From Burkholderiales bacterium (GTDB lineage Bacteria; Pseudomonadota; Gammaproteobacteria; Burkholderiales; Burkholderiaceae_C): a DNA stretch of 64,000 nucleotides. This document shows, in pieces, positions 1 to 64,000 of this stretch; within the stretch, counting starts at the first letter, position 1, and the number at the start of each line of letters is the position of its first letter. The notes under the pieces were generated by a model, which saw only the letters and a list, made by a program, of their open reading frames with translations, had not been told where the DNA came from and did no database searches. The position numbers and the translations under genes were made by a program. The stretch lies in assembly GCA_016191525.1 (NCBI GenBank), contig JACPOK010000033.1:310001-374000 (forward strand), read 5' to 3'.

Positions 1-1
1 C

Positions 2-904
2 GTTGAAGTGGACGGCGCGCCGCACACCATCACCCAGGCCGAGCTGGACCGCGTATCCGCTTCTTTCCTGCCGCCGGTGCAGCAGCGCGATCGCAAGGGC
101 GCCGCCGCGAACGTTGGCGACATCCTGCGCGCCGGCGCCAATGCCGACGTGGAATACGCGCGCTGGCTGCAGCAGAACGTGGCGGCCCACAAGAACCCCG
201 AGCTGCGCGCCGTGACGCTGTCGTTCAAGCGCCTGGGCCAGGCCCCCGGCGACGCCACGGGCGACCAGCTGGAGCTGGCCGCGCAGCTGGCCGACCGCTT
301 CTCGGCCGGCGAAACCCGCGTCACCCACGACCAGAACCTGCTCTTGCCCTGGGTTCACCAGGACGACCTGCCCGAGCTGTGGCATGCCGCACGCAAGGCG
401 GGCCTGGCCAAGGCCAACATCCGCCTGCTGTCGGACATGATCGCCTGCCCCGGCGGCGATTTCTGCTCGCTGGCCAATGCGCGCTCGCTGCCGATCGCCG
501 AGGCCATCACGCAGCGCTACCAGGACCTGGACGAGCTGCACGACATCGGCGAGATCGACCTGCACATCAGCGGTTGCATCAACAGCTGCGGGCATCACCA
601 CAGCGGCCACATCGGCATCCTGGGCGTCGACAAGGACGGCAAGGAGTGGTACCAGGTCACCCTGGGCGGCTCGGACGGTTCCGCGCTGTCCGGCGCGGCC
701 GTCCCCGGCAAGGTGGTGGGCCCCTCGTTCTCGGCCGCCGAAGTGCCCGAGGTGATCGAGGCCGTGCTGGACACCTACCGCCAGCAGCGCCAGAGCACCG
801 GCGGCAAGAGCGAAACCTTCATCGACACGCTGCGCCGCGTGGGCCTGGAGCCGTTCAAGGCCGCGGCCAACGGCGCGCGCTTTTCCGAAAGGCAGGCGGC
901 CTGA
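2..904 (+). CDS. cysI: Nitrite/sulfite reductase hemoprotein (CysI-type), C-terminal part; 5' end outside window
   Basis: This is the C-terminal ~300 residues of a siroheme and [4Fe-4S] reductase that reduces sulfite to sulfide with six electrons in cysteine synthesis. The reading frame is open to the left edge, so the true start is outside the window. The four cluster and siroheme cysteines are visible: C-x5-C (codons at 446 and 464, in CPGGDFC) and C-x3-C (codons at 575 and 587, in CINSC), the latter followed by a His-rich GHHHSGHIG stretch typical of the family. The stop touches the DUF934 gene start (TGA then ATG with no gap), and cysH-cysD-cysN follow, so the role is assimilatory sulfite reduction. 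An assimilatory nitrite reductase is the alternative from sequence alone, but the neighbours argue for sulfite. Confidence 0.9.
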   Translation, partial: VEVDGAPHTITQAELDRVSASFLPPVQQRDRKGAAANVGDILRAGANADVEYARWLQQNVAAHKNPELRAVTLSFKRLGQAPGDATGDQLELAAQLADRFSAGETRVTHDQNLLLPWVHQDDLPELWHAARKAGLAKANIRLLSDMIACPGGDFCSLANARSLPIAEAITQRYQDLDELHDIGEIDLHISGCINSCGHHHSGHIGILGVDKDGKEWYQVTLGGSDGSALSGAAVPGKVVGPSFSAAEVPEVIEAVLDTYRQQRQSTGGKSETFIDTLRRVGLEPFKAAANGARFSERQAA

Positions 905-1297
905 ATGACTGCATTGACTATGAAATTGATAGCGGCCCACGCACAGCCAGAGCGCTCTGCAGGCCAAAACGTCACCCAGATTTCGAATGACGCGGACCCC
1001 CGGGCCGTTTCGCTCGAGGGTGTCCATGTCATCGAACTGAACTTCCCCAAGTTCGCCGACGGCCGCGCCTTCAGCCAGGCCTTCCTGCTGCGCCGCCGCC
1101 TGGGCTTCAAGGGCGATATCCGCGCCACCGGAGAAGTGCTGGTGGACCAGCTGGTGCAGATGCAGCGCACGGGCTTTTCCAGCGCCGTGCTGCGCGCCGA
1201 CCAGGACGTTGCCTTCGCGCAGCGCCAGTTCGACCGCTATGCGCAGTTCTACCAGGGAGACGCCGTGGACACCGCGCCGTTGTTCGCACATGGCTGA
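905..1297 (+). CDS. DUF934 protein of the sulfite reduction operon
   Basis: 130-residue DUF934 protein, a small family almost always encoded next to cysI and cysH in proteobacteria and thought to assist sulfite reduction; the biochemical role is unknown. The conserved core begins near residue 40 (VHVIELNFPKFADGRAFSQ) and runs through LGFKGDIRATGEVLVDQ. The N-terminal ~24 residues (MKLIAAHAQPERSAG and flanks) do not look like the family. They are encoded by copy A of the repeat described at 917-982, so this N-terminus appears to be repeat-derived. The gene starts directly after the cysI-like stop and overlaps cysH by 8 bases, which indicates translational coupling. Confidence 0.85.
   Translation: MTALTMKLIAAHAQPERSAGQNVTQISNDADPRAVSLEGVHVIELNFPKFADGRAFSQAFLLRRRLGFKGDIRATGEVLVDQLVQMQRTGFSSAVLRADQDVAFAQRQFDRYAQFYQGDAVDTAPLFAHG
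917..982 (+). repeat. Copy A of a ~66 bp dispersed repeat, read as protein in the DUF934 gene
   Basis: The 40 bases at 926-965 match copy C (27871-27910) at 32 of 40 positions without gaps, and align gap-free with copies B (19572-19637) and D (47356-47421). Shared blocks are TTGATAGC, CCACGCA and GCGCTCTGCAGGCC. The element begins with a small inverted repeat of the form (G)CTAT...ATAGC. Here it encodes residues ~5-26 of the DUF934 protein, in the same reading frame used by copy C. Confidence 0.7.
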
Positions 1298-1928
1298 AAT
1301 CATGGAAAGAGGCATAGCCCTCGCGGAAGTCAACGCCACACTCGGCCGTGATGCACAGGGCCTGGTGGAGTGGGCCATCGGCCTGGGCAAGCCCGCGATC
1401 GTCACCACCAATTTCCGCCCCTTTGAAGCGGTGATCCTGCACATGGTCACGCGCGCGAAGCCTGACGTGCCGGTGGTCTGGATGGACAACGGCTACAACA
1501 CCGAGGCCACCTACCGCTTTGCCGACGAGGTCACGCGGCAGCTGCAGCTCAACCTGCGCATCTTCGTGCCGCGCCGCTCGCGTGCGCACCGCGAAGCCGT
1601 GGAGGGAGCAGTGCCGGCGCTGGATGACCCGCGCCACGCGGCCTTCACCGAGGAAGTGAAGCTCGAGCCGTTCGCGCGCGCCCTGCGCGAGACGGCGCCC
1701 CGCGTCTGGTTCACCGCGCTGCGGGCCACCGACACCGCCGTGCGCGCGCAGATGGACCCGGTCTCCATCAACCCGGACGGCCTGATCAAGGTCGCGCCGC
1801 TGCTGCACTGGTCGTCGAAGGACTTGCACGAGTACTGCCAGGCGCACGGCCTGCCCAATAACTTCGACTACGTGGACCCGACCAAGGGCGAAGACAACCG
1901 CGAATGCGGATTGCACCTGGAGCACTGA
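1290..1928 (+). CDS. cysH: Phosphoadenylyl/adenylyl-sulfate reductase, short form
   Basis: 212-residue PAPS-reductase family protein that reduces activated sulfate to sulfite using thioredoxin. The adenylyl-binding fold is visible in AIVTTNFRPFEAVILHM and VVWMDNGYNTEATYRFADE. The C-terminus ends in ECGLHLEH, which carries the single catalytic cysteine. I find no paired CC motifs, so the [4Fe-4S] cluster of APS reductases is not expected. It is also shorter than the ~244-residue E. coli CysH and lacks the usual stretch before the ECGLH box. The start was set at ATG 1290, which overlaps the DUF934 end; longer upstream starts are out of keeping with the family. It lies 4 bases before cysD. Substrate preference (APS or PAPS) cannot be read from sequence alone. 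Confidence 0.85.
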   Translation: MAEIMERGIALAEVNATLGRDAQGLVEWAIGLGKPAIVTTNFRPFEAVILHMVTRAKPDVPVVWMDNGYNTEATYRFADEVTRQLQLNLRIFVPRRSRAHREAVEGAVPALDDPRHAAFTEEVKLEPFARALRETAPRVWFTALRATDTAVRAQMDPVSINPDGLIKVAPLLHWSSKDLHEYCQAHGLPNNFDYVDPTKGEDNRECGLHLEH

Positions 1929-1932
1929 CCGT

Positions 1933-2865
1933 ATGAACGCCCGCACCGAACCCCAGCTGCTTGCCCACCTGAGCAACCAGCACCTGGACGCGCTGGAGGA
2001 AGAGACCATCTTCATCCTGCGCGAAGTCGCCGCTGCCTTCGAGCGCCCCACCCTGCTGTTCTCGGGCGGCAAGGATTCGCTGGTGATGCTGCGCTGCGCC
2101 GAGAAGGCCTTCGGCGCGGGCCGGATTCCCTACCCGCTGCTGATGATCGACACCGGCCACAACTTCCCGGAAGTCACCGCCTTCCGCGACTTCCGCGCGA
2201 AGGAGCTCGGCGCCGAGCTGATCGTGCGCAGCGTGGAAGACTCCATGAAGCGCGGCACCGTGCGCCTGGCCCACCCCGGCGAGTCGCGCAACGTGCACCA
2301 GTCGGTCACGCTGCTGGAAGCCATCGAGGAATTCCGCTTTGATGCGCTGATCGGTGGCGCCCGCCGCGACGAGGAAAAGGCCCGCGCCAAGGAGCGCATC
2401 TTTTCGCACCGCGACGGCTTCGGCCAATGGCAGCCCAAGGCCCAGCGGCCCGAGCTGTGGACCCTGTTCAACACCCGCCTGCAGCCGGGCGAGCATTTCC
2501 GCGTGTTCCCGATCTCCAACTGGACCGAGCTGGACGTGTGGCAGTACATCGAACGCGAGAACATCGCCCTGCCTTCCATCTACTACGCGCACCAGCGCCA
2601 GGTGATCGAGCGCAAGGGCCTGCTGGTGCCGGTGACCGAGCTCACCCCGGCGAAAGACGGCGAGGAGGTCGTCACCCGCACCGTGCGCTTCCGCACCGTG
2701 GGCGACATCACCTGCACCTGCCCGGTGGAAAGCCCCGCGGCCAACGCCGCCGAAGTGGTGGTCGAGACCTTGACGGTGGAAGTCAGCGAGCGCGGCGCCA
2801 CCCGCATGGACGACAAGACAAGCGACGCTTCGATGGAGAAGCGCAAGAAAGACGGGTATTTCTGA
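1933..2865 (+). CDS. cysD: Sulfate adenylyltransferase subunit 2 (ATP sulfurylase, small subunit)
   Basis: 310-residue CysD, the catalytic subunit of heterodimeric ATP sulfurylase, which makes adenylyl sulfate from sulfate and ATP. The PP-loop ATP pyrophosphatase motif SGGKDS is near residue 44, followed by LLMIDTGHNFPE, IGGARRDEEKARAKER and the family C-terminal ending MEKRKKDGYF. Its stop codon overlaps the cysN start (TGATG), which matches the need for equal amounts of the two subunits. It follows cysH by 4 bases, so cysI, DUF934, cysH, cysD and cysN form one transcription unit. Confidence 0.96.
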   Translation: MNARTEPQLLAHLSNQHLDALEEETIFILREVAAAFERPTLLFSGGKDSLVMLRCAEKAFGAGRIPYPLLMIDTGHNFPEVTAFRDFRAKELGAELIVRSVEDSMKRGTVRLAHPGESRNVHQSVTLLEAIEEFRFDALIGGARRDEEKARAKERIFSHRDGFGQWQPKAQRPELWTLFNTRLQPGEHFRVFPISNWTELDVWQYIERENIALPSIYYAHQRQVIERKGLLVPVTELTPAKDGEEVVTRTVRFRTVGDITCTCPVESPAANAAEVVVETLTVEVSERGATRMDDKTSDASMEKRKKDGYF

Positions 2866-4112
2866 TGGACGCGCTGAAATTCATCACCTGCGGCTCGGTC
2901 GACGACGGCAAGAGCACGCTGATCGGCCGGCTGCTGGTGGACAGCAAGGCCGTGCTGGCCGACCAGCTGGCCGGCGTGCAGCGCTCGGGTGAAACCGACC
3001 TGGCCCTGCTGACCGACGGCCTCTCGGCCGAGCGCGAGCAGGGCATCACCATCGACGTGGCCTACCGCTACTTCGCGACGCCCGGGCGCAAATTCATCAT
3101 CGGCGACGCGCCGGGCCATGAGCAGTACACCCGCAACATGGTGACGGCCGCCTCCAGCGCCGACGCCGCCGTGGTGCTGGTGGATGCCACCAAGCTTGAC
3201 TGGAAGAATCCCGGGCTGGAGCTGCTCCCCCAGACCCGCCGCCACTCGCTGCTGGTGAACCTGCTGCGCGTGCGCTCCATCGTGTTCACGGTGAACAAGC
3301 TGGATGCCGTCGAGGACCCCGCCGCCGCCTTCAACAACATCAGCGGCGCGCTCCAGGCGTTCGCCTCGGCCGCGGGTATCGCCGTGCGCGCCATCGTGCC
3401 GATCTCGGCGCTCAAGGGCCACAACGTGGTGGAAGCCGAGCCGGGCTGGTGCGGCTACGACGGCCTGTCGCTGCTGCAGCTGCTGGAGCAGCTGCCCGTG
3501 ACCGGCGCCGAGACCGAAGAAGCCTTCTCGTTCCCCGTGCAATGGGTGGAGAAGTTCTCCTCGTCCGCGGAAACGAAGCAGGGCCGCCGGGTGTTCTGGG
3601 GCCGCGTGGCCACGGGCGCCGTGCGGCCGGGCCAGCAGATCACCGTGCTTCCCAGCGGGCAGACCGCCACCGTGGCCCAGGTGCTGGACCACGCCCGCGT
3701 GCCGAAGGACGTTGCCGCCGGCCACAGCGCGGGCATCGTGCTGGACCGCGAGGTGGACGTGTCGCGCGGCGACTGGCTGCTGGCGCCGGGCGTCTTCGAG
3801 CCTTCGCGCGAGATTTCGGCCACCATCGCCTGGATGGACGACGAGCCCCTGGTCGCCGGCCGCACTTATTTCGCCCTGCACGGCCACCGCTGGGTGAAGG
3901 CCAAGGTCAAGCGCATCGTGCACAAGCTGGACATCAATACCCTGGCCGAACAGGACGCCGACCACCTGGAGCCCAACTCCATCGGCCACGTCGAACTGGC
4001 GCTGCAGGAGCCCCTGGCCACCCTGCCCTACGCCCGCTCGCGGATGCTGGGTTCGATGGTGCTGGTGGACACGGCCAGCCACAAGACCGCAGGGGCTGTG
4101 CTGGTGCGCTGA
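2865..4112 (+). CDS. cysN: Sulfate adenylyltransferase subunit 1 (GTPase), without APS kinase domain
   Basis: 415-residue GTPase subunit of ATP sulfurylase, which couples GTP hydrolysis to adenylyl sulfate formation with CysD. Translation-factor GTPase motifs are in order: GSVDDGKST (G1), the switch segment [20 protein letters not shown] (G3) and NKLD (G4), followed by two beta-barrel domains. The protein ends at about 415 residues with [10 protein letters not shown], so there is no fused CysC (APS kinase) domain, and no separate cysC is in this window. It is the last gene of the sulfate operon; a promoter for the ferredoxin gene follows. Confidence 0.96.
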
Positions 4113-4134
4113 GCGCCGGGGCAGGCGCACAGCT

Positions 4135-4140
4135 AAAATC
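4135..4140 (+). promoter_or_regulatory. fdxA: Candidate -10 box (TAAAAT) for the ferredoxin gene
   Basis: TAAAAT lies 28 bases before the fdxA start codon, just after the cysN stop. Position and sequence suit a sigma-70 -10 element. I see no strong TTGACA-like -35 hexamer. Confidence 0.45.
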
Positions 4141-4168
4141 AAGGGTTTTCCCCCGCACGAACTACAAC

Positions 4169-4498
4169 ATGACCCACGTCGTCACCGAATCCTGTATCCG
4201 CTGCAAGTACACCGACTGCGTGGACGTCTGCCCTGTGGACTGCTTCCGCGAAGGGCCCAACATGCTGGTGATCGACCCCGACGAGTGCATCGACTGCGCC
4301 GTGTGCATCCCGGAGTGCCCGGTGAACGCGATCTACGCCGAGGAAGACGTGCCCGCCGACCAGATGAACTTCATCAAGCTCAACGTCGAGCTGTCGCAGC
4401 AGGCCGGCTGGAAGAGCATCACCAAACGCAAGCCCGCGCCCGAAGACGCGGATGAATGGAAGGACAAGGCCGGCAAGCTGTCGGAACTGGTCCGATAA
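4169..4498 (+). CDS. fdxA: 7Fe ferredoxin FdxA
   Basis: 109-residue seven-iron ferredoxin carrying one [3Fe-4S] and one [4Fe-4S] cluster, a low-potential electron carrier in the cytoplasm. The N-terminal cluster segment [14 protein letters not shown] and the second segment [12 protein letters not shown] hold the cluster cysteines, and the rest matches the FdxA family through the C-terminal extension [15 protein letters not shown]. Only 6 bases separate it from the ferredoxin-NADP reductase gene downstream, so the two probably work as a redox pair. Its place next to a siroheme reductase operon suggests, but does not prove, that it feeds electrons to sulfite reduction. Confidence 0.95.
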
Positions 4499-4504
4499 GG
4501 AATC

Positions 4505-5605
4505 ATGGAACCTCAACTCAATCAAGAAGTGGTCAAGACTGCCGCCGCCCACGACGGGCCCATCGAAACCGATGCCGTGATCGTCGGCGCCGGCCCCGTG
4601 GGCCTGTTCCAGGTGTTCGAGCTGGGCCTGCTGGAAATCAAGGCCCACGTGATCGACTCGCTGGCCTACCCCGGCGGCCAGTGCGTGGAGCTGTACCCCG
4701 ACAAGCCGATCTATGACATCCCGGCCGTGCCCGTGTGCACCGGCCAGGAGCTGACGGACAACCTGCTCAAGCAGATCGAGCCTTTCGGCGCGACCTTCCA
4801 CTTCGGCCAGGAAGTGACCACGGTGAAGAAGCAGGACGACGGCCGCTTCTTCGTCGAGACTTCCAAGGGCACGAGCTTCCTCACAAAGACCATCTTCATC
4901 GCCGGCGGCGTGGGTGCCTTCCAGCCGCGCCTGCTGAAGGTGGACGGCCTGGACAAGTTCGACGGCACGCAGCTGCATTACCGCGTGAAGAACCCGGCGG
5001 AGTTCGCCGGCAAGAACCTCGTCATCGTCGGCGGCGGTGATTCGGCGCTGGACTGGGCGCTGAACTTCGTGAACGAGGGCCCGAACAAGGCCGAGAGCGT
5101 GATCCTGGTGCACCGCCGCGACGGCTTCAAGGCGGCGCCCGCTTCCGTGGCCAAGATGCACGAGCTGTGCGAGGCGATGGAAATGCAGTTCATCGTCGGC
5201 CAGGTGACCGGCTATGAAGAGAAGGACGGCAGGCTGGTGGGCGCCAAGGTGACGGGCTCCGACGGGGTCACGCGCGTGGTGCCGCTGGACGTGCTGCTCG
5301 TGTTCTTCGGCCTGTCCCCCAAGCTGGGCCCGATCGCCGAGTGGAGCCTGGAGATCGAGCGCAAGCAGGTGAAGGTGGACACGGAAAAGTTTTCCACCAA
5401 TATCCCCGGCATCTTCGCGGTGGGCGACATCAACACCTACCCCGGCAAGAAAAAGCTGATCCTCTCGGGCTTCCATGAATGCGCGCTGGCCGCGTTTGGC
5501 GCCGCGCCCTTCATCTTCCCGGACAAGAAAATCCACCTGCAGTACACGACCACGTCGCCCAAGCTGCACAAGGTGCTGGGCGTGGAGACGCCGGTATTCG
5601 ATTGA
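4505..5605 (+). CDS. Ferredoxin-NADP reductase, thioredoxin-reductase-like type
   Basis: 366-residue flavoprotein of the thioredoxin-reductase-like ferredoxin-NADP reductase class, which moves electrons between NADPH and ferredoxin. The FAD-binding GAGPVG motif is near residue 28, followed by AYPGGQC, and the NADPH-binding [13 protein letters not shown] is near residue 177. The second FAD motif [16 protein letters not shown] is near the C-terminus. The redox-active CxxC of true thioredoxin reductases is absent, which separates it from TrxB. It is preceded by fdxA at 6 bases with an AAGGA ribosome site and followed by a clear terminator at 5633-5658. Confidence 0.92.
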
Positions 5606-5632
5606 CGCGCATCAAGATCGCGCGACAAATAC

Positions 5633-5658
5633 AAAAGGCCCGCCGATGCGGGCCTTTT
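5633..5658 (+). terminator. Rho-independent terminator after the ferredoxin reductase
   Basis: Perfect 11-base arms AAAAGGCCCGC (5633-5643) and GCGGGCCTTTT (5648-5658) around a CGAT loop. It closes the fdxA-reductase unit and separates it from the riboswitch-controlled receptor. Confidence 0.85.
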
Positions 5659-5667
5659 GCGTTGGGC

Positions 5668-5673
5668 TAAAAT
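5668..5673 (+). promoter_or_regulatory. Candidate -10 box (TAAAAT) before the TPP riboswitch
   Basis: TAAAAT in the context GGGCTAAAAT lies between the terminator and the riboswitch, about 22-27 bases before the aptamer begins. No clear -35 hexamer is seen. Confidence 0.45.
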
Positions 5674-5694
5674 TCGCCGGTTCGCAAGAACTCT

Positions 5695-5776
5695 TCCGCT
5701 AGGGGTGTTGCCGCGCAAGCGGCGACTGAGAAAGTCCCTTTGAACCTGATTGAGGTAATCCTCGCGCAGGGAAGCA
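5695..5776 (+). promoter_or_regulatory. TPP riboswitch (THI element)
   Basis: The conserved thiamine pyrophosphate aptamer is readable on the plus strand: AGGGGTG at 5701, CGACTGAGA at 5723-5731, then CCCTTTGAACCTGATTGAGG from 5736, GTAATCCTCGCG, and the closing CAGGGAAGC at 5767. A short variable stem (CCGCGCAAGCGG, 5711-5722) sits between the two conserved halves. About 80 bases separate the aptamer from the GTG start of the TonB receptor. That stretch contains a GGCAATTGCC palindrome (5805-5814) and the ribosome site AAAGGA. Binding of TPP would be expected to shut down the receptor gene. Confidence 0.92.
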
Positions 5777-5857
5777 AGCTCTCCACGGCGCTCTTTCTCC
5801 AGGGGCAATTGCCGTCACCAGCTGGGCCGACCTGCCACATGCGTTAAAGGAAACGAC

Positions 5858-8017
5858 GTGGCAAATCTGAGAAAATTTTACGAAGCAAAAGTGCCTGCGA
5901 AGCGCACCCGCTGTGCTTACGCAGCTATTCTTTTGATAGCGGGCACGGCGCACGCGCAGGATGCGACGCTGAAACCTGTGACAGTCAACGAACGAAGCGC
6001 GGCGCCGCAGGCCGATGTCACCGGCTTTGGCGACACACCGCTGAAGGAGGTGCCGATTTCGGCCACGGTGGTCAACCGCGCGCAGCTGGACGCCATCGGC
6101 GCGCGCCGTCTGGCCGACCTCACGCAGTTCGATTCGTCCGTGACCGACGCGTACAACTCGCCGGGCTACTGGGACTTCCTGTCCATCCGCGGCTTCACGC
6201 TGGACAACCGCTTCAACTTCCGGCGCGAGGGGCTGCCCATCAGCGCCGAAACCTCGATCCCGCTGGACAACAAGGAGCGCATCGAAATCCTCAAGGGCAC
6301 CAGCGGCATCCAGGCCGGCACCAGCGCGCCGGGCGGGCTGGTGAACTACGTGGTCAAGCGCCCCACCGAGCACGACCTGCGGGAAGTGCGGCTGGAGTAC
6401 AGCAGCCGCGCCAGCGTGCTTGGGGCGGTGGACCTGGGCGGGCGCTTCGGCGCCGACCGCGCCTTCGGCTACCGCATCAACGCCGCGCAGGAACAGCTGC
6501 GCCCCACCACCCGCAATGTCGACGGCAGCCGCAGCCTGCTGGCCGTGGCCGGCGACTGGCGCATCAGCCGCGATTCGGTGCTGGAAGCCGAAGTGGAATG
6601 GAGCCACAAGAAGCAGGCCAGCCAGGCCGGCTTCAGCCTGCTGGGCGCGCGGCTGCCCGCCGTGCCCGATCCGCGCCTGAACCTGAACAACCAGGCCTGG
6701 TCGCAGCCGTCGGTGTTTGACGCCATCACGGGCAGCATCCGCTTCGAGCAGGCGATCAACAGCCAGTGGCGCTGGTCGGCCCAGGCCGGCACGCAGCAGC
6801 TGAAGACCGACGACCGGCTGGCCTATGCCTTCGGCTGCGGCGCGGAGAACAACTTCGACCGCTATTGCGCCAATGGCACCTTCGACTTCTACGATTTCCG
6901 CAGCGAAAACGAGCGCCGGCGCCAGGACGCGGCGTCGCTCAACCTCAAGGGCAAGTTCGCCACCGGGAGCGTGGCCCACGAGCTGTCGCTGGGCGTGCTG
7001 ACCAGCCGCGTGCGCAACCGCTTCCAGCTGGAAGCGTTCAACTACGTCGGGGTGGGCAATGTCGCCGGCACGGCCGTGGTGCCGTCCGATGCGTCGTTGA
7101 ACGACCAGAACACCAACCGCACCGAGCGCACCGTGGAGCTGTCCGCGCAGGATGCGATCCGCTGGAACGAGAGCTTCACCACCTGGCTGGGCCTGCGCCA
7201 CACGCGGCTGGACCGCGACAGCGTGCGCACCAACGGCTCGCGCCCCACCACCTACAGCGACGGCTTGACCACGCCGTGGCTGGCGGCCAGCTACAAGCTG
7301 GGCGCAAGCACGCTGGCCTATGCGAGCTATGGCGAGGGCGTCGAGTCGCAGATCGTGCCCAACCGGGCTGCGCAATACACCAACGCCGGCGTGGCGCTGC
7401 CGGCGCTGAAGTCAAAGCAGTGGGAGATCGGCCTGAAGGGCGGGCAGGACGCTTTCGGCTGGCAGCTGGCCTGGTTCGACATCAAGCGGCCCATGAGCAA
7501 CCTGGACGCCTGCAACCGGCTGGGCATCACACCCTGCCTGGGCGCGTATGACGGCAGCGCGGTGCACCGCGGCCTGGAAGGCAATGCGCAATGGGCGCAG
7601 GGCCCGTTGCGGCTGGCCGGCGGCGTGACGCTGCTGGACGCCAAACGGCAAGGGAGCACGGCCGAGCCGGCGACCAACGGCAAGCGCCCGACCAACGTGC
7701 CCGACTGGGTGGCCCGCGCGCAGGCCGCCTGGAAATTCGCTTCGATGCCAGGCCTGGAACTGCAGGGCCAGATGTCGCACGAGGGCCGGCGCGCCGTGCT
7801 GCCGGATGAGTCGGTCATGCTGCCCGCTTGGACACGCTTCGATGCCGCGCTGCGCTATGAAACCAAGGTGGCGGGCACGCCCACCACCTGGACTTTGGGC
7901 GTGGACAACCTGTTCAACAAGCGCTACTGGAAGGAATCGCCCTACCAGTTCGGCCACGTTTACCTGTACCCCGGCGCGGTGCGCTCACTGCGCCTGGCCG
8001 TGACCGCCGCGCTCTGA
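5858..8017 (+). CDS. TonB-dependent outer membrane receptor under TPP riboswitch control (likely thiamine or precursor uptake)
   Basis: 719-residue TonB-dependent receptor of the siderophore-receptor-like class. It has an N-terminal signal sequence (hydrophobic YAAILLIAGTAHAQ, cleavage after AHA), a plug domain (ISATVVNRAQLDAIG, FLSIRGFTLDN, ERIEILKGTSGIQAG, GGLVNYVVKRP) and a C-terminal 22-strand barrel containing WTLGVDNLFNKRYW near the end. The GTG start at 5858 is supported by AAAGGA 7 bases upstream. The sequence class alone would suggest ferric siderophore uptake. The TPP riboswitch directly upstream instead points to thiamine, a thiamine phosphate or a pyrimidine precursor as substrate; TonB receptors behind THI elements have been predicted before in proteobacteria. 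No inner-membrane thiamine transporter is adjacent. Confidence 0.88.
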   Translation: MANLRKFYEAKVPAKRTRCAYAAILLIAGTAHAQDATLKPVTVNERSAAPQADVTGFGDTPLKEVPISATVVNRAQLDAIGARRLADLTQFDSSVTDAYNSPGYWDFLSIRGFTLDNRFNFRREGLPISAETSIPLDNKERIEILKGTSGIQAGTSAPGGLVNYVVKRPTEHDLREVRLEYSSRASVLGAVDLGGRFGADRAFGYRINAAQEQLRPTTRNVDGSRSLLAVAGDWRISRDSVLEAEVEWSHKKQASQAGFSLLGARLPAVPDPRLNLNNQAWSQPSVFDAITGSIRFEQAINSQWRWSAQAGTQQLKTDDRLAYAFGCGAENNFDRYCANGTFDFYDFRSENERRRQDAASLNLKGKFATGSVAHELSLGVLTSRVRNRFQLEAFNYVGVGNVAGTAVVPSDASLNDQNTNRTERTVELSAQDAIRWNESFTTWLGLRHTRLDRDSVRTNGSRPTTYSDGLTTPWLAASYKLGASTLAYASYGEGVESQIVPNRAAQYTNAGVALPALKSKQWEIGLKGGQDAFGWQLAWFDIKRPMSNLDACNRLGITPCLGAYDGSAVHRGLEGNAQWAQGPLRLAGGVTLLDAKRQGSTAEPATNGKRPTNVPDWVARAQAAWKFASMPGLELQGQMSHEGRRAVLPDESVMLPAWTRFDAALRYETKVAGTPTTWTLGVDNLFNKRYWKESPYQFGHVYLYPGAVRSLRLAVTAAL

Positions 8018-8035
8018 GCGGGCCGGAAATGACGC

Positions 8036-8041
8036 TATAAT
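8036..8041 (+). promoter_or_regulatory. -10 box (TATAAT) of tRNA-Asn
   Basis: Perfect TATAAT ending 10 bases before the mature tRNA 5' end, with a GC-rich stretch following it, as common for stable RNA promoters. The -35 region (around 8013-8018) is weak. Confidence 0.6.
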
Positions 8042-8051
8042 CTGAGGCTGT

Positions 8052-8127
8052 TCCTCGATAGCTCAGTTGGTAGAGCGCCGGACTGTTAATCCGTAGGTCC
8101 CTGGTTCGAGCCCAGGTCGAGGAGCCA
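8052..8127 (+). tRNA. tRNA-Asn (anticodon GTT)
   Basis: 76-base tRNA with acceptor stem TCCTCGA pairing with TCGAGGA, D-arm GCTCAGTTGGTAGAGC, anticodon arm CGGACTGTTAATCCG with GTT at 8085-8087, T-arm CTGGTTCGAGCCCAG, discriminator G and an encoded CCA end. Confidence 0.97.
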
Positions 8128-8134
8128 GAATTGA

Positions 8135-8164
8135 AAAGGGCCAGCGCGAAAGCGCTGGCCCTTT
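8135..8164. terminator. Terminator between tRNA-Asn and the pseudopilin gene
   Basis: Perfect 13-base arms AAAGGGCCAGCGC and GCGCTGGCCCTTT closing on a GAAA tetraloop. T or A runs flank both sides, so it can serve the tRNA on the plus strand and the convergent pseudopilin gene on the minus strand. Confidence 0.85.
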
Positions 8165-8170
8165 AGTTTG

Positions 8171-8725
8171 TCAGCTGTCGGTACCGCAGGACGTGGTGCC
8201 GTCCCCCGCGATCCGGGCCCGGCCTGCAGTGTCGACGCACAGGACGCGCTTGCGCGCCGTGGGGATCGTGCTGCCGAAGGTCACCTGGGTGGTGGTGCCG
8301 ACGGTGCGCCGGCGGCCCAGGGCGGTGAAGTCGAACTTGGTCGAGCCTCCGCTGGCTTCATCGATCGAGTCGGGACTGGAAAGCGCGGACTGCACGCGCA
8401 GCATCTGGTCGCCGGTGTTGAAGTCACCGCTGTTGTCGCGGTCCACGAAGATGATCCAGCCCGAGGTCCAGCTCACCATGCCGGTGCCGCACGTCGGCGA
8501 CGCGGCTTCCGGGCTGGCGCTGCGGCACATCACCACGGAGCCGCCGCGGCGCACGGCCTCGCTGCGGCCGTAACGCAGGTCGGCGATGAAGGTGTTGACC
8601 GAGGAGGAAATGTTGCCGGTCTGGATGAGGTTGGTGAACGAGGGGGCGGCCACCTTCACCAGGACGACCATGATCGCCACGGTGACCATCAGCTCTATCA
8701 GAGTGACGCCTCTTGCTCTTCGCAT
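8171..8725 (-). CDS. GspH/FimT family type IV pseudopilin, orphan
   Basis: 184-residue pseudopilin of the GspH/FimT family, a minor subunit of type IV pili or type II secretion pseudopili. The start was set at ATG 8725 because it puts the prepilin motif in place: a short basic leader MRRARG followed by VTLIELMVTVAIMVVL, with glutamate at +5 for PilD cleavage and methylation. The C-terminal half is a beta-rich domain with GWIIFVDRDNSGDF and a cysteine pair near the end (CVDTAG and SCGTDS) of a kind often disulfide-bonded in this family. None of the usual partners (pilV, pilW, pilX, pilY1, pilE) flanks it. It sits alone between tRNA-Asn and aat and converges on a shared terminator. Confidence 0.85.
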   Translation of the reverse strand: MRRARGVTLIELMVTVAIMVVLVKVAAPSFTNLIQTGNISSSVNTFIADLRYGRSEAVRRGGSVVMCRSASPEAASPTCGTGMVSWTSGWIIFVDRDNSGDFNTGDQMLRVQSALSSPDSIDEASGGSTKFDFTALGRRRTVGTTTQVTFGSTIPTARKRVLCVDTAGRARIAGDGTTSCGTDS

Positions 8726-8863
8726 GGCCGATATTCTTGAACGGCGGGACGGCCTTCTGCGGCGATTTCCGACGGTCGGCGCGTCCGCACTGATCAACGC
8801 GAGCGATGGTGTGCACGCGCATCCCGCGACTAGAACTTACGGCGTATGAATGGCCAACTGGAC

Positions 8864-8869
8864 CACAAT
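8864..8869 (+). promoter_or_regulatory. aat: Candidate -10 (CACAAT) giving a near-leaderless aat mRNA
   Basis: CACAAT lies 10 bases before the ATG at 8880. This spacing would place transcription start a few bases before or at the start codon. See the finding on leaderless promoters. Confidence 0.35.
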
Positions 8870-8879
8870 CGTGCCTGCG

Positions 8880-9626
8880 ATGAAGCTTCCCTGGCTTGAC
8901 CCCGGCGACCCGTTTCCCGATGCCGCCCGTGCGTGGGATGCGTCGCAGCCTGCGCCGGGCCTGCTTGCCGCGGGCGGCTCGCTGGATGTGGACAGCCTGC
9001 GCCGGGCCTACGCGGGCGGCATCTTTCCCTGGTTCAGCGAGGGCCAGCCCATCCTGTGGTGGAGCACCGACCCGCGCATGGTGCTGCATGTCGATGAATT
9101 CAGGCTGCACCGCTCGCTGCGCAAGGCCATCACGCGTTTCGCGCTCGACGCGCGCTGCGAGATCCGCTTCGACAGCGATTTTTCCGCCGTCATCGCCGCC
9201 TGTTCGGCCAGTGAGCGGCCCGGGCAGTCGGGCACCTGGATCGTGCGGGACATGGTGCGCGCCTATGAGGAATTCCACCGCGCCGGCTTCGCCCACAGCG
9301 TCGAGGTATGGATTGGCGGCGAGCTGGCGGGCGGCCTGTATTGCGTGGCGCTGGGGCGCGCGGTGTTCGGCGAATCGATGTTCACGCGCGTGCCGGACGC
9401 ATCGAAGATCGCGCTGGCCGCGCTGGTCGCTTTCTGCCGGCGCAACGGCGTGCCGCTGGTCGATTGCCAGCAGAACACTCGGCACCTCGCATCGCTGGGC
9501 GCGCGTGAGATCGCGCGCGCCGATTTCGTGTCGCATGTCTCACAAAACGCCGCGCAACCGGGTATGCGCTGGCAATTCGAGCCCGTATACTGGGATGAAC
9601 TTCTGCCGCCGGTGACACACGCGTGA
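8880..9626 (+). CDS. aat: Leucyl/phenylalanyl-tRNA--protein transferase
   Basis: 248-residue L/F-transferase, which adds Leu or Phe from aminoacyl-tRNA to proteins with N-terminal Arg or Lys, marking them for ClpS/ClpAP degradation. Family signatures include [21 protein letters not shown] near residue 45, [41 protein letters not shown] and [18 protein letters not shown] chose ATG 8880 ([14 protein letters not shown]), which fits the family N-terminus; an upstream ATG at 8850 would add ten unconserved residues. The stop overlaps the start of bpt by four bases (GTGA), so the two N-degron enzymes are made together. Confidence 0.95.
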
Positions 9627-10366
9627 CGCATCTCAAGGACCTGCCGCTACAGACCCTGCAGTTCTATGCCACGGCGCCCTACCCGTGCAGCTACCTGCCG
9701 GGCAAGCAGGCCCGCTCGCAAGTCGCCACGCCCAGTCACCTGATCCACAACGACGCGTATTCCGAGCTGGTGACGGGCGGCTTCCGGCGCAGCGGCATGT
9801 TCACCTACCGGCCGTATTGCGATGGCTGCCGAGCCTGCGTGCCGCTTCGCGTGCTGGCCCAGCAGTTCAAGCCCGACCGCAGCCAGCGCCGCGCCTGGAC
9901 CCGGCACGGGAACCTGCAGGCGCGCGTGCTCAAGCTGTGTTTCGTGCCCGAGCATTACCACCTGTACCTGCGCTACCAGACCGGCCGCCATGCGGGCGGC
10001 GGCATGGACCACGACAGCATCGACCAGTACACCCAGTTCCTGCTGCAGAGCCGGGTGAATTCGCGGCTGGTGGAATTCCGCGAAACACAGGCTGACGGGT
10101 CTGCCGGCCCGCTGCGCATGGTCGCGATCCTCGACGTACTGAACGACGGCATCTCCGCTGTCTATACCTTTTACGAGCCGGATGCGGCGGCCAGCTACGG
10201 CACTTACAGCGTGCTGTGGCAGATCGAGCAGGCGCGCAAGCTCAAGCTGCCGCACGTGTACCTGGGCTACTGGATCGGCCAGAGCCCGAAGATGAACTAC
10301 AAGTCCCGCTACCTGCCCCATGAAGTCCTGACCGAGGGCCAGTGGGCGCCGCCTGAAAGGGCCTGA
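9623..10366 (+). CDS. bpt: Aspartate/glutamate leucyltransferase (Bpt, ATE1-like)
   Basis: 247-residue bacterial ATE1-like transferase that adds leucine to proteins with N-terminal Asp or Glu, widening the N-degron pathway. The N-terminal cysteine-rich patch [16 protein letters not shown] is near residue 68 and the C-terminal GNAT-like core includes YFEPD-like [21 protein letters not shown] and [18 protein letters not shown]. It starts at GTG 9623, overlapping the aat stop (GTGA), a strong sign of translational coupling. Together aat and bpt give a full bacterial leucine N-degron pair. Confidence 0.95.
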
Positions 10367-10400
10367 AGGCCACTGCCGCACCGGGCGGAATTTCACAAGG

Positions 10401-10406
10401 TAAAAT
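10401..10406 (+). promoter_or_regulatory. Candidate -10 (TAAAAT) for the IclR gene
   Basis: TAAAAT ends 25 bases before ATG 10432. It overlaps an alternative ATG at 10405, which argues that the downstream ATG is the real start. Confidence 0.4.
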
Positions 10407-10431
10407 GGGAATCTACTTCCGCAGGTTCCCC

Positions 10432-11229
10432 ATGAGAAAGTCCGACACCGGCGTTCCCGCCACTCCCACCGTGCAGGTGATCGAGCGCATGTTCGCGCTG
10501 ATCGACGTGCTCGCGTCGCGCGAGGAGGCTGTCTCGCTCAAGGAGATCAGCGAGAAGACGGGGCTGCACCCGTCGACCACCCACCGAATCCTGAACGACC
10601 TGGCCACCGGGCGCTTCGTTGACCGCCCCGAAGCGGGCAGCTACCGCCTGGGCATGCGCCTGCTGGAGCTGGGCAACCTGGTCAAGGGCCGCCTGAACGT
10701 GCGCGACGCAGCGCTGGCGCCAATGCGCGAGCTGCACAAGCTGATCCAGCAGCCGGTGAACCTGTCCATGCGCCAGGGTGACGAGATTGTTTATATCGAG
10801 CGCGCCTACAGCGAACGCTCCGGCATGCAGGTGGTACGCGCCATCGGCGGCCGCGCGCCGCTGCACCTGACATCCACCGGCAAGCTTTTCCTGGCAGCCG
10901 ATGAGCCGCAGCGCGTGCGGGCCTACGCCACGCGCACCGGGCTGGCGGGGCACACCAAGAACAGCATCACCCAGCTGCCGCTGCTGGAGCGCGAGCTGGC
11001 CAAGGCGCGCCAGTACGGCATGGCCAGGGACAACGAGGAGCTGGAGCTGGGCGTGCGCTGCATGGCCGCCGGCATCTACGACGACCAGAGCAAGCTGGTG
11101 GCGGGACTGTCGATTTCGGCGCCGGCGGACAGGCTGGATGAAGGCTGGCTTTCCAAGCTGCAGCTGACGGCGAATGAAATTTCCACCGCGCTGGGCCACA
11201 AGGCCGCGGCGCAGCGAACCGGGGCCTGA
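10432..11229 (+). CDS. IclR family transcriptional regulator
   Basis: 265-residue IclR-type regulator: an N-terminal winged helix-turn-helix (VQVIERMFALIDVLASREE, then SLKEISEKTGLHPSTTHRIL at about residues 38-57) and a C-terminal effector domain (YRLGMRLLELG, VYIERAYSERSGMQVVRAIG, APLHLTSTGKLFLA, RQYGMARDNEELELGVRCMAAGI). ATG 10432 was preferred to ATG 10405 because a -10-like TAAAAT overlaps the earlier codon. The neighbouring genes (bpt, pbpG) are not typical IclR targets, so the regulon is unknown; aromatic or organic-acid catabolism genes elsewhere are the usual targets of this family. Confidence 0.9.
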   Translation: MRKSDTGVPATPTVQVIERMFALIDVLASREEAVSLKEISEKTGLHPSTTHRILNDLATGRFVDRPEAGSYRLGMRLLELGNLVKGRLNVRDAALAPMRELHKLIQQPVNLSMRQGDEIVYIERAYSERSGMQVVRAIGGRAPLHLTSTGKLFLAADEPQRVRAYATRTGLAGHTKNSITQLPLLERELAKARQYGMARDNEELELGVRCMAAGIYDDQSKLVAGLSISAPADRLDEGWLSKLQLTANEISTALGHKAAAQRTGA

Positions 11230-11234
11230 ACGGC

Positions 11235-12320
11235 CTAGCCGTTGACCTGGCGGATCAGGGTGGCGCCGGGTGCCGCCGCGGGCACGGGGGCCACCGCCGG
11301 CGCAACATGCTGTGGGTTGGCTTCTACCCATTTGCGCACCCGCTCGGCGTCGCCGATGCGGCTGAGCTTGCCGGCCGAATCCAGGAACACCATGATGAGC
11401 TTGCGGCCTGCGATCCTGGCCTGCATGACCAGGCACTGGCCGGCTTCGGAGATGTAGCCGGTCTTCTGCAGGCCGATGTTCCACTCGGGGTTTTTCACCA
11501 GCCGGTTGGTGTTGTTATACGTCAGGGTCTTGTTGCCGACTTCGACCTGGTGGCCGGGCGAGGTCGACAGCTCGCGCAACAGCGGATCGTTGTACGCGGT
11601 GTTGACCAGCGTGGCGAGATCGTGGGCGCTGGACTGGTTGCGGCTGGACAGGCCGGTGGGCTCGACGTAGCTGGTGTCTTTCATGCCCAGCACCCTGGCC
11701 TTGGCGTTCATCAGGGCCACGAAAGCCGGCAGGCCGCCCGGGTGGGTACGGCCCAATGCGTGCGCTGCGCGATTTTCACTGGACATGAGCGCCAGGTGCA
11801 GCAGCTCGCCGCGGCTGAGCACGGTGCCCACCTTCAGGCGCGAACGGCTGCCCTTTTCGGTATCAACGTCGTCCTGGCTGATGGTGATCAGCTCGTCCAT
11901 GGCCAGCTTGCCTTCGCTCACCACCATGCCGGTCATCAGCTTGGTGAGCGAGGCGATCGGCAGCACGGCCGAATCGTTCTTGGAGAACAGAACTTCGCGG
12001 GTGTCCTGGTCGATCACCAGCGCCACGCTGGACTTCAGGTCGAGCTGGTCGCCACCGGAATGCAGGCCGGCCAGCTGGCCGAACGAGGGGCGTGCAGGCG
12101 CGGCCGCGATGCGCACCACGGAGCGTCGCTTGGCGACGATGAAGGTCTTGCTGACGCGGCGCTTGGCCACGGCGCCTGTCCCATCTTTCTTGAAAACCAC
12201 GCTGCGGCGCTCGGCGGCGTTGGCGCCGGCTGGCAACAACGCCAAAACCAGCGCACTGGCTGCAACGGTTTGTAGGAGACGGTTCAAAGTTGTGCGCTTT
12301 TCAAACAAGGTGCAATGCAT
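11235..12320 (-). CDS. pbpG: D-alanyl-D-alanine endopeptidase (PBP7/8-like)
   Basis: 361-residue low-molecular-weight penicillin-binding protein that cleaves D-Ala-meso-DAP cross-links in peptidoglycan. It has a signal peptide (VAASALVLALLPAGANA) and the three serine-peptidase motifs: SLTK (in LPIASLTKLMTGMV), SEN (in MSSENRAAHALGR) and KTG (in QKTGYISEAG). The start at ATG 12320 has GGAG about 10 bases upstream. The sequence between signal and catalytic domain is basic (KTFIVAKRRSVVR), as often seen in this family. A near-consensus promoter and an inverted repeat lie upstream at 12396-12453. It converges on the IclR gene with 5 bases between the two stops. Confidence 0.92.
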   Translation of the reverse strand: MHCTLFEKRTTLNRLLQTVAASALVLALLPAGANAAERRSVVFKKDGTGAVAKRRVSKTFIVAKRRSVVRIAAAPARPSFGQLAGLHSGGDQLDLKSSVALVIDQDTREVLFSKNDSAVLPIASLTKLMTGMVVSEGKLAMDELITISQDDVDTEKGSRSRLKVGTVLSRGELLHLALMSSENRAAHALGRTHPGGLPAFVALMNAKARVLGMKDTSYVEPTGLSSRNQSSAHDLATLVNTAYNDPLLRELSTSPGHQVEVGNKTLTYNNTNRLVKNPEWNIGLQKTGYISEAGQCLVMQARIAGRKLIMVFLDSAGKLSRIGDAERVRKWVEANPQHVAPAVAPVPAAAPGATLIRQVNG

Positions 12321-12395
12321 TGGCGGGGTACTCCAGAACGCTGCAAGGACCGCTTGAGTTTACCCGGCTCGAAAAAGTTACACAAGATCAATGAC

Positions 12396-12453
12396 TTAGG
12401 TGATTTTCCTAAATACACACCTAAATTATAGGTATTAACCCTAGCCTTGTGCA
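12396..12453 (-). promoter_or_regulatory. pbpG: pbpG promoter with operator-like inverted repeat
   Basis: On the minus strand TGCACA (12448-12453, four of six to TTGACA) is followed by a 17-base spacer and a perfect TATAAT (12425-12430). The -35 lies inside the 3' end of leuA. Immediately downstream of the -10, where transcription should begin, is an inverted repeat TTAGGTG (12418-12424) and CACCTAA (12396-12402) with 15 bases between. That position would suit a repressor site. There is no T-run, so a terminator for leuA is less likely. Confidence 0.6.
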
Positions 12454-13979
12454 GCCACTCGATCAGCTTTACTTTGTAACTTGTTGAGGGCGCTCAGATA
12501 AGCCTTGGCGGATGCCACCACGATGTCAGGGTCGGCGCCCACCCCGTTCACCACCCGGCCGGAATTCTGCAGGCGCACGGTGACCTCGCCCTGGCTCTCG
12601 GTGGAGCCGCTGATGGCATTGACCGAATACAGCACCATTTCGGCGCCGCTCTTCACGTGCGATTCAATCGCCTTGAGCGACGCGTCCACGGGCCCGTTGC
12701 CGTCCGCCTCGCCCCGCACTTCCTTGCCGGCGGCGGTGAAGACCACGGCCGCATGCGGCCGCTCGCCGGTTTCGCTGTGCTGCTTGAGCGAGACGAAGGC
12801 GTACTGCTCCTGGTCGTGCGCCACGCTTTCCTCGCTCACCAATGCGAGGATGTCCTCGTCGAAGATCTCGCTCTTGCGGTCGGCCAGTTCCTTGAAACGC
12901 GCGAACGCCGTGTTGACGTCGGCCTCGCTCTCCAGCGACACACCCAGGTCCTGCAGGCGCTGCTTGAAGGCGTTGCGGCCCGACAGCTTGCCCAGGACGA
13001 TCTTGTTGGCAGCCCAGCCCACGTCCTCGGCCCGCATGATTTCGTAGGTGTCGCGCGCCTTGAGCACGCCGTCCTGGTGGATGCCGCTGGCATGGGCGAA
13101 GGCATTCGCGCCCACCACCGCCTTGTTGGGCTGCACCACGAAGCCGGTGGTCTGGCTGACCATGCGGCTGGCAGCCAGGATGTGCTTGGGGTCGATATTC
13201 ATTTCAAGCGCGAAGTAGTCCTTGCGGGTCTTCACGGCCATCACGATTTCTTCCAGCGAGCAGTTGCCGGCGCGTTCGCCCAGCCCGTTGATCGTGCACT
13301 CGACCTGCCGCGCGCCGCCGATCTTCACGCCGGCCAGCGAGTTGGCTACTGCCATGCCCAGGTCGTTGTGGCAATGCACCGACCACACGGCCTTGTCGGA
13401 GTTGGGGATGCGCTCGCGCAGCGTCCTGATGAATTCGCCGTAGAGCTCCGGCACGGCATAGCCGACCGTGTCGGGCACGTTGATGGTTGTCGCGCCCTCC
13501 TTGATAACAGCCTCGAGCACCTGGCACAGGAAGTCCATCTCGCTGCGGTAGCCGTCCTCGGGCGAAAACTCGATGTCGCCGCACAGGTTGCGGGCGAAGC
13601 GCACAGACTGCTTCGCCTGCTCCAGCACCTGCTCCGGCGACATGCGCAGCTTCTTTTCCATGTGCAGCGGCGAGGTAGCGATAAAGGTGTGGATGCGGGC
13701 CCGCGCCGCGCCCTTGAGCGCCTCGGCGGCGCGTGAAATGTCCCGGTCGTTGGCGCGCGACAGCGAGCAGATCGTCGAGTCCCTGATGGCGCCCGCGATC
13801 AGCTGCACGGCCTCGAAGTCGCCGTTGGAGCTGGCGGCAAAGCCGGCCTCGATCACGTCCACCTTCAGCCGCTCAAGCTGGCGCGCGATGCGCAGCTTCT
13901 CGTCCTTGGTCATGGAAGCGCCGGGCGACTGCTCGCCGTCGCGCAGGGTCGTGTCAAAAATGATCAGTTGGTCTGCCAT
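12441..13979 (-). CDS. leuA: 2-isopropylmalate synthase, standard bacterial type
   Basis: 512-residue LeuA, the first committed enzyme of leucine synthesis (2-ketoisovalerate plus acetyl-CoA). The catalytic barrel shows [18 protein letters not shown] at the N-terminus, [16 protein letters not shown] with the metal-binding HxHxND-like motif, and the second metal-site segment [12 protein letters not shown]. The C-terminal ~130 residues form the allosteric leucine-binding domain ([14 protein letters not shown] onward). Length and motifs match the E. coli-type enzyme. It overlaps the upstream gene, which encodes a second and different isopropylmalate synthase, by 16 bases. Both lie behind a leucine leader and attenuator. 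Confidence 0.95.
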
Positions 13980-15658
13980 GAGATTTCCTTGCTGTTTGCC
14001 TGGGCCCGCTGCAGGCCGGAAACAATGGCCTTGAGCGAAGCCGAGACGATATTCGAATCGATGCCCACCCCGAACAGCGTGCGTTCGCCGATGCGAAGCT
14101 CCAGATAAGCGACCGCCTGGGCATTGGCGCCCGAGCCGATGGCGTGTTCATGGTAATCGAGCACGCGCACGGTTTCGCCGGTAGCCGCCGAGATGCCTTC
14201 GACAAAGGCGTCGATGGGGCCTGTGCCCGCCCCCCGGATCTGCAGGCCCTTTCCGTTGACCACGACCTCGGCCGCAAGCGTCACGAGATCTCCGCAAGCC
14301 CCCTGCCCTTGCTCGAGCACCTGGTGCTGCGGTGCAGGAATGCTGCGCACACCGTACTCACGCTCGAAAAGCTTGAACAGGTCCTGCGCGGTGAGTTCCT
14401 TGCCGCTGGCGTCCATCACCGCCTGCACCACCTGGCTGAATTCGATCTGCAGCCGGCGCGGCAGTTCCAGCCCGAACTCACTCTCCAGCAGGTAGGCGAT
14501 GCCGCCCTTGCCGGACTGGCTGTTGACGCGGATCACCGCCTCGTAGCTGCGGCCCAGGTCCTTGGGGTCCAGCGGCAGGTAGGGCATGTCCCAGATGTCG
14601 GTTTCCTTGCGGGCCGAGAACGCCTTCTTGATGGCGTCCTGGTGCGACCCCGAAAACGAGGTGTAGACCAGGTCGCCCGCGTAAGGGTGGCGCGGGTGCA
14701 CCGGGAGCTGGTTGCAGTGCTCCACCGTGCGGCGGATCTCGTCGATGTCGGAGAAATCCAGTCCCGGCGAAACACCCTGCGAATACAGGTTGAGCGCCAC
14801 GTTCACCAGGTCGAGATTGCCGGTGCGCTCGCCATTGCCGAACAGGCAGCCTTCCAGCCGGTCGGCGCCGGCCATCACCGCGAATTCGCCGGCCGCTGTG
14901 CCGGTGCCGCGGTCGTTGTGCGGGTGGACCGACAGGACGATGGCGTCGCGCCGCGCCAGGTGGCGGTGCATCCACTCGATCATGTCGGCAAAGATGTTGG
15001 GGGTGGAGTGCTCCACCGTCGAGGGCAGGTTGACGATGCACTTGTGCCGGGGCGTCGGGGCCCAGACTTCGGTCACCGCGTCCACCACCCGCTTGGAAAA
15101 AGCGAGCTCGGTGCCCGAGAACATTTCAGGCGAGTACTGGAAGGTCCATTGCGTCCGGGGCTGTTGTGCAGCCAGTTCCACAAAGAGTCTTGCCTGGCTG
15201 GTGGCCAGTTCGACGATGCCGTTCTCGTCCAGTCCCAGGACCACCTTGCGCATCACGGGCGCGGTGGCGTTGTACAGGTGCACGATGGCGCGCGGAGCGC
15301 CCTGCAATGCTTCGAACGTGCGGCGGATCAGCGGCTCGCGGGCCTGCGTCAGCACCTGGATGGTCACGTCATCGGGCACCAGGTTCTCGTCGATCAGCTT
15401 GCGGATGAAGTCGAACTCGACCTGCGACGCCGAGGGGAAGCCGACCTCGATTTCCTTGAAGCCGATCTCCACCAGCGCCTGGAACATGCGCAGCTTGCGG
15501 GGAATGTCCATGGGCTCGATCAGTGCCTGGTTGCCGTCGCGCAGGTCCACGCTGCACCACACGGGCGGGTGGGTCAGGACGGCGTCGGGCCAGGTCCGGT
15601 CGGCCAGGCGCACCGGGGTGAAAGCGCGGTATTTGCTGGCGGGTTGCTTCAACATCAT
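13964..15658 (-). CDS. leuA: Second 2-isopropylmalate synthase, long (type 2) form
   Basis: 564-residue isopropylmalate synthase of the longer class known from actinobacteria, fungi and some proteobacteria, clearly different from the 512-residue LeuA that follows. Barrel motifs are [17 protein letters not shown] near residue 40, [19 protein letters not shown] (metal site) and [11 protein letters not shown]; the C-terminus holds a leucine-regulatory domain. ATG 15658 was chosen over the upstream TTG because GGAG lies 6 bases before it. Its 3' end overlaps leuA, so both are translated from one mRNA. Two enzymes for one step suggest different feedback sensitivity or substrate preference. Homocitrate or citramalate synthase activity is a less likely alternative. 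Confidence 0.9.
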
Positions 15659-15668
15659 TTGTGGCTCC

Positions 15669-15708
15669 AAAAAGAAAAACGGCCCGTTGCGTATGCAGAC
15701 GGGCCGTT
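15669..15708 (-). terminator. Attenuator terminator between leucine leader and leuA genes
   Basis: On the minus strand 9-base arms AACGGCCCG (15700-15708) and CGGGCCGTT (15678-15686) form a strong hairpin followed by TTTTTCTTTTT (15669-15679). It lies 20 bases after the leader peptide stop codon and 11 bases before the leuA start, the classical place for a transcription attenuator. Confidence 0.88.
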
Positions 15709-15727
15709 GACTGGGAATGCGCGCGCG

Positions 15728-15781
15728 CTACCGTCTCCGCCCGTAGGGGATTAGCAGTAGCGCCAGCGAAATTCGGTTCAT
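15728..15781 (-). CDS. Leucine operon leader peptide
   Basis: A 17-residue ORF, MNRISLALLLIPYGRRR, read on the minus strand. It holds four leucine codons within five positions (L-A-L-L-L), two of them CTA, a codon expected to be rare in this GC-rich genome. An Rho-independent terminator follows 20 bases downstream and leuA comes next, the arrangement of a leucine attenuation system: ribosome stalling at the CTA codons would favour an antiterminator. The start codon lies 7 bases after a TACATT -10-like hexamer, so the leader may begin at or near the mRNA 5' end. The peptide starts 20 bases after the pssA stop. Confidence 0.85.
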   Translation of the reverse strand: MNRISLALLLIPYGRRR

Positions 15782-15788
15782 GGGATGC

Positions 15789-15794
15789 AATGTA
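15789..15794 (-). promoter_or_regulatory. Candidate -10 (TACATT) of the leucine leader
   Basis: Minus-strand TACATT, 7 bases before the leader peptide ATG, lies in the short gap after pssA. No good -35 is visible, so it is uncertain whether the leu genes have their own promoter or rely on read-through from pssA. Confidence 0.35.
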
Positions 15795-15801
15795 GCACAA
15801 C

Positions 15802-16617
15802 TCACTTGTGCAGGCCCCGCTCTTCCGGCTCATCCGTGGAGGTGCTGATGACGCTGGTCTGCTGGCCCTTGACGCGGCGCCAGCCGTACACCGCGTAGCC
15901 CGACAGCCCGTAGATCACGAACAGGCCGAACAGCACGATGGGCGGGTGGATGTTGATGACGGCGATGCCCAGCGCGATCAGCACGATCACGGCGAAGGGC
16001 ACGCTCTTTTTCATCTGCACGTCCTTGAAGCTGTAGAACGGCACGTTGGTCACCATGGTCAGGCCCGCATAGAGGGCCCAGGCGAACATCACCCAGGAAA
16101 CCTGCTTGCCGGGCACGCCCGCGTCGTTCATCACCCAGATGAAGCCGGCCACCAGGGCCGCGGCCGCCGGCGACGGCAGGCCCTGGAAGTAGCGCTTGTC
16201 CACGACCCCGGTGTTCACGTTGAAGCGGGCCAGCCGCAGCGCCGCGCAGGCGCAGTAGACGAACGCGGCGATCCAGCCCCAGCGCCCCAGTTCCTTGAGC
16301 GACCACACATAGGCCACCAGGGCCGGCGCGGCGCCAAAGGACACCATGTCCGAGAGCGAATCCATCTGCTCACCGAAGGCGCTTTGCGTGTTGGTCATGC
16401 GGGCCACGCGCCCGTCCAGGCTGTCCAGCACCATGGCGCAGAAAATGCCGACGGCCGCCTGGTCGAAGCGGCCGTCCATCGCCATCACGATGGCATAGAA
16501 CCCGCCAAACAGCGCCGCCAGCGTGAAGAGGTTGGGCAGGATGTAGATGCCCTTGCGGCGCTTGCGCACCACAACGCCTTCACCATCGTCGGAGGAGAGT
16601 TCGTTACCGTCGTGCAT
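15802..16617 (-). CDS. pssA: CDP-diacylglycerol--serine O-phosphatidyltransferase
   Basis: 271-residue integral membrane enzyme that makes phosphatidylserine from CDP-diacylglycerol and serine, the precursor of phosphatidylethanolamine. The CDP-alcohol phosphatidyltransferase signature is present as DSLDGRVARMTNTQ, followed by FGEQMDSLSDMVSFG (D-G-x2-A-R ... G-x3-D-x3-D). Several hydrophobic segments follow (GWIAAFVYCACAALRLA, VPFAVIVLIALGIAVI, IVLFGLFVIYGLSGYAVYG). ATG 16617 (MHDGNELSSDDGEG) was preferred over upstream codons. In Burkholderiales pssA usually sits between ilvC and leuA; here an opposite-strand serine hydrolase gene separates it from ilvC. Confidence 0.93.
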   Translation of the reverse strand: MHDGNELSSDDGEGVVVRKRRKGIYILPNLFTLAALFGGFYAIVMAMDGRFDQAAVGIFCAMVLDSLDGRVARMTNTQSAFGEQMDSLSDMVSFGAAPALVAYVWSLKELGRWGWIAAFVYCACAALRLARFNVNTGVVDKRYFQGLPSPAAAALVAGFIWVMNDAGVPGKQVSWVMFAWALYAGLTMVTNVPFYSFKDVQMKKSVPFAVIVLIALGIAVINIHPPIVLFGLFVIYGLSGYAVYGWRRVKGQQTSVISTSTDEPEERGLHK

Positions 16618-16626
16618 AGGAGTCGG

Positions 16627-16632
16627 AGTGTA
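16627..16632 (-). promoter_or_regulatory. pssA: Candidate -10 (TACACT) of pssA
   Basis: Minus-strand TACACT ends 9 bases before the pssA ATG, consistent with a nearly leaderless transcript. Because the neighbouring gene is on the other strand, pssA needs a promoter in this gap. Confidence 0.35.
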
Positions 16633-16655
16633 AGCTGCGGTGGGCGCCAACCACC

Positions 16656-17891
16656 ATGCAAACCCTACTTTCCGCCTTGGCCGGGATCGCCATCGCCGCG
16701 GCCGCGGCGCCGGCCTCAGGCCAGCGCTTCCGCGCGGATGGCCCCGATGCGGACGCCTACGGCCGCCGCCAGGGCTATCCGGCGTGCACAGCCCTCACTT
16801 ACCTGAACGAGCAGCGGTGCCGGGTGGGGGCCCTCAGCGGCTTCGACACGCTGTTTGCCTCGCGTGTGGTCCAGGCACCCGCCATGCCCAGTGCACTGGC
16901 TCGCGCCGCCGCGGAGCCCGTCGTCAACTACCAGCACAACGGCCGTACCGCCAGCCTGGACGACTACCTCGACCGGCGCCCGGTTTCCGGCTTCCTCATC
17001 GCGCGCGACGACACGATCCTGGTTGAACGCTACCAGTACGCGCGCACCGACAAGCACCGGATGGCGTCGTTTTCGATGTCCAAGACCCTCACGGGCCTGC
17101 TGGTCGGCATCGCCCTTGGTGAAGGCGCGATCGCGTCCCTGGACGACTTGGCGCAGGTGTATGCCGCGGGGCTGCAGGGCACCGAATACGGGCGTACGCC
17201 CATCCGGGCGCTGCTTCAGATGACCTCGGGCGTGAGCTTCGACGAAGGCAACTCCGGCTTGCAGAGCGACGTGTACCGCCTTGCCGTGACCGCGCTTGGC
17301 CCGCCGGGTGGCGAGGCCGCCGTCAAGCTGTTCAACTCGCGCTACGCCGCGCCGGGCGAGAAGTTCGCGTACTCTTCGGCCGATGCGCTGGTGCTTGGCC
17401 TGGTACTGGCGGGTGCAGTGAAACGGCCCCTGGCCGAGTATGCAAGTGACAAGCTCTGGAAACCGCTGGGCGCGGAGGCCGACGCCAGCTGGGCCGTCGA
17501 CAGCAAGGGGAAAGAGATCACCTACGCGTACTTCAACGCGGTACTGCGGGATTGGGCGCGGCTAGGTTTGATGCTCGCGCATGACGGCGCCTGGAACGGC
17601 ACCCAGGTGGTGCCGCGCCAGTGGGTGCTGGACTCGACCATCGTGCAGCGCGCATCGCCCTTCTGGTCCAGCCTGGCGCCCGGTGCGCACACTGCCGGCT
17701 ACGGCTACCAGGTCTGGCTGAACCCCACAAAGAGGCGCACGTTCCAGCTGCGCGGCCTGCGGGGGCAGTTCGTCCTGGTCGATCCCGCCTCCAGGCTGGT
17801 GCTTGTGCAGACGGCCGTGCGGCACAGCAACGACGGCGAGGCGGACGCCGAATTGATGAACATGTGGCGCTCGCTCATTGGCGAGCAATGA
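16656..17891 (+). CDS. Beta-lactamase-family serine hydrolase, exported
   Basis: 411-residue serine hydrolase of the class C beta-lactamase / 6-aminohexanoate-dimer hydrolase superfamily. It has a signal sequence (LLSALAGIAIAAAAAPASG), the S-x-x-K nucleophile motif SMSK in MASFSMSKTLTGLLVG near residue 143, and a Y-S-S triad element in KFAYSSADALVLG. A C-terminal GLRGQFVLVDPASRLVLVQTAVR replaces the KTG-like strand. It is probably an esterase or amidase in the periplasm; the natural substrate is unknown. It lies alone on the plus strand between pssA and ilvC and breaks the usual ilv-pssA-leu order, so it looks like an insertion into a conserved locus. A shared terminator separates it from ilvC. 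Confidence 0.85.
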   Translation: MQTLLSALAGIAIAAAAAPASGQRFRADGPDADAYGRRQGYPACTALTYLNEQRCRVGALSGFDTLFASRVVQAPAMPSALARAAAEPVVNYQHNGRTASLDDYLDRRPVSGFLIARDDTILVERYQYARTDKHRMASFSMSKTLTGLLVGIALGEGAIASLDDLAQVYAAGLQGTEYGRTPIRALLQMTSGVSFDEGNSGLQSDVYRLAVTALGPPGGEAAVKLFNSRYAAPGEKFAYSSADALVLGLVLAGAVKRPLAEYASDKLWKPLGAEADASWAVDSKGKEITYAYFNAVLRDWARLGLMLAHDGAWNGTQVVPRQWVLDSTIVQRASPFWSSLAPGAHTAGYGYQVWLNPTKRRTFQLRGLRGQFVLVDPASRLVLVQTAVRHSNDGEADAELMNMWRSLIGEQ

Positions 17892-17918
17892 AAAAAGCCG
17901 CCCGCAGGCGGCTTTTTT
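17891..17918. terminator. Bidirectional terminator between serine hydrolase and ilvC
   Basis: Perfect 12-base arms AAAAAAGCCGCC (17891-17902) and GGCGGCTTTTTT (17907-17918) with a CGCA loop. Runs of six A and six T make it usable from both sides. Confidence 0.9.
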
Positions 17919-17935
17919 CCACGGGCCTGCCGGCT

Positions 17936-21420
<3,485 letters not shown>

Positions 21421-21713
21421 GATCAACCTTTGTGAATTTCTCTGACGAAAAACCTAGGGTGCCCCTTCGCAGACTCTTGTGGAGCTGTGTCGGGACTTAG
21501 AACCCAAAACCATGGGCGGGCCTATCGCACCGCCGGATCAGGGCTCGTTTGCCTTTTGACTTGCAAGCCGCATTATCGCACTGCAGCACGCAGACTTGCC
21601 TGAAACCCGTCGCCGCGATGCGATAATTTCCGGTTGCCAGCGCCTTTGCGGCCCGCAAACGCGCCCAGAACGAGACAAAACACAGCATCAAGCCGGCACC
21701 CCGGCCCCGACTC
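21421..21713. other. Intergenic region between divergent ilvB and sigma factor genes
   Basis: 293 bases without a convincing gene. It contains the 9-base inverted pair ATTATCGCA (21572-21580) and TGCGATAAT (21619-21627), which gives a GATAAT -10-like box pointing at each flanking gene. A TTGCCT at 21596-21601 lies 20 bases before the plus-strand box, a long spacing. I looked for a branched-chain leader peptide in front of ilvB and found none rich in Ile, Val or Leu. Confidence 0.5.
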
Positions 21714-22280
21714 TTGGCAACCGAACGAGAACTCTCCGACTTCCTCAAAAGCGTCGAAAGGCGGGCTTTCAAGCGCTCGGTCTACCACGTCCGCGATCAG
21801 GAAGCCGCGCTGGACATCGTGCAGGACAGCATGATGAAGCTGGCCGAGCACTACGGGGACAAGCCGCCCAACGAGCTGCCGATGCTGTTCCAGCGCATCC
21901 TGTCCAACTGCACGCTGGACTGGTTCCGCCGCCAGAAGACCCGAAACGCCCTGTTTTCCAACATGAGCGACTTCGAATCCGCGTCCGACGACGGGGATTT
22001 CGATTTGCTGGAAACTTATGCCTCCGCCGACAGCTCCCAGCAGGTGGAGAGTGCCGAAGACTCGACCCGGCGGGCGCAGATCTTGCGTCAGATCGAGGCC
22101 GAGATCGAGGAATTACCGGGCCGTCAACGCGAAGCCTTCCTGATGCGTTACTGGGAGGAGATGGACGTTGCCGAAACGGCGGCGGCCATGGGATGTTCGG
22201 AAGGCAGTGTCAAAACTCACTGTTCCCGGGCAGTCCAGGCCCTCAGCAAGGCACTGAAGGCGAAGGGATTACAACTATGA
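21714..22280 (+). CDS. ECF-like RNA polymerase sigma factor
   Basis: 188-residue sigma-70 family protein with region 2 (AFKRSVYHVRDQEAALDIVQD, FQRILSNCTLDWFRRQK) and region 4 (IEELPGRQREAFLMRYWEE, MDVAETAAAMGCSEGSVKTH helix-turn-helix at about residues 145-165). The TTG start at 21714 gives the conserved N-terminus of this Burkholderiales family; no good ATG is near. It overlaps the following DUF3619 gene by four bases (ATGA). The next gene encodes a single-span membrane protein in the position usual for an anti-sigma factor, so the pair may be a sigma/anti-sigma module, although DUF3619 has no proven anti-sigma role. Confidence 0.9.
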   Translation: MATERELSDFLKSVERRAFKRSVYHVRDQEAALDIVQDSMMKLAEHYGDKPPNELPMLFQRILSNCTLDWFRRQKTRNALFSNMSDFESASDDGDFDLLETYASADSSQQVESAEDSTRRAQILRQIEAEIEELPGRQREAFLMRYWEEMDVAETAAAMGCSEGSVKTHCSRAVQALSKALKAKGLQL

Positions 22281-22705
22281 ACACGACGCACCAACCTGAA
22301 GCCCCCAGCAGCCAAGACCAGCTTGGCCGCCGGATCGCCGCGCGGCTGTCCGCCGGCACGGCCGAGTTGCCCTACACCGTCACCGAGCGGCTGCGGGCCG
22401 CCCGCGTCCAGGCCATGGCCCGGCGCAAGCCGGCCGGCCTGCGCACCGCCTCAGCCGTCACGGCATCGGGCGGTGCCGCTTCGCTGACTTTCGGTGACGA
22501 CAATGTCAGCTGGTGGAACCGCATTGCTTCGGCCCTGCCCCTGATCGTGCTGGCCGCCGGGCTGGTCACCATCCACGTGGTGCAGAACGAACGCCGCGCC
22601 AGTGAAGTCGCCGAGGTCGATGCCGCGCTGCTGACCGACGCCCTCCCGCCTTCGGCCTACGCCGACCCCGGCTTTGTGCAGTTCCTGAAGTCCGGCGGGG
22701 AATAA
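22277..22705 (+). CDS. DUF3619 membrane protein, possible anti-sigma partner
   Basis: 142-residue DUF3619 protein. The N-terminal half is cytoplasmic and basic (RLRAARVQAMARRKP), one membrane span follows near residues 82-100 (IASALPLIVLAAGLVTIHVV), and the short C-terminal part ends PPSAYADPGFVQFLKSGGE. Function is unknown. It is translationally coupled to the sigma factor gene (ATGA overlap), and its layout of a sigma-proximal cytoplasmic part plus one span resembles anti-sigma factors, which is an inference only. Confidence 0.85.
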   Translation: MNTTHQPEAPSSQDQLGRRIAARLSAGTAELPYTVTERLRAARVQAMARRKPAGLRTASAVTASGGAASLTFGDDNVSWWNRIASALPLIVLAAGLVTIHVVQNERRASEVAEVDAALLTDALPPSAYADPGFVQFLKSGGE

Positions 22706-22718
22706 CACAGCCATCCCG

Positions 22719-23402
22719 ATGCGCCCCGCCTCCCGCGCGCCCGTACGAAAGCTTCGCCTGCTCACGACGGGCGCAGCTGTTTTGGGAGCGGCTGTTTTCT
22801 CTTTCGCGGTGATGGCCCAGGCACCTGCCCCCACATCGCCCGCAAAAACCGCTTCCGCGAGCAGCCGCGCCGCATCGGCCGCCGCCAAGGCGGAGACCAA
22901 GCCCCTGTGGTCGGAGCTCACGGCGGCCCAGCGGCAGTCGCTGGCGCCGCTGGCCGCCACCTGGCCCACCATCAGCGAGGCGCAAAAGCGCAAGTGGCTG
23001 GTGATTTCCAAGAGCTATCCCGGCCTGCCGCCGGCCGAACAGGCCAAGATGCATAGCGGCATGACCGAGTGGGTGGGCCTGAGCCCGCAGCAGCGCACCC
23101 AGGCCCGGCTGAATTTCGCCGAAACCAAGCAGCTGGCGCCTGACGACAAGAAGGCCAAGTGGGAGGCCTACAAGGCCCTGCCGCCCGAACAGAAGCAGAA
23201 GCTCGCCGCCGGGGCTGCCTCCGCGCCCAAACCCCCGCCCACTGCCGCGGCCATCAAGCCCGTGCCGCCGCAAAAGCTGGCCAACGTGCCCAAACCCGGC
23301 GAAAACAAGATCCCGCGCATCGCCGCGGCACCGCAGCAGCCCGAGCACGGCGGCACCACGCCCCCGCCGGCGCCCGTCACCCCCGCGCCGCCCAGCAATT
23401 GA
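22719..23402 (+). CDS. DUF3106 exported protein
   Basis: 227-residue protein with a signal sequence (LLTTGAAVLGAAVFSFAVMAQ) and a DUF3106 core of short helical repeats rich in W, P and Q: PLWSELTAAQRQSLAPLAAT, ISEAQKRKWLVISKSYPGL, EWVGLSPQQRTQARLNF and KWEAYKALPPEQKQKL. The tail is Pro/Ala-rich and probably disordered. Its function is not known; the protein is likely periplasmic. It begins 13 bases after the DUF3619 gene and runs directly into the RDD gene, so sigma factor, DUF3619, DUF3106 and RDD appear to be one operon. Confidence 0.85.
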   Translation: MRPASRAPVRKLRLLTTGAAVLGAAVFSFAVMAQAPAPTSPAKTASASSRAASAAAKAETKPLWSELTAAQRQSLAPLAATWPTISEAQKRKWLVISKSYPGLPPAEQAKMHSGMTEWVGLSPQQRTQARLNFAETKQLAPDDKKAKWEAYKALPPEQKQKLAAGAASAPKPPPTAAAIKPVPPQKLANVPKPGENKIPRIAAAPQQPEHGGTTPPPAPVTPAPPSN

Positions 23403-23419
23403 ACGAGCCTGACGCGTTG

Positions 23420-23899
23420 ATGGCGCCGGGCCTGTGGCGCCGGATGGCCTGCATGACCTACGAAAGCATGCTGCTGTTCGGCATCGCCTTCGGCGCGGCG
23501 CTGCTGTTCAGCATTGCCGGCCAGATGCGCAGCGGCATCGACGACCGCCGGCCGCTTTTGATTGCCTTCCTGGCGGTGGTGTTCGGCATCTATTTCGCCT
23601 GGTGCTGGACCCGCGGCCAGACACTGGCCATGCGAACCTGGAACATCCGCATCGTCGACCGCTCCGGCCGGCCGCTGACACAGGCGCGCGCGATTTTCCG
23701 GTACGCCTGCGCATGGCTGTGGGTGCTGCCGCCGCTGGCCTTCATGGCCTCGGTGAAACTCCCGGCGGGCGGCATCGCGGCCGGCGTGGGCTGCTGGGTC
23801 GCGGCCTGGGCGCTGTCCAGCAATTTTCATCCGCAGCGCCAGTTCCTGCACGACGTGCTGGCCGGCACACGCCTGGTCGCCGCGCCGACGCGGGCCTGA
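23420..23899 (+). CDS. RDD family membrane protein
   Basis: 159-residue RDD-domain membrane protein. The opening GLWRRMACMTYESMLLFGIA and LAMRTWNIRIVDRSGRPLT carry the conserved Arg and Asp positions that name the family. Three or four hydrophobic spans are visible (LLFGIAFGAALLFSIAG, LLIAFLAVVFGIYFAW, AWLWVLPPLAFMASV, IAAGVGCWVAAWALS). The end FLHDVLAGTRLVAAP is typical. Transport or stress roles have been proposed for the family, without a firm function. A TTG at 23399 overlapping the previous stop could be the start instead, adding 7 residues. Confidence 0.85.
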   Translation: MAPGLWRRMACMTYESMLLFGIAFGAALLFSIAGQMRSGIDDRRPLLIAFLAVVFGIYFAWCWTRGQTLAMRTWNIRIVDRSGRPLTQARAIFRYACAWLWVLPPLAFMASVKLPAGGIAAGVGCWVAAWALSSNFHPQRQFLHDVLAGTRLVAAPTRA

Positions 23900-23919
23900 A
23901 ATCCGTCACGCCGCTGCGC

Positions 23920-23925
23920 GACAAT
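23920..23925 (+). promoter_or_regulatory. dgkA: Candidate -10 (GACAAT) of dgkA
   Basis: GACAAT ends 6 bases before the dgkA ATG, a spacing compatible only with a leaderless or nearly leaderless transcript. Confidence 0.35.
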
Positions 23926-23931
23926 CAACGC

Positions 23932-24336
23932 ATGCCGTCGCCTCCCGAAGCCTTTTCCGAAACCAACCCCCACAAGCTGCGCACCGGCCTGACCCGCGTG
24001 TGGCACGCCGCCGGCTTTTCGCTCGCGGGCCTGCGCGCGGGCTGGGGCCATGCCGCTTTCCGCCAGGAGGCCATCGCGGCGATCGTGCTGTTGCCGGTGG
24101 CGGCGTGGCTCGCACGCAGCTGGGTCGAGGGCACGCTGCTGGCGGGCTCGGTCGTGCTGGTCATGATCGTGGAGCTGCTAAACACCGGGATCGAAGCGGC
24201 CATTGACCGCATCGGCCCCGAGTGGCATTCGCTCTCCAAGCGCGCCAAGGACATGGGCAGCGCCGCGGTGCTGCTCAGCCTGCTGTTGTGCGGCGGCATC
24301 TGGGCCGCCGCCCTCATCCACCGGTTTGCCGCATGA
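23932..24336 (+). CDS. dgkA: Diacylglycerol kinase, prokaryotic membrane type
   Basis: 134-residue small integral membrane kinase that phosphorylates diacylglycerol to phosphatidic acid and recycles lipid left over from membrane-derived glycan synthesis. Family signatures are the Glu-containing catalytic segment ELLNTGIEAAIDRIG and LSKRAKDMGSAAVLLSLLL, with three membrane spans (AIAAIVLLPVAAWLA, LLAGSVVLVMIVELL, AAVLLSLLLCGGIWAAAL). It overlaps the LOG-family gene by four bases (ATGA), suggesting coupled translation. Confidence 0.93.
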   Translation: MPSPPEAFSETNPHKLRTGLTRVWHAAGFSLAGLRAGWGHAAFRQEAIAAIVLLPVAAWLARSWVEGTLLAGSVVLVMIVELLNTGIEAAIDRIGPEWHSLSKRAKDMGSAAVLLSLLLCGGIWAAALIHRFAA

Positions 24337-24920
24337 AGCCGGCGTTTTCGATCTGCGTTTATTGCGGCTCACGCCCCGGCGCGGCGCCGGACTTCGCCGA
24401 AGTGGCGGCGCAAGCCGGCCGCTGGATCGGCGAGCGAGGCGGCCAGCTGGTCTACGGCGGGGGCAACAACGGCCTGATGGGCGTCGTTGCCGACGCCACC
24501 CTGGCCGCGGGCGGCCGCGTCGTCGGCGTGATCCCGAAGGCGCTGGTCGACAAGGAGTGGGCCAAGCTGGATTGCACCGAGCTGCACGTGGTGGACACCA
24601 TGCACCAGCGCAAGCACATGATGGCCGAGCGGGCCGATGCCTTTGTCGCCCTGCCCGGCGGCATCGGCACCTTCGAGGAATTGTTTGAGGTGTGGACCTG
24701 GCGCCAGCTGGGCTACCACGACAAACCGGTGGGCCTGCTCAATGCGGGCGGCTACTACGAGCCGCTGCTGGCCTTCCTGCGGGCCGGCGTGCAGCACGGC
24801 TTCATGAGCGACTGGCAGATGGACCTGGTGCGCGTGGGCGCCGAGGTGGCACCGCTGCTTGATGCGCTGGTGCAGTCGGTGGCGCTGAGCGCCGGCCGCA
24901 CCGATTTTTCGGAAATCTAG
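24333..24920 (+). CDS. LOG family protein (TIGR00730), likely cytokinin-type nucleotide phosphoribohydrolase
   Basis: 195-residue LOG (lonely guy) family protein. The signature PGGIGTFEELFEVWTWRQLG is present near residue 108, with the N-terminal YCGSRPG and LVYGGGNNGLMG. Members release the base from AMP or from N6-prenylated AMP. In bacteria without cytokinin production the role is probably nucleotide turnover. It is coupled to dgkA and convergent with the PII gene, with four bases between the stops. Confidence 0.92.
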   Translation: MKPAFSICVYCGSRPGAAPDFAEVAAQAGRWIGERGGQLVYGGGNNGLMGVVADATLAAGGRVVGVIPKALVDKEWAKLDCTELHVVDTMHQRKHMMAERADAFVALPGGIGTFEELFEVWTWRQLGYHDKPVGLLNAGGYYEPLLAFLRAGVQHGFMSDWQMDLVRVGAEVAPLLDALVQSVALSAGRTDFSEI

Positions 24921-24924
24921 GCGT

Positions 24925-26946
<2,022 letters not shown>

Positions 26947-26948
<2 letters not shown>

Positions 26949-28242
26949 GGCACCAGTGAAAAACAACTCCAATGATTATGTCACCCGGGTATTGACCTGC
27001 GTGGCGGAAGTGCCGGCCGCCGCCTGGAATGCATTGCTGGCGCAGCAGCTTTCGCCCGGCCCCTTCATGCGCCATGAGTACCTGGCGGCGATGGAGCAGA
27101 GCAAAAGCGCCGTGCCCGCGACCGGCTGGACGCCCCGCTTCGTCACGCTGTGGCGCGGCGACGACCTCCATGCGGCCTGCGCCCTCTACCTCAAGGCCCA
27201 TTCGTATGGCGAGTACGTCTTCGACTGGGCCTGGGCCAATGCGTACGAGCAGCACCAGCTGGCCTACTACCCCAAGGCACTGGTGGCGGTGCCCTTCACG
27301 CCGGTGCCCGGCACGCGGCTGCTGGCGCGCGACACGGCGGCACGCGCGGCGCTGGTGCGGGCCCTGCTGGCCTGGTGCGGCAAGGAAAAGCTCTCGTCCC
27401 TTCACCTGCTGTTCGGCGCCGATGAGGATGTGGCCGCGTGCGCCGACGCCGGCCTGATGCTGCGCCACACCGTGCAGTTCCATTGGAAGAATGTGGCCCC
27501 CACGCTCGGCACTGCCGTGCCGTCGCTGCCCCCCGAGGGGGCGCGTCCCGCCTTGGGGCGGCCCGGCGGCGGAACGGGCTGGGCCAGCTTCGACGACTTC
27601 CTGGCCAGCCTGTCCCAGGAAAAGCGCAAGAAGATCCGCCAGGAGCGGCGCAAGGTCGCGGATGCCGGAATCAGCTTCCGTTGGTCCGAGGGGCCGGACA
27701 TCTCCGCCGCCGATTGGGATTTCTTCTACCGCTGCTACGAACGCACCTACCTCGAGCACGGCAACGCGCCCTACCTCACGCGCAGCTTCTTCCGGAGCAT
27801 GGCCAAAGACATGCCGGAGAACTGGCTGCTCTTCGTCGCAGAGCGCGCCGGCAGGCCTGTTGCTACAAGTTTGATAGCTGTCCACGCAGGTTCCGCGCGC
27901 TCTGCAGGCCGATTCCCCTCTGAAATGACGGTGGAAAAGGTTGCCTACGGCCGCTACTGGGGCGCGCTGGAGCGGGTGGACTGCCTGCACTTCGAGGCCT
28001 GCTACTACCAGCCGCTGCAGTGGTGCATCGAGCACGGCTATGCCCGCTTCGAAGGCGGCGCACAAGGCGAGCACAAGATGGCGCGCGCGCTGATGCCGGT
28101 GCGCACCACCAGCGCCCACTGGCTGGCCCACCCGGCGTTCGCGGATGCGGTGGAGCGCTTTCTGGAGCGCGAGGGCCAGGGCATCGCCAGCTACATGGAA
28201 CACCTGGACGAGCGCAGCCCGTTCCGCCAAGGCAAACCCTGA
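26947..28242 (+). CDS. DUF482 GNAT-fold protein with two repeat-derived in-frame insertions
   Basis: 431-residue member of the DUF482 family (GNAT fold, sometimes labelled peptidoglycan biosynthesis/recognition); reaction unknown. Conserved landmarks are PGPFMRHEYLAAMEQS, the HWKN and FDDFLASLSQEKRKKIRQER segments, YGRYWGALERVDCLHFEACY and FEGGAQGEHKMARALMPV. Relatives I recall are about 380 residues. The excess falls in two places: residues ~183-210, a Pro/Gly-rich stretch between HWKN and WASFDDF encoded by a GC-rich hairpin repeat (27511-27575), and residues ~306-327, encoded by repeat copy C. Reading frame is kept through both. Start ATG 26947 overlaps the divergent nadE start. The stop region overlaps a possible ATG of the next gene (TGATG), a lipid acyltransferase. 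Confidence 0.85.
27511..27575 (+). repeat. GC-rich hairpin insertion inside the DUF482 gene
   Basis: Contains CCCCCGAGGGGG (27530-27541) and then GCCTTGGGGCGGC. It translates as a Pro/Gly-rich stretch (PSLPPEGARPALGRPGGG) that interrupts a conserved part of the family between HWKN and WASFDDF. I recall closely similar GC hairpins as dispersed repeats in Comamonadaceae genomes; only this copy is clear in the window. Confidence 0.5.
27862..27927 (+). repeat. Copy C of the ~66 bp dispersed repeat, read as protein in the DUF482 gene
   Basis: Starts GCTACAAGTTTGATAGC and runs through CCACGCA, GCGCGCTCTGCAGGCC and CTCTGAAATG. It matches copy A at 32 of 40 core positions and is read in the same frame: LIAVHA...RSAG here, LIAAHA...RSAG in the DUF934 protein. 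66 bases is exactly 22 codons, so insertion keeps the frame. Confidence 0.75.
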
Positions 28243-28265
28243 TGCCCGCGCCGCCGCACTGGCGG

Positions 28266-28271
28266 GACAAT
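28266..28271 (+). promoter_or_regulatory. Candidate -10 (GACAAT) of the WS/DGAT gene
   Basis: GACAAT ends 6 bases before ATG 28278, suggesting a leaderless start and supporting that codon over ATG 28242. Confidence 0.35.
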
Positions 28272-28277
28272 CCGGCG

Positions 28278-29795
28278 ATGAAATCCCTCAGCGGCCTGGA
28301 CGCGACCTTCCTCTACCTTGAAACCCCCGAGACGCCCATGCACGTGGGCTCGCTCAACCTCTACGAAGTGCCCAAGGGCTTCAAGGGAAGCTTCCACAAG
28401 GCCGTGCAGCAACACATCGGCCGCCGCATGCACCTGGCGCCCATCTTCAGCCGGCGCCTGGCCTTCATGCCGTTCGACCTGGGCCACCCGATCTGGGTCG
28501 AGGCCGACGAGGTGGACATCGATTTCCATATCCGCAAGGTCGCGGGCAAGGCCCTCACGGTGAAGCAGGTGGAAGCGATGGCGGCCAAGCTGCACGGCCA
28601 GCTGATCGACCGCGAACACCCGCTGTGGGAGTTCTATGTGTTTGAGGGCATCAAGCCGCCCGCCGGCATGGTGCTGGAGGGCAAGCTGGTCGGCTTCTAT
28701 TCCAAGATCCACCATGCCGCGCTGGACGGCAAGGGAGGCACCGTGCTGGCCAACGCCATGCTCGACCTGACGCCCACGCCGCGCGAAGTGGCTCCTGCCG
28801 ACCCCGCGCGCAAGGGCCGCACGGCCAGTGACCTGAAGATCGGCGAGATGATCGGCGCGGTGTTTTCCAACTCCATCGCCCAGTACGCCAAGCTGGCGCG
28901 CTCGCTGCCGGCCGCGGCCACCTCGCTGGGCAGCGCGGTGGCGCGCAACTCCATCAAGGGCGGCGGCAAGGGCATCACCAGCATGCGGCCCAGGTCGCCC
29001 ATCGGCCTGGCGCCCAAGACCGTGTTCAATGTGGGCATCACCCGCGACCGCGTGTTCGCCACCGCGCGCGTGCCTTTCGCCGAGTGCCGGGCCATGGCCA
29101 AGACGGCGGGCGGCACATTCAACGACATGGTGCTCTGGATCTGCTCCACCGCGCTGCGCAATTTCCTCACCGAGCACGCCACGCTGCCCAAGAAGCCGCT
29201 GATCGCGGCCATGCCGGTGAGCCTGCGCGAGGAAAGCAACAAGGAGCTGAACAACCAGGCTTCCATCACGGTGGTGGACCTGGGCACGCACCTGGCGCAC
29301 CCGCTCAAGCGCATGAACGCCATCCTCGCCTCCACCGCCAAGGTCAAGGAAGCGCTGGTCAACCTGAAGTCGGTGCTGCCCACCGATTACCCGTCGCTGC
29401 TGGCGCCGTGGGTGATGGGCGGCGCGGCCAAGGCCCTGTTCAAGACCTACGGCAAGAGCGGCGCCGCGGAGAAGCTGCCCACCATCGCCAACCTGGCCAT
29501 CAGCAATGTGCCGGGCCCGCAGGTGCCGCTGTACCTGGCCGGCGCGCGCATGCTGACCTTCCATCCGCTGTCCATCGTGATGCACGGCCTGGCGCTGAAC
29601 ATCACCATCCAGACCTACGCCGGCAACGTCGATTTCGGCGTCATCGCCGACAAGAAGGCCGTGCCCCGCGTGCAGGACCTGGCCGATGCGCTGGAAGCGG
29701 CGTTCGAGGAAGCGAAAACGGTTTTCGTGGCCGAGGCGCCGGCGGCTCCAGCAAAAAAAGCAGCACGCAAGGCGAAGGTAAAAGCTCAGCGATAA
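28278..29795 (+). CDS. Wax ester synthase / diacylglycerol acyltransferase
   Basis: 505-residue WS/DGAT enzyme that esterifies acyl-CoA to fatty alcohols or diacylglycerol, making storage wax esters or triacylglycerol. The active-site motif HHxxxDG is present as KIHHAALDGKGG near residue 145. Other family blocks are MKSLSGLDATFLYLETPETP at the start, PLWEFYVFEG, GGTFNDMVLWICSTALR, MPVSLREES and the NVPGPQVPLYLAG block near residue 410. The C-terminus is Lys/Ala-rich (APAKKAARKAKVKAQR). ATG 28278 matches the family start; ATG 28242, overlapping the previous stop, would add 12 residues. The upstream DUF482 gene and downstream esterase suggest a lipid-related cluster. Confidence 0.92.
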   Translation: MKSLSGLDATFLYLETPETPMHVGSLNLYEVPKGFKGSFHKAVQQHIGRRMHLAPIFSRRLAFMPFDLGHPIWVEADEVDIDFHIRKVAGKALTVKQVEAMAAKLHGQLIDREHPLWEFYVFEGIKPPAGMVLEGKLVGFYSKIHHAALDGKGGTVLANAMLDLTPTPREVAPADPARKGRTASDLKIGEMIGAVFSNSIAQYAKLARSLPAAATSLGSAVARNSIKGGGKGITSMRPRSPIGLAPKTVFNVGITRDRVFATARVPFAECRAMAKTAGGTFNDMVLWICSTALRNFLTEHATLPKKPLIAAMPVSLREESNKELNNQASITVVDLGTHLAHPLKRMNAILASTAKVKEALVNLKSVLPTDYPSLLAPWVMGGAAKALFKTYGKSGAAEKLPTIANLAISNVPGPQVPLYLAGARMLTFHPLSIVMHGLALNITIQTYAGNVDFGVIADKKAVPRVQDLADALEAAFEEAKTVFVAEAPAAPAKKAARKAKVKAQR

Positions 29796-29906
29796 CCCTG
29801 AGGGGTTGCAGGGTCAGCTCTCTAAACGCAGGCCGCCGCGGCGGCGTTCGCATGCAACCTGCTACCGTCACCGGCATCAGAACAAAAGCAGGAATGCGGC
29901 AGCCCC

Positions 29907-30710
29907 ATGCTTATGGCAACACAGCAACCGACCTCCAACGACGACCTCCGCGCCCCCAGCCTCGCGCTGCTCGCGCTTGAATTCCGCGCGCCCTGGGAGT
30001 TCGGCTCCCTGCTGCCGGCCTGGCCTGCGCTGCAGCGCGCCCCGGCCGGCGACGGCCATGCCGTGATGGTGTTCCCGGGCCTGTCGGCCAGCGACGCCAG
30101 CACCATTCCCCTGCGCCGCTACCTCGGCTCGCTGGGCTACCAGACCGAAGGCTGGAGCCAGGGATTCAATTTCGGCCCGCGCGCCGGCGTGCTAGAAACC
30201 GCCAAGCGCGGGCTGGCCGAAGCCTTCGAGCGCACCGGCCGCAAGGTCAGCCTGGTTGGCTGGAGCCTGGGCGGCGTCTATGCGCGTGAGCTGGCCAAGG
30301 AGATGCCGCAGCAGGTGCGCTGCGTGATCACGCTGGGCTCACCCTTCGCGGGCCCGCCCAAGTCCACCAACGCCTGGCGGATCTACGAACTCACCAGCGG
30401 CCGCGACATCGAGCGGGAGTCGCAGAACTATGAGCTGGCCGGCGCGCCCCCGGTGCCCACCACCAGCATCTATTCGCGCAGCGACGGCATCGTGGCCTGG
30501 CAGGGCAGCATCCAGAAGCCTTCGCCGCAGAACCCGTCCACCGAGAACGTCGAGGTCATCGCCAGCCACATCGGCCTGGGCCTGAATCCGAGCGCCTGGT
30601 GGGCCGTTGCCGACCGCCTGGCACAGCAGGAAGGCCATTGGCGCCCGTTCGACCGCACGGGCCTGTACGGACTGAAGAGCTTCATCTACCCGGACCCGAA
30701 TCGGGCGTAA
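29907..30710 (+). CDS. Alpha/beta hydrolase, esterase/lipase-like
   Basis: 267-residue alpha/beta hydrolase. The nucleophile elbow GWSLGG is near residue 114 (VSLVGWSLGGVYAREL). Likely acid and histidine residues lie in YSRSDGIVAW and ASHIGLGLNP, giving a Ser-Asp-His triad. The oxyanion region VMVFPGLSASDAS is near residue 54. There is no obvious signal peptide, so it is probably cytoplasmic. It follows the acyltransferase gene by 111 bases and may act on storage lipid or related esters; the substrate is not shown by sequence. An in-frame ATG two codons downstream is an alternative start. Confidence 0.85.
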   Translation: MLMATQQPTSNDDLRAPSLALLALEFRAPWEFGSLLPAWPALQRAPAGDGHAVMVFPGLSASDASTIPLRRYLGSLGYQTEGWSQGFNFGPRAGVLETAKRGLAEAFERTGRKVSLVGWSLGGVYARELAKEMPQQVRCVITLGSPFAGPPKSTNAWRIYELTSGRDIERESQNYELAGAPPVPTTSIYSRSDGIVAWQGSIQKPSPQNPSTENVEVIASHIGLGLNPSAWWAVADRLAQQEGHWRPFDRTGLYGLKSFIYPDPNRA

Positions 30711-30778
30711 TCCGGCTCCGACGTTCGTTGTCGCGGCCAGCTCACGAACGCAGCCGCGCCTGCGCCGTCCAATGGCGC

Positions 30779-31048
30779 ATGGACGATACCCCTTACGAGC
30801 CGGACCGGCCGCTGTTTCCCGACGAACACGTGAAGTCGAGTGCCGTACGCAGGCTCGGCTACGACAAGCAGACGCACGTGGCGCAGGTCGAAGTGCACGG
30901 CGGGCGCATTTATCACTACTTCATGGTGAAGCCGGCCGAGTACCGCAGCCTGCGGGCCGCCGCTTCCATTGGCGAGTACTACGGCAAGACCTTCAAGCCG
31001 CAGCACCGCATTGTCATCAAGGTGCGCGACCCCGCGCTGGTCGACTGA
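30779..31048 (+). CDS. KTSC domain protein
   Basis: 89-residue protein with a single KTSC domain (VKSSAVRRLGYDKQTHVAQV at residues 18-37, then YHYFMVKPAEYRSLRAAASI and GKTFKPQHRIVIK). In this family a K-S/T-S-x motif marks the start; the domain also occurs fused to or near lysyl-tRNA synthetase-like or restriction-related proteins, and a nucleic-acid or ubiquitin-like role has been proposed without proof. Here it stands alone, convergent with ppa with 13 bases between the stops. Confidence 0.85.
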   Translation: MDDTPYEPDRPLFPDEHVKSSAVRRLGYDKQTHVAQVEVHGGRIYHYFMVKPAEYRSLRAAASIGEYYGKTFKPQHRIVIKVRDPALVD

Positions 31049-31061
31049 TGCGCAGGCAAGC

Positions 31062-31598
31062 TCAGCGGCCGGCCTTCTTGTAGTTCTCAATGCCGTCCAG
31101 GATTTCCTGCTTGGCGGCGTCAGGGCCTTCCCAGCCGAGAATCTTCACCCACTTACCCGGCTCCAGGTCCTTGTAGTGCTCGAAGAAATGCGCGATGGTC
31201 TTCAGGCGCAGCGGGTTCAGGTCTTCGGGTTTTTGCCACTGGGTGTAGATGGCCAGGATCTTGTCGGTGGGCACGGCCAGCACCTTGCCGTCCATGCCGG
31301 CCTCGTCTTCCATCTTCAGGATGCCGATGGGGCGGCAGGTCACCACCACGCCGGGAATCAGCGGCACCGGCGTGATCACCAGCACGTCGACCGGGTCGCC
31401 GTCGCCGCTGATGGTCTTGGGCACGTAGCCGTAGTTGGTGGGGTAGTGCATGGACGTGCTCATGAAGCGGTCCACGAAGATGGCGCCCGATTCCTTGTCC
31501 ACCTCGTACTTGACGGGGTCGGCGTTCATCGGGATCTCGATGATCACGTTGAAGGCATCGGGGACGTTCTTGCCGGGGGAGACTTTATCGAGGGACAT
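31062..31598 (-). CDS. ppa: Soluble inorganic pyrophosphatase
   Basis: 178-residue family I inorganic pyrophosphatase, which hydrolyses pyrophosphate and pulls biosynthetic reactions forward. Active-site aspartates lie in [11 protein letters not shown] (near residue 65), with metal-binding [16 protein letters not shown] and [20 protein letters not shown] upstream and the KVLAVPTDK segment downstream. The length is typical of the hexameric bacterial enzyme. It is divergent from a membrane proton-pumping pyrophosphatase, with a 231-base gap between the two starts. Confidence 0.96.
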
Positions 31599-31712
31599 GA
31601 TTCTTCGGATAAGTGGGTAAGACGGAAGCGGGAGACCTAGGATTAACCCTGATTTTACTTTCGCCAGCCTTGCTTTCCCGGCGAAGCCGCAAATCCGTCA
31701 CAGGTTTGCGCT

Positions 31713-31718
31713 TATATT
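31713..31718 (+). promoter_or_regulatory. hppA: Candidate -10 (TATATT) of hppA
   Basis: TATATT about 112 bases before the hppA ATG in the ppa-hppA gap. No TTGACA-like -35 is evident at the usual distance. A long 5' leader follows. Confidence 0.4.
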
Positions 31719-31740
31719 CCGCCCGTTGGCCAATCAGGAC

Positions 31741-31829
31741 TCTGCCCGCTGGGGAGCCGAGGAAGCAACGCAGCGGGGGCACCGCTCGCGGGCCCCCTCC
31801 AAGCGAAACAACGAAGCAGGAGAAATCAA
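31741..31829 (+). other. GC-rich structured leader before hppA
   Basis: Holds a hairpin with 6-base arms GGGGGC (31775-31780) and GCCCCC (31792-31797) around an 11-base loop, and a looser pairing of TGCCCGCTG with CAGCGGGGGCA. The AGGAG ribosome site and start codon follow. There is no T-run, so it is not a plain terminator. It does not match a riboswitch class that I recognise, and it resembles GC hairpin repeats of this family of bacteria. Confidence 0.4.
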
Positions 31830-34040
<2,211 letters not shown>

Positions 34041-34058
34041 GGCAGGAAACCACCATGA

Positions 34059-34083
34059 AAGGCCCGCTCCGGCGGGCCTTTTT
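34059..34083 (+). terminator. Rho-independent terminator after hppA
   Basis: Perfect 9-base arms AAGGCCCGC (34059-34067) and GCGGGCCTT (34072-34080) with a TCCG loop and a following T-run. Confidence 0.88.
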
Positions 34084-34148
34084 CATTGCTGACACAGGTT
34101 TGCCGTAGCGGCTTCATACTGGCCGGACACAACGGCAGGAGCAGGGGC

Positions 34149-35084
34149 ATGAAGATTTTTGTGGCGGGCGGGTCCGGGGCCATCGGCCGCTTTCTTGTCC
34201 CCATGCTGGTTGGGCAGGGACACGAAACCGTGGTCCTTACGCGGTCTGCGGACCGGGCCGCGGCGGCGCAGGCGATCGGCGCGCGGGCCGTGGTGGGCGA
34301 CGTGTTCGATGGCGCCGCGCTGGACGCGCTGGTCGCCGCGGCCAGGCCCGAGATTGTCATCCACCAGCTCACGGCATTCGGCGCAACGGACGCCGACCCG
34401 CTGGCCGAAACCATCCGCATCCGCACGGAAGGCACGCGCAACCTGGTGGGCGCGGCGCGCGCGGCCGGCGCGCGCCGGTTAATCGCGCAAAGCATTTCCT
34501 TCATCTGCACGCCCGTGGCCACCGGCCTGACCGACGAGCAGACACCCCTGTACCTCGATGGGCCGGGCGCGGTGGGCCAGCTGGCTGCTTCGGTGGCCGA
34601 ACTCGAGCAGCGAACCCTGGGCGAGAGCGCCATGGAAGGCGTGGTGCTGCGCTACGGCTGGTTTTATGGGCCCGGCACCAACTACGACCCGGCGGGCACC
34701 ATCCCGGCGGCGATCCGCAAGCAACGTATGCCGCTGGTGGGAACGGGGTCGTCTACCTATTCGTTCATCAGCCTGCAGGATGCGGCCCAGGCGACCGTGC
34801 TGGCGCTGGCCCGGGGGAAGCCCGGCATCTACAACATCGTGGACGATGAACCCGCGCGGCAGGACGAATGGCTGCCGCATGCAGCGAACTTGCTGCATGC
34901 GCCGCCGCCCGCCCGGATGGACGAAGACCTGGCGGCCGACAAGCTTGGCGAGATGATGTTTTACCTGCTGGGCCGGCAAAGCGGCGCGTCCAACGCGAAA
35001 GCGGTGCGTGAACTGGGCTGGCGGCCCGCTACCCCGTCGTGGCGCAGCGGCTTCAGCCGGCTGTACGCCAACGCGGCTTCATGA
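34149..35084 (+). CDS. NAD(P)-dependent epimerase/dehydratase family protein
   Basis: 311-residue extended short-chain dehydrogenase. The N-terminal Rossmann motif is GGSGAIGRFL; ADRAAAAQAIGARAVVGDVFD follows; the expected catalytic Y-x3-K is not obvious. The active-site region reads LRYGWFYGPGTNYDPAG, and FISLQDAAQATVLAL and YNIVDDEP are typical of NAD-dependent epimerases of the sugar or flavonoid-reductase-like group. Substrate unknown. Its stop overlaps that of the convergent TetR gene by six bases (TCATGA). Confidence 0.85.
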   Translation: MKIFVAGGSGAIGRFLVPMLVGQGHETVVLTRSADRAAAAQAIGARAVVGDVFDGAALDALVAAARPEIVIHQLTAFGATDADPLAETIRIRTEGTRNLVGAARAAGARRLIAQSISFICTPVATGLTDEQTPLYLDGPGAVGQLAASVAELEQRTLGESAMEGVVLRYGWFYGPGTNYDPAGTIPAAIRKQRMPLVGTGSSTYSFISLQDAAQATVLALARGKPGIYNIVDDEPARQDEWLPHAANLLHAPPPARMDEDLAADKLGEMMFYLLGRQSGASNAKAVRELGWRPATPSWRSGFSRLYANAAS

Positions 35085-35666
35085 CGCCATCGACGTCACC
35101 GCTCGCACGAGCTGGCTGGACGGGCCCACCAGCTCGTGCAGCGAGGCCACGCGGTCCTGCTCGATGTACTCCAGCACCAGCTCGTTGATTCCGCCCACCA
35201 CGGCCATGGCCATGCCGGGCGTCAGCGGCGCCTTGCGGCCTCCGGCGCCGTTGACCACCTCCAGCACGAAATCGGCGATCTCCTGGTTGACGCGCCGGCG
35301 CGACTGCAGGCCCTCGGCGCCCAGCCCCAGGATTTCCACGAACAGCGTTCGCATCAGCACCGGGTTTTGCGACATGCATCCCAGGTAGGCCGCCAGCGCG
35401 GTTTCAATCTGCGTCTGCCATTCGTTCGCCGGGTCGATGGCGCCCTTGAGCACCTTCAGCGCGTTGTGGCTGGAGGCTTCGTAAAGGGAGATCAGGCATT
35501 CCGCCTTGGTGCTGAAATGTTCGTAGAACGTGCGCCGCGACACGCTGGCCTCGCGCACGATGTCGGCGATTGTCGTGTCGCCATATCCCTTCGCGGCTAC
35601 AGCGTGCGCCATACCCTCCAGCAGCCGGCTGTAGTGTTCGTGGACTTCCGCTTCGGTTTCGACCAT
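35079..35666 (-). CDS. TetR/AcrR family transcriptional regulator
   Basis: 195-residue TetR repressor. The N-terminal DNA-binding domain is HYSRLLEGMAHAVAAKGYGD, then TTIADIVREASVSRRTFYEHF with the helix-turn-helix near residues 30-50. The C-terminal ligand domain follows (VEILGLGAEGLQSRRRVNQE). ATG 35666 gives the family layout; a TTG farther upstream is unlikely. It is divergent from a di-iron-like hydrolase gene. Between them are two perfect palindromes of TetR-operator size (35694-35709 and 35737-35752), so it very likely represses both itself and that hydrolase. Confidence 0.92.
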   Translation of the reverse strand: MVETEAEVHEHYSRLLEGMAHAVAAKGYGDTTIADIVREASVSRRTFYEHFSTKAECLISLYEASSHNALKVLKGAIDPANEWQTQIETALAAYLGCMSQNPVLMRTLFVEILGLGAEGLQSRRRVNQEIADFVLEVVNGAGGRKAPLTPGMAMAVVGGINELVLEYIEQDRVASLHELVGPSSQLVRAVTSMAS

Positions 35667-35693
35667 GCCCTTATTTTCCGGGGAATCGTCTTC

Positions 35694-35709
35694 GGTACTT
35701 GACAGTACC
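35694..35709. promoter_or_regulatory. TetR operator 1
   Basis: GGTACTTGACAGTACC: 5-base arms GGTAC and GTACC around six bases. It contains the TTGACA -35 of the plus-strand promoter, so binding would block RNA polymerase. Confidence 0.8.
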
Positions 35710-35727
35710 AATACTTACCGGCATGAT
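35699..35727 (+). promoter_or_regulatory. Promoter of the metal-dependent hydrolase gene
   Basis: Consensus -35 TTGACA (35699-35704), 17-base spacer and CATGAT (35722-35727, four of six to TATAAT), 49 bases before ATG 35777. Operator 1 covers the -35 and operator 2 covers the early transcribed region. Confidence 0.6.
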
Positions 35728-35736
35728 GCGTTCGTT

Positions 35737-35752
35737 GGTACCGTAAAGTACC
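35737..35752. promoter_or_regulatory. TetR operator 2
   Basis: GGTACCGTAAAGTACC: same arms as operator 1, with centres 43 bp apart (about four helical turns), so both sites face the same side of the DNA. The flanks agree too, giving a shared extended form TGGTAC...GTACCA. Confidence 0.8.
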
Positions 35753-35776
35753 AGTCATTCCGAAAGAAAATCCATC

Positions 35777-36604
35777 ATGACCGACCTCGTTGTCCGCCGC
35801 CTCCTGATCGACATGGAAGCCCCCATTGCCCGCCACTGGTGCGGGGGCGACGCCTTTCGCAGCGCCCTGTTCAACGCGCTTTCCATGAGCTTCCCGGTAG
35901 GCGAACAGTTTTTCATCGACTCGGTGCGCAATGGCTTCAAGGCCCTGACTTCCGGCCAGCAGGACAAATATCGCGCCGAGGTGCAGGGCTTCGTCGGCCA
36001 GGAGGCCACCCACCGGCGCCTGCACGCGCTGTTCAACGGCCACCTGGAAAAGCTGGGCCTGGTCAATGACTGGGGCCCGCGCGCGCAGGAGCGCATGAAG
36101 CTGCTGGAAGGCACGGACGTGCGGCACCCGCTGGCCATCACCGCCGCCAACGAGCACTTCACCGCGATCATGGCCGACTGGATGCTGCGCAACCACGACA
36201 TGCTGGACAGCGACGACGAACGCCTGAAGACGCTGTGGCTGTGGCACAGCGCGGAAGAATCCGAGCACAAGAGCACCGCATTCGACATCTACCAGGCGCT
36301 GGACGGCACGCATGAATGGCGCATCACCTGGTTCCGCCGCATCACCACCGTTTTCCTCGGCGACACGCTGCGCCAGACCGTGGCCAACCTGCGCAGCGAC
36401 GGCACACTGTGGAAGTGGAGCACCTGGAAAAGCGCGGCCAGCTACCTGTTCGGCAAGCGCGGCCTGATCCGGGAAACCTACAAGCCCTGGCGCGAGTACC
36501 TGCGGCGCGACTTCCACCCCAGCCAGCAGGACAGCTCGCATTCCGAGCGCTGGCTGGCCGAGCACAGCGGGCAGTACACGCCGGTGGGCGCGCAACCCGC
36601 CTAA
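35777..36604 (+). CDS. Metal-dependent hydrolase, ferritin-like (PF10118)
   Basis: 275-residue protein of the PF10118 metal-dependent hydrolase family. It shows helix-rich repeats with carboxylate and histidine ligands in the order of a di-iron site: GEQFFIDSVRNGFK, VGQEATHRRLH (E-x2-H), ANEHFTAIMADWML and SAEESEHKSTAFD (EE-x-E-H). The reaction is not established for the family, which is often encoded beside a TetR regulator, as here. Promoter and twin operators upstream suggest induction by a small hydrophobic ligand. The stop overlaps the convergent sensor kinase gene by four bases. Confidence 0.88.
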   Translation: MTDLVVRRLLIDMEAPIARHWCGGDAFRSALFNALSMSFPVGEQFFIDSVRNGFKALTSGQQDKYRAEVQGFVGQEATHRRLHALFNGHLEKLGLVNDWGPRAQERMKLLEGTDVRHPLAITAANEHFTAIMADWMLRNHDMLDSDDERLKTLWLWHSAEESEHKSTAFDIYQALDGTHEWRITWFRRITTVFLGDTLRQTVANLRSDGTLWKWSTWKSAASYLFGKRGLIRETYKPWREYLRRDFHPSQQDSSHSERWLAEHSGQYTPVGAQPA

Positions 36605-39225
36605 TCGTCCGGCGTCAGCGGGTCGATCACTACTTCGCTGACGCGCAACGCGCCGGAATCGGGCGCCGGCTCCAGCTCAAAACAAAACGTCGCGCCCTCG
36701 CCGGGCTGCGAGCGCGCCCACAACCGCCCGCCGTGGTGGGCCACCGCAGCCTGCGCCAGCGCCAGGCCCAGGCCGTGCCCCGGGTACTCCGCCTCGGAAT
36801 GCAGACGCTCGAAGGGCAGGACCAGGCGTTTTTGCTGCGCGTCGTCAAAGCCGACGCCGTTGTCCGAAACAAAGAAGGCCGGCACTTCGCCGGCAGCCCT
36901 CTCCACCCGCCCCATCCGGATCCAGCCGTTGCGTTCCCGGGCGGTGAATTTCCAAGCGTTGCCCAGAAGCGCGCGCACCAGGATCGCGAGCTGGGCGGGG
37001 TCACCCTGAACCACCAGGGCGGACTCGATCTCTATGTGCACCCGGCGCGAGGGATCCGAGCGGCGCAGCACGTGCGTCTCCTCCTGCGCCAGCGCGGCCA
37101 GGTCCACGGCGGTGGTCTGCAGGGAGGGGGCCGGCCGCGACAGCAGCAGCACGTCACCCAGCAGGCGGCCCAGCGCAGCCGCGCGCGGCTGCAGGCGCTG
37201 GGTCGGCGCGCCGTCTTCCGCCTGGTGCAGTACGGGAATCACCTCCTGCTCCAGCAGCTGCGCGTAGCCGGCCAGCATCTGCAGCGCCGAGCCCAGGGCC
37301 TGCGATGCCCGGCCGTGCTGGGCCTGCAGCTTGTGGTGCCGCACGCGCAGGCGCGATTCGCTTTCCATCCGCGCAGTGACGTCGCTCACCATCACCAGGC
37401 GCGAAGGCCGGCGGTTGAACACGATGGGGTGGCGCGCCACCTCGACCAGCCGCACCTCGCCCGACTTCGTGATGTGGCGCCAGATGCGCGCCGGGTCATG
37501 CAGCGTGGACGCCCCGCGCCCCAGCCGAACTTCGTCGATCACCTTGTCGCGGTCCTCCGGCGGCCGGATGTCGGTGATGCTCATCGCCAGGAATTCCTCC
37601 CGGCTGTAGCCGTAGCGCTCCACGGCGGCGGTGTTCACCGCCAGGAACTTCAGCGTTTCGCTGTCGAATATCCACATCACGTTGGGGTTGGCCTCGAACA
37701 GCTCGCGGTAGCCCTGCTCGCGCTCGGACAGCTCGTCCATCATGGCGCGCTGCGCGGTGGCGTCGCGCACGAACGCGCCGATTCCGCCATGCGAGGGGAA
37801 AAACCGGATCTCGAACCAGCGCTGGTAGCGCGAGTGATAGTCCTCCAGGGAAAACACGCGCCCATGCTCCACTTCGCGCAGGCAGCGCTCGCGCCGCCCC
37901 CTGGCTTTTTCATCGGGGAACAGGTCCCAGAACAGCATGCCCTCCACGCCACGGCCCTGGCGCACAAGCTCGGCGGCGCGCGGATTGCAGTAGGTGACGT
38001 TCCAGCTGGAATCGAGAACCATGAAGCCGTCGTCCATCTGCTCCAGCACCGCCAGCATCTGGGCGCGGGCCGTGTCCGAGGCCATCAGCGCCACGTCGCG
38101 CTCGCGCCGCCGGCGCTCCAGCCCGCGCCACATCGTCTGCAGGCCGTGGTGCAGCAGCTGCACTTCGCGCACCGGGCTGGTGAGCGCGGCGGGCTGGCGG
38201 GTGTAGTCGCCGCGCTCCACGCGGCGCATGGCACCGCCCAGCTGGCGCAGCGGGCTGATCACCCAGCGCACCACCAGCACGCCAATGGCCGCCGCATAGA
38301 CCAGCAGGAAAGCCACCACGGCCGCCATCACCACGCCCAGGTGCAGCCGGGCCGGCCCCAGCATGTCGTCCTCTGACGCGGACAGGATGACGAAGAGGCG
38401 CGAGCCGCCCGCCACCGGGATTTCTCCGAGCTGGTGGAAGACGTCGCCACGGGTTTCATCGCTTGTCGTCAGCAGCCCGGGACTGCCGGCACGCACCGCG
38501 GCCAGCAGCGAGGCGTCGGTCAATGCGGTACCGGCCTGCAGGCCGGCAGTGCTGGCCAGCACTACCCCTTTCGCATCGGTGACCGAGGCTGTGACGCCGC
38601 CGGGCAAAGGCACGGCACGCAGGCGCGCGTTCAGCGTCCGCAGGTCCATCCCGACAAAGGCGACGGCGTGCGGCGCCTGCTCGCCCGGGCCCTGGACGGG
38701 CATGGCGAACGGAATGGTCTTGCTGCCCGAAACCCGGCCCAGCACATAGTCGCCGACAGTAAAACGGCGCTCGCGCAGCGCCCGCTGGAAATACGCGCGG
38801 TCCCCCATGAAGACCGGTCCGGCCGATTGCACCGAGCGGCAGACCAGGTCGCCCTGCGCGTTGATGACGCCCACGCTCACGTAGTTGGGCAGCTGGCTGC
38901 CCAGCCGCTGCAGGAAGCCCTGACAGGCACCCCAGTCACCCACCTGCACCGAGGTCGCGCTGCTGACCGAAATGAGTAATTGCCGCGTGCCTTCGACCAG
39001 CTGCTCCTGGCCGGCGGCAACCAGCCGGGACACCGCCAGCAACTCCTCCTGCGCGCGGTCGCTCGCATTGGTACGGGCAGCGTGCCAGGCCAATGCCAGC
39101 AACACAAGGACAGGAACAACCGCAAGCATCACCAGCGCCAGTGCGGCTGCGCGCAAGCCCACGCCGCGCGGGCGCGGTGCGCCGCCCGGCGTGAACACGC
39201 TGTCCTTGAACCCGTTGTATGCCAA
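36601..39225 (-). CDS. Membrane sensor kinase-like protein with two PAS domains and no phosphoacceptor histidine
   Basis: 874-residue membrane sensor. Domains in order: N-terminal span (~24-47), periplasmic double-Cache-like domain (~48-295), second span (~298-320), HAMP (~321-372), PAS (~388-490), PAS (~505-620), dimerisation helix and HATPase (~730-855). The ATPase boxes are intact: LLGNAWKFT (Asn756), SDNGVGFDD (Asp788) and GHGLGLALAQ. In the H-box, where relatives read S-H-D-L-R-x-P-L, this protein reads SQALGSAL, so the phosphoacceptor His is Gln642 and Asp, Arg and Pro are also lost. TTG 39225 is the likely start. No response regulator is adjacent. It may be a pseudokinase or use another residue. 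Confidence 0.88.
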   Translation of the reverse strand: MAYNGFKDSVFTPGGAPRPRGVGLRAAALALVMLAVVPVLVLLALAWHAARTNASDRAQEELLAVSRLVAAGQEQLVEGTRQLLISVSSATSVQVGDWGACQGFLQRLGSQLPNYVSVGVINAQGDLVCRSVQSAGPVFMGDRAYFQRALRERRFTVGDYVLGRVSGSKTIPFAMPVQGPGEQAPHAVAFVGMDLRTLNARLRAVPLPGGVTASVTDAKGVVLASTAGLQAGTALTDASLLAAVRAGSPGLLTTSDETRGDVFHQLGEIPVAGGSRLFVILSASEDDMLGPARLHLGVVMAAVVAFLLVYAAAIGVLVVRWVISPLRQLGGAMRRVERGDYTRQPAALTSPVREVQLLHHGLQTMWRGLERRRRERDVALMASDTARAQMLAVLEQMDDGFMVLDSSWNVTYCNPRAAELVRQGRGVEGMLFWDLFPDEKARGRRERCLREVEHGRVFSLEDYHSRYQRWFEIRFFPSHGGIGAFVRDATAQRAMMDELSEREQGYRELFEANPNVMWIFDSETLKFLAVNTAAVERYGYSREEFLAMSITDIRPPEDRDKVIDEVRLGRGASTLHDPARIWRHITKSGEVRLVEVARHPIVFNRRPSRLVMVSDVTARMESESRLRVRHHKLQAQHGRASQALGSALQMLAGYAQLLEQEVIPVLHQAEDGAPTQRLQPRAAALGRLLGDVLLLSRPAPSLQTTAVDLAALAQEETHVLRRSDPSRRVHIEIESALVVQGDPAQLAILVRALLGNAWKFTARERNGWIRMGRVERAAGEVPAFFVSDNGVGFDDAQQKRLVLPFERLHSEAEYPGHGLGLALAQAAVAHHGGRLWARSQPGEGATFCFELEPAPDSGALRVSEVVIDPLTPDD

Positions 39226-39332
39226 AGCCTTGTCCTTTCCCTGCGGACCTTGTCATTGGAACACCGCGCACGCGGCGCTCCCTAAGACAATTTCCTATCA
39301 AGGCAATACTTTTTCAGCATCGGGCTTTCGAG

Positions 39333-39338
39333 CAGAAT
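39333..39338 (+). promoter_or_regulatory. Candidate -10 (CAGAAT) of the aldehyde dehydrogenase gene
   Basis: CAGAAT ends 6 bases before ATG 39345. The match to consensus is modest; it is included because the spacing repeats that seen at several other genes. Confidence 0.25.
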
Positions 39339-39344
39339 CCACCC

Positions 39345-40778
39345 ATGCAATACCACTACATCGCCAATGCATCCCAGCCTTCGGCCGGCGGCCGGACCAT
39401 CCCCGTCATCGACCCCTCGGATGGGCAGCCGTTCGACGAGCTGCAGCGCGGCGGGCCGGAGGACGTGGATGCCGCCGTTCGGGCCGCGCGCCAGTGCTAC
39501 GAAGGCGTCTGGTCGCGCCTGTCGGCCGCGGAGCGCGGCCGGCTGCTGATGCGCCTGTCGGCCAAGGTGGGCGAGCACGCCGAAGAGCTGGCGAACCTGG
39601 AGCAGCGCGATTGCGGCAAGCCCACCAAGCAGGCCCGCGCCGACGCGCTGGCGCTGGTGCGCTATTTCGAGTTCTACGCGGGTGCGTGCGACAAGCTGCA
39701 GGGCGCCACCCTGCCCTACCTGGACGGCTACAGCGTGTTCACCTGGCGCGAGCCGCACGGGGTCACCGGCCACATCATTCCCTGGAACTACCCGATGCAG
39801 ATCTTCGGGCGCAGCGTGGGCGGCGCGCTGGCGGCCGGCAACGCGTGCGTGGTCAAGCCCTCGGAAGACGCCTGCCTGTCACTGATCCGGGTGGCGCAAC
39901 TGGCGGCCGAAGTGGGATTTCCGGCCGGCGCCATCAACATCGTCACCGGCTACGGCCATGAAGTCGGGGACGCGCTGGCGCGGCACGCGGGCATCGACCA
40001 CATCAGCTTCACCGGCAGCCCGCGCGTGGGCACGCTGATCCAGCAGGTGGCCGCGCAGCGCCACTGCCCTGTGACTCTGGAGCTGGGCGGCAAGAGCCCG
40101 CAGATCATCTTCGCCGACGCCGACCTCGACGCGGCCCTGCCGATGGTCATCAACGCCATCGTGCAGAACGCCGGCCAGACCTGCTCGGCGGGCTCGCGCC
40201 TGCTGGTCGACCATGCCATCTACGAGCCGCTGCTGGAACGGCTCGGCCAGGCATTTGAAAACTTGCGCGTGGGCCCCGCCGCGATGGACCTGGACGTGGG
40301 CCCGCTGATCCGCGCCAGCCAGCAGCAGCGGGTCTGGGATTTCCTCTCGGATGCGCAGATCGCCAACATCCCGATGGTGGCGCAGGGCCAGGTGGTGGAC
40401 GAGGCACCGGAGACCGGGTTCTACCAGGCCCCCACACTGCTGCGTGACGTGCCGGTGGACCACCGGCTGGCGCAGGAGGAGGTGTTCGGCCCGGTGCTGG
40501 CTTCCATGAGCTTTCGCGATGAGGACCATGCGGTCGAGCTGGCCAATGCCACGCAGTTCGGCCTGGTGGCCGGAATCTGGACGCGGGACGGCGGGCGCCA
40601 GCTGCGCATGGCCAAACGGGTACGCAGCGGCCAGGTGTTCATCAACAACTATGGTGCGGGCGGCGGCGTGGAATTGCCCTTCGGCGGCGTGAAGTCATCG
40701 GGCTACGGCCGCGAAAAAGGCTTTGAGGCGCTGTACGGTTTCACCACGCTCAAGACCGTGGCCATCCGTCACGGCTAG
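39345..40778 (+). CDS. NAD(P)+-dependent aldehyde dehydrogenase
   Basis: 477-residue aldehyde dehydrogenase that oxidises an aldehyde to the acid. Motifs: GVTGHIIPWNYPMQIFGRS, NAD-binding FTGSPRVGTLI, general-base glutamate in VTLELGGKSPQIIFADAD and catalytic cysteine in NAGQTCSAGSRLLV, with EEVFGPVL and the C-terminal LPFGGVKSSGYGREKG. It resembles the betaine/gamma-aminobutyraldehyde dehydrogenase branch, but the substrate cannot be fixed. The gene stands alone and overlaps the convergent apbE stop by four bases. Confidence 0.93.
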   Translation: MQYHYIANASQPSAGGRTIPVIDPSDGQPFDELQRGGPEDVDAAVRAARQCYEGVWSRLSAAERGRLLMRLSAKVGEHAEELANLEQRDCGKPTKQARADALALVRYFEFYAGACDKLQGATLPYLDGYSVFTWREPHGVTGHIIPWNYPMQIFGRSVGGALAAGNACVVKPSEDACLSLIRVAQLAAEVGFPAGAINIVTGYGHEVGDALARHAGIDHISFTGSPRVGTLIQQVAAQRHCPVTLELGGKSPQIIFADADLDAALPMVINAIVQNAGQTCSAGSRLLVDHAIYEPLLERLGQAFENLRVGPAAMDLDVGPLIRASQQQRVWDFLSDAQIANIPMVAQGQVVDEAPETGFYQAPTLLRDVPVDHRLAQEEVFGPVLASMSFRDEDHAVELANATQFGLVAGIWTRDGGRQLRMAKRVRSGQVFINNYGAGGGVELPFGGVKSSGYGREKGFEALYGFTTLKTVAIRHG

Positions 40779-41665
40779 CGCGGCTGGAACACCTCGCCAG
40801 CCTGGTTGGTGGCGAGATAATTGGCCCCCTGCGCCTCCAGAAAATCGCGCCCCGCGGCCCCCTTGAGCATCGCGATGGTGGAAAGGCTGCCCGCCACGAT
40901 GGCCAACGGCGCCGTGACGCTGACTGACTGCCAGTACCCCACCGGCCAGCCGGTGCGGGGATTGAGCACATGGCAATAGCGCTGGCCGTCCAGTTCAAAA
41001 AAACGTTCATAGTCGCCGCTGGTGGCCAGCGCGCCATCCACCAGCGGGATGCTGGCCATGAGCTCCTGCGGGCGCCGGGGGTGCTGTATGCCCATGGACC
41101 AGGGCGAACCATCGGGCTTCGGCCCCAGTGCGCGGATGTCGCCGCCCAGGTTCACATAGCCATGCCGCACGCCCCGGGCGGCCAGCAGATCGGCCGCCCG
41201 GTCCACTGCGTACTCCTTGCCGAAGCCGCCGAAGTCCAGCTCCATGCCGGCGCGCGGCAAGCGCACGGATGCCCCTTTGCGCTCCACGGCAGGCCAGTCA
41301 ACCAGCGCGCACAGGCCGACCAGCAAGCCGGTGTCGGGCAGCTTCGGCTCGCGGAAATTCCAGGCCCGTCGCAGCACGCCCGATGTAATGTCGAACAGGC
41401 CGTCGCCCAGCAGGTAGAGGCGCTGCGCATAGTCCAGCAATGCGATGGTTTCGGCGTCGCAGGCCACCGCGTCCTGGCCGGCCGCAGCATTGATGCGCGA
41501 CACCACGCTGTCGGCGCGGTAGCGCGAGAATTTTGCTTGTATGCGCCGCACCTCGGCGATGGCTGCCTGCGCCAGCACGCCCGCCTGCGCTTCGTCTTCG
41601 GCCGCCAGCTGCACTTCGCAGCGGCAGGCCATCGCCTCGAATCCAAAGCGCCAGGCCGCTTCCAT
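40775..41665 (-). CDS. apbE: FAD:protein FMN transferase (ApbE)
   Basis: 296-residue ApbE-family flavin transferase, which attaches FMN from FAD to a Ser or Thr of a target protein through a phosphoester bond. Family blocks: MACRCEVQL near the start, FSRYRADSVVSRINAAAG, DFGGFGKEYAVDRAADLL, YVNLGGDIRALG, the metal-binding TSGDYERFFELDG and HVLNPRTGWPV. I see no clear signal peptide from ATG 41665, although most ApbE proteins act in the periplasm; a longer start upstream would overlap DUF3570. It is the last gene of a tightly overlapping operon with DUF3570, DUF4266, TlpA and DUF4214 genes, so its target is probably among them. Confidence 0.93.
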   Translation of the reverse strand: MEAAWRFGFEAMACRCEVQLAAEDEAQAGVLAQAAIAEVRRIQAKFSRYRADSVVSRINAAAGQDAVACDAETIALLDYAQRLYLLGDGLFDITSGVLRRAWNFREPKLPDTGLLVGLCALVDWPAVERKGASVRLPRAGMELDFGGFGKEYAVDRAADLLAARGVRHGYVNLGGDIRALGPKPDGSPWSMGIQHPRRPQELMASIPLVDGALATSGDYERFFELDGQRYCHVLNPRTGWPVGYWQSVSVTAPLAIVAGSLSTIAMLKGAAGRDFLEAQGANYLATNQAGEVFQPR

Positions 41666-41670
41666 GCGCC

Positions 41671-42795
41671 CTAGAAGTACCGTGTCACGCCAACCTGCAC
41701 CATGCGGGCACGGAACTTCGCCAGCCCCGGGCTGCCGCCGCCATGCCACGCCCATTCGCTGCGCTGGGTGTAGTGCTCGTACTTGGCATCAACCTGCCAG
41801 TCAGCCCACTGTTTGGCGACCTTGATGCCGAAGGTGCGCGCGCCAAAAGACGCCAGCCGCTGGTCGAAACTGATCGGCTGGCCGGGAGAAAAATCCGCGG
41901 GGATGACCAGCCGCGTGGGAAAGCGCGGGTCCACGTCCACATAGAACTTCGCGGCGCCCTGCGAATACAGCCGCGCGCTGGGCGTCACGGTCCAGCCGGC
42001 CGGCAGGGGCTGCACCCACTCGGCGCCCAGTGTGTGCGCGCGAATGGCAAATGAATCCGAGTAGTAGCGGTAGTTCAGCCGCAGCGTGGCCTCGGGCCCG
42101 TCGAAGTGGTGGTTCCAGCGCGTCACCAGCGAACTGCTGCGGCGCGAGCGCGGCCTGTCGTCCAGCGATTTGTACGGGTCGGAGAAATAGCCGTTGCCGC
42201 GGCCCACGGTCAGGTCGACCTGCGCGATGTCGCGCTGCGTCAGCACCTGGGTGACGCCCAGCAGCACGTCGGTGGTGTTCTTGCGCTCGTCCACCACCAC
42301 CTTGTTGTTCGGCGAGATGCGGTCATTGGCCACGCTCAGGCCACCCCGGAAAGTGGTGTTGCGGTCGTCGGTGGACAGGCTGCCGGTGGCCGAGAGAGCG
42401 CGCGAAACATAGTCCGACTCTGTGGAATAGGCCGCGCCCAGCTTGAGCGTGGCGCCCGGCCAATAGCGCGTGACGCCCACGTCGGCGGCCTTGCGCTTGT
42501 CTTCCAGGCGGGCGGCGCTGCGCTCCACCGTATGGAATGCCGGTGAGGCGCCCGAGATTGAATCCCACACCACCGTGCCGTCAAACGACCAGTCGCCCGC
42601 GAACGGGGTGACCAGCGACAGCGAAGGCGCCCGCACGCGGATGCGGTCCAGCCCGGGCTGCCAGTCGTGGTAATCCAAGTACTTGAAGGCGATGCTGGCG
42701 CGCTCGGGTGGCGTTTCGGCGCAGGCCGGATGCGCGGCCAGCAAGGCGGCGGCAGCCGCCATCAGGCCCGCGGTGGCGGCGTGGTGCTCGCCCAT
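41671..42795 (-). CDS. DUF3570 outer membrane beta-barrel protein
   Basis: 374-residue DUF3570 protein with a signal peptide (GLMAAAAALLAAHPACA). The mature part alternates polar and aromatic strands ending in aromatic Phe (VQVGVTRYF), as in an outer membrane barrel. Near the N-terminus is D-S-I-S-G-A-S-P (residues 78-85), which resembles the D-x-x-S-G-A-T/S target motif of ApbE flavinylation. The start overlaps the DUF4266 stop by one base (TGATG), and apbE follows after five bases. Function is unknown. Recurrence of DUF3570 with DUF4266, a thioredoxin-like protein and ApbE in other bacteria is recalled, not verified here. Confidence 0.88.
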   Translation of the reverse strand: MGEHHAATAGLMAAAAALLAAHPACAETPPERASIAFKYLDYHDWQPGLDRIRVRAPSLSLVTPFAGDWSFDGTVVWDSISGASPAFHTVERSAARLEDKRKAADVGVTRYWPGATLKLGAAYSTESDYVSRALSATGSLSTDDRNTTFRGGLSVANDRISPNNKVVVDERKNTTDVLLGVTQVLTQRDIAQVDLTVGRGNGYFSDPYKSLDDRPRSRRSSSLVTRWNHHFDGPEATLRLNYRYYSDSFAIRAHTLGAEWVQPLPAGWTVTPSARLYSQGAAKFYVDVDPRFPTRLVIPADFSPGQPISFDQRLASFGARTFGIKVAKQWADWQVDAKYEHYTQRSEWAWHGGGSPGLAKFRARMVQVGVTRYF

Positions 42796-43016
42796 CAGTT
42801 GCAGCCGCAGCCGCCCCCACCCACGCCCGAGCCGCCGCGCGCGGCCTCCTTGCTGGTGTAGGTGTGGTCGGAAAAGCGCGCCTCCAGCGGGTCGCTGTCA
42901 AAGCCCATGTCGGGCCGCGCGAGAATCCCTTTCTCCCAGGGCTGCACGGGCGCGCAGGCGGCCAGCAGCGCACACAGCACAGCCGCCAGCGCGGCGCGCG
43001 TTGCCGGCATCGTCAT
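42795..43016 (-). CDS. DUF4266 small lipoprotein with C-terminal Cys-Gly-Cys
   Basis: 73-residue DUF4266 lipoprotein. A signal peptide ends in the lipobox LAAC (about residue 21), followed by PVQPWEKGILARPDM, the conserved core with EARFSDHTYTSKEAARGG, and a striking C-terminus GGSGVGGGGCGCN. The Cys-Gly-Cys pair at the extreme end, after a flexible glycine run, could be a redox-active disulfide or a metal or cofactor attachment point. The gene overlaps the TlpA gene by four bases and the DUF3570 gene by one. Function unknown. Confidence 0.88.
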   Translation of the reverse strand: MTMPATRAALAAVLCALLAACAPVQPWEKGILARPDMGFDSDPLEARFSDHTYTSKEAARGGSGVGGGGCGCN

Positions 43017-43516
43017 GGCTTGCCTTTCAGCGCGGCCTGGATCTGCTCCTCCAGCCGGGCGCGATCGGCGGGCTCGAAGCCGCGGTGCACCGCGATCACC
43101 TTGCCCTTGCGGTCGATCAGCACGCTGCTGGGCATGGCCTTGATCTGGTACATGCGCGGCGAGGCGCCGATCGGGTCGTACGCCACCGCGAAGCCGGCCG
43201 GGACCGCGGCCAGGAATTTCTGCGCGTCCGGTGCCTTCGCATCCAGGTTGATGGCCAGCACCTGCAGGCCCTGGGCCGCGTACTTCGCCTGCATCTCTCC
43301 CATCCAGGGAAACGATTGCCGGCAAGGCCCGCACCATGAAGCCCAGAAGTCCAGGTACAGCAGCTTGCCCTCGAATTGCCTGAGCTTGACCAGCCCTTGC
43401 GGCCCGGTGACCTCGAAGTCGGGCGCCGCGGCACCCACCTCCACCGCACCGCCGGCCAGCGGCACTCCAAGCCCCAACACCAGGGCCAGCGCGCGCAGGC
43501 CGCGGGCGCTGCTCAC
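43013..43516 (-). CDS. TlpA-like periplasmic thioredoxin
   Basis: 167-residue thioredoxin-fold protein of the TlpA/ResA type. A signal sequence (LRALALVLGLGVPLAGGAV) is followed by the active site ASWCGPCRQSFPWM near residue 61, and MPSSVLIDRKGKV carries the cis-proline (as M-P-S). The GTG start at 43516 overlaps the stop of the upstream DUF4214 gene by four bases. The neighbour DUF4266 ends in Cys-Gly-Cys, a plausible redox partner. It may instead serve a cytochrome or general disulfide role, but the tight operon favours a dedicated one. Confidence 0.9.
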   Translation of the reverse strand: MSSARGLRALALVLGLGVPLAGGAVEVGAAAPDFEVTGPQGLVKLRQFEGKLLYLDFWASWCGPCRQSFPWMGEMQAKYAAQGLQVLAINLDAKAPDAQKFLAAVPAGFAVAYDPIGASPRMYQIKAMPSSVLIDRKGKVIAVHRGFEPADRARLEEQIQAALKGKP

Positions 43517-44202
43517 AGGAATGACAGCCCGGACTGCGCCAGCCCGACCAGGCCCACCTGCCCCTGGTTGGCGGACGAAGCGGCCAGCTGGGCGAGGAAG
43601 CTGCCTTGCGCGGCGCCCTGCTCGCTGTTGATCTGCGCGGTGGCTGACGCCAGCGTGCCCGCGTCAGGCGCGGCGCCGTTGACGGTAGTGAGCAGGTAAC
43701 TGGCGATCTGCTGGTTGGTGGCGCCGGGGTTGCCGCCGTTGGCCAGGATGCCCCAGATGTCCAGCCGCATCACCGCCCCGGAGAGATCCTTCATGGTGAA
43801 ACCCTGGTCGAACAGGCCGATCACAGTACCGGCCAGCGGAAGCTTCTGCAGCACGGCCGCACGGCCCAGCACCGCGCCCAGCAGTAGCATGGTCTGCCCG
43901 GCGGACTGCGTGGCGCCCACGTCCAGCGCCACGTTGACATCATTGAAGCGCAGGCGCTCCACGTTCTGCAGGGTCGTAGTTTCGGAGCCCCCGCTGGCAC
44001 CCGAAATGGTGTCCACGAACACCACGCCGGAAGACGAAGACAGGTTGAAGGAAGAGCGCGAGGCCGCGATGACCACCGTGTCGGTGCCGCCCAGCCCATT
44101 GACGAAGTCGGAGCCGCCCAATGGGAAAATCGTGTCGCTCGTGGCGGTGCCGGTGATGTTTTCCGCCGTGCCCGGCCCGAACCGGCCGAAAATGTCTGCC
44201 AT
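43513..44202 (-). CDS. DUF4214 / RTX-like secreted protein
   Basis: 229-residue protein with a hemolysin-type, calcium-binding-like segment (GGSDFVNGLGGTDTVV, residues ~29-44), the usual LQNVERLRFNDVNVALDVG segment, and a DUF4214-like helical C-terminus (GFTMKDLSGAVMRLDIWGIL, ATNQQIASYLLTTVNG). No N-terminal signal is seen, in keeping with type I secretion of such proteins. It also contains D-T-I-S-G-A-S (residues 64-70), close to the motif in DUF3570. It is the first gene of the operon that ends with apbE and overlaps the TlpA gene by four bases. Confidence 0.8.
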   Translation of the reverse strand: MADIFGRFGPGTAENITGTATSDTIFPLGGSDFVNGLGGTDTVVIAASRSSFNLSSSSGVVFVDTISGASGGSETTTLQNVERLRFNDVNVALDVGATQSAGQTMLLLGAVLGRAAVLQKLPLAGTVIGLFDQGFTMKDLSGAVMRLDIWGILANGGNPGATNQQIASYLLTTVNGAAPDAGTLASATAQINSEQGAAQGSFLAQLAASSANQGQVGLVGLAQSGLSFL

Positions 44203-44338
44203 GAAAACCCCTGGGGGAAATGCCTTCCCGGTTTCTGGCCCAATCTGTACAGGGCCGGTGCCGCCGAGGCTAGCCAAAGGGTATTGCCGAGTCAAGACGG
44301 CCCCGGTACCGCAGGGGTAACAAATCAGGAGATTTAGA

Positions 44339-45106
44339 TTGAACTTGCGACTGGAAAACAAATCAGTGATCGTCACCGGCTCGGGCGGCGGCATCGGTGA
44401 AGGCATCGCGATGCGGCTGGCCGCGGAAGGCGCGCAGGTCATCGTCAACGACATCAACGCCGGCATGGGCGAGAAGGTCGTCGCGGCCATCCGGGCCGCG
44501 GGGGGCAAGGCCTCTTTCTTCGCTGGAGACGTCACGAAGTCGGCCGACATGAAGGCGCTGGTGGAAGCCGCCGTGCAGCGGCACGGCAAGCTGGACGTGA
44601 TGGTCAACAACGCCGGCTGGACCCACCGCAACCGCCCCGCGCTGGAGGTGAGCGAGGACGAATTCGACAAGTGTTACGCCGTCAACATGAAAAGCATCTA
44701 CCTGGCCACGGTGCATGCGGTGCCGGTGTTCCGCGCCAACAAGGGCGGCAGCTTCATCAACATCGCCTCCACCGCCGGCGTGCGGCCGCGCCCCGGCCTG
44801 ACCTGGTACAACGGCTCCAAGGGCGCGGTGATCACCACCAGCAAATCGCTGGCGGCCGAGTTGGGGCCCGACAACATCCGGGTGAACTGCATCAACCCGG
44901 TGTTCAACCCCGACACCGGCCTGGCCGCTGAATTCGCGGGCGGGGAAATCAACGAAGCCATCAAGGCCAAGTTCCGCGCCACCATCCCGCTGGGGCGCTT
45001 TTCCACCGCGCTGGACGTAGCCAACGCAGCGCTTTACCTGGCGAGCGACGAGGCCTCCTTCATCTCGGGCGTGTGCATCGAGGTGGATGGCGCGCGCTGC
45101 GTCTGA
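44339..45106 (+). CDS. SDR family NAD(P)-dependent oxidoreductase
   Basis: 255-residue classical short-chain dehydrogenase/reductase. Cofactor motif TGSGGGIGEG is near residue 14; NNAGWTHRNRP, catalytic Ser in FINIASTAGVRPRPG, and the catalytic YNGSK (Y-x3-K) near residue 157 follow. The C-terminus FISGVCIEVDGARCV is typical. It starts at TTG 44339, supported by AGGAG seven bases upstream. Substrate unknown; it may reduce a 3-ketoacyl or sugar compound. It lies 21 bases upstream of moaA but is separated from it by a possible -10 box. Confidence 0.9.
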   Translation: MNLRLENKSVIVTGSGGGIGEGIAMRLAAEGAQVIVNDINAGMGEKVVAAIRAAGGKASFFAGDVTKSADMKALVEAAVQRHGKLDVMVNNAGWTHRNRPALEVSEDEFDKCYAVNMKSIYLATVHAVPVFRANKGGSFINIASTAGVRPRPGLTWYNGSKGAVITTSKSLAAELGPDNIRVNCINPVFNPDTGLAAEFAGGEINEAIKAKFRATIPLGRFSTALDVANAALYLASDEASFISGVCIEVDGARCV

Positions 45107-45114
45107 GGGCGGGG

Positions 45115-45120
45115 GACAAT
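45115..45120 (+). promoter_or_regulatory. moaA: Candidate -10 (GACAAT) of moaA
   Basis: GACAAT ends 7 bases before the moaA ATG in GGGGGACAAT, another case of the short spacing that suggests a leaderless transcript. Confidence 0.35.
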
Positions 45121-45127
45121 AGCACCC

Positions 45128-46243
45128 ATGGCTGAACGCGTGATCCCCCTGATCGACCAGCGCCTTGGCGCGCTGCGCGCCGGCGTGCCCGCGACGCCCA
45201 TCGCAGCCACCGGCCTGCTTTCGGACACCCTGGGGCGGCCGCTGCGCGACCTGCGCATCAGCGTGACGGACCGCTGCAATTTCCGCTGCAGCTACTGCAT
45301 GCCCAAGGAAGTGTTCGACAAGGACTACCCCTACCTGCCGCATTCAGACCTTCTCACCTTCGAGGAAATCACCCGCGTGGCGAAGCAGTTCGTGGCGCAT
45401 GGCGTGCGCAAGATCCGCCTGACTGGCGGCGAGCCCCTGCTGCGCAAGAACATCGAGGTGCTGATCGAGCAGCTGGCTGCCCTGCGCACCGTGGAGGGTG
45501 AGCCGCTGGACATCACGCTCACCACCAACGGCTCGCTGCTGGCGCGCAAGGCCGCATCGCTCAAGGCCGCCGGCCTGCAGCGCGTCACGGTCAGCCTGGA
45601 CGGTCTCCAGGATGACGTGTTCCGCGCGATGAACGACGTGGATTTCCCGGTGGCCGACGTGCTGCGGGGAATAGAGGCAGCCCGCGAGGCCGGCCTCGGT
45701 CCGATCAAGGTGAACATGGTGGTCAAGCGCGGCACCAACGACAACGAGATCCTGCCGATGGCGCGCCACTTCAAGGGCACCGGCATTGTGCTGCGGTTCA
45801 TCGAGTACATGGACGTGGGCGCCACCAACGGCTGGCGCATGGACGAAGTGCTGCCCTCGGCCGACGTGGTGAAGCTGATCAACGCCGAGCTGCCGCTGCG
45901 CCAGCTGGACGCCTCGGCGCCGGGCGAAACCGCTGAACGCTGGGGTTATGCCGATGGCGGCGGGGAAGTGGGCGTGATCAGCAGCGTGACGCAGGCCTTC
46001 TGCGGCGGCTGCAACCGCGCCCGCCTGTCCACCGAAGGCCAGTTGTACCTGTGCCTGTTCGCGTCGCAAGGCTGGGACCTGCGCTCGCTGGTGCGCGGCG
46101 GCGCCGGCGACGAAGAGCTCGCATCGGCCATCGCCCACATCTGGCAGGGCCGCGGCGACCGCTATTCGCAGCTGCGCAGCACCATGCCGCCCGACACGGG
46201 CGGCGGCGCGCGCCGCGTGGAAATGAGCTACATCGGAGGCTAG
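45128..46243 (+). CDS. moaA: GTP 3',8-cyclase (molybdenum cofactor synthesis)
   Basis: 371-residue radical SAM enzyme that, with MoaC, turns GTP into cyclic pyranopterin monophosphate, the first step of molybdenum cofactor synthesis. The SAM-binding cluster motif is CNFRCSYC (near residue 50), SAM binding LTGGEPLLR follows, and the C-terminal cluster motif is [18 protein letters not shown]. The protein ends in the characteristic Gly-Gly. An N-terminal extension of about 30 residues precedes the core, as in many betaproteobacterial MoaA. It heads moaA-mobA-moeA. Confidence 0.96.
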
Positions 46244-46244
46244 T

Positions 46245-46862
46245 TTGACAGGCGCCATAGACAGCAACGACATCACGGGCCTGGTCCTGGCCGGCGGGCG
46301 CGGCTCGCGCATGGGCGGGGCCGACAAGGGCCTGCAGAACTTCAATGGCATGCCGCTGGCGCTGCACACCCTGTTGCGCCTGCAGCCGCAGGTGGGCGCG
46401 ATGATGGTCAATGCCAACCGCAACCTGTCCGCCTACGAATCGTTCGGCGCGCCGGTGTGGCCCGACGGGCTGGCCGACTATGCCGGGCCGCTGGCCGGTT
46501 TCCTCACCGGCATCGAGCGCTGCGAAACATCCTGGCTGGTCACCGTGCCCTGCGACACGCCCCTGTTCCCGGCCGACCTGGTAGCCCGGCTGGCCGAAGC
46601 CGCTGGCCGCGAGGGCGCGGAGATTGCCATGGCCGCGGGCCTGGAGGATGGCCAGCTGCGCACGCAGCCCGTGTTCTGCCTGCTGCGCACCGACCTGCTG
46701 GAAAGCCTGGTGCGCTTCACCCATGGCGGCGGCCGCAAGATTGACGCCTGGACGGCGCAGCACAAGACCGTCACGGTGCCGTTCGACGCCCCCGGCGACG
46801 ACCCGCGCGCCTTTTTCAACGCCAACACGCTGGCCGAATTGCACCAGCTGGAGCAACGGTGA
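46245..46862 (+). CDS. mobA: Molybdenum cofactor guanylyltransferase
   Basis: 205-residue MobA, which links GMP to molybdopterin to form the MGD cofactor used by nitrate reductase and DMSO-reductase-type enzymes. The nucleotide-binding motif [16 protein letters not shown] is at the N-terminus, and [12 protein letters not shown] carries the metal-binding aspartate. It starts at TTG 46245 with GGAGG five bases upstream, one base after the moaA stop. It overlaps moeA by four bases (GTGA). Its presence means the strain uses bis-MGD enzymes. Confidence 0.95.
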
Positions 46863-48145
46863 AAAGCCTGGCGCAGATCGCCGCCGAGCTGCAGGGCTAC
46901 GACCCCAGGGCGCTGCCCGCCGAAGCGGTGAACGACTTCCTGGCACGCTTGGTCGAACCGGTTCAGGAAGTGGAACACGCCGGCATTTTCGAGGCGCTGG
47001 GCCGCGTGCTGGCCGAAGACGTGATCTCGCCCTTCAGCGTGCCGCCGCATGACAACTCCGCCATGGACGGCTACGCCTTCGATGGCGCACAGCTGAAGGC
47101 CGATGCGCCGCTGGTGCTGCAGGTCATGGGCACCGCGCTGGCGGGCAAGGCCTGGCAGGGCGAGGCCGGCGCCGGCCAATGCGTGAAGATCATGACCGGC
47201 GCCATCATGCCGGCCGGCCTGGACACGGTGGTGCCACAGGAATTCGTCTCCGTCCGGGCGGAGCCCGCCGAAGCCATCACCATTCCACCGGGCCTGCTGA
47301 AGCCCGGCGACAACCGCCGCTTCAAGGGCGAAGACCTGATGCAAGGCCAGGCCGCGCTATCAAAAGGAGAGCGGCTTACGCCCGCTGGGTGCGGGCTGGC
47401 GGCCAGTTTGTCTCTGAAAACCCTGCCCGTGAAGCGCAGGCTGAAAGTGGCCTATTTCTCCACCGGCGACGAAATCCTGAGCCTGGGTGAGGCGCCGCGC
47501 GAAGGCGCCGTGTACGACAGCAACCGCTACACCGTGTTCGGCCTTTTGACCCGGCTGGGTTGCGAAGTGATCGACATGGGCGTGGTGCGCGACGACCCCG
47601 CATTGCTCGAAGCCGCCTTCACCGCCGCGGCGGCGAAAGCCGATGCCATCATCACCAGCGGCGGCGTCAGCGTGGGCGAGGCCGACCATACCAAGGCCAT
47701 GATGAAGAAGCTGGGCGACGTGGCCTTCTGGCGGATTGCCATGCGCCCCGGCCGGCCCATGGCCGTGGGCCGCATCGCCTCGGGCAGCCGCTCGTGCGTG
47801 CTGTTCGGCCTGCCGGGCAACCCGGTGGCCGTGATGGTCACCTTCCTGGCCTTTGTTCGCCCCGCCCTGCTGCGCATGATGGGCTGCACCGTGGCACAGC
47901 CGCCGCTGCTGAAGGCGCGCAGCGCCGAAGCCCTGCGCAAGAAGCCCGGGCGGACCGAATACCAGCGCGGCATCGTCAGCACGGCGCCTGATGGGTCTTT
48001 GCAAGTCCGGATCACCGGCAACCAGGGCTCGGGCGTGCTCAGCTCCATGGTGCAGGCCAACGGGCTCATCATGCTGCACCACGCGCAGGGCGACGTAGCC
48101 CGGGGCGATGAGGTCGATGTGCTGATGTTTGAAGGCGCGATCTAG
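46859..48145 (+). CDS. moeA: Molybdopterin molybdenumtransferase
   Basis: 428-residue MoeA, which inserts molybdate into adenylated molybdopterin. Family motifs: [42 protein letters not shown], the MoCF domain [20 protein letters not shown] and the signature [14 protein letters not shown]. It begins at GTG 46859 overlapping the mobA stop. Codons at 47356-47421 match the dispersed repeat (copy D), in a linker-like part of the protein. Aligned from memory with E. coli MoeA that stretch has the same length, so the repeat would have replaced rather than lengthened the gene. Confidence 0.95.
47356..47421 (+). repeat. Copy D of the ~66 bp dispersed repeat, inside moeA
   Basis: Starts GCTATCAAAAGGAGAGC and ends TTTGTCTCTGAAAAC. 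40 of 66 positions match intergenic copy B without gaps, including the exact 12-base block TTTGTCTCTGAA. The reading frame of moeA through it differs from that in copies A and C, so the encoded residues ([15 protein letters not shown]) are unrelated to theirs. Confidence 0.55.
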
Positions 48146-48147
48146 CC

Positions 48148-48552
48148 TCAGTGCGCCGCCAGCACGTGATACAGGAGCAGCAGCGAAGACACTGCCATCA
48201 CCAGCACGGTCAGGCCCGCGCCGGCCTGGCGCTGCGGCGTCTGGCCGAGTGACCGGCTCAGGCCCCAGGCGCTGGCCAGCCTGGCGATCACCAGCGCCGC
48301 GCCCAGCCCGTGGACCACGCCGGCGGGCGCGCCGGTTATTTCAACCAGCACGACCAGCAGCAGCGCCAGCGGCGCCTGTTCGGCCAGGTTGGCATGCGCG
48401 CGTATGCATTGCGCCAGCGGGGCGTCGCCGCCGTCACCCGCCTGGATGTTGGTCCGCACGCGGCCCAGGATGACCCGCACCGTGAGCAGGCAGGCCAGCA
48501 GGCCCAGGACGGCGGCATACGCCGCGGAAACCGAAGGAATGAGGACAGGCAT
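48148..48552 (-). CDS. MAPEG family membrane protein
   Basis: 134-residue MAPEG (membrane-associated, eicosanoid and glutathione metabolism) protein with four hydrophobic spans. Landmarks are the polar RANLAEQAPLALLLVVLVE segment (as RAHANLAEQAPLA, near residue 52), GRVRTNIQAGDGGD and the C-terminal GLTVLVMAVSSLLLLYHVL. Bacterial members are mostly uncharacterised; glutathione-dependent detoxification is possible. It ends two bases from the convergent moeA stop and lies upstream of nothing obvious in its own orientation. Confidence 0.88.
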   Translation of the reverse strand: MPVLIPSVSAAYAAVLGLLACLLTVRVILGRVRTNIQAGDGGDAPLAQCIRAHANLAEQAPLALLLVVLVEITGAPAGVVHGLGAALVIARLASAWGLSRSLGQTPQRQAGAGLTVLVMAVSSLLLLYHVLAAH

Positions 48553-48635
48553 GGATTTCCTTTCATTGCAGCCCCAAAAAAAGGGGCTGTGACAATGACG
48601 CGCCGCGGCGCGGGAAATCGACAGGCCTGCCGGGT

Positions 48636-51600
48636 TTATTTGGCGACCAGGTCGCCGTGGTGGTGCGCCGGCTCGCCTTCGCTGGCCTCGGCCTTGTTGG
48701 CCCCGGGCACCTTGGCGCGCGCGAACAGCATGTACATCGTGGGAACCACGAAGATGGTGAGCAAGGTGCCCAGCGACATGCCGCCCACGATCACCCAGCC
48801 GATCTGGATGCGGCTTTCGGCACCCGCGCCGTGGGCCAGCGCCAGCGGCACCGCGCCCAGCACCATGGCGCCGGTGGTCATCAGGATCGGGCGCAGGCGC
48901 TGCGAGGCGGCCTTCACCAGTGCGTCGGCAATCTCCATGCCGTCTTCGCGCAGCTGGTTGGCGAATTCCACGATCAGGATGCCGTGCTTGGTGATCAGCC
49001 CCACCAGGGTGATCAGGCCGATCTGCGAGTAAACGTTCAGCGAGCCGCCCGACCACTTGAGCGCCAGCAGCGCGCCGATCATCGACAGCGGCACCGACAG
49101 CATGATCACCAGCGGGTCCACGAAGCTTTCGAACTGCGCCGCCAGCACCAGGAAGATGAACAGCAGCGCCAGCACGAAGACGATGGCCAGCGCGCCCTGC
49201 GAGTTGCGGAATTCGCGCGAGGTGCCGTTCAGGTCCGTCGTGTAGCCGGGCTTGAGCACCTTGGCCGCGGTGTCGTTCATGAAGGTCAGGGCCTGGCCCA
49301 GCGAATACTCGGGCGCCAGGTTGGCCGTGATGGAAACAGAGCGCCGCTGGCCGAAGTGGTTCAGCTCGCGCGGGCTCACGCTTTCGCGCACCTTCACCAG
49401 CGCGGACAGCGGGATCATGGTGTCGCCGCGGCCCCGCACGTTGATGCTGTCGATGTCTTCCGGCGTGGTGCGGCCGCTGGCGCGGTTCTGGATGATCACG
49501 TCGTATTGCTCGGCGTCGCGCTTGTAGCGCGTTACCTGGCGGCCGCCCAGCATGGTCTCCAGCGCCTTGGCCACCACTTCCACGCTGACGCCCATGTCGG
49601 CCGCCTTCGCGCGGTCCACGTCGATACGCAGCTCGGGTTTGTTCAGGCGCAGGTCCACGTCCACGCCCTGGATGCCGGGGTTCTTGCCGATCTCGTCGAG
49701 CATCTGCCGCGTCACCCGGTTCAGGTTCTCGTAGCTTTCCGAGGTCTGGATGACGAAATTCACCGGCCGGTCGCGAAAGCCCTGCCCCAGCGACGGCGGG
49801 GTGATGAGGAAGGCGTTGATGCCGGGCAGCCCGCCCACTTTCGGCGCCATCTCGCGCGCCATTTCCAGCGTGGTCTTCTTGCGTTCTTCCCAGTCCACCG
49901 CGCGGTACACCACGCTGCCTTGTGACACGGTGGGGTTGCCCAGGTTGGCGAAGATGCGGTCGAATTCGCTGTACTGCTGGCCCATGCGCTCCAGCGCCTT
50001 GGCATAGCGGTCGGTGTATTCCAGGGTGGCGCCGTCGGGCGCGTTGATCTGGGCCAGGATGGTGCCGCGGTCTTCCAGCGGGGACAACTCCGATTTCATC
50101 GTGGGCCACACAAGGAGGATGCCCGCCGCGCTGACCACCATCACGGCGATGACGATCCAGCGGGCCTGCAGCACCGCGCCACGGACACCGCCACGCCCGC
50201 CGGCCGGCGGCTGCCAGCGCGCCGAAAGGACCCAGCGCAACGCGCGCTCGTAGCGGCTGGACAGCGCCGTGAGCAGCCGCTCCATGGAGCGGTCGAACCA
50301 GTTCGGGTTGGGGTTGTGCTTGAGCAGCTGCGAGCACATCATGGGCGTGAGGGTCAGCGCCACGAAACCCGAAACCAGCACCGCGCCGGCCAGCGCCAGG
50401 GCGAATTCGACGAACAGGCGGCCCGTGCGGCCAGGGGTGAACGCCAGCGGCGCATACACCGCCACCAGCGTCAATGTCATCGTGATCACCGCGAAGCCGA
50501 TCTCGCGCGCGCCCTTGATGGCCGCCGAGAACGGGTCCAGCCCCTCCTCGATGTGGCGGAAGATGTTTTCCAGCATCACGATGGCGTCGTCCACCACCAG
50601 CCCGATGGCCAGCACCAGCGCCAGCAGGGTCAGCGTGTTGATGGTGAAGCCGCACAGCGCCATCAGCGCGAAGGTGCCGATCAGGCTCACCGGGATGGTG
50701 ACGATGGGAATGATGGACGCGCGCACGGTGCGCAGGAACACGAAAATCACCAGCGCCACCAGCACGATAGCCTCGACGATGGTGCGGTAGACGTTCTTCA
50801 CCGAACGGTCGATGAACAGCGAGTTGTCATTGGCGACGTCAATGGTGACGTCAGGGGGCAGGTCCTGCTTGAGCTTGGGGATCATGGCCCGCACACCCTC
50901 GGAAAGCGTCAGCGGGTTGGCGGTGGCCTGCCGGATCACGCCCACGGAGATGGCCTGGCGGCCGTTGAGCCGCACGTTGCTGCGCTCGTCGGCCGCCGCC
51001 TCCTCCACCCGGGCGATGTCGCGCACCTTGACCGGGAAGCCGTTGACGCTCTTGATCACGATGTCGGCGAACTGGGCCGGGCGCACCAGGTCGGTTTGCG
51101 AAGTCACGCTGAATTCGCGCTGCTGCGACTCGATCCGCCCGGCCGGCAACTCGAGGTTGCTGCGCCGCACCGCATCTTCCACGTCCTGGGTGGTGAGGCG
51201 GAAACCGGCCAGCTTGTCCGGGTCCAGCCACACCCGCATGGCGTACTTGCGCTCGCCGAAGATGCGCACGTCGGCCACGCCCGTCACCGTCTGCAGGCGC
51301 GACTTGACGATGCGGTTGACCAGGTCGTTGATCTGCAGCGGGGTGAGCGTGTCGCTGGTGAACGCCAGCCAGATCACAGGGAAAGCGTCGGCCTCCACCT
51401 TGGCGATCACGGGCTCGTCAATTGCCTGCGGCAGCCGGTTGCGCACGCGCGACGTCCTGTCGCGCACTTCGGCAGCGGCCGCGTCGGCATCCTTCTCCAG
51501 CCGGAAACGCACCGAAATCTGGCTCTGCTCGGCGCGGCTGATGGACGTGATAACGTCCACCGCGTCAATGCCCGCGATGGAATCTTCCAGCACCTTGGAG

Positions 51601-51788
51601 ACCTGGCTTTCGATCACTTCGGCCGAAGCGCCGGCGTATTTCACGCTCACGGTCACCACCGGCTCGTCGATCTTCGGGTATTCGCGCACAGCGAGGCGGT
51701 TGAAACTCACCGCGCCGATCAACAGCACCAGCAACGACAGCACCGTGGCAAACACCGGGCGGCGGATGGAAATTTCAGGCAACTGCAT
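48636..51788 (-). CDS. RND multidrug efflux permease (HAE1 family)
   Basis: 1050-residue resistance-nodulation-division pump of the hydrophobe/amphiphile efflux class, an inner-membrane trimer driven by protons. It shows a first span at residues ~12-30 (ATVLSLLVLLIGAVSF), the periplasmic porter domains, the central TM block with the proton-relay Asp pair in LALVLAIGLVVDDAIVMLEN, and a second half with YSQIGLITLVGLITKHGILI. The start is ATG 51788. Only a membrane fusion protein gene is upstream, 16 bases away. No outer membrane factor gene is adjacent, so it likely borrows a shared TolC/OprM-type channel, such as the one at 58612-60045. Confidence 0.95.
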   Translation of the reverse strand: MQLPEISIRRPVFATVLSLLVLLIGAVSFNRLAVREYPKIDEPVVTVSVKYAGASAEVIESQVSKVLEDSIAGIDAVDVITSISRAEQSQISVRFRLEKDADAAAAEVRDRTSRVRNRLPQAIDEPVIAKVEADAFPVIWLAFTSDTLTPLQINDLVNRIVKSRLQTVTGVADVRIFGERKYAMRVWLDPDKLAGFRLTTQDVEDAVRRSNLELPAGRIESQQREFSVTSQTDLVRPAQFADIVIKSVNGFPVKVRDIARVEEAAADERSNVRLNGRQAISVGVIRQATANPLTLSEGVRAMIPKLKQDLPPDVTIDVANDNSLFIDRSVKNVYRTIVEAIVLVALVIFVFLRTVRASIIPIVTIPVSLIGTFALMALCGFTINTLTLLALVLAIGLVVDDAIVMLENIFRHIEEGLDPFSAAIKGAREIGFAVITMTLTLVAVYAPLAFTPGRTGRLFVEFALALAGAVLVSGFVALTLTPMMCSQLLKHNPNPNWFDRSMERLLTALSSRYERALRWVLSARWQPPAGGRGGVRGAVLQARWIVIAVMVVSAAGILLVWPTMKSELSPLEDRGTILAQINAPDGATLEYTDRYAKALERMGQQYSEFDRIFANLGNPTVSQGSVVYRAVDWEERKKTTLEMAREMAPKVGGLPGINAFLITPPSLGQGFRDRPVNFVIQTSESYENLNRVTRQMLDEIGKNPGIQGVDVDLRLNKPELRIDVDRAKAADMGVSVEVVAKALETMLGGRQVTRYKRDAEQYDVIIQNRASGRTTPEDIDSINVRGRGDTMIPLSALVKVRESVSPRELNHFGQRRSVSITANLAPEYSLGQALTFMNDTAAKVLKPGYTTDLNGTSREFRNSQGALAIVFVLALLFIFLVLAAQFESFVDPLVIMLSVPLSMIGALLALKWSGGSLNVYSQIGLITLVGLITKHGILIVEFANQLREDGMEIADALVKAASQRLRPILMTTGAMVLGAVPLALAHGAGAESRIQIGWVIVGGMSLGTLLTIFVVPTMYMLFARAKVPGANKAEASEGEPAHHHGDLVAK

Positions 51789-51804
51789 GGTGCTGGCTCC
51801 TTTT

Positions 51805-53127
51805 TCAGGCCTTCTTGGGCCGCGACGCCGGCTTGGCCGTCTCGGCCGAGGCCGATGCGCAAGGGTTGGCGCCCTGGGGGCCACTGGCCCCGCCAGGCTT
51901 ACCGGGCTGGGCCGCTGCGGGCATTGCTGCGGCTTGGGCCGCGGGGGCCGGCGCCGGCCCCCGGACCGGGCCATCCGGCTTGGGCGCCACATCCAGCACC
52001 CGCACCGGCATGCCGTCCTTCTGCACGCGTTGCTGGCCGGCCGTCACGACCACGTCGCCTTCCTTCAGGCCGTCGACGATCTCGACCTTGCCCGGCCGGC
52101 GGATGCCGACCTTCACTTCCACCCGCTGCGCCACCTTGGTGTCCTTGTCCGGCCCGTCAACCAGGCGGATCACGAACTGGCGGCCGCCCTGCGGCACGAT
52201 GGCTTCCTCGGGCACGACCTTGGCGTTGTCGCGCTCGCCGAACACGGTGGTGATGCGTGCGAACATGCCGGGGCGCAGCTGCAGCGCCCGGTTGTCGATG
52301 CAGCCGCGGATGCCGACCGAGCGGCCGTTCGCATCCACCAGCGGGTCTACTGCCTGCACCATCGCCGTGAACTTGCGCCCGGGCAGCGCGTCGGTCTCCA
52401 CAACCGCGCGCTGGCCGCGCTGCACCTTGGTCTGGAAGCGTTCAGGCAGGCGGAAGTCCACGAAGATGGCTTCCAGATCTTCGATGTTGACGATGTCGGC
52501 GCCGTCCTTCAGGTAGTCGCCCACGCTGATGCCGCGGATGCCGGTGATGCCGTCAAATGGTGCCAGGATGCGCAGCCGCGCCGCCGTGGCCTGCGCCAGC
52601 GCCAGCTTGGCCTCAGAGACCTGCATGTTGGCCGCGCTCTCGTCCACAGAGCGCTGGCTGATGAAGTTCTGCGCCACCAGGTCCTGGTTGCGCTTGTGGT
52701 TGGCACGGGCGATGGAAAGCTCGGCCTGCGCCTGCTGCACCTGCGCCACCGGCAGCTGGTCGTCCAGCTGCACCAGCAGCTGGCCTCGCCGCACGCGCTC
52801 GCCGTCGCGGAAATTGAGCTTGGTCACCCGGCCGCTCACTTCGGGCCGCAGAACCACGCTCTGGCGCGAGCGCAGGCTGCCCACGGCTTGGGCATCATCG
52901 GTGAGCTTGAGCAGCTCGACCCGGGCTACCTCCACCGCCGGTGGCCGGCCGGCCGCTGCCGGAGCCCCGCCGCCCTGGGCAGCAGCCCCGGAGGCCGCGT
53001 TGCCCGTGGGCGCCAGCGCCACTTCCGCCGCCGGCTTGGCCGGCTGGTTCTGGTACCACCAGGCCGCGCCCGAGGCCGCGGCGATGCCGGCAATGGCGAC
53101 CGCGGTGTAAATTGCTTTCGAGGCCAT
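51805..53127 (-). CDS. RND efflux periplasmic adaptor (membrane fusion protein)
   Basis: 440-residue adaptor for the pump encoded 16 bases downstream. It has an N-terminal signal/anchor (TAVAIAGIAAASGAAWW), an Ala/Pro-rich linker, and the lipoyl-like half-motif VVLRPEVSGRVTKLNFRDGE. An alpha-helical hairpin (QVQQAQAELSIARANHKRNQ) leads into the second lipoyl half RILAPFDGITGIRG. The beta-barrel and membrane-proximal domains complete the fold. The C-terminal ~60 residues are Pro/Ala-rich and unlike the core. An inverted repeat at 53165-53185 lies upstream and may be an operator. Confidence 0.94.
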   Translation of the reverse strand: MASKAIYTAVAIAGIAAASGAAWWYQNQPAKPAAEVALAPTGNAASGAAAQGGGAPAAAGRPPAVEVARVELLKLTDDAQAVGSLRSRQSVVLRPEVSGRVTKLNFRDGERVRRGQLLVQLDDQLPVAQVQQAQAELSIARANHKRNQDLVAQNFISQRSVDESAANMQVSEAKLALAQATAARLRILAPFDGITGIRGISVGDYLKDGADIVNIEDLEAIFVDFRLPERFQTKVQRGQRAVVETDALPGRKFTAMVQAVDPLVDANGRSVGIRGCIDNRALQLRPGMFARITTVFGERDNAKVVPEEAIVPQGGRQFVIRLVDGPDKDTKVAQRVEVKVGIRRPGKVEIVDGLKEGDVVVTAGQQRVQKDGMPVRVLDVAPKPDGPVRGPAPAPAAQAAAMPAAAQPGKPGGASGPQGANPCASASAETAKPASRPKKA

Positions 53128-53164
53128 GGAAAAAGAACGTCCGTCGGGGTTATGTAATCGGTAT

Positions 53165-53185
53165 TTGGTTACTTATGGAAACCAA
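53165..53185. promoter_or_regulatory. Inverted repeat upstream of the efflux adaptor gene
   Basis: TTGGTT (53165-53170) and AACCAA (53180-53185) flank nine bases, 38 bases before the adaptor start. The size suits a TetR- or MarR-type repressor, but no regulator gene is next to it. Confidence 0.4.
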
Positions 53186-53280
53186 CCTGACAATGTAGCA
53201 GCAGCCCGTGCCGGAGGCACCAAAAAGCCCTGACCGTCTGATGCGCACGCCACACTTTTGGTTGCGCGTTTACCCTGCCT

Positions 53281-53739
53281 TTACATTCCCGGATGCTGGC
53301 CCAGCGCGACCTCCACGCCGCGATTGGCCAGGGCATCGGCCCGCTCGTTGCCGGCGTCGCCGTTGTGGCCCCTGACCCAGCGCCAGTCGATGGTGTGTCC
53401 GCCCTGGCTGACCAGCTTGTCCAGCTGCTGCCACAGGTCCACGTTTTTCACCGGCTGTTTGGCGGCCGTGCGCCAGCCCTTGGCCTTCCAGCCGGGCAGC
53501 CATTCGGTGATGCCCTTGAGGACGTACTGGCTGTCCAGGTGCAGCGTGACGCTGCAGGGCCGCTTGAGGGCCTGCAACGCCTCGATCACCGCCATCATTT
53601 CCATCCGGTTGTTGGTGGTGCCCAGTTCCCCGCCGAACAGCTCCTTTTCGGTTTCACCCGATATCAGCAGCACGCCCCAGCCGCCGGGGCCGGGGTTGCC
53701 CTTGCAGGCGCCGTCGGTGTAGATCTCTATCGCGTTCAA
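53281..53739 (-). CDS. rnhA: Ribonuclease HI
   Basis: 152-residue RNase HI, which cuts RNA in RNA-DNA hybrids. The four acidic metal ligands are in [16 protein letters not shown] (Asp), [13 protein letters not shown] (Glu), [12 protein letters not shown] (Asp) and [15 protein letters not shown] (Asp, after the catalytic His). The basic handle [17 protein letters not shown] is present. It starts at TTG 53739 with a strong GAGGAG seven bases upstream, overlapping the stop of the methyltransferase gene, a pairing common in betaproteobacteria. Confidence 0.96.
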
Positions 53740-54509
53740 AAAAACTCCTCTGTCTCGCGGTGGCTGCGGTTGGCCAGGGGGACCGGCGCGGTGGCGGCGG
53801 AGGCGGGCGATGTCCAGGCCCGCCCTATCAGTTTGATGCCCCGCACCCGCTTCACGGCCACGATGAAATAGGCCGCCCCGAAGATGGGCCACCAGCGGGG
53901 GCCGGCGCCGTCCATCCAGTCAAAGCGGTCCAGCCATTTTTCATGGCGCATGGCGGGCTTGTAGCAGCCAAAACTGCTGGACTCGACCTCGAAACCCAGC
54001 AGCCGCAGCCAGTCGCGCAGGCGCCGGTAGCCGATGAATTCGCCGGCGTCGGGCAAATAAAGCTCGCCGAACCCCAGCCGGCGGTACAGGTGGGCCCGGC
54101 GCTGGCGCAAGCCCCACAGGCTGGCCGGGTTCAGACAGCAGATCACCACCTTGCCTTCGGGCACCAGCACACGTTCCACCTCGCGCAGCGTGGTGTGGGG
54201 GTCGGTATTGAGCTCCAGCGAGTGCGGCAGCACCACCAGATCAAGGCTGGCCTCCTCGAAGGGCAGGGCCGAGAAATCGGCCATCAGCGCAGGCCGCGTG
54301 CGCCCGGGCTGGGGCTCGCGCAGGGCCAGCCACTTGTGCGGCATGCGGTTGGTGCGCAGTGTGTCAAGCTCCGGCAAGCCGAGCTGCAGCGCGTGATAGC
54401 CGAAGATGTCGGGCAACGCACGGTCGAACTCGGCCTGCTCCCACGCCAGCAGGTACTGCCCGGGCGGGGTTTCAAACCACTGCTGCATTCCTATAATCGG
54501 GTCGCTCAT
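53736..54509 (-). CDS. SAM-dependent methyltransferase (class I)
   Basis: 257-residue methyltransferase-domain protein. The central part has the SAM-fold blocks [20 protein letters not shown] and [20 protein letters not shown], then [20 protein letters not shown], which resemble the UbiE/BioC-like group. The exact substrate is unknown. Conserved gene order methyltransferase-rnhA with gloB divergent is common in Burkholderiales. The start is uncertain: ATG 54509 ([11 protein letters not shown]) overlaps the gloB start codon on the other strand, and ATG 54488 ([10 protein letters not shown]) would leave the gloB -10 box outside the gene. The stop overlaps rnhA. Confidence 0.88.
54492..54497 (+). 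promoter_or_regulatory. gloB: -10 box (TATAAT) of gloB, near-leaderless
   Basis: Perfect TATAAT ending 10 bases before the gloB ATG; transcription would start about four bases before the start codon. Confidence 0.55.
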
Positions 54510-55281
54510 GAAGTTAATACCGCTGCCCGCGTTTGCCGACAACTATCTCTGGCTTTTGCACGACGGGCGTCGCGCCCTGGTGGTCGATCCCGGCGATGCG
54601 GGGCCGGTGCTTGCTGCCTTGCAGCAACACGGCCTGCAACTGGAAGCGATTCTAGTCACGCACCACCACGCCGACCATATCGGCGGGCTGGACCAGGTGC
54701 GCAATGCCACCGGCGCCAGGGTGTTCGGGCCCGCCCACGAGGTCATCCCCGCGCCGCTGGACAAGCTGGTGGACGGTGACCACATCACCGCGCTGGGCCT
54801 GGATTTCCGGGTGTTCGACGTGCCCGGCCACACCTCGGGCCACATCGCCTATTACTGTCCCGGCGTGGACGGCGCCCCCTTGCTGTTTTGCGGCGACACG
54901 CTGTTCTCGGGCGGCTGCGGGCGCTTGTTCGAGGGCACGCCGGCCCAGATGCTGCATTCGCTGGACAAGCTGGCGGCGCTGCCCGGCAACACGCGGGTGT
55001 GCTGCACGCATGAATACACGCTTTCCAACCTGAAATTTGCGCGTGCCGTGGAACCCGGCAACGCCGATCTGATCCATTACCAGGAGCAGTGCGAGGCGCT
55101 GCGGGCCCGGGGCGAACCCACCCTGCCCTCGAACATCGACCTGGAGCGGCACATCAACCCGTTCCTGCGCACCCGCGAAAGCGCCGTCATGGAGGCCGCC
55201 AGAGCCTTCGACGCCGAGACAACACATGACGAGGTGGGCGTTTTCGCCGCCATTCGCCAATGGAAAAACGAGTTCAGATGA
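54508..55281 (+). CDS. gloB: Hydroxyacylglutathione hydrolase (glyoxalase II)
   Basis: 257-residue metallo-beta-lactamase-fold enzyme that hydrolyses S-D-lactoylglutathione to D-lactate and glutathione in methylglyoxal detoxification. The binuclear metal motif THHHADHIGGL is near residue 51; FDVPGHTSGHIAYY, FCGDTLFSGGCGRLFEG and CTHEYTLSNLKFA supply the remaining ligands and substrate contacts. The stop overlaps the mltD start (ATGA). A perfect TATAAT lies only 10 bases before the start codon. Confidence 0.96.
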   Translation: MKLIPLPAFADNYLWLLHDGRRALVVDPGDAGPVLAALQQHGLQLEAILVTHHHADHIGGLDQVRNATGARVFGPAHEVIPAPLDKLVDGDHITALGLDFRVFDVPGHTSGHIAYYCPGVDGAPLLFCGDTLFSGGCGRLFEGTPAQMLHSLDKLAALPGNTRVCCTHEYTLSNLKFARAVEPGNADLIHYQEQCEALRARGEPTLPSNIDLERHINPFLRTRESAVMEAARAFDAETTHDEVGVFAAIRQWKNEFR

Positions 55282-56783
55282 AGCTTCATCCCATCGCCGG
55301 CCTTGCCATCTTGCTCTGGCTGGCCGGCTGCGCCACCGCCCCCTCCACCCCGCCCGCACCCACCGCCGCGCCAGCGCCCGCCACGGCCGCGCGCGCGCCC
55401 GATGCCACCCCGGTGATCCCCGGCGGCGCGCTGCAGCCCATCACCGCGGCCCAGGCCGCTTCGCAGGGGGTGGCGCAGCTGCTGCCGCCGGCCGACCTGT
55501 GGGAGCGCATCCGGCGCGGTTTCCGCATGCCCAACCTGGAGACCGACCTGGTCCGCCAGCAGGAGCAGTGGTACACCTCGCGGCCCGAATACATCCAGCG
55601 CATGACCGAGCGCTCGCGCAAATACCTGTTCCACATCGTCGAGGAGCTGGAGCGCCGCAACATGCCCACCGAGCTGGCGCTTCTGCCCTTCATTGAAAGC
55701 GCGTTCAACCCGCAGGCCGTCTCCAGCGCGCGCGCCGCGGGCATGTGGCAGTTCATGCCGGCCACCTGCACCTATTTCGAGCTGAAGCAGAACGTGTTCC
55801 GCGACGACCGGCGCGACGTGCTGGCCTCCACCCGCGCCGCGCTGGACTACCTGCAGAAGCTGCACGGCATGTTCGGCGACTGGCACCTGGCGCTGGCCGC
55901 CTACAACTGGGGCGAAGGCAGCGTGAGCCGCGCCATCGCGAAGAACCAGCGCAGCGGGCTGGGCACCGGCTACACCGACCTGGTCATGCCCAATGAAACC
56001 CGGGCCTACGTGCCCAAGCTGCAGGCCGTGAAGAACATCGTGGCCAATCCCGAGTCGCTGCGCGCCGAGCTGCCGCTGATCGAGAACCACCCCTACTTCC
56101 AGTCGGTGCTGGTCCCGCGCGACATCGACGTGGAGCTGGCGGCCCGCCTGGCCGACGTGAAGATCGACGACTTCAAGGCGCTGAACCCGTCGGCCAACCG
56201 CCCGGTGATCCTGGCTGCCGGCACGCCGCAGATCCTGCTGCCCTGGGACAACGCCACGGTGTTCCAGCGCAACTTCGAGGCCTACACGGCCGGCCAGTAC
56301 GCCAGCTGGACCGCCTGGAGCGCGCCTGCCACCATGAGCGTGACCGAAGCCGCCAGGCGGGTGGGCATGAGCGAGAACGATCTTCGCAACGTGAACACCA
56401 TTCCCCCGCGCATGCTGATCAAGGCCGGCTCGGTCCTGATCGTGCCGCGAACGGCGCAGGTTCGTGACGACGTCACGAGCCACGTGGCCGACAACGGCCA
56501 GCTGAGCCTGGCCCCCGAGATGGTCACCCGGCGCACCACCGTCAAGGCTGGCAAGCACGACACGGTGGCCACCATTGCCCGGCGCCTGCGGCTGAATGTG
56601 GCCGAAGTGGCCGGCTGGAACAGCGTGGGCACCTCGGCCGCCTTCAAGGCCGGCCAGCAGGTCGTGGTGTACCTGCCTGTGCGGGTCGGCCCCGCCCGCG
56701 CCGCGCAAGCCAAGCCGGGCGTGCGGGCCAAGGCCACGGCCCGCGCTTCGGCGAAGAACATCGTAAAAAAACCGCGCCGCTAG
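55278..56783 (+). CDS. mltD: Membrane-bound lytic murein transglycosylase D-like lipoprotein
   Basis: 501-residue lytic transglycosylase that cleaves peptidoglycan glycan strands with anhydro-muramyl products. A lipoprotein signal ends in LAGC (residue 18), followed by an Ala/Pro-rich linker. The SLT domain (about residues 115-260) has the catalytic Glu in LALLPFIESAFNPQAVS and the block AAGMWQFMPATCTYF. Two LysM-like glycan-binding segments follow (MSVTEAARRVGMSENDLRNV; KAGKHDTVATIARRLRLNV). The tail is basic (Lys/Arg/Ala-rich). It is coupled to gloB by an ATGA overlap. Confidence 0.94.
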   Translation: MKLHPIAGLAILLWLAGCATAPSTPPAPTAAPAPATAARAPDATPVIPGGALQPITAAQAASQGVAQLLPPADLWERIRRGFRMPNLETDLVRQQEQWYTSRPEYIQRMTERSRKYLFHIVEELERRNMPTELALLPFIESAFNPQAVSSARAAGMWQFMPATCTYFELKQNVFRDDRRDVLASTRAALDYLQKLHGMFGDWHLALAAYNWGEGSVSRAIAKNQRSGLGTGYTDLVMPNETRAYVPKLQAVKNIVANPESLRAELPLIENHPYFQSVLVPRDIDVELAARLADVKIDDFKALNPSANRPVILAAGTPQILLPWDNATVFQRNFEAYTAGQYASWTAWSAPATMSVTEAARRVGMSENDLRNVNTIPPRMLIKAGSVLIVPRTAQVRDDVTSHVADNGQLSLAPEMVTRRTTVKAGKHDTVATIARRLRLNVAEVAGWNSVGTSAAFKAGQQVVVYLPVRVGPARAAQAKPGVRAKATARASAKNIVKKPRR

Positions 56784-56898
56784 CCCTCCCCTGGTTTTTG
56801 CCTACAAACTGCAGAGGCACGCGCCTACGGGCGTGTCAGCGCGCAGGCACTAGCCTTCGTCACGCCGCCTTGTGTGCGGCGCTTCAAGGAGAGAAGGC

Positions 56899-58608
56899 AT
56901 GAACGAGGGAGAACGGGACATCGAGGGCGGCGCGCAACCGCAGCCTCTGGATTCGGCGCGCCGGCGCCTGGTGCTGGGTGGCGCGGGCTATGCGGCCCTG
57001 GCCGGCTCGGGCCTGGGCCTGGCGGGCTGCGGCGGCGGTGGCGGCGCGGAGATCGCCCAGGCCGAAAAGGAGCGATTCGGCTTCGGTGTGGCCAGCGGCG
57101 ACCCGCTGGCCGACCGCGTGATCCTGTGGACCCGCGTGAACCTGCCCGACCCCGCCCCCACCGACGTGCAGTGGGACGTGGCCACCGACGTCAACTTCTC
57201 CAACATCGTGCGTACCGGCAGCGCAGCCACCAACGACGCGCAGGACTACACCGTGAAGGTGGATGCCACCGGCCTGCAGGCCGGCACCCACTACTGGTAC
57301 CGGTTCCGCCACAGCGGGCGCACCTCGGTTACCGGCCACACCAAGACCCTGCCCACCGGCAGCGTGAGCCAGGTGAAGATGGCCGTGTTCTCCTGCGCCG
57401 CCTATCCGCTGGGCCAGTTCCACGCCTATGCCGACGCCGCGCGCCGGCTGGAGATCGACGTGGCGCTGCACCTGGGCGACTACATCTATGAAACCGGGCT
57501 CTCCAATGCGGAGCAAACCGCCGCCGGCGTGCTGGGCCGCAAGGTCGATCCGCAGGGCGAACTGGTCAGCCTGATCGATTACCGCCGCCGCTACGCCCTG
57601 TACCGCACCGACTCGGACCTGCGCGCGGTGCACGCCACCATGCCGATGATCGCGGTGTGGGATGACCATGAATTCATCAACGAAATCTGGCGCGACGGCG
57701 CCAGCGGCCACGACCCCGCCACCGAAGGCAGCTTCGCGGCCCGCCGCGCCGCGGCCGTGCAGGCATATCACGAGTGGATGCCCACCCGCCCGCCCGAGCC
57801 GGCCAACCTGTTCAAGATCAACCGCCGCTTCGACTTCGGCAACCTGATGACGCTGCACATGCTGGACACGCGCGTAATCGGCCGCGACGCGCCCCTGACG
57901 CGAGACGGCTACCTGCTGGGCCAGGCCGCAGACCCCGCGCGCCAGCTGCTCGGACAGGCACAGAGCGACTGGCTCACGGCCGGCCTGCAGGCTTCCACCG
58001 CCACGTGGCAGGTGCTGGGCCAGCAGGTGGTGATGGGCAAGATGAAGATTCCGCAAAGCGTGTACGACAGCTTCAGCGAGGACACGCTGAACGAATACCT
58101 GGGCGCGCTGGAAAAACCCGCCGCATCGCGCACCGCGCGCGAGCAGCTGCTGGTGGCCCAGCCCATGATTCCCTATGAGCTGAACAACTGGAACGGCTTT
58201 GAAGCCGCCCGTGAAAAGGTGCTTTCCACGGCGAAAACGCTGGACAAGAACCTGGTGGTGCTCTCGGGCGACAGCCACAACGCCTGGGCCAACAACCTGA
58301 CGGACGCCACCGGCACCAGCGTGGGCGCGGAATTCGCCGTTACCTCGGTCACCAGCAGAGGGCTGGAACAGGCGCACACCAACGTGAACAAGGCCTTCAT
58401 CGGGGATGCTTTCCTGCGCATGATGCCCGACGTGAAATATGCGCAGACCAGCGACCGGGGCTACAGCATCGTGACCGTGTCGCCCGGTGAAACGCGCTGC
58501 GAATACCTGTTTGTCAGCTCCGTGCTGGATAACAACTTCACTGTTTCGCTGGGCCAGACCATGCGCACGGTGCCGGGCGCGGCGAACCGCAAGGTCGTGG
58601 TCGCCTGA
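56899..58608 (+). CDS. phoD: PhoD-type alkaline phosphatase, Tat-exported putative lipoprotein
   Basis: 569-residue PhoD phosphodiesterase/phosphatase. The N-terminus has a twin-arginine motif (SARRRLVLGG) and then a hydrophobic stretch ending in the lipobox-like LAGC, so it is likely Tat-exported and lipidated. The PhoD-N domain follows (GFGVASGDPLADRVILWTRV), then the metallophosphatase core: VALHLGDYIYETG, IAVWDDHEFINEIW and VVLSGDSHNAWANNL. A PhoD enzyme needs Ca2+ and Fe3+. AGAAGG lies six bases before ATG 56899. Phosphate-regulated expression is usual for the family, but I see no clear pho box in the 115-base gap upstream. Confidence 0.92.
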   Translation: MNEGERDIEGGAQPQPLDSARRRLVLGGAGYAALAGSGLGLAGCGGGGGAEIAQAEKERFGFGVASGDPLADRVILWTRVNLPDPAPTDVQWDVATDVNFSNIVRTGSAATNDAQDYTVKVDATGLQAGTHYWYRFRHSGRTSVTGHTKTLPTGSVSQVKMAVFSCAAYPLGQFHAYADAARRLEIDVALHLGDYIYETGLSNAEQTAAGVLGRKVDPQGELVSLIDYRRRYALYRTDSDLRAVHATMPMIAVWDDHEFINEIWRDGASGHDPATEGSFAARRAAAVQAYHEWMPTRPPEPANLFKINRRFDFGNLMTLHMLDTRVIGRDAPLTRDGYLLGQAADPARQLLGQAQSDWLTAGLQASTATWQVLGQQVVMGKMKIPQSVYDSFSEDTLNEYLGALEKPAASRTAREQLLVAQPMIPYELNNWNGFEAAREKVLSTAKTLDKNLVVLSGDSHNAWANNLTDATGTSVGAEFAVTSVTSRGLEQAHTNVNKAFIGDAFLRMMPDVKYAQTSDRGYSIVTVSPGETRCEYLFVSSVLDNNFTVSLGQTMRTVPGAANRKVVVA

Positions 58609-58611
58609 GCC

Positions 58612-60045
58612 CTAGCGCGCCACCAGAGCGGGCTGCCAGTCCCCGCCCAGCGCCTTGACCAGGAACACCGACACCAGCAGGCGCTGGCCCAGCAGCTGCG
58701 CCGCCTGCCGCTGGCTGGTGAGCAGGGATTGCTGCGCGCTGATCACGTCAAGATAGGTCGCCACGCCGCCCTCATAGCGGTCGGTGGCGAGCTGCAGTAC
58801 GCGCTCGGCGCTGGCGGTAGCCAGCTGCGCCTGGGCCAGAGCCCGGTCCAGCGCGGCGCTGCCGGTGATGCCGTCTTCCACTTCCTGCATGGCCGTCAGC
58901 ACCACGCGCCGGTAGTTGCCCACGGCAGCCTCGTAGCCCGCCTCGGCGAAATCGACATTGGCGTCGATGCGGCCCGCGTCGAACAGCGGCTGGGCCAGCG
59001 AAACGCCCAGCGACCACAGCAGGCTGGGCGCGTCGAACAGGGACGACAGCAAGCGGCTGTCCAAGCCCGCCGCGGGGTTGAAGATGAAGCTGGGGTAGTA
59101 GGCTGCCCGCGCCACGCCGATCTGCGCGTTGGCGGCCGCCATGGCGCGCTCGGCCGAGGCCACGTCGGGGCGGCGCTCCAGCACGTCCGAGGGCAAGCCC
59201 AGCGGGATGGCGGGCGCGATGCGCGGGCTGGTTTCGGCAGCCAGGGCGAACACCGGCGCCGGCGTGCCGACCAGTGTGGCGATGGCGTGCTCGAACTGGT
59301 CGCGCTGGCGGCGCAGCACGTCCACCTGCGTCAGGGTGCTGTCCAGCAGCGCCTGCTGCTGCGCCACGTCCAGGCCGGAGGTGGCGCCCAGGTCGTGGCG
59401 TGCGGTGGCCAGATCCAGCGCACGGCGCTGCAGCGCGATGGAGCGCGACAGCACATCCAGCTCGATGTCCAGCTCGCGCAGGTTGAAGTAGTTGGCGGCC
59501 AGGTCGGAGGTGAGCACCAGCCGCACGTTCTCGAAATCAGCGGCGGATTGCTCGGCCGAAGCCGCGGCTGCGTTCACGGTGCCTTGCACCCTGCCCCACA
59601 GGTCGGCCTCATACGCGACCGAGAACGTCAGGCCGAAGTCGTTCTGGATGGTGGTGAGGTTGGGCGCGTTGTAGTTGGTTAGCGGCCGGTTGGCCGAAAT
59701 CCGCTGGCGGGCGACGCGCCCGCCCAGGCTCAGCTGGGGAAACAGCCCGGCGGATGCGGCATTGACCGTGGCGCGGGCCTGCGCCAGCCGGGCGGTGGCC
59801 ACCGCCAGCGTGGGGCTGGAGGCCAGCGCGCGATCCTGCAGCGCATCCAGCTGCGCGTCGCCGAAGCGGCGCCACCACGGGCCGCGGGCGGCGGCATCGT
59901 TGGGCGTGCCTTCGCGCCACGGCGCTTCGACTTTCCATGCTGCGGGCATGTCCACCGCGGGGCGCTGGTAGGCGGGCTGCGTGGCGCAGCCGGCCAGCGC
60001 TGCGGCTAGCAACACGGCACCCACGGGTGCCAGCCACAGCTTCAC
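58612..60045 (-). CDS. RND efflux outer membrane factor (NodT/OprM family lipoprotein)
   Basis: 477-residue TolC/OprM-type channel. The signal peptide ends in the lipobox LAGC (near residue 20), and the two repeated outer membrane efflux domains are visible (about residues 70-260 and 285-465), with DLWGRVQGTVNAA, LGLPSDVLERRPDVASAERA and VATYLDVISAQQSLL as family blocks. The start overlaps the adaptor gene stop by four bases, so it completes an adaptor-pump-channel system on the minus strand. It may also serve the second RND pump, which has no channel gene of its own. Confidence 0.95.
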   Translation of the reverse strand: MKLWLAPVGAVLLAAALAGCATQPAYQRPAVDMPAAWKVEAPWREGTPNDAAARGPWWRRFGDAQLDALQDRALASSPTLAVATARLAQARATVNAASAGLFPQLSLGGRVARQRISANRPLTNYNAPNLTTIQNDFGLTFSVAYEADLWGRVQGTVNAAAASAEQSAADFENVRLVLTSDLAANYFNLRELDIELDVLSRSIALQRRALDLATARHDLGATSGLDVAQQQALLDSTLTQVDVLRRQRDQFEHAIATLVGTPAPVFALAAETSPRIAPAIPLGLPSDVLERRPDVASAERAMAAANAQIGVARAAYYPSFIFNPAAGLDSRLLSSLFDAPSLLWSLGVSLAQPLFDAGRIDANVDFAEAGYEAAVGNYRRVVLTAMQEVEDGITGSAALDRALAQAQLATASAERVLQLATDRYEGGVATYLDVISAQQSLLTSQRQAAQLLGQRLLVSVFLVKALGGDWQPALVAR

Positions 60046-61265
60046 GGCGCGCCCTTGGCCTGCGCGGGCGCCGCGGGTGTATCCGCCACCACCTGCACCT
60101 TGTCGCCTTCGGCCAGCGAGTCGGACGGGTTGAGCACCAGCCGCTCCTTGCCCGCCAGGCCTTCGGTTATTTCGACGGACTCGCCGTAGTTGCGGCCCAC
60201 GCGCACGGCCTGCAGGTGAACCGCGCCTGCGCCGTCGACGATGGCCACGCGGGTGCCCTCGGCGCGGAACAGCAGCGCGTTGGAAGGCACCGTCAGCGCC
60301 TGGCTGGCCGCCATCGCCAGCGAAACCTGCACGAAGGCACCCGGCAACAGAGCGCCGTCGCGGTTGGGCAGGGCAATCTCCACCTGCATGGTGCGCGATG
60401 CCGCGTCGATGGAGCCCGCCGTGCGGGCCACTTCGCCCTTGAAACTGCGGCCGCGCAGCTCGCCCTGCGTCACCACAGCCGGCTGGCCGGGCTTGACCAG
60501 CTGGGCATACGCCTGTGGCACGTTCACATACACCCGCAGCGGGTCGGTCTGCGCCAGCAGGAACAGGGGCTTGCCGCTACCGTCGATCAGGTCGCCGATG
60601 TCCACGTTGCGCTTGGTGATCACGCCCGCAAAGGGCGCCACCACGCGCTTGAAGCCTTCCAGCTGGCGCAGCCGCTCCACATTGGCGTCGGCCGCGGCCA
60701 GGTTGGCGCGGGCCTGCACGTAGCCGCTGCGCCGCTCTTCCAGCTCCTGCTGCGACACCGCGTCGCGCTTGCGCAGCGCTTCCCAGCGGTCCATGGTGGT
60801 CTTGGCCAGGTCCATGCTGGCGGCCGTCTGCTGGCGCGCGGCGATGGCCTGCGAAAGCTGCTGGTCCAGCTCGGGCGATTCGATCTCGGCCAGCAGCTCG
60901 CCCTTTTCCACCCGGGCGCCGATGTCCTTGTGCCAGCGGCGCAGGTAGCCGCCCGCACGCGCCGCCACCGGCGACTGCACAAAGCCCTGCAGCGTGCCCG
61001 GCAGCGCCAGGGTCTCGCCCGTGCCGCCGCTTCTCACCAGCACGGTCTTGACGTAGAGCAGCGAGCTTTCCCTGGCGGTTGCTTCCAGCGCTTTCGCATT
61101 GCTGGCACGGCTGACGAGCGTTCGGCCCGCTCCTAGGGCCAGCAGCACCAGCACCACGATGGCCGCGATGCGGGTGCGCCGCGCCACCTGTTGGCGCTGC
61201 ACGGGCTCGTCGCCGCCGGGCTGCGGCGGGTGGATGGCGAGTTCCGAATGGCGTTCTTGCGTCAT
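60042..61265 (-). CDS. RND efflux periplasmic adaptor
   Basis: 407-residue membrane fusion protein. It has an N-terminal anchor (RIAAIVVLVLLALGAGRTLV), the lipoyl half QSPVAARAGGYLRRWHKDIG, and an alpha-hairpin (QLSQAIAARQQTAASMDLAK). The second lipoyl half is RVVAPFAGVITKRNVDIG, followed by the beta-barrel and a C-terminal domain. The class with DIGDLIDGSGKPLF resembles CusB/HlyD-like adaptors of heavy-metal or hydrophobe pumps. It overlaps both neighbours by four bases (ATGA), so pump, adaptor and channel are translationally linked. Confidence 0.94.
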   Translation of the reverse strand: MTQERHSELAIHPPQPGGDEPVQRQQVARRTRIAAIVVLVLLALGAGRTLVSRASNAKALEATARESSLLYVKTVLVRSGGTGETLALPGTLQGFVQSPVAARAGGYLRRWHKDIGARVEKGELLAEIESPELDQQLSQAIAARQQTAASMDLAKTTMDRWEALRKRDAVSQQELEERRSGYVQARANLAAADANVERLRQLEGFKRVVAPFAGVITKRNVDIGDLIDGSGKPLFLLAQTDPLRVYVNVPQAYAQLVKPGQPAVVTQGELRGRSFKGEVARTAGSIDAASRTMQVEIALPNRDGALLPGAFVQVSLAMAASQALTVPSNALLFRAEGTRVAIVDGAGAVHLQAVRVGRNYGESVEITEGLAGKERLVLNPSDSLAEGDKVQVVADTPAAPAQAKGAP

Positions 61266-64000
61266 GAGGTTTCCTGGGGCATGCCGCCCTGCGGCGTCGC
61301 GGCGGCTTCGTGCCGGCGCTGCGCACGCCGGGCCAGCCGCTGGTGCACACCGGCGTACAGCACCGGCACGAAAAACAGTGTGGACACCGTTGCAAAAACC
61401 AGGCCGCCGATCACGGCCCGGCCCAGCGGGGCGTTCTGCTCGCCGCCCTCGCCCAGGCCCAGCGCCATGGGGATCATGCCGATGACCATGGCCAGCGCCG
61501 TCATCAGCACCGGGCGGATGCGGGTGGCGCCGGCTTCCAGGGCCGCGGCCAGCGGGGTCGAGCCCACGTCGCGCTGCTGCCGCGCGAAGGAGACCACCAG
61601 GATGCTGTTGGCCGTGGCCACGCCCATGGTCATGATCGCCCCCGTCAGCGCCGGGACACTCAGCGTCGTGCCGGTGATGAACAGGAACCAGGCGATGCCG
61701 GCCAGCGCCGCGGGCAGCGCCGCGATGATGATGCCCGCATCGATCCACGACTGGAAGTTGACGACGATCAGCAGGTACACCAGCACGATGGCCATCGCCA
61801 GCCCCAGGCCCAGCCCGATGAAGGACGACTGCATCGTCTGCACCTGGCCGCGCACCGCCACCTGGCTGCCGCGCGGCAGCTTGGGCCGCACCTGCGCCAC
61901 TGCCTCCTGCACCTTCGAGGCCACGCTGGCCAGGTCGGTGCCCTGCACGCTGACGTACACATCGACGGCCGGCGAGATGTTGTAGCGCGACACGATGGGC
62001 AGCTGGCGCGCCTGGCGCGCCTCCACCACGTTGCCCAGCAGCTGCGGCGGCGCCGCGCCGGCAGCGGTGCTGCCCACCGGGATGTTCAGCAGCGCGTCCA
62101 GCGAGTCCACCTGGTACTGCGGGCTCTGGATGACGATGTTGTAGACCACGCCGTTCTGCGGGTTCAGCCAGAAGGCCGGCGCGGTCTGCGAGCTGCCCGA
62201 CAGCGCGATCAGCACGTTCTGCCCCACGTTGGTCGCCGACAGCCCCATCTGCTGCAGCCGCGTGCGATCCATCTGCAGCGCCAGGCTGGGCCCGTCCAGC
62301 CGCTGGTGCACGTGCGCGTCCACCGCACCCGGGATCTTGCGGATCTCCTTGACCAGCTGCCCGGCCAGTTCGGCGTTGGCCTCCAGGTTGGCGCCCGTGA
62401 ACTGCACGTCGATGGCCGCCGGCAGGCCGAAGTTCAGGATCTGCGTGACGATGTCGGCCGGCTGGAAGAAAAACTCCACGCCGGGAAAGCGTTTGGGCAA
62501 TTCGCGGCGCAGCAAGGTGACGAGCTCTTCCGTCGGCCGGTGGCCTTCGCGCAGCGACATCAGGATCTCCCCGTCCAGCGTGCCGATGGTTCCGGCATTG
62601 CTGTACGACAGGTTGATGCCGCTGTTGGGCACGCCCAGGTTGTCCAGGATGGTCTCGAGTTCGTCTTTCGGGATGAGCTCGCGGATGGCGGCTTCCACGG
62701 CGTCGGCAGCGCGCGCCGTTTCCTCGATCCGGGTGCCGGTGGCCGTGCGCATGTGCAGCCGGATCTGGCCCCCGTCCACGCTGGGAAAGAAGTCCCGGCC
62801 CAGGAAGGGATAAAGCAGGCAGGACAGCAGGCAGAACGCCATGAAGGCCACGCTGAAGCGCCGGCGGTGCGCCAGCAGCGAGGACAGCGACAGCGTATAG
62901 GCGCGGCGCAGCCGCTCGAACTGCGCGTCGAACGCGCGGTACAGCCGCTGCAGCGGGCTCGCGCGCGCGCCCTCGCCGCCGTGCACATTGCCCATGAGCA
63001 GCATCACCAGCGTGGGCACCAGGCTTCGCGACAGGAAGTACGAGGCCAGCATGGCGAACACCACGGCTTCCGCCAACGGCACGAACAGGAAACGCGCCAC
63101 GCCCGACAGGAAGAACATGGGCACGAACACAATGCAGATGCACAGGGTGGACACGAAGGCCGGCACGCCGATCTCGCCCGCCCCCACGTCGATGGCCTCC
63201 AGCAGCGGCTTTCCCAGGTGCATGTGCCGCTCGATGTTCTCGATGGTGACGATGGCCTGGTCCACCAGGATGCCGACGGACAGCGCCAGCCCGCCCAGCG
63301 TCATCAGGTTGAGCGTTTCGCCCAGTGCGTACAGCGCCAGGATGGAAGCCAGGATCGACAGCGGGATCGTGAGGCCGATGATCAGCGTGCTGCGCCAGTT
63401 GCCCAGGAACAGCAGCACCATGGCGGCTGTCAGCGCGGCGGCGATCAGCGCTTCGGCCACCACGCCCTTGATGGCGGCCTTGACGAAGACCGACTGGTCG
63501 AACAGGGGCGTGACCTTGATGTCCTGCGGCATGGTCAGGGCGGCTTTGGGCAGCATGTCGCGGATGTTGGACACGATGTCCAGCGTGGAAGCCCCGCCGT
63601 TCTTCAGCACCGACAGCAGCACGCCGCGCGCGCCGTCCTGGCGCACCACGTTGGTCTGCGGCTGGAACCCGTCGCGCACGAAGGCCACGTCCTTCAGGTA
63701 GGTCGTGGCGCCGCCCACGGTGCGCACCGGCAGGTCGTTCAGGCCGGCGATGGCCTCGGGCGAGCCGTTCATTCGCACCACGTATTCGGTGCCGCCCAGC
63801 TTGGCCGTGCCGGAAGGCAGTATCAGGTTCTGCGTGTTCACCGCGTTCACCACGTCGGCGGGCGCCAGGCCCCGCGCCTGCATGGCCTGGTTGTCCAGGT
63901 CCACCGAAATCACCTTCACCTTGCCGCCGTAGGGGAAGGGAATGGCCACGCCGGGGATGGTCACCAGCTGGGGCCGCAGCGTGTTCACCGCGGCGTCGAA
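61262..64000 (-). CDS. RND efflux permease, N-terminal end outside window
   Basis: About 912 residues of an RND pump; the frame is open to the right edge, so the N-terminus lies beyond the window. The TM core has the proton-relay Asp-like segment LGGLALSVGILVDQAIVTIEN, in which only one acidic residue is visible where HAE1 pumps often have an Asp-Asp pair. Other blocks are LPSVDGGQIRLHMRTATGTR-like FFPSVDGGQIRLHM and, in the second half, LVYLLIVVNFQSWID and GAIMTMGVATANSILVVSFA. The C-terminal spans end near TLFFVPVLYAG. It is followed without a gap by its adaptor and channel genes. Confidence 0.94.
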   Translation of the reverse strand, partial: FDAAVNTLRPQLVTIPGVAIPFPYGGKVKVISVDLDNQAMQARGLAPADVVNAVNTQNLILPSGTAKLGGTEYVVRMNGSPEAIAGLNDLPVRTVGGATTYLKDVAFVRDGFQPQTNVVRQDGARGVLLSVLKNGGASTLDIVSNIRDMLPKAALTMPQDIKVTPLFDQSVFVKAAIKGVVAEALIAAALTAAMVLLFLGNWRSTLIIGLTIPLSILASILALYALGETLNLMTLGGLALSVGILVDQAIVTIENIERHMHLGKPLLEAIDVGAGEIGVPAFVSTLCICIVFVPMFFLSGVARFLFVPLAEAVVFAMLASYFLSRSLVPTLVMLLMGNVHGGEGARASPLQRLYRAFDAQFERLRRAYTLSLSSLLAHRRRFSVAFMAFCLLSCLLYPFLGRDFFPSVDGGQIRLHMRTATGTRIEETARAADAVEAAIRELIPKDELETILDNLGVPNSGINLSYSNAGTIGTLDGEILMSLREGHRPTEELVTLLRRELPKRFPGVEFFFQPADIVTQILNFGLPAAIDVQFTGANLEANAELAGQLVKEIRKIPGAVDAHVHQRLDGPSLALQMDRTRLQQMGLSATNVGQNVLIALSGSSQTAPAFWLNPQNGVVYNIVIQSPQYQVDSLDALLNIPVGSTAAGAAPPQLLGNVVEARQARQLPIVSRYNISPAVDVYVSVQGTDLASVASKVQEAVAQVRPKLPRGSQVAVRGQVQTMQSSFIGLGLGLAMAIVLVYLLIVVNFQSWIDAGIIIAALPAALAGIAWFLFITGTTLSVPALTGAIMTMGVATANSILVVSFARQQRDVGSTPLAAALEAGATRIRPVLMTALAMVIGMIPMALGLGEGGEQNAPLGRAVIGGLVFATVSTLFFVPVLYAGVHQRLARRAQRRHEAAATPQGGMPQETS

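Follow-up and report, generated by a model that had tools for sequence, protein, structure and literature searches.

The window analysed in this study is a stretch of 64,000 nucleotides from contig JACPOK010000033.1 of a Burkholderiales bacterium. It contains five copies of a 63-base repeat, which are listed with their host genes in Table 1. A preliminary description of this DNA had reported four gap-free copies, A to D, with B intergenic and A, C and D within genes for DUF934, DUF482 and MoeA proteins. All four sequences were found at these places, align without gaps and are family members. However, the fifth copy had been missed, and the family match of A ends near base 965, with bases 966-982 reading as native. 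Without gaps, A and C are identical at 43 of 66 bases and B and D at the claimed 40 of 66; the 32 of 40 matches given for A and C agree with 80% identity over the 40-base core. The exact block said to be common to B and D was recovered as TTTGTCTCTGAA.

Table 1. Repeat copies and host genes in the window
Feature	Position	Strand	Basis or remarks
DUF934 gene, host of copy A	905-1297	+	PF06073, E 4e-35
Copy A	917-965	+	start of DUF934 gene; matrix +55.9
Fifth copy	5872-5943	-	52.6 bits (R1); matrix +69.8
Copy B	19572-19637	+	intergenic; matrix +82.3
FemAB_like (DUF482) gene, host of copy C and another repeat	26860-28242	+	PF04339, E 1.4e-131
Different GC-rich repeat, about 29 codons	27496-27573 (outer limits approximate)	+	split matches at residues 210/240; alignment
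Copy C	27862-27927	+	codons 335-356 of FemAB_like gene; frame 'same 0'; matrix +83.3
moeA, host of copy D	46859-48145	+	PF03453, PF00994, PF03454
Copy D	47356-47421	+	within moeA; frame 'same 2'; matrix +40.7 with D left out

A weight matrix was built on 147 genome copies; of the five copies in the window, D alone was left out of it. As shown in Table 1, its five top scores in the window fell on the five copies, and the next-best score over all positions on both strands was -55.1. Model R1, whose training alignment (A1) contains A-D, found the same five copies, after which the score fell from 50.1 to 18.6 bits. Genome-wide, blastn with copy C gave at least 40 matches including C itself (the best 40 of 105 candidates), and the profile model gave at least 150, every one at E <= 3.7e-7 (the best 150 of 5,414 candidates). 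In total, at least 152 diverged copies were counted in the genome; 52 lie entirely within predicted genes, 42 across a gene end and 58 between genes. The dispersed repeat family is genuine, and A, B, C and D all belong to it. Many further copies exist, and numerous unrelated genes use the family as coding sequence, in frames that can be read, which supports this part of the preliminary description. About one third of the listed copies are intragenic, in ordinary genes. The 152 copies showed no strand preference (79 versus 73), and their spacing was close to random. Copy C has 57% GC in a genome of 67% GC, and some family positions are near invariant in a list picked by score. No copy was named by Rfam at curated thresholds, and RNAalifold gave four pairs only, without compensatory changes. 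Mutual information among full-length copies reflected mainly dependence between neighbouring bases, with no covarying helix found, and the aligned copy ends, judged by eye, showed no clear terminal inverted repeats of the MITE type.

The shared reading frame of A and C noted in the preliminary description was confirmed; D is read in another. Counted from the ATG at 905, copy A forms codons 5-21, in frame 'same 0'. The start of this gene is uncertain, lying at ATG 905 or, according to the gene finder, at ATG 920 within the element. The congeneric proteins have a variable N-terminus with a LIAA-like stretch and are about equal in length to the host of A. The fifth copy lies between a TPP riboswitch (RF00059, 5691-5789) and a TonB-dependent receptor gene (PF00593) predicted from 5978. 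Copy B stands between an ilvH RNA motif (RF02993, 19498-19565, minus strand) and a gene assigned by Pfam as a TPP enzyme (19636-21426, minus strand), which we read as acetolactate-synthase-like. In D, the family consensus TGA TAG is changed to readable sequence; the protein length is unchanged, and alignment with the solved MoeA 1fc5 shows no gap across the stretch. Conservation of the encoded residues in DUF934 and DUF482 orthologues from distant genera had been proposed as an argument against a repeat. In part such conservation was seen: the residues under D are conserved in MoeA from other families of the order, yet its DNA is that of a family member, agreeing with 40 of 61 consensus positions, compared to 17-27 in 29 relatives, whose matrix scores at this site range from -71 to -140. 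A chance match, considered because of this conservation, was ruled out by the matrix score with D left out.

The distribution of the family was then compared across genomes. Among 60 genomes of the genus surveyed at E <= 1e-9, the present genome alone matched, and the 59 congeners gave none. With the present genome as positive control, nine genomes (four congeners and five reached via named Comamonadaceae loci) gave no match at E <= 1e-5 among the best 150 candidates each. Copy C was unmatched in plasmid and phage collections, as was a Polaromonas-type copy in the plasmid collection. Of 110 rows compared at the FemAB site, 29 carry element-like DNA. On the tree, 12 changes were counted, of which starred branches force 3, and in a set of 38 rows the present genome was the sole carrier. 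Model R2, derived from other genera, pointed to another shared site, which lies in a gene of the NAD-synthetase type; 22 of 74 loci matched there, and their length is unchanged. Since R2 was trained on five sequences of that site, the match was not used as evidence. The FemAB_like gene also carries the different GC-rich repeat, which is missing from most congeners compared and has matches of 82-88% on nine plasmid records from Azoarcus, Variovorax, Acidovorax, Rhodoferax, Burkholderia and Paraburkholderia.

We compared the host proteins with element-free orthologues, which were present in at least one of four congeners for all 46 intragenic copies tested. All 46 were read through, with orthology on both sides. 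The net length of orthologue against query averaged -1.99 aa (n=155, sd 5.19), and 0 of 155 comparisons fell at -21 +- 2 aa, the full element length. Whole-match lengths gave a mean of -2.16 aa and a lowest value of -18 (145 HSPs, 44 copies). Length differences were similar between query and relatives (mean 3.99, median 3 aa) and among the relatives (mean 3.75, median 2 aa). Six copies showed zero net length in every comparison made; for HscA and PurK this involved four relatives each. A wider comparison with family profiles covered 10 of the 46 segments and gave 141 aa for 141 positions in PurK, 141/142 in HscA, 142/139 in KefC, 139/135 in PepN and 124/121 in LeuS; for the MutL and dihydrolipoyl segments the profile match was partial only. 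Comparison of the sequences shows a discrete, apparently one-step family in one genome of the genus, in which native codons appear to have been replaced with little length gain.

Some copies did add length. Among 24 congeners, the surplus due to copy C is 10-16 aa in 21 cases and 1-8 aa in the other three. Six of the 46 copies were longer than relatives by a median of at least 7 aa, with a maximum of 15, and the isomerase copy by 10-11. Three of the ten segments clearly exceeded their profiles, namely RlmD (142 aa/123), adenosylcobinamide kinase (141/128) and ThiL (135/128); the RlmD congeners are equally long, so that the RlmD surplus is common to the genus. Spacers between convergent genes were examined for 19 pairs, 9 of which had the neighbouring pair among the matches listed. 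In congeners they ranged from -6 to thousands of bases, which is too variable to decide, and several were near zero where the present genome has about 70. The longer copies and segments run counter to overwriting of resident DNA, and the near-zero spacers would suit insertion at intergenic sites.

These exceptions would fit a MITE- or RPE-like insertion of 63 bases, after which the genic survivors lost native loop residues, and many of the sites are indeed variable loops or linkers. We consider such insertion and trimming rather unlikely. It would have to account for the absence of any comparison at full element length, for the six copies of zero net length, for the length-neutral D in a conserved MoeA and for native-like residues within the element far above chance. 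In element columns, amino-acid identity was 33% between query and relatives (950/2866) and 35% among the relatives themselves (1183/3355), with 8.5% expected by chance. The relatives agree at 35% within element sites versus 73% outside, and many of the gene sites are variable. In 26 of 41 copies, the relatives were closer to one another than to the query inside the element, which weighs against overwriting.

The native-like residues might instead come from prior similarity. Gene conversion guided by homology, in which an element converts resident DNA similar to its own (A[IT]xxIA codons, GCN periodicity), would explain position, frame and residues without a selection filter. A and C begin on native LIA-like codons, the 5' third of C encoding native ATSLIA, and the element-like rows and repeated changes at the FemAB site, with a sole carrier in the smaller set, also suit this reading. 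The excess identity is strongest at the 5' end of the element; however, the relative-relative profile is equally high in the 5' third. In 34 gap-free alignments, identity at codon positions 1, 2 and 3 was 0.51, 0.55 and 0.275, compared to 0.31, 0.26 and 0.25 (0.253 at position 3) in the control, the protein-guided alignment favouring matches at positions 1 and 2. Identity at position 3 was 0.60 outside the element. Third positions are silent to protein selection, and homology should therefore also appear there. Third codon positions within the element show no clear sign of shared ancestry with the relatives (27.5% versus 25.3% in the control), and we regard gene conversion as unlikely. The greater departure of intragenic copies from the consensus was clear in a single nonsynonymous class of columns (0.742 versus 0.802, P 0.0017). 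Later adaptation as the sole origin of the native-like residues was rejected, as this effect seems too small for 33% identity.

Copies score 38-53 of 58 consensus matches, and no intermediates (33-37) were found in 468,558 bases. The absence of half-formed copies in 0.47 Mb indicates that the copies arose in one step. Together with the two-peaked distribution of matches, it speaks against the view that the 63 bases form a motif selected as DNA and evolved in situ through point mutation. Nearly constant length, conserved proteins and the near-invariant positions of the score-picked list are compatible with such convergence. Nevertheless, a genome of 67% GC would have had to acquire the AT-rich third positions site by site, and the lack of strand preference and random-like spacing also argue against it. 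We consider convergence highly improbable.

Frame usage among the 52 intragenic copies was 24, 20, 5, 3, 0 and 0, so that two of six frames, same strand phase 0 and opposite strand phase 2, account for 44. Both are alanine-rich and mostly stop-free. One frame is open in 126 of 148 copies yet used by none; were open frames used evenly, about 14.5 of 51 would be expected in opposite phase 0. The reading we prefer, at about an even chance, is that the 63-base family spread by short-patch replacement and was kept in genes where its peptide was tolerated. The element would have been written over a roughly equal length of resident DNA rather than plainly inserted. In the simplest route, a single-stranded copy of the element would anneal at a gap or fork and then be copied in. 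Genic copies would survive only where they left the frame open and encoded a peptide similar to the one replaced, and the survivors would use mostly the two alanine-rich frames. The spread probably occurred as one old burst in the lineage of the present species, and the family may have been silent since, ageing evenly. We infer that the patch was single-stranded, that selection acted as the filter, that there was a single burst and that the intergenic copies have the same origin. Against this reading, no enzyme, template locus or junction signature of the spread was found in this analysis, and no recent event was seen in a close sister genome.

A stronger form of replacement, for which we have tentative confidence at most, is that a mobile family propagates by in-place overwriting and not by insertion. 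Its two alanine-rich, mostly stop-free frames would allow it to replace about 21 codons of core genes, at nearly constant length and with native-like residues, and so to hide inside proteins. The types of core gene named for it are leuS, moeA, hscA, purK, truB and pepN. If true, overwriting would let an element persist in proteins where insertional repeats would kill, and a single genome would have borrowed codons in about 50 of its genes. If spread by replacement is possible, a class of elements may have been overlooked, as protein lengths and alignments would look normal. The frequency of ectopic short-patch replacement in bacterial proteins becomes a testable question, as does the acceptance of foreign coding DNA by some loops and linkers, among them the FemAB site, which is occupied in other genera too.

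A literature search, partly on mechanism and judged by title or the start of the abstract, gave no paper describing the present family. Rickettsia palindromic elements (RPEs) are short dispersed repeats, described in the cited accounts as lying between genes and in frame in unrelated genes, where they encode a characteristic peptide (PMC10969869, PMC4316617). The resemblance to RPEs proposed in the preliminary description holds for the dispersed copies in frame within unrelated genes but not for length, which is hardly added. RPEs are described as 100-150 nt and inserting, whereas the present family, of about 63 bp, appears to replace codons with little length change and has no covarying palindrome; it is set apart from RPEs by description and not by sequence. 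The betaproteobacterial repeat element BRE (Hot et al. 2011) is described as about 90 bp, with 69% GC in Bordetella and sometimes in tandem; it is listed for many genera, occurs in Betaproteobacteria including Comamonadaceae and is mostly intergenic, with some copies wholly in coding sequences (PMC3110155). The present family is likewise a short dispersed repeat of Betaproteobacteria with copies inside coding sequences. By BRE's description, on which the comparison rests, it differs in its 63 bp, the 57% GC of copy C and its presence in one species of the genus, and the range of the GC-rich repeat in the same gene as copy C is more BRE-like. REP/RAYT systems share the many short dispersed copies. 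A RAYT partner was sought, and the genome has one Y1_Tnp gene; however, no family copy lies within about 1.5 kb of it, no hairpin covaries and about one third of the copies are intragenic. Short-patch double illegitimate recombination by single-stranded DNA is known from the Acinetobacter literature. To our knowledge, it consists of sporadic mutation events and is not a mode by which a repeat family spreads. As in the replacement proposed here, it swaps a short resident stretch for a foreign or ectopic one, with length little changed.

A 63-base repeat family (majority core GCTATnnATTTnATAGCTGCCCACGCACAGCTGGnGCGCTCTGCAGGCCTTTTTnCCTCTGAA) was found dispersed in one of 60 genomes of its genus, mostly as length-neutral replacement and with a bias of reading frame. 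The preliminary description had reported four copies in the window, A to D, and both their positions and their gap-free alignment were confirmed. The window was scored with a family weight matrix built from 147 genome copies, including A, B, C and a fifth copy and excluding D. With this matrix, still without D in the training, the next-best position on both strands after the five copies scored -55.1. A profile model of the family, whose training alignment contains A-D, returned the identical five copies, followed by a fall from 50.1 to 18.6 bits. The stretch 5691-5943 holds a TPP riboswitch and then, on the opposite strand, the fifth copy; a TonB-dependent receptor gene lies downstream.

Family copies in the window, the second repeat, and element-bearing segments aligned with NCBIfam profiles
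Feature	Position or extent	Strand	Observation
Copy A	917-965		DUF934 gene; matrix +55.9; matches majority core only as far as about base 965
Fifth copy	5872-5943	minus	matrix +69.8; also found by the profile model
Copy B	19572-19637		intergenic; matrix +82.3
Second GC-rich repeat	27496-27573		about 29 codons; same FemAB_like gene as C
Copy C	27862-27927		FemAB_like gene; matrix +83.3
Copy D	47356-47421		moeA; matrix +40.7
PurK segment	141 residues to 141 positions		near-equal
HscA segment	141 to 142		near-equal
KefC segment	142 to 139		near-equal
PepN segment	139 to 135		near-equal
LeuS segment	124 to 121		near-equal
ThiL segment	135 to 128		above profile length
Adenosylcobinamide kinase segment	141 to 128		above profile length
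RlmD segment	142 to 123		above profile length; congeners equally long

A profile search of the source genome (5.00 Mb, 40 contigs) gave 150 matches, all at E <= 3.7e-7, the best 150 of 5,414 candidates scored. The expectation of further copies genome-wide was thus borne out by at least 152 copies, a lower bound since the fifth copy and D are absent from those 150 matches. The strands were balanced (79 vs 73), and spacing on the larger contigs was random-like. Among 60 genomes of the genus, searched with stricter filters and 82 candidates scored per genome, only the source genome matched at E <= 1e-9. The genus is probably Ramlibacter, because two congeners (G005 and G018) have FemAB rows that match Ramlibacter records exactly. 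Pairwise identity among 148 full-model-length copies averaged 0.67 (nearest neighbour 0.82, highest 0.92), with no sign of recent copying. In 468,558 bases of the genome, background reached up to 32 of 58 consensus matches and copies had 38-53; no position had 33-37, in a sample picked around copies whose flanks, with the window, still sample intermediates. The lack of intermediate positions points to copies that arose in a single step, and this narrow single peak is consistent with one old burst.

We located the 152 copies relative to genes predicted from codon usage, the finder having been trained on the window. There were 52 fully intragenic copies, 42 across a gene end and 58 intergenic. 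In 23 of the 42, the copy covers the 3' end of a gene on its own strand, in phase 2, and the element contains that gene's stop codon. The intragenic copies were read in same phase 0 (24), opposite phase 2 (20), opposite phase 1 (5) and same phase 2 (3: D plus two more copies, in each of which TGA TAG of the consensus is altered), and none of the 52 used the remaining two frames. Opposite phase 0 was open in 126 of 148 copies, yet none used it, against about 14.5 of 51 expected under even use of open frames.

The preliminary description had likened the family to Rickettsia palindromic elements (RPEs), which insert into genes. We compared 46 of the 52 intragenic copies with four congeners, leaving out A, C and D, analyzed separately, and three whose gene ends within 10 residues past the element. 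Every copy tested had at least one orthologue. Among the relatives listed, at most five matches for each copy, all were element-free, with best matrix scores between -31 and -104. Subtracting the query from the relative, net length averaged -1.99 aa (sd 5.19, n=155), and none of the 155 comparisons fell at -21 ± 2 aa, which argues against RPE-like insertion adding the full element length. The median was zero in 14 copies and within 2 in 24; six copies showed no net length difference from any relative in the comparison, which comprised four relatives each for HscA and PurK. Whole-match differences averaged -2.16 aa, lowest -18 (145 HSPs, 44 copies). Query-relative differences resembled those between relatives (mean 3.99 vs 3.75, median 3 vs 2 aa).

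Ten element-bearing segments searched against NCBIfam matched the profiles of LeuS, PepN, MutL, RlmD, HscA, PurK, ThiL, a dihydrolipoyl enzyme, adenosylcobinamide kinase and KefC, the MutL and dihydrolipoyl segments only partially. Against solved structures, the element region had 4 surplus residues in TruB and 6 in glucose-6-phosphate isomerase, the latter with 10-11 surplus residues against congeners. Together with the net lengths, these comparisons show that most copies are near length-neutral and that some kept part of the element's length as a gain.

Among the three genes analyzed separately, that of C had gained residues, whereas A and D were about as long as their relatives. The C stretch has 45 residues, against 29-35 in 21 of 24 congeners and 37-44 in the other three, so residues were added. 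Its 5' third, GCTACAAGTTTGATAGCT, reads ATSLIA, and most congeners have A(S/T/C)SLI(A/G) from other codons. A is about as long as the variable N-terminus of congeners, where LIAA-like residues are native. D matched 40 of 61 consensus positions, vs 17-27 in 29 relatives, whose sites scored -71 to -140; its length was unchanged, with no gap to solved MoeA 1fc5 across the stretch. At the FemAB site, divergent relatives of the element are present in other Comamonadaceae. By a rule on motif and length, 29 of 110 rows held element-like DNA at this site; a quick tree showed 12 changes, of which starred branches forced 3, and the source genome was the sole carrier within a set of 38 rows. In other Comamonadaceae, element-like DNA also occupies a single fixed site of an NAD-synthetase-type gene, whose protein length is unchanged (L176 3279-3346 and 21 other loci); it was found with a model partly trained on that site.

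Other repeat-like peptides were observed in these genes. Where moeA of the source genome reads VRAEPAEA (window about 47245-47270), congeners G002 and G004 (loci L112, L113) have a VRPEPVEGPASTGSAR-type peptide, perhaps another repeat family; in MutL (C39:461 kb), a similar VRAEPVEAPSTSSGRT peptide lies shortly downstream of the element copy. Congener G020 has a different repeat-like peptide, of SPLPQAGEG / PSPASGRG type, at L377 and L381, in linkers that hold the element in the source genome (C36:16139 and C36:174420), and those linkers may attract unrelated repeats.

Inside the element, amino acid identity to relatives was 950/2866 (33.1%), compared with 1183/3355 (35.3%) between relatives and 8.5% by chance; in 26 of 41 copies, relatives were closer to each other than to the query. 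First, second and third codon positions agreed with relatives at 0.51, 0.55 and 0.275 (in-phase controls 0.31, 0.26 and 0.25; 34 gap-free alignments), where protein-guided alignment favours positions 1 and 2; position 3 outside the element reached 0.60. Native-level residues with control-level position 3 show that intragenic copies have DNA of element descent that encodes native-like residues. Consensus agreement was slightly lower in intragenic than in intergenic copies (0.771 vs 0.813), the departure being clear in one nonsynonymous column class only. As this extra departure is slight, much of the likeness to the native protein was presumably present at the start, as the result of selective survival or of similarity-guided placement. 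The most likely mechanism is short-patch replacement, in which a single-stranded element copy would replace a short patch of resident DNA and, within genes, only compatible frames and peptides would be kept. Intergenic copies would have the same origin; the intergenic spacers compared in congeners varied from -6 to thousands of bases.

No family copies lie within about 1.5 kb of the only Y1_Tnp gene of the source genome. Published descriptions present RPEs as elements of 100-150 nt that insert. By its published description, the betaproteobacterial repeat element (BRE) is longer than the family, GC-rich and multi-genus, with some copies inside coding sequences (PMC3110155). The second repeat, unlike most main-family copies, adds its own length; it has many short matches elsewhere in congeners and plasmid matches in Azoarcus, Variovorax, Acidovorax, Rhodoferax, Burkholderia and Paraburkholderia. 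The range described for BRE fits this second repeat better than the main family.
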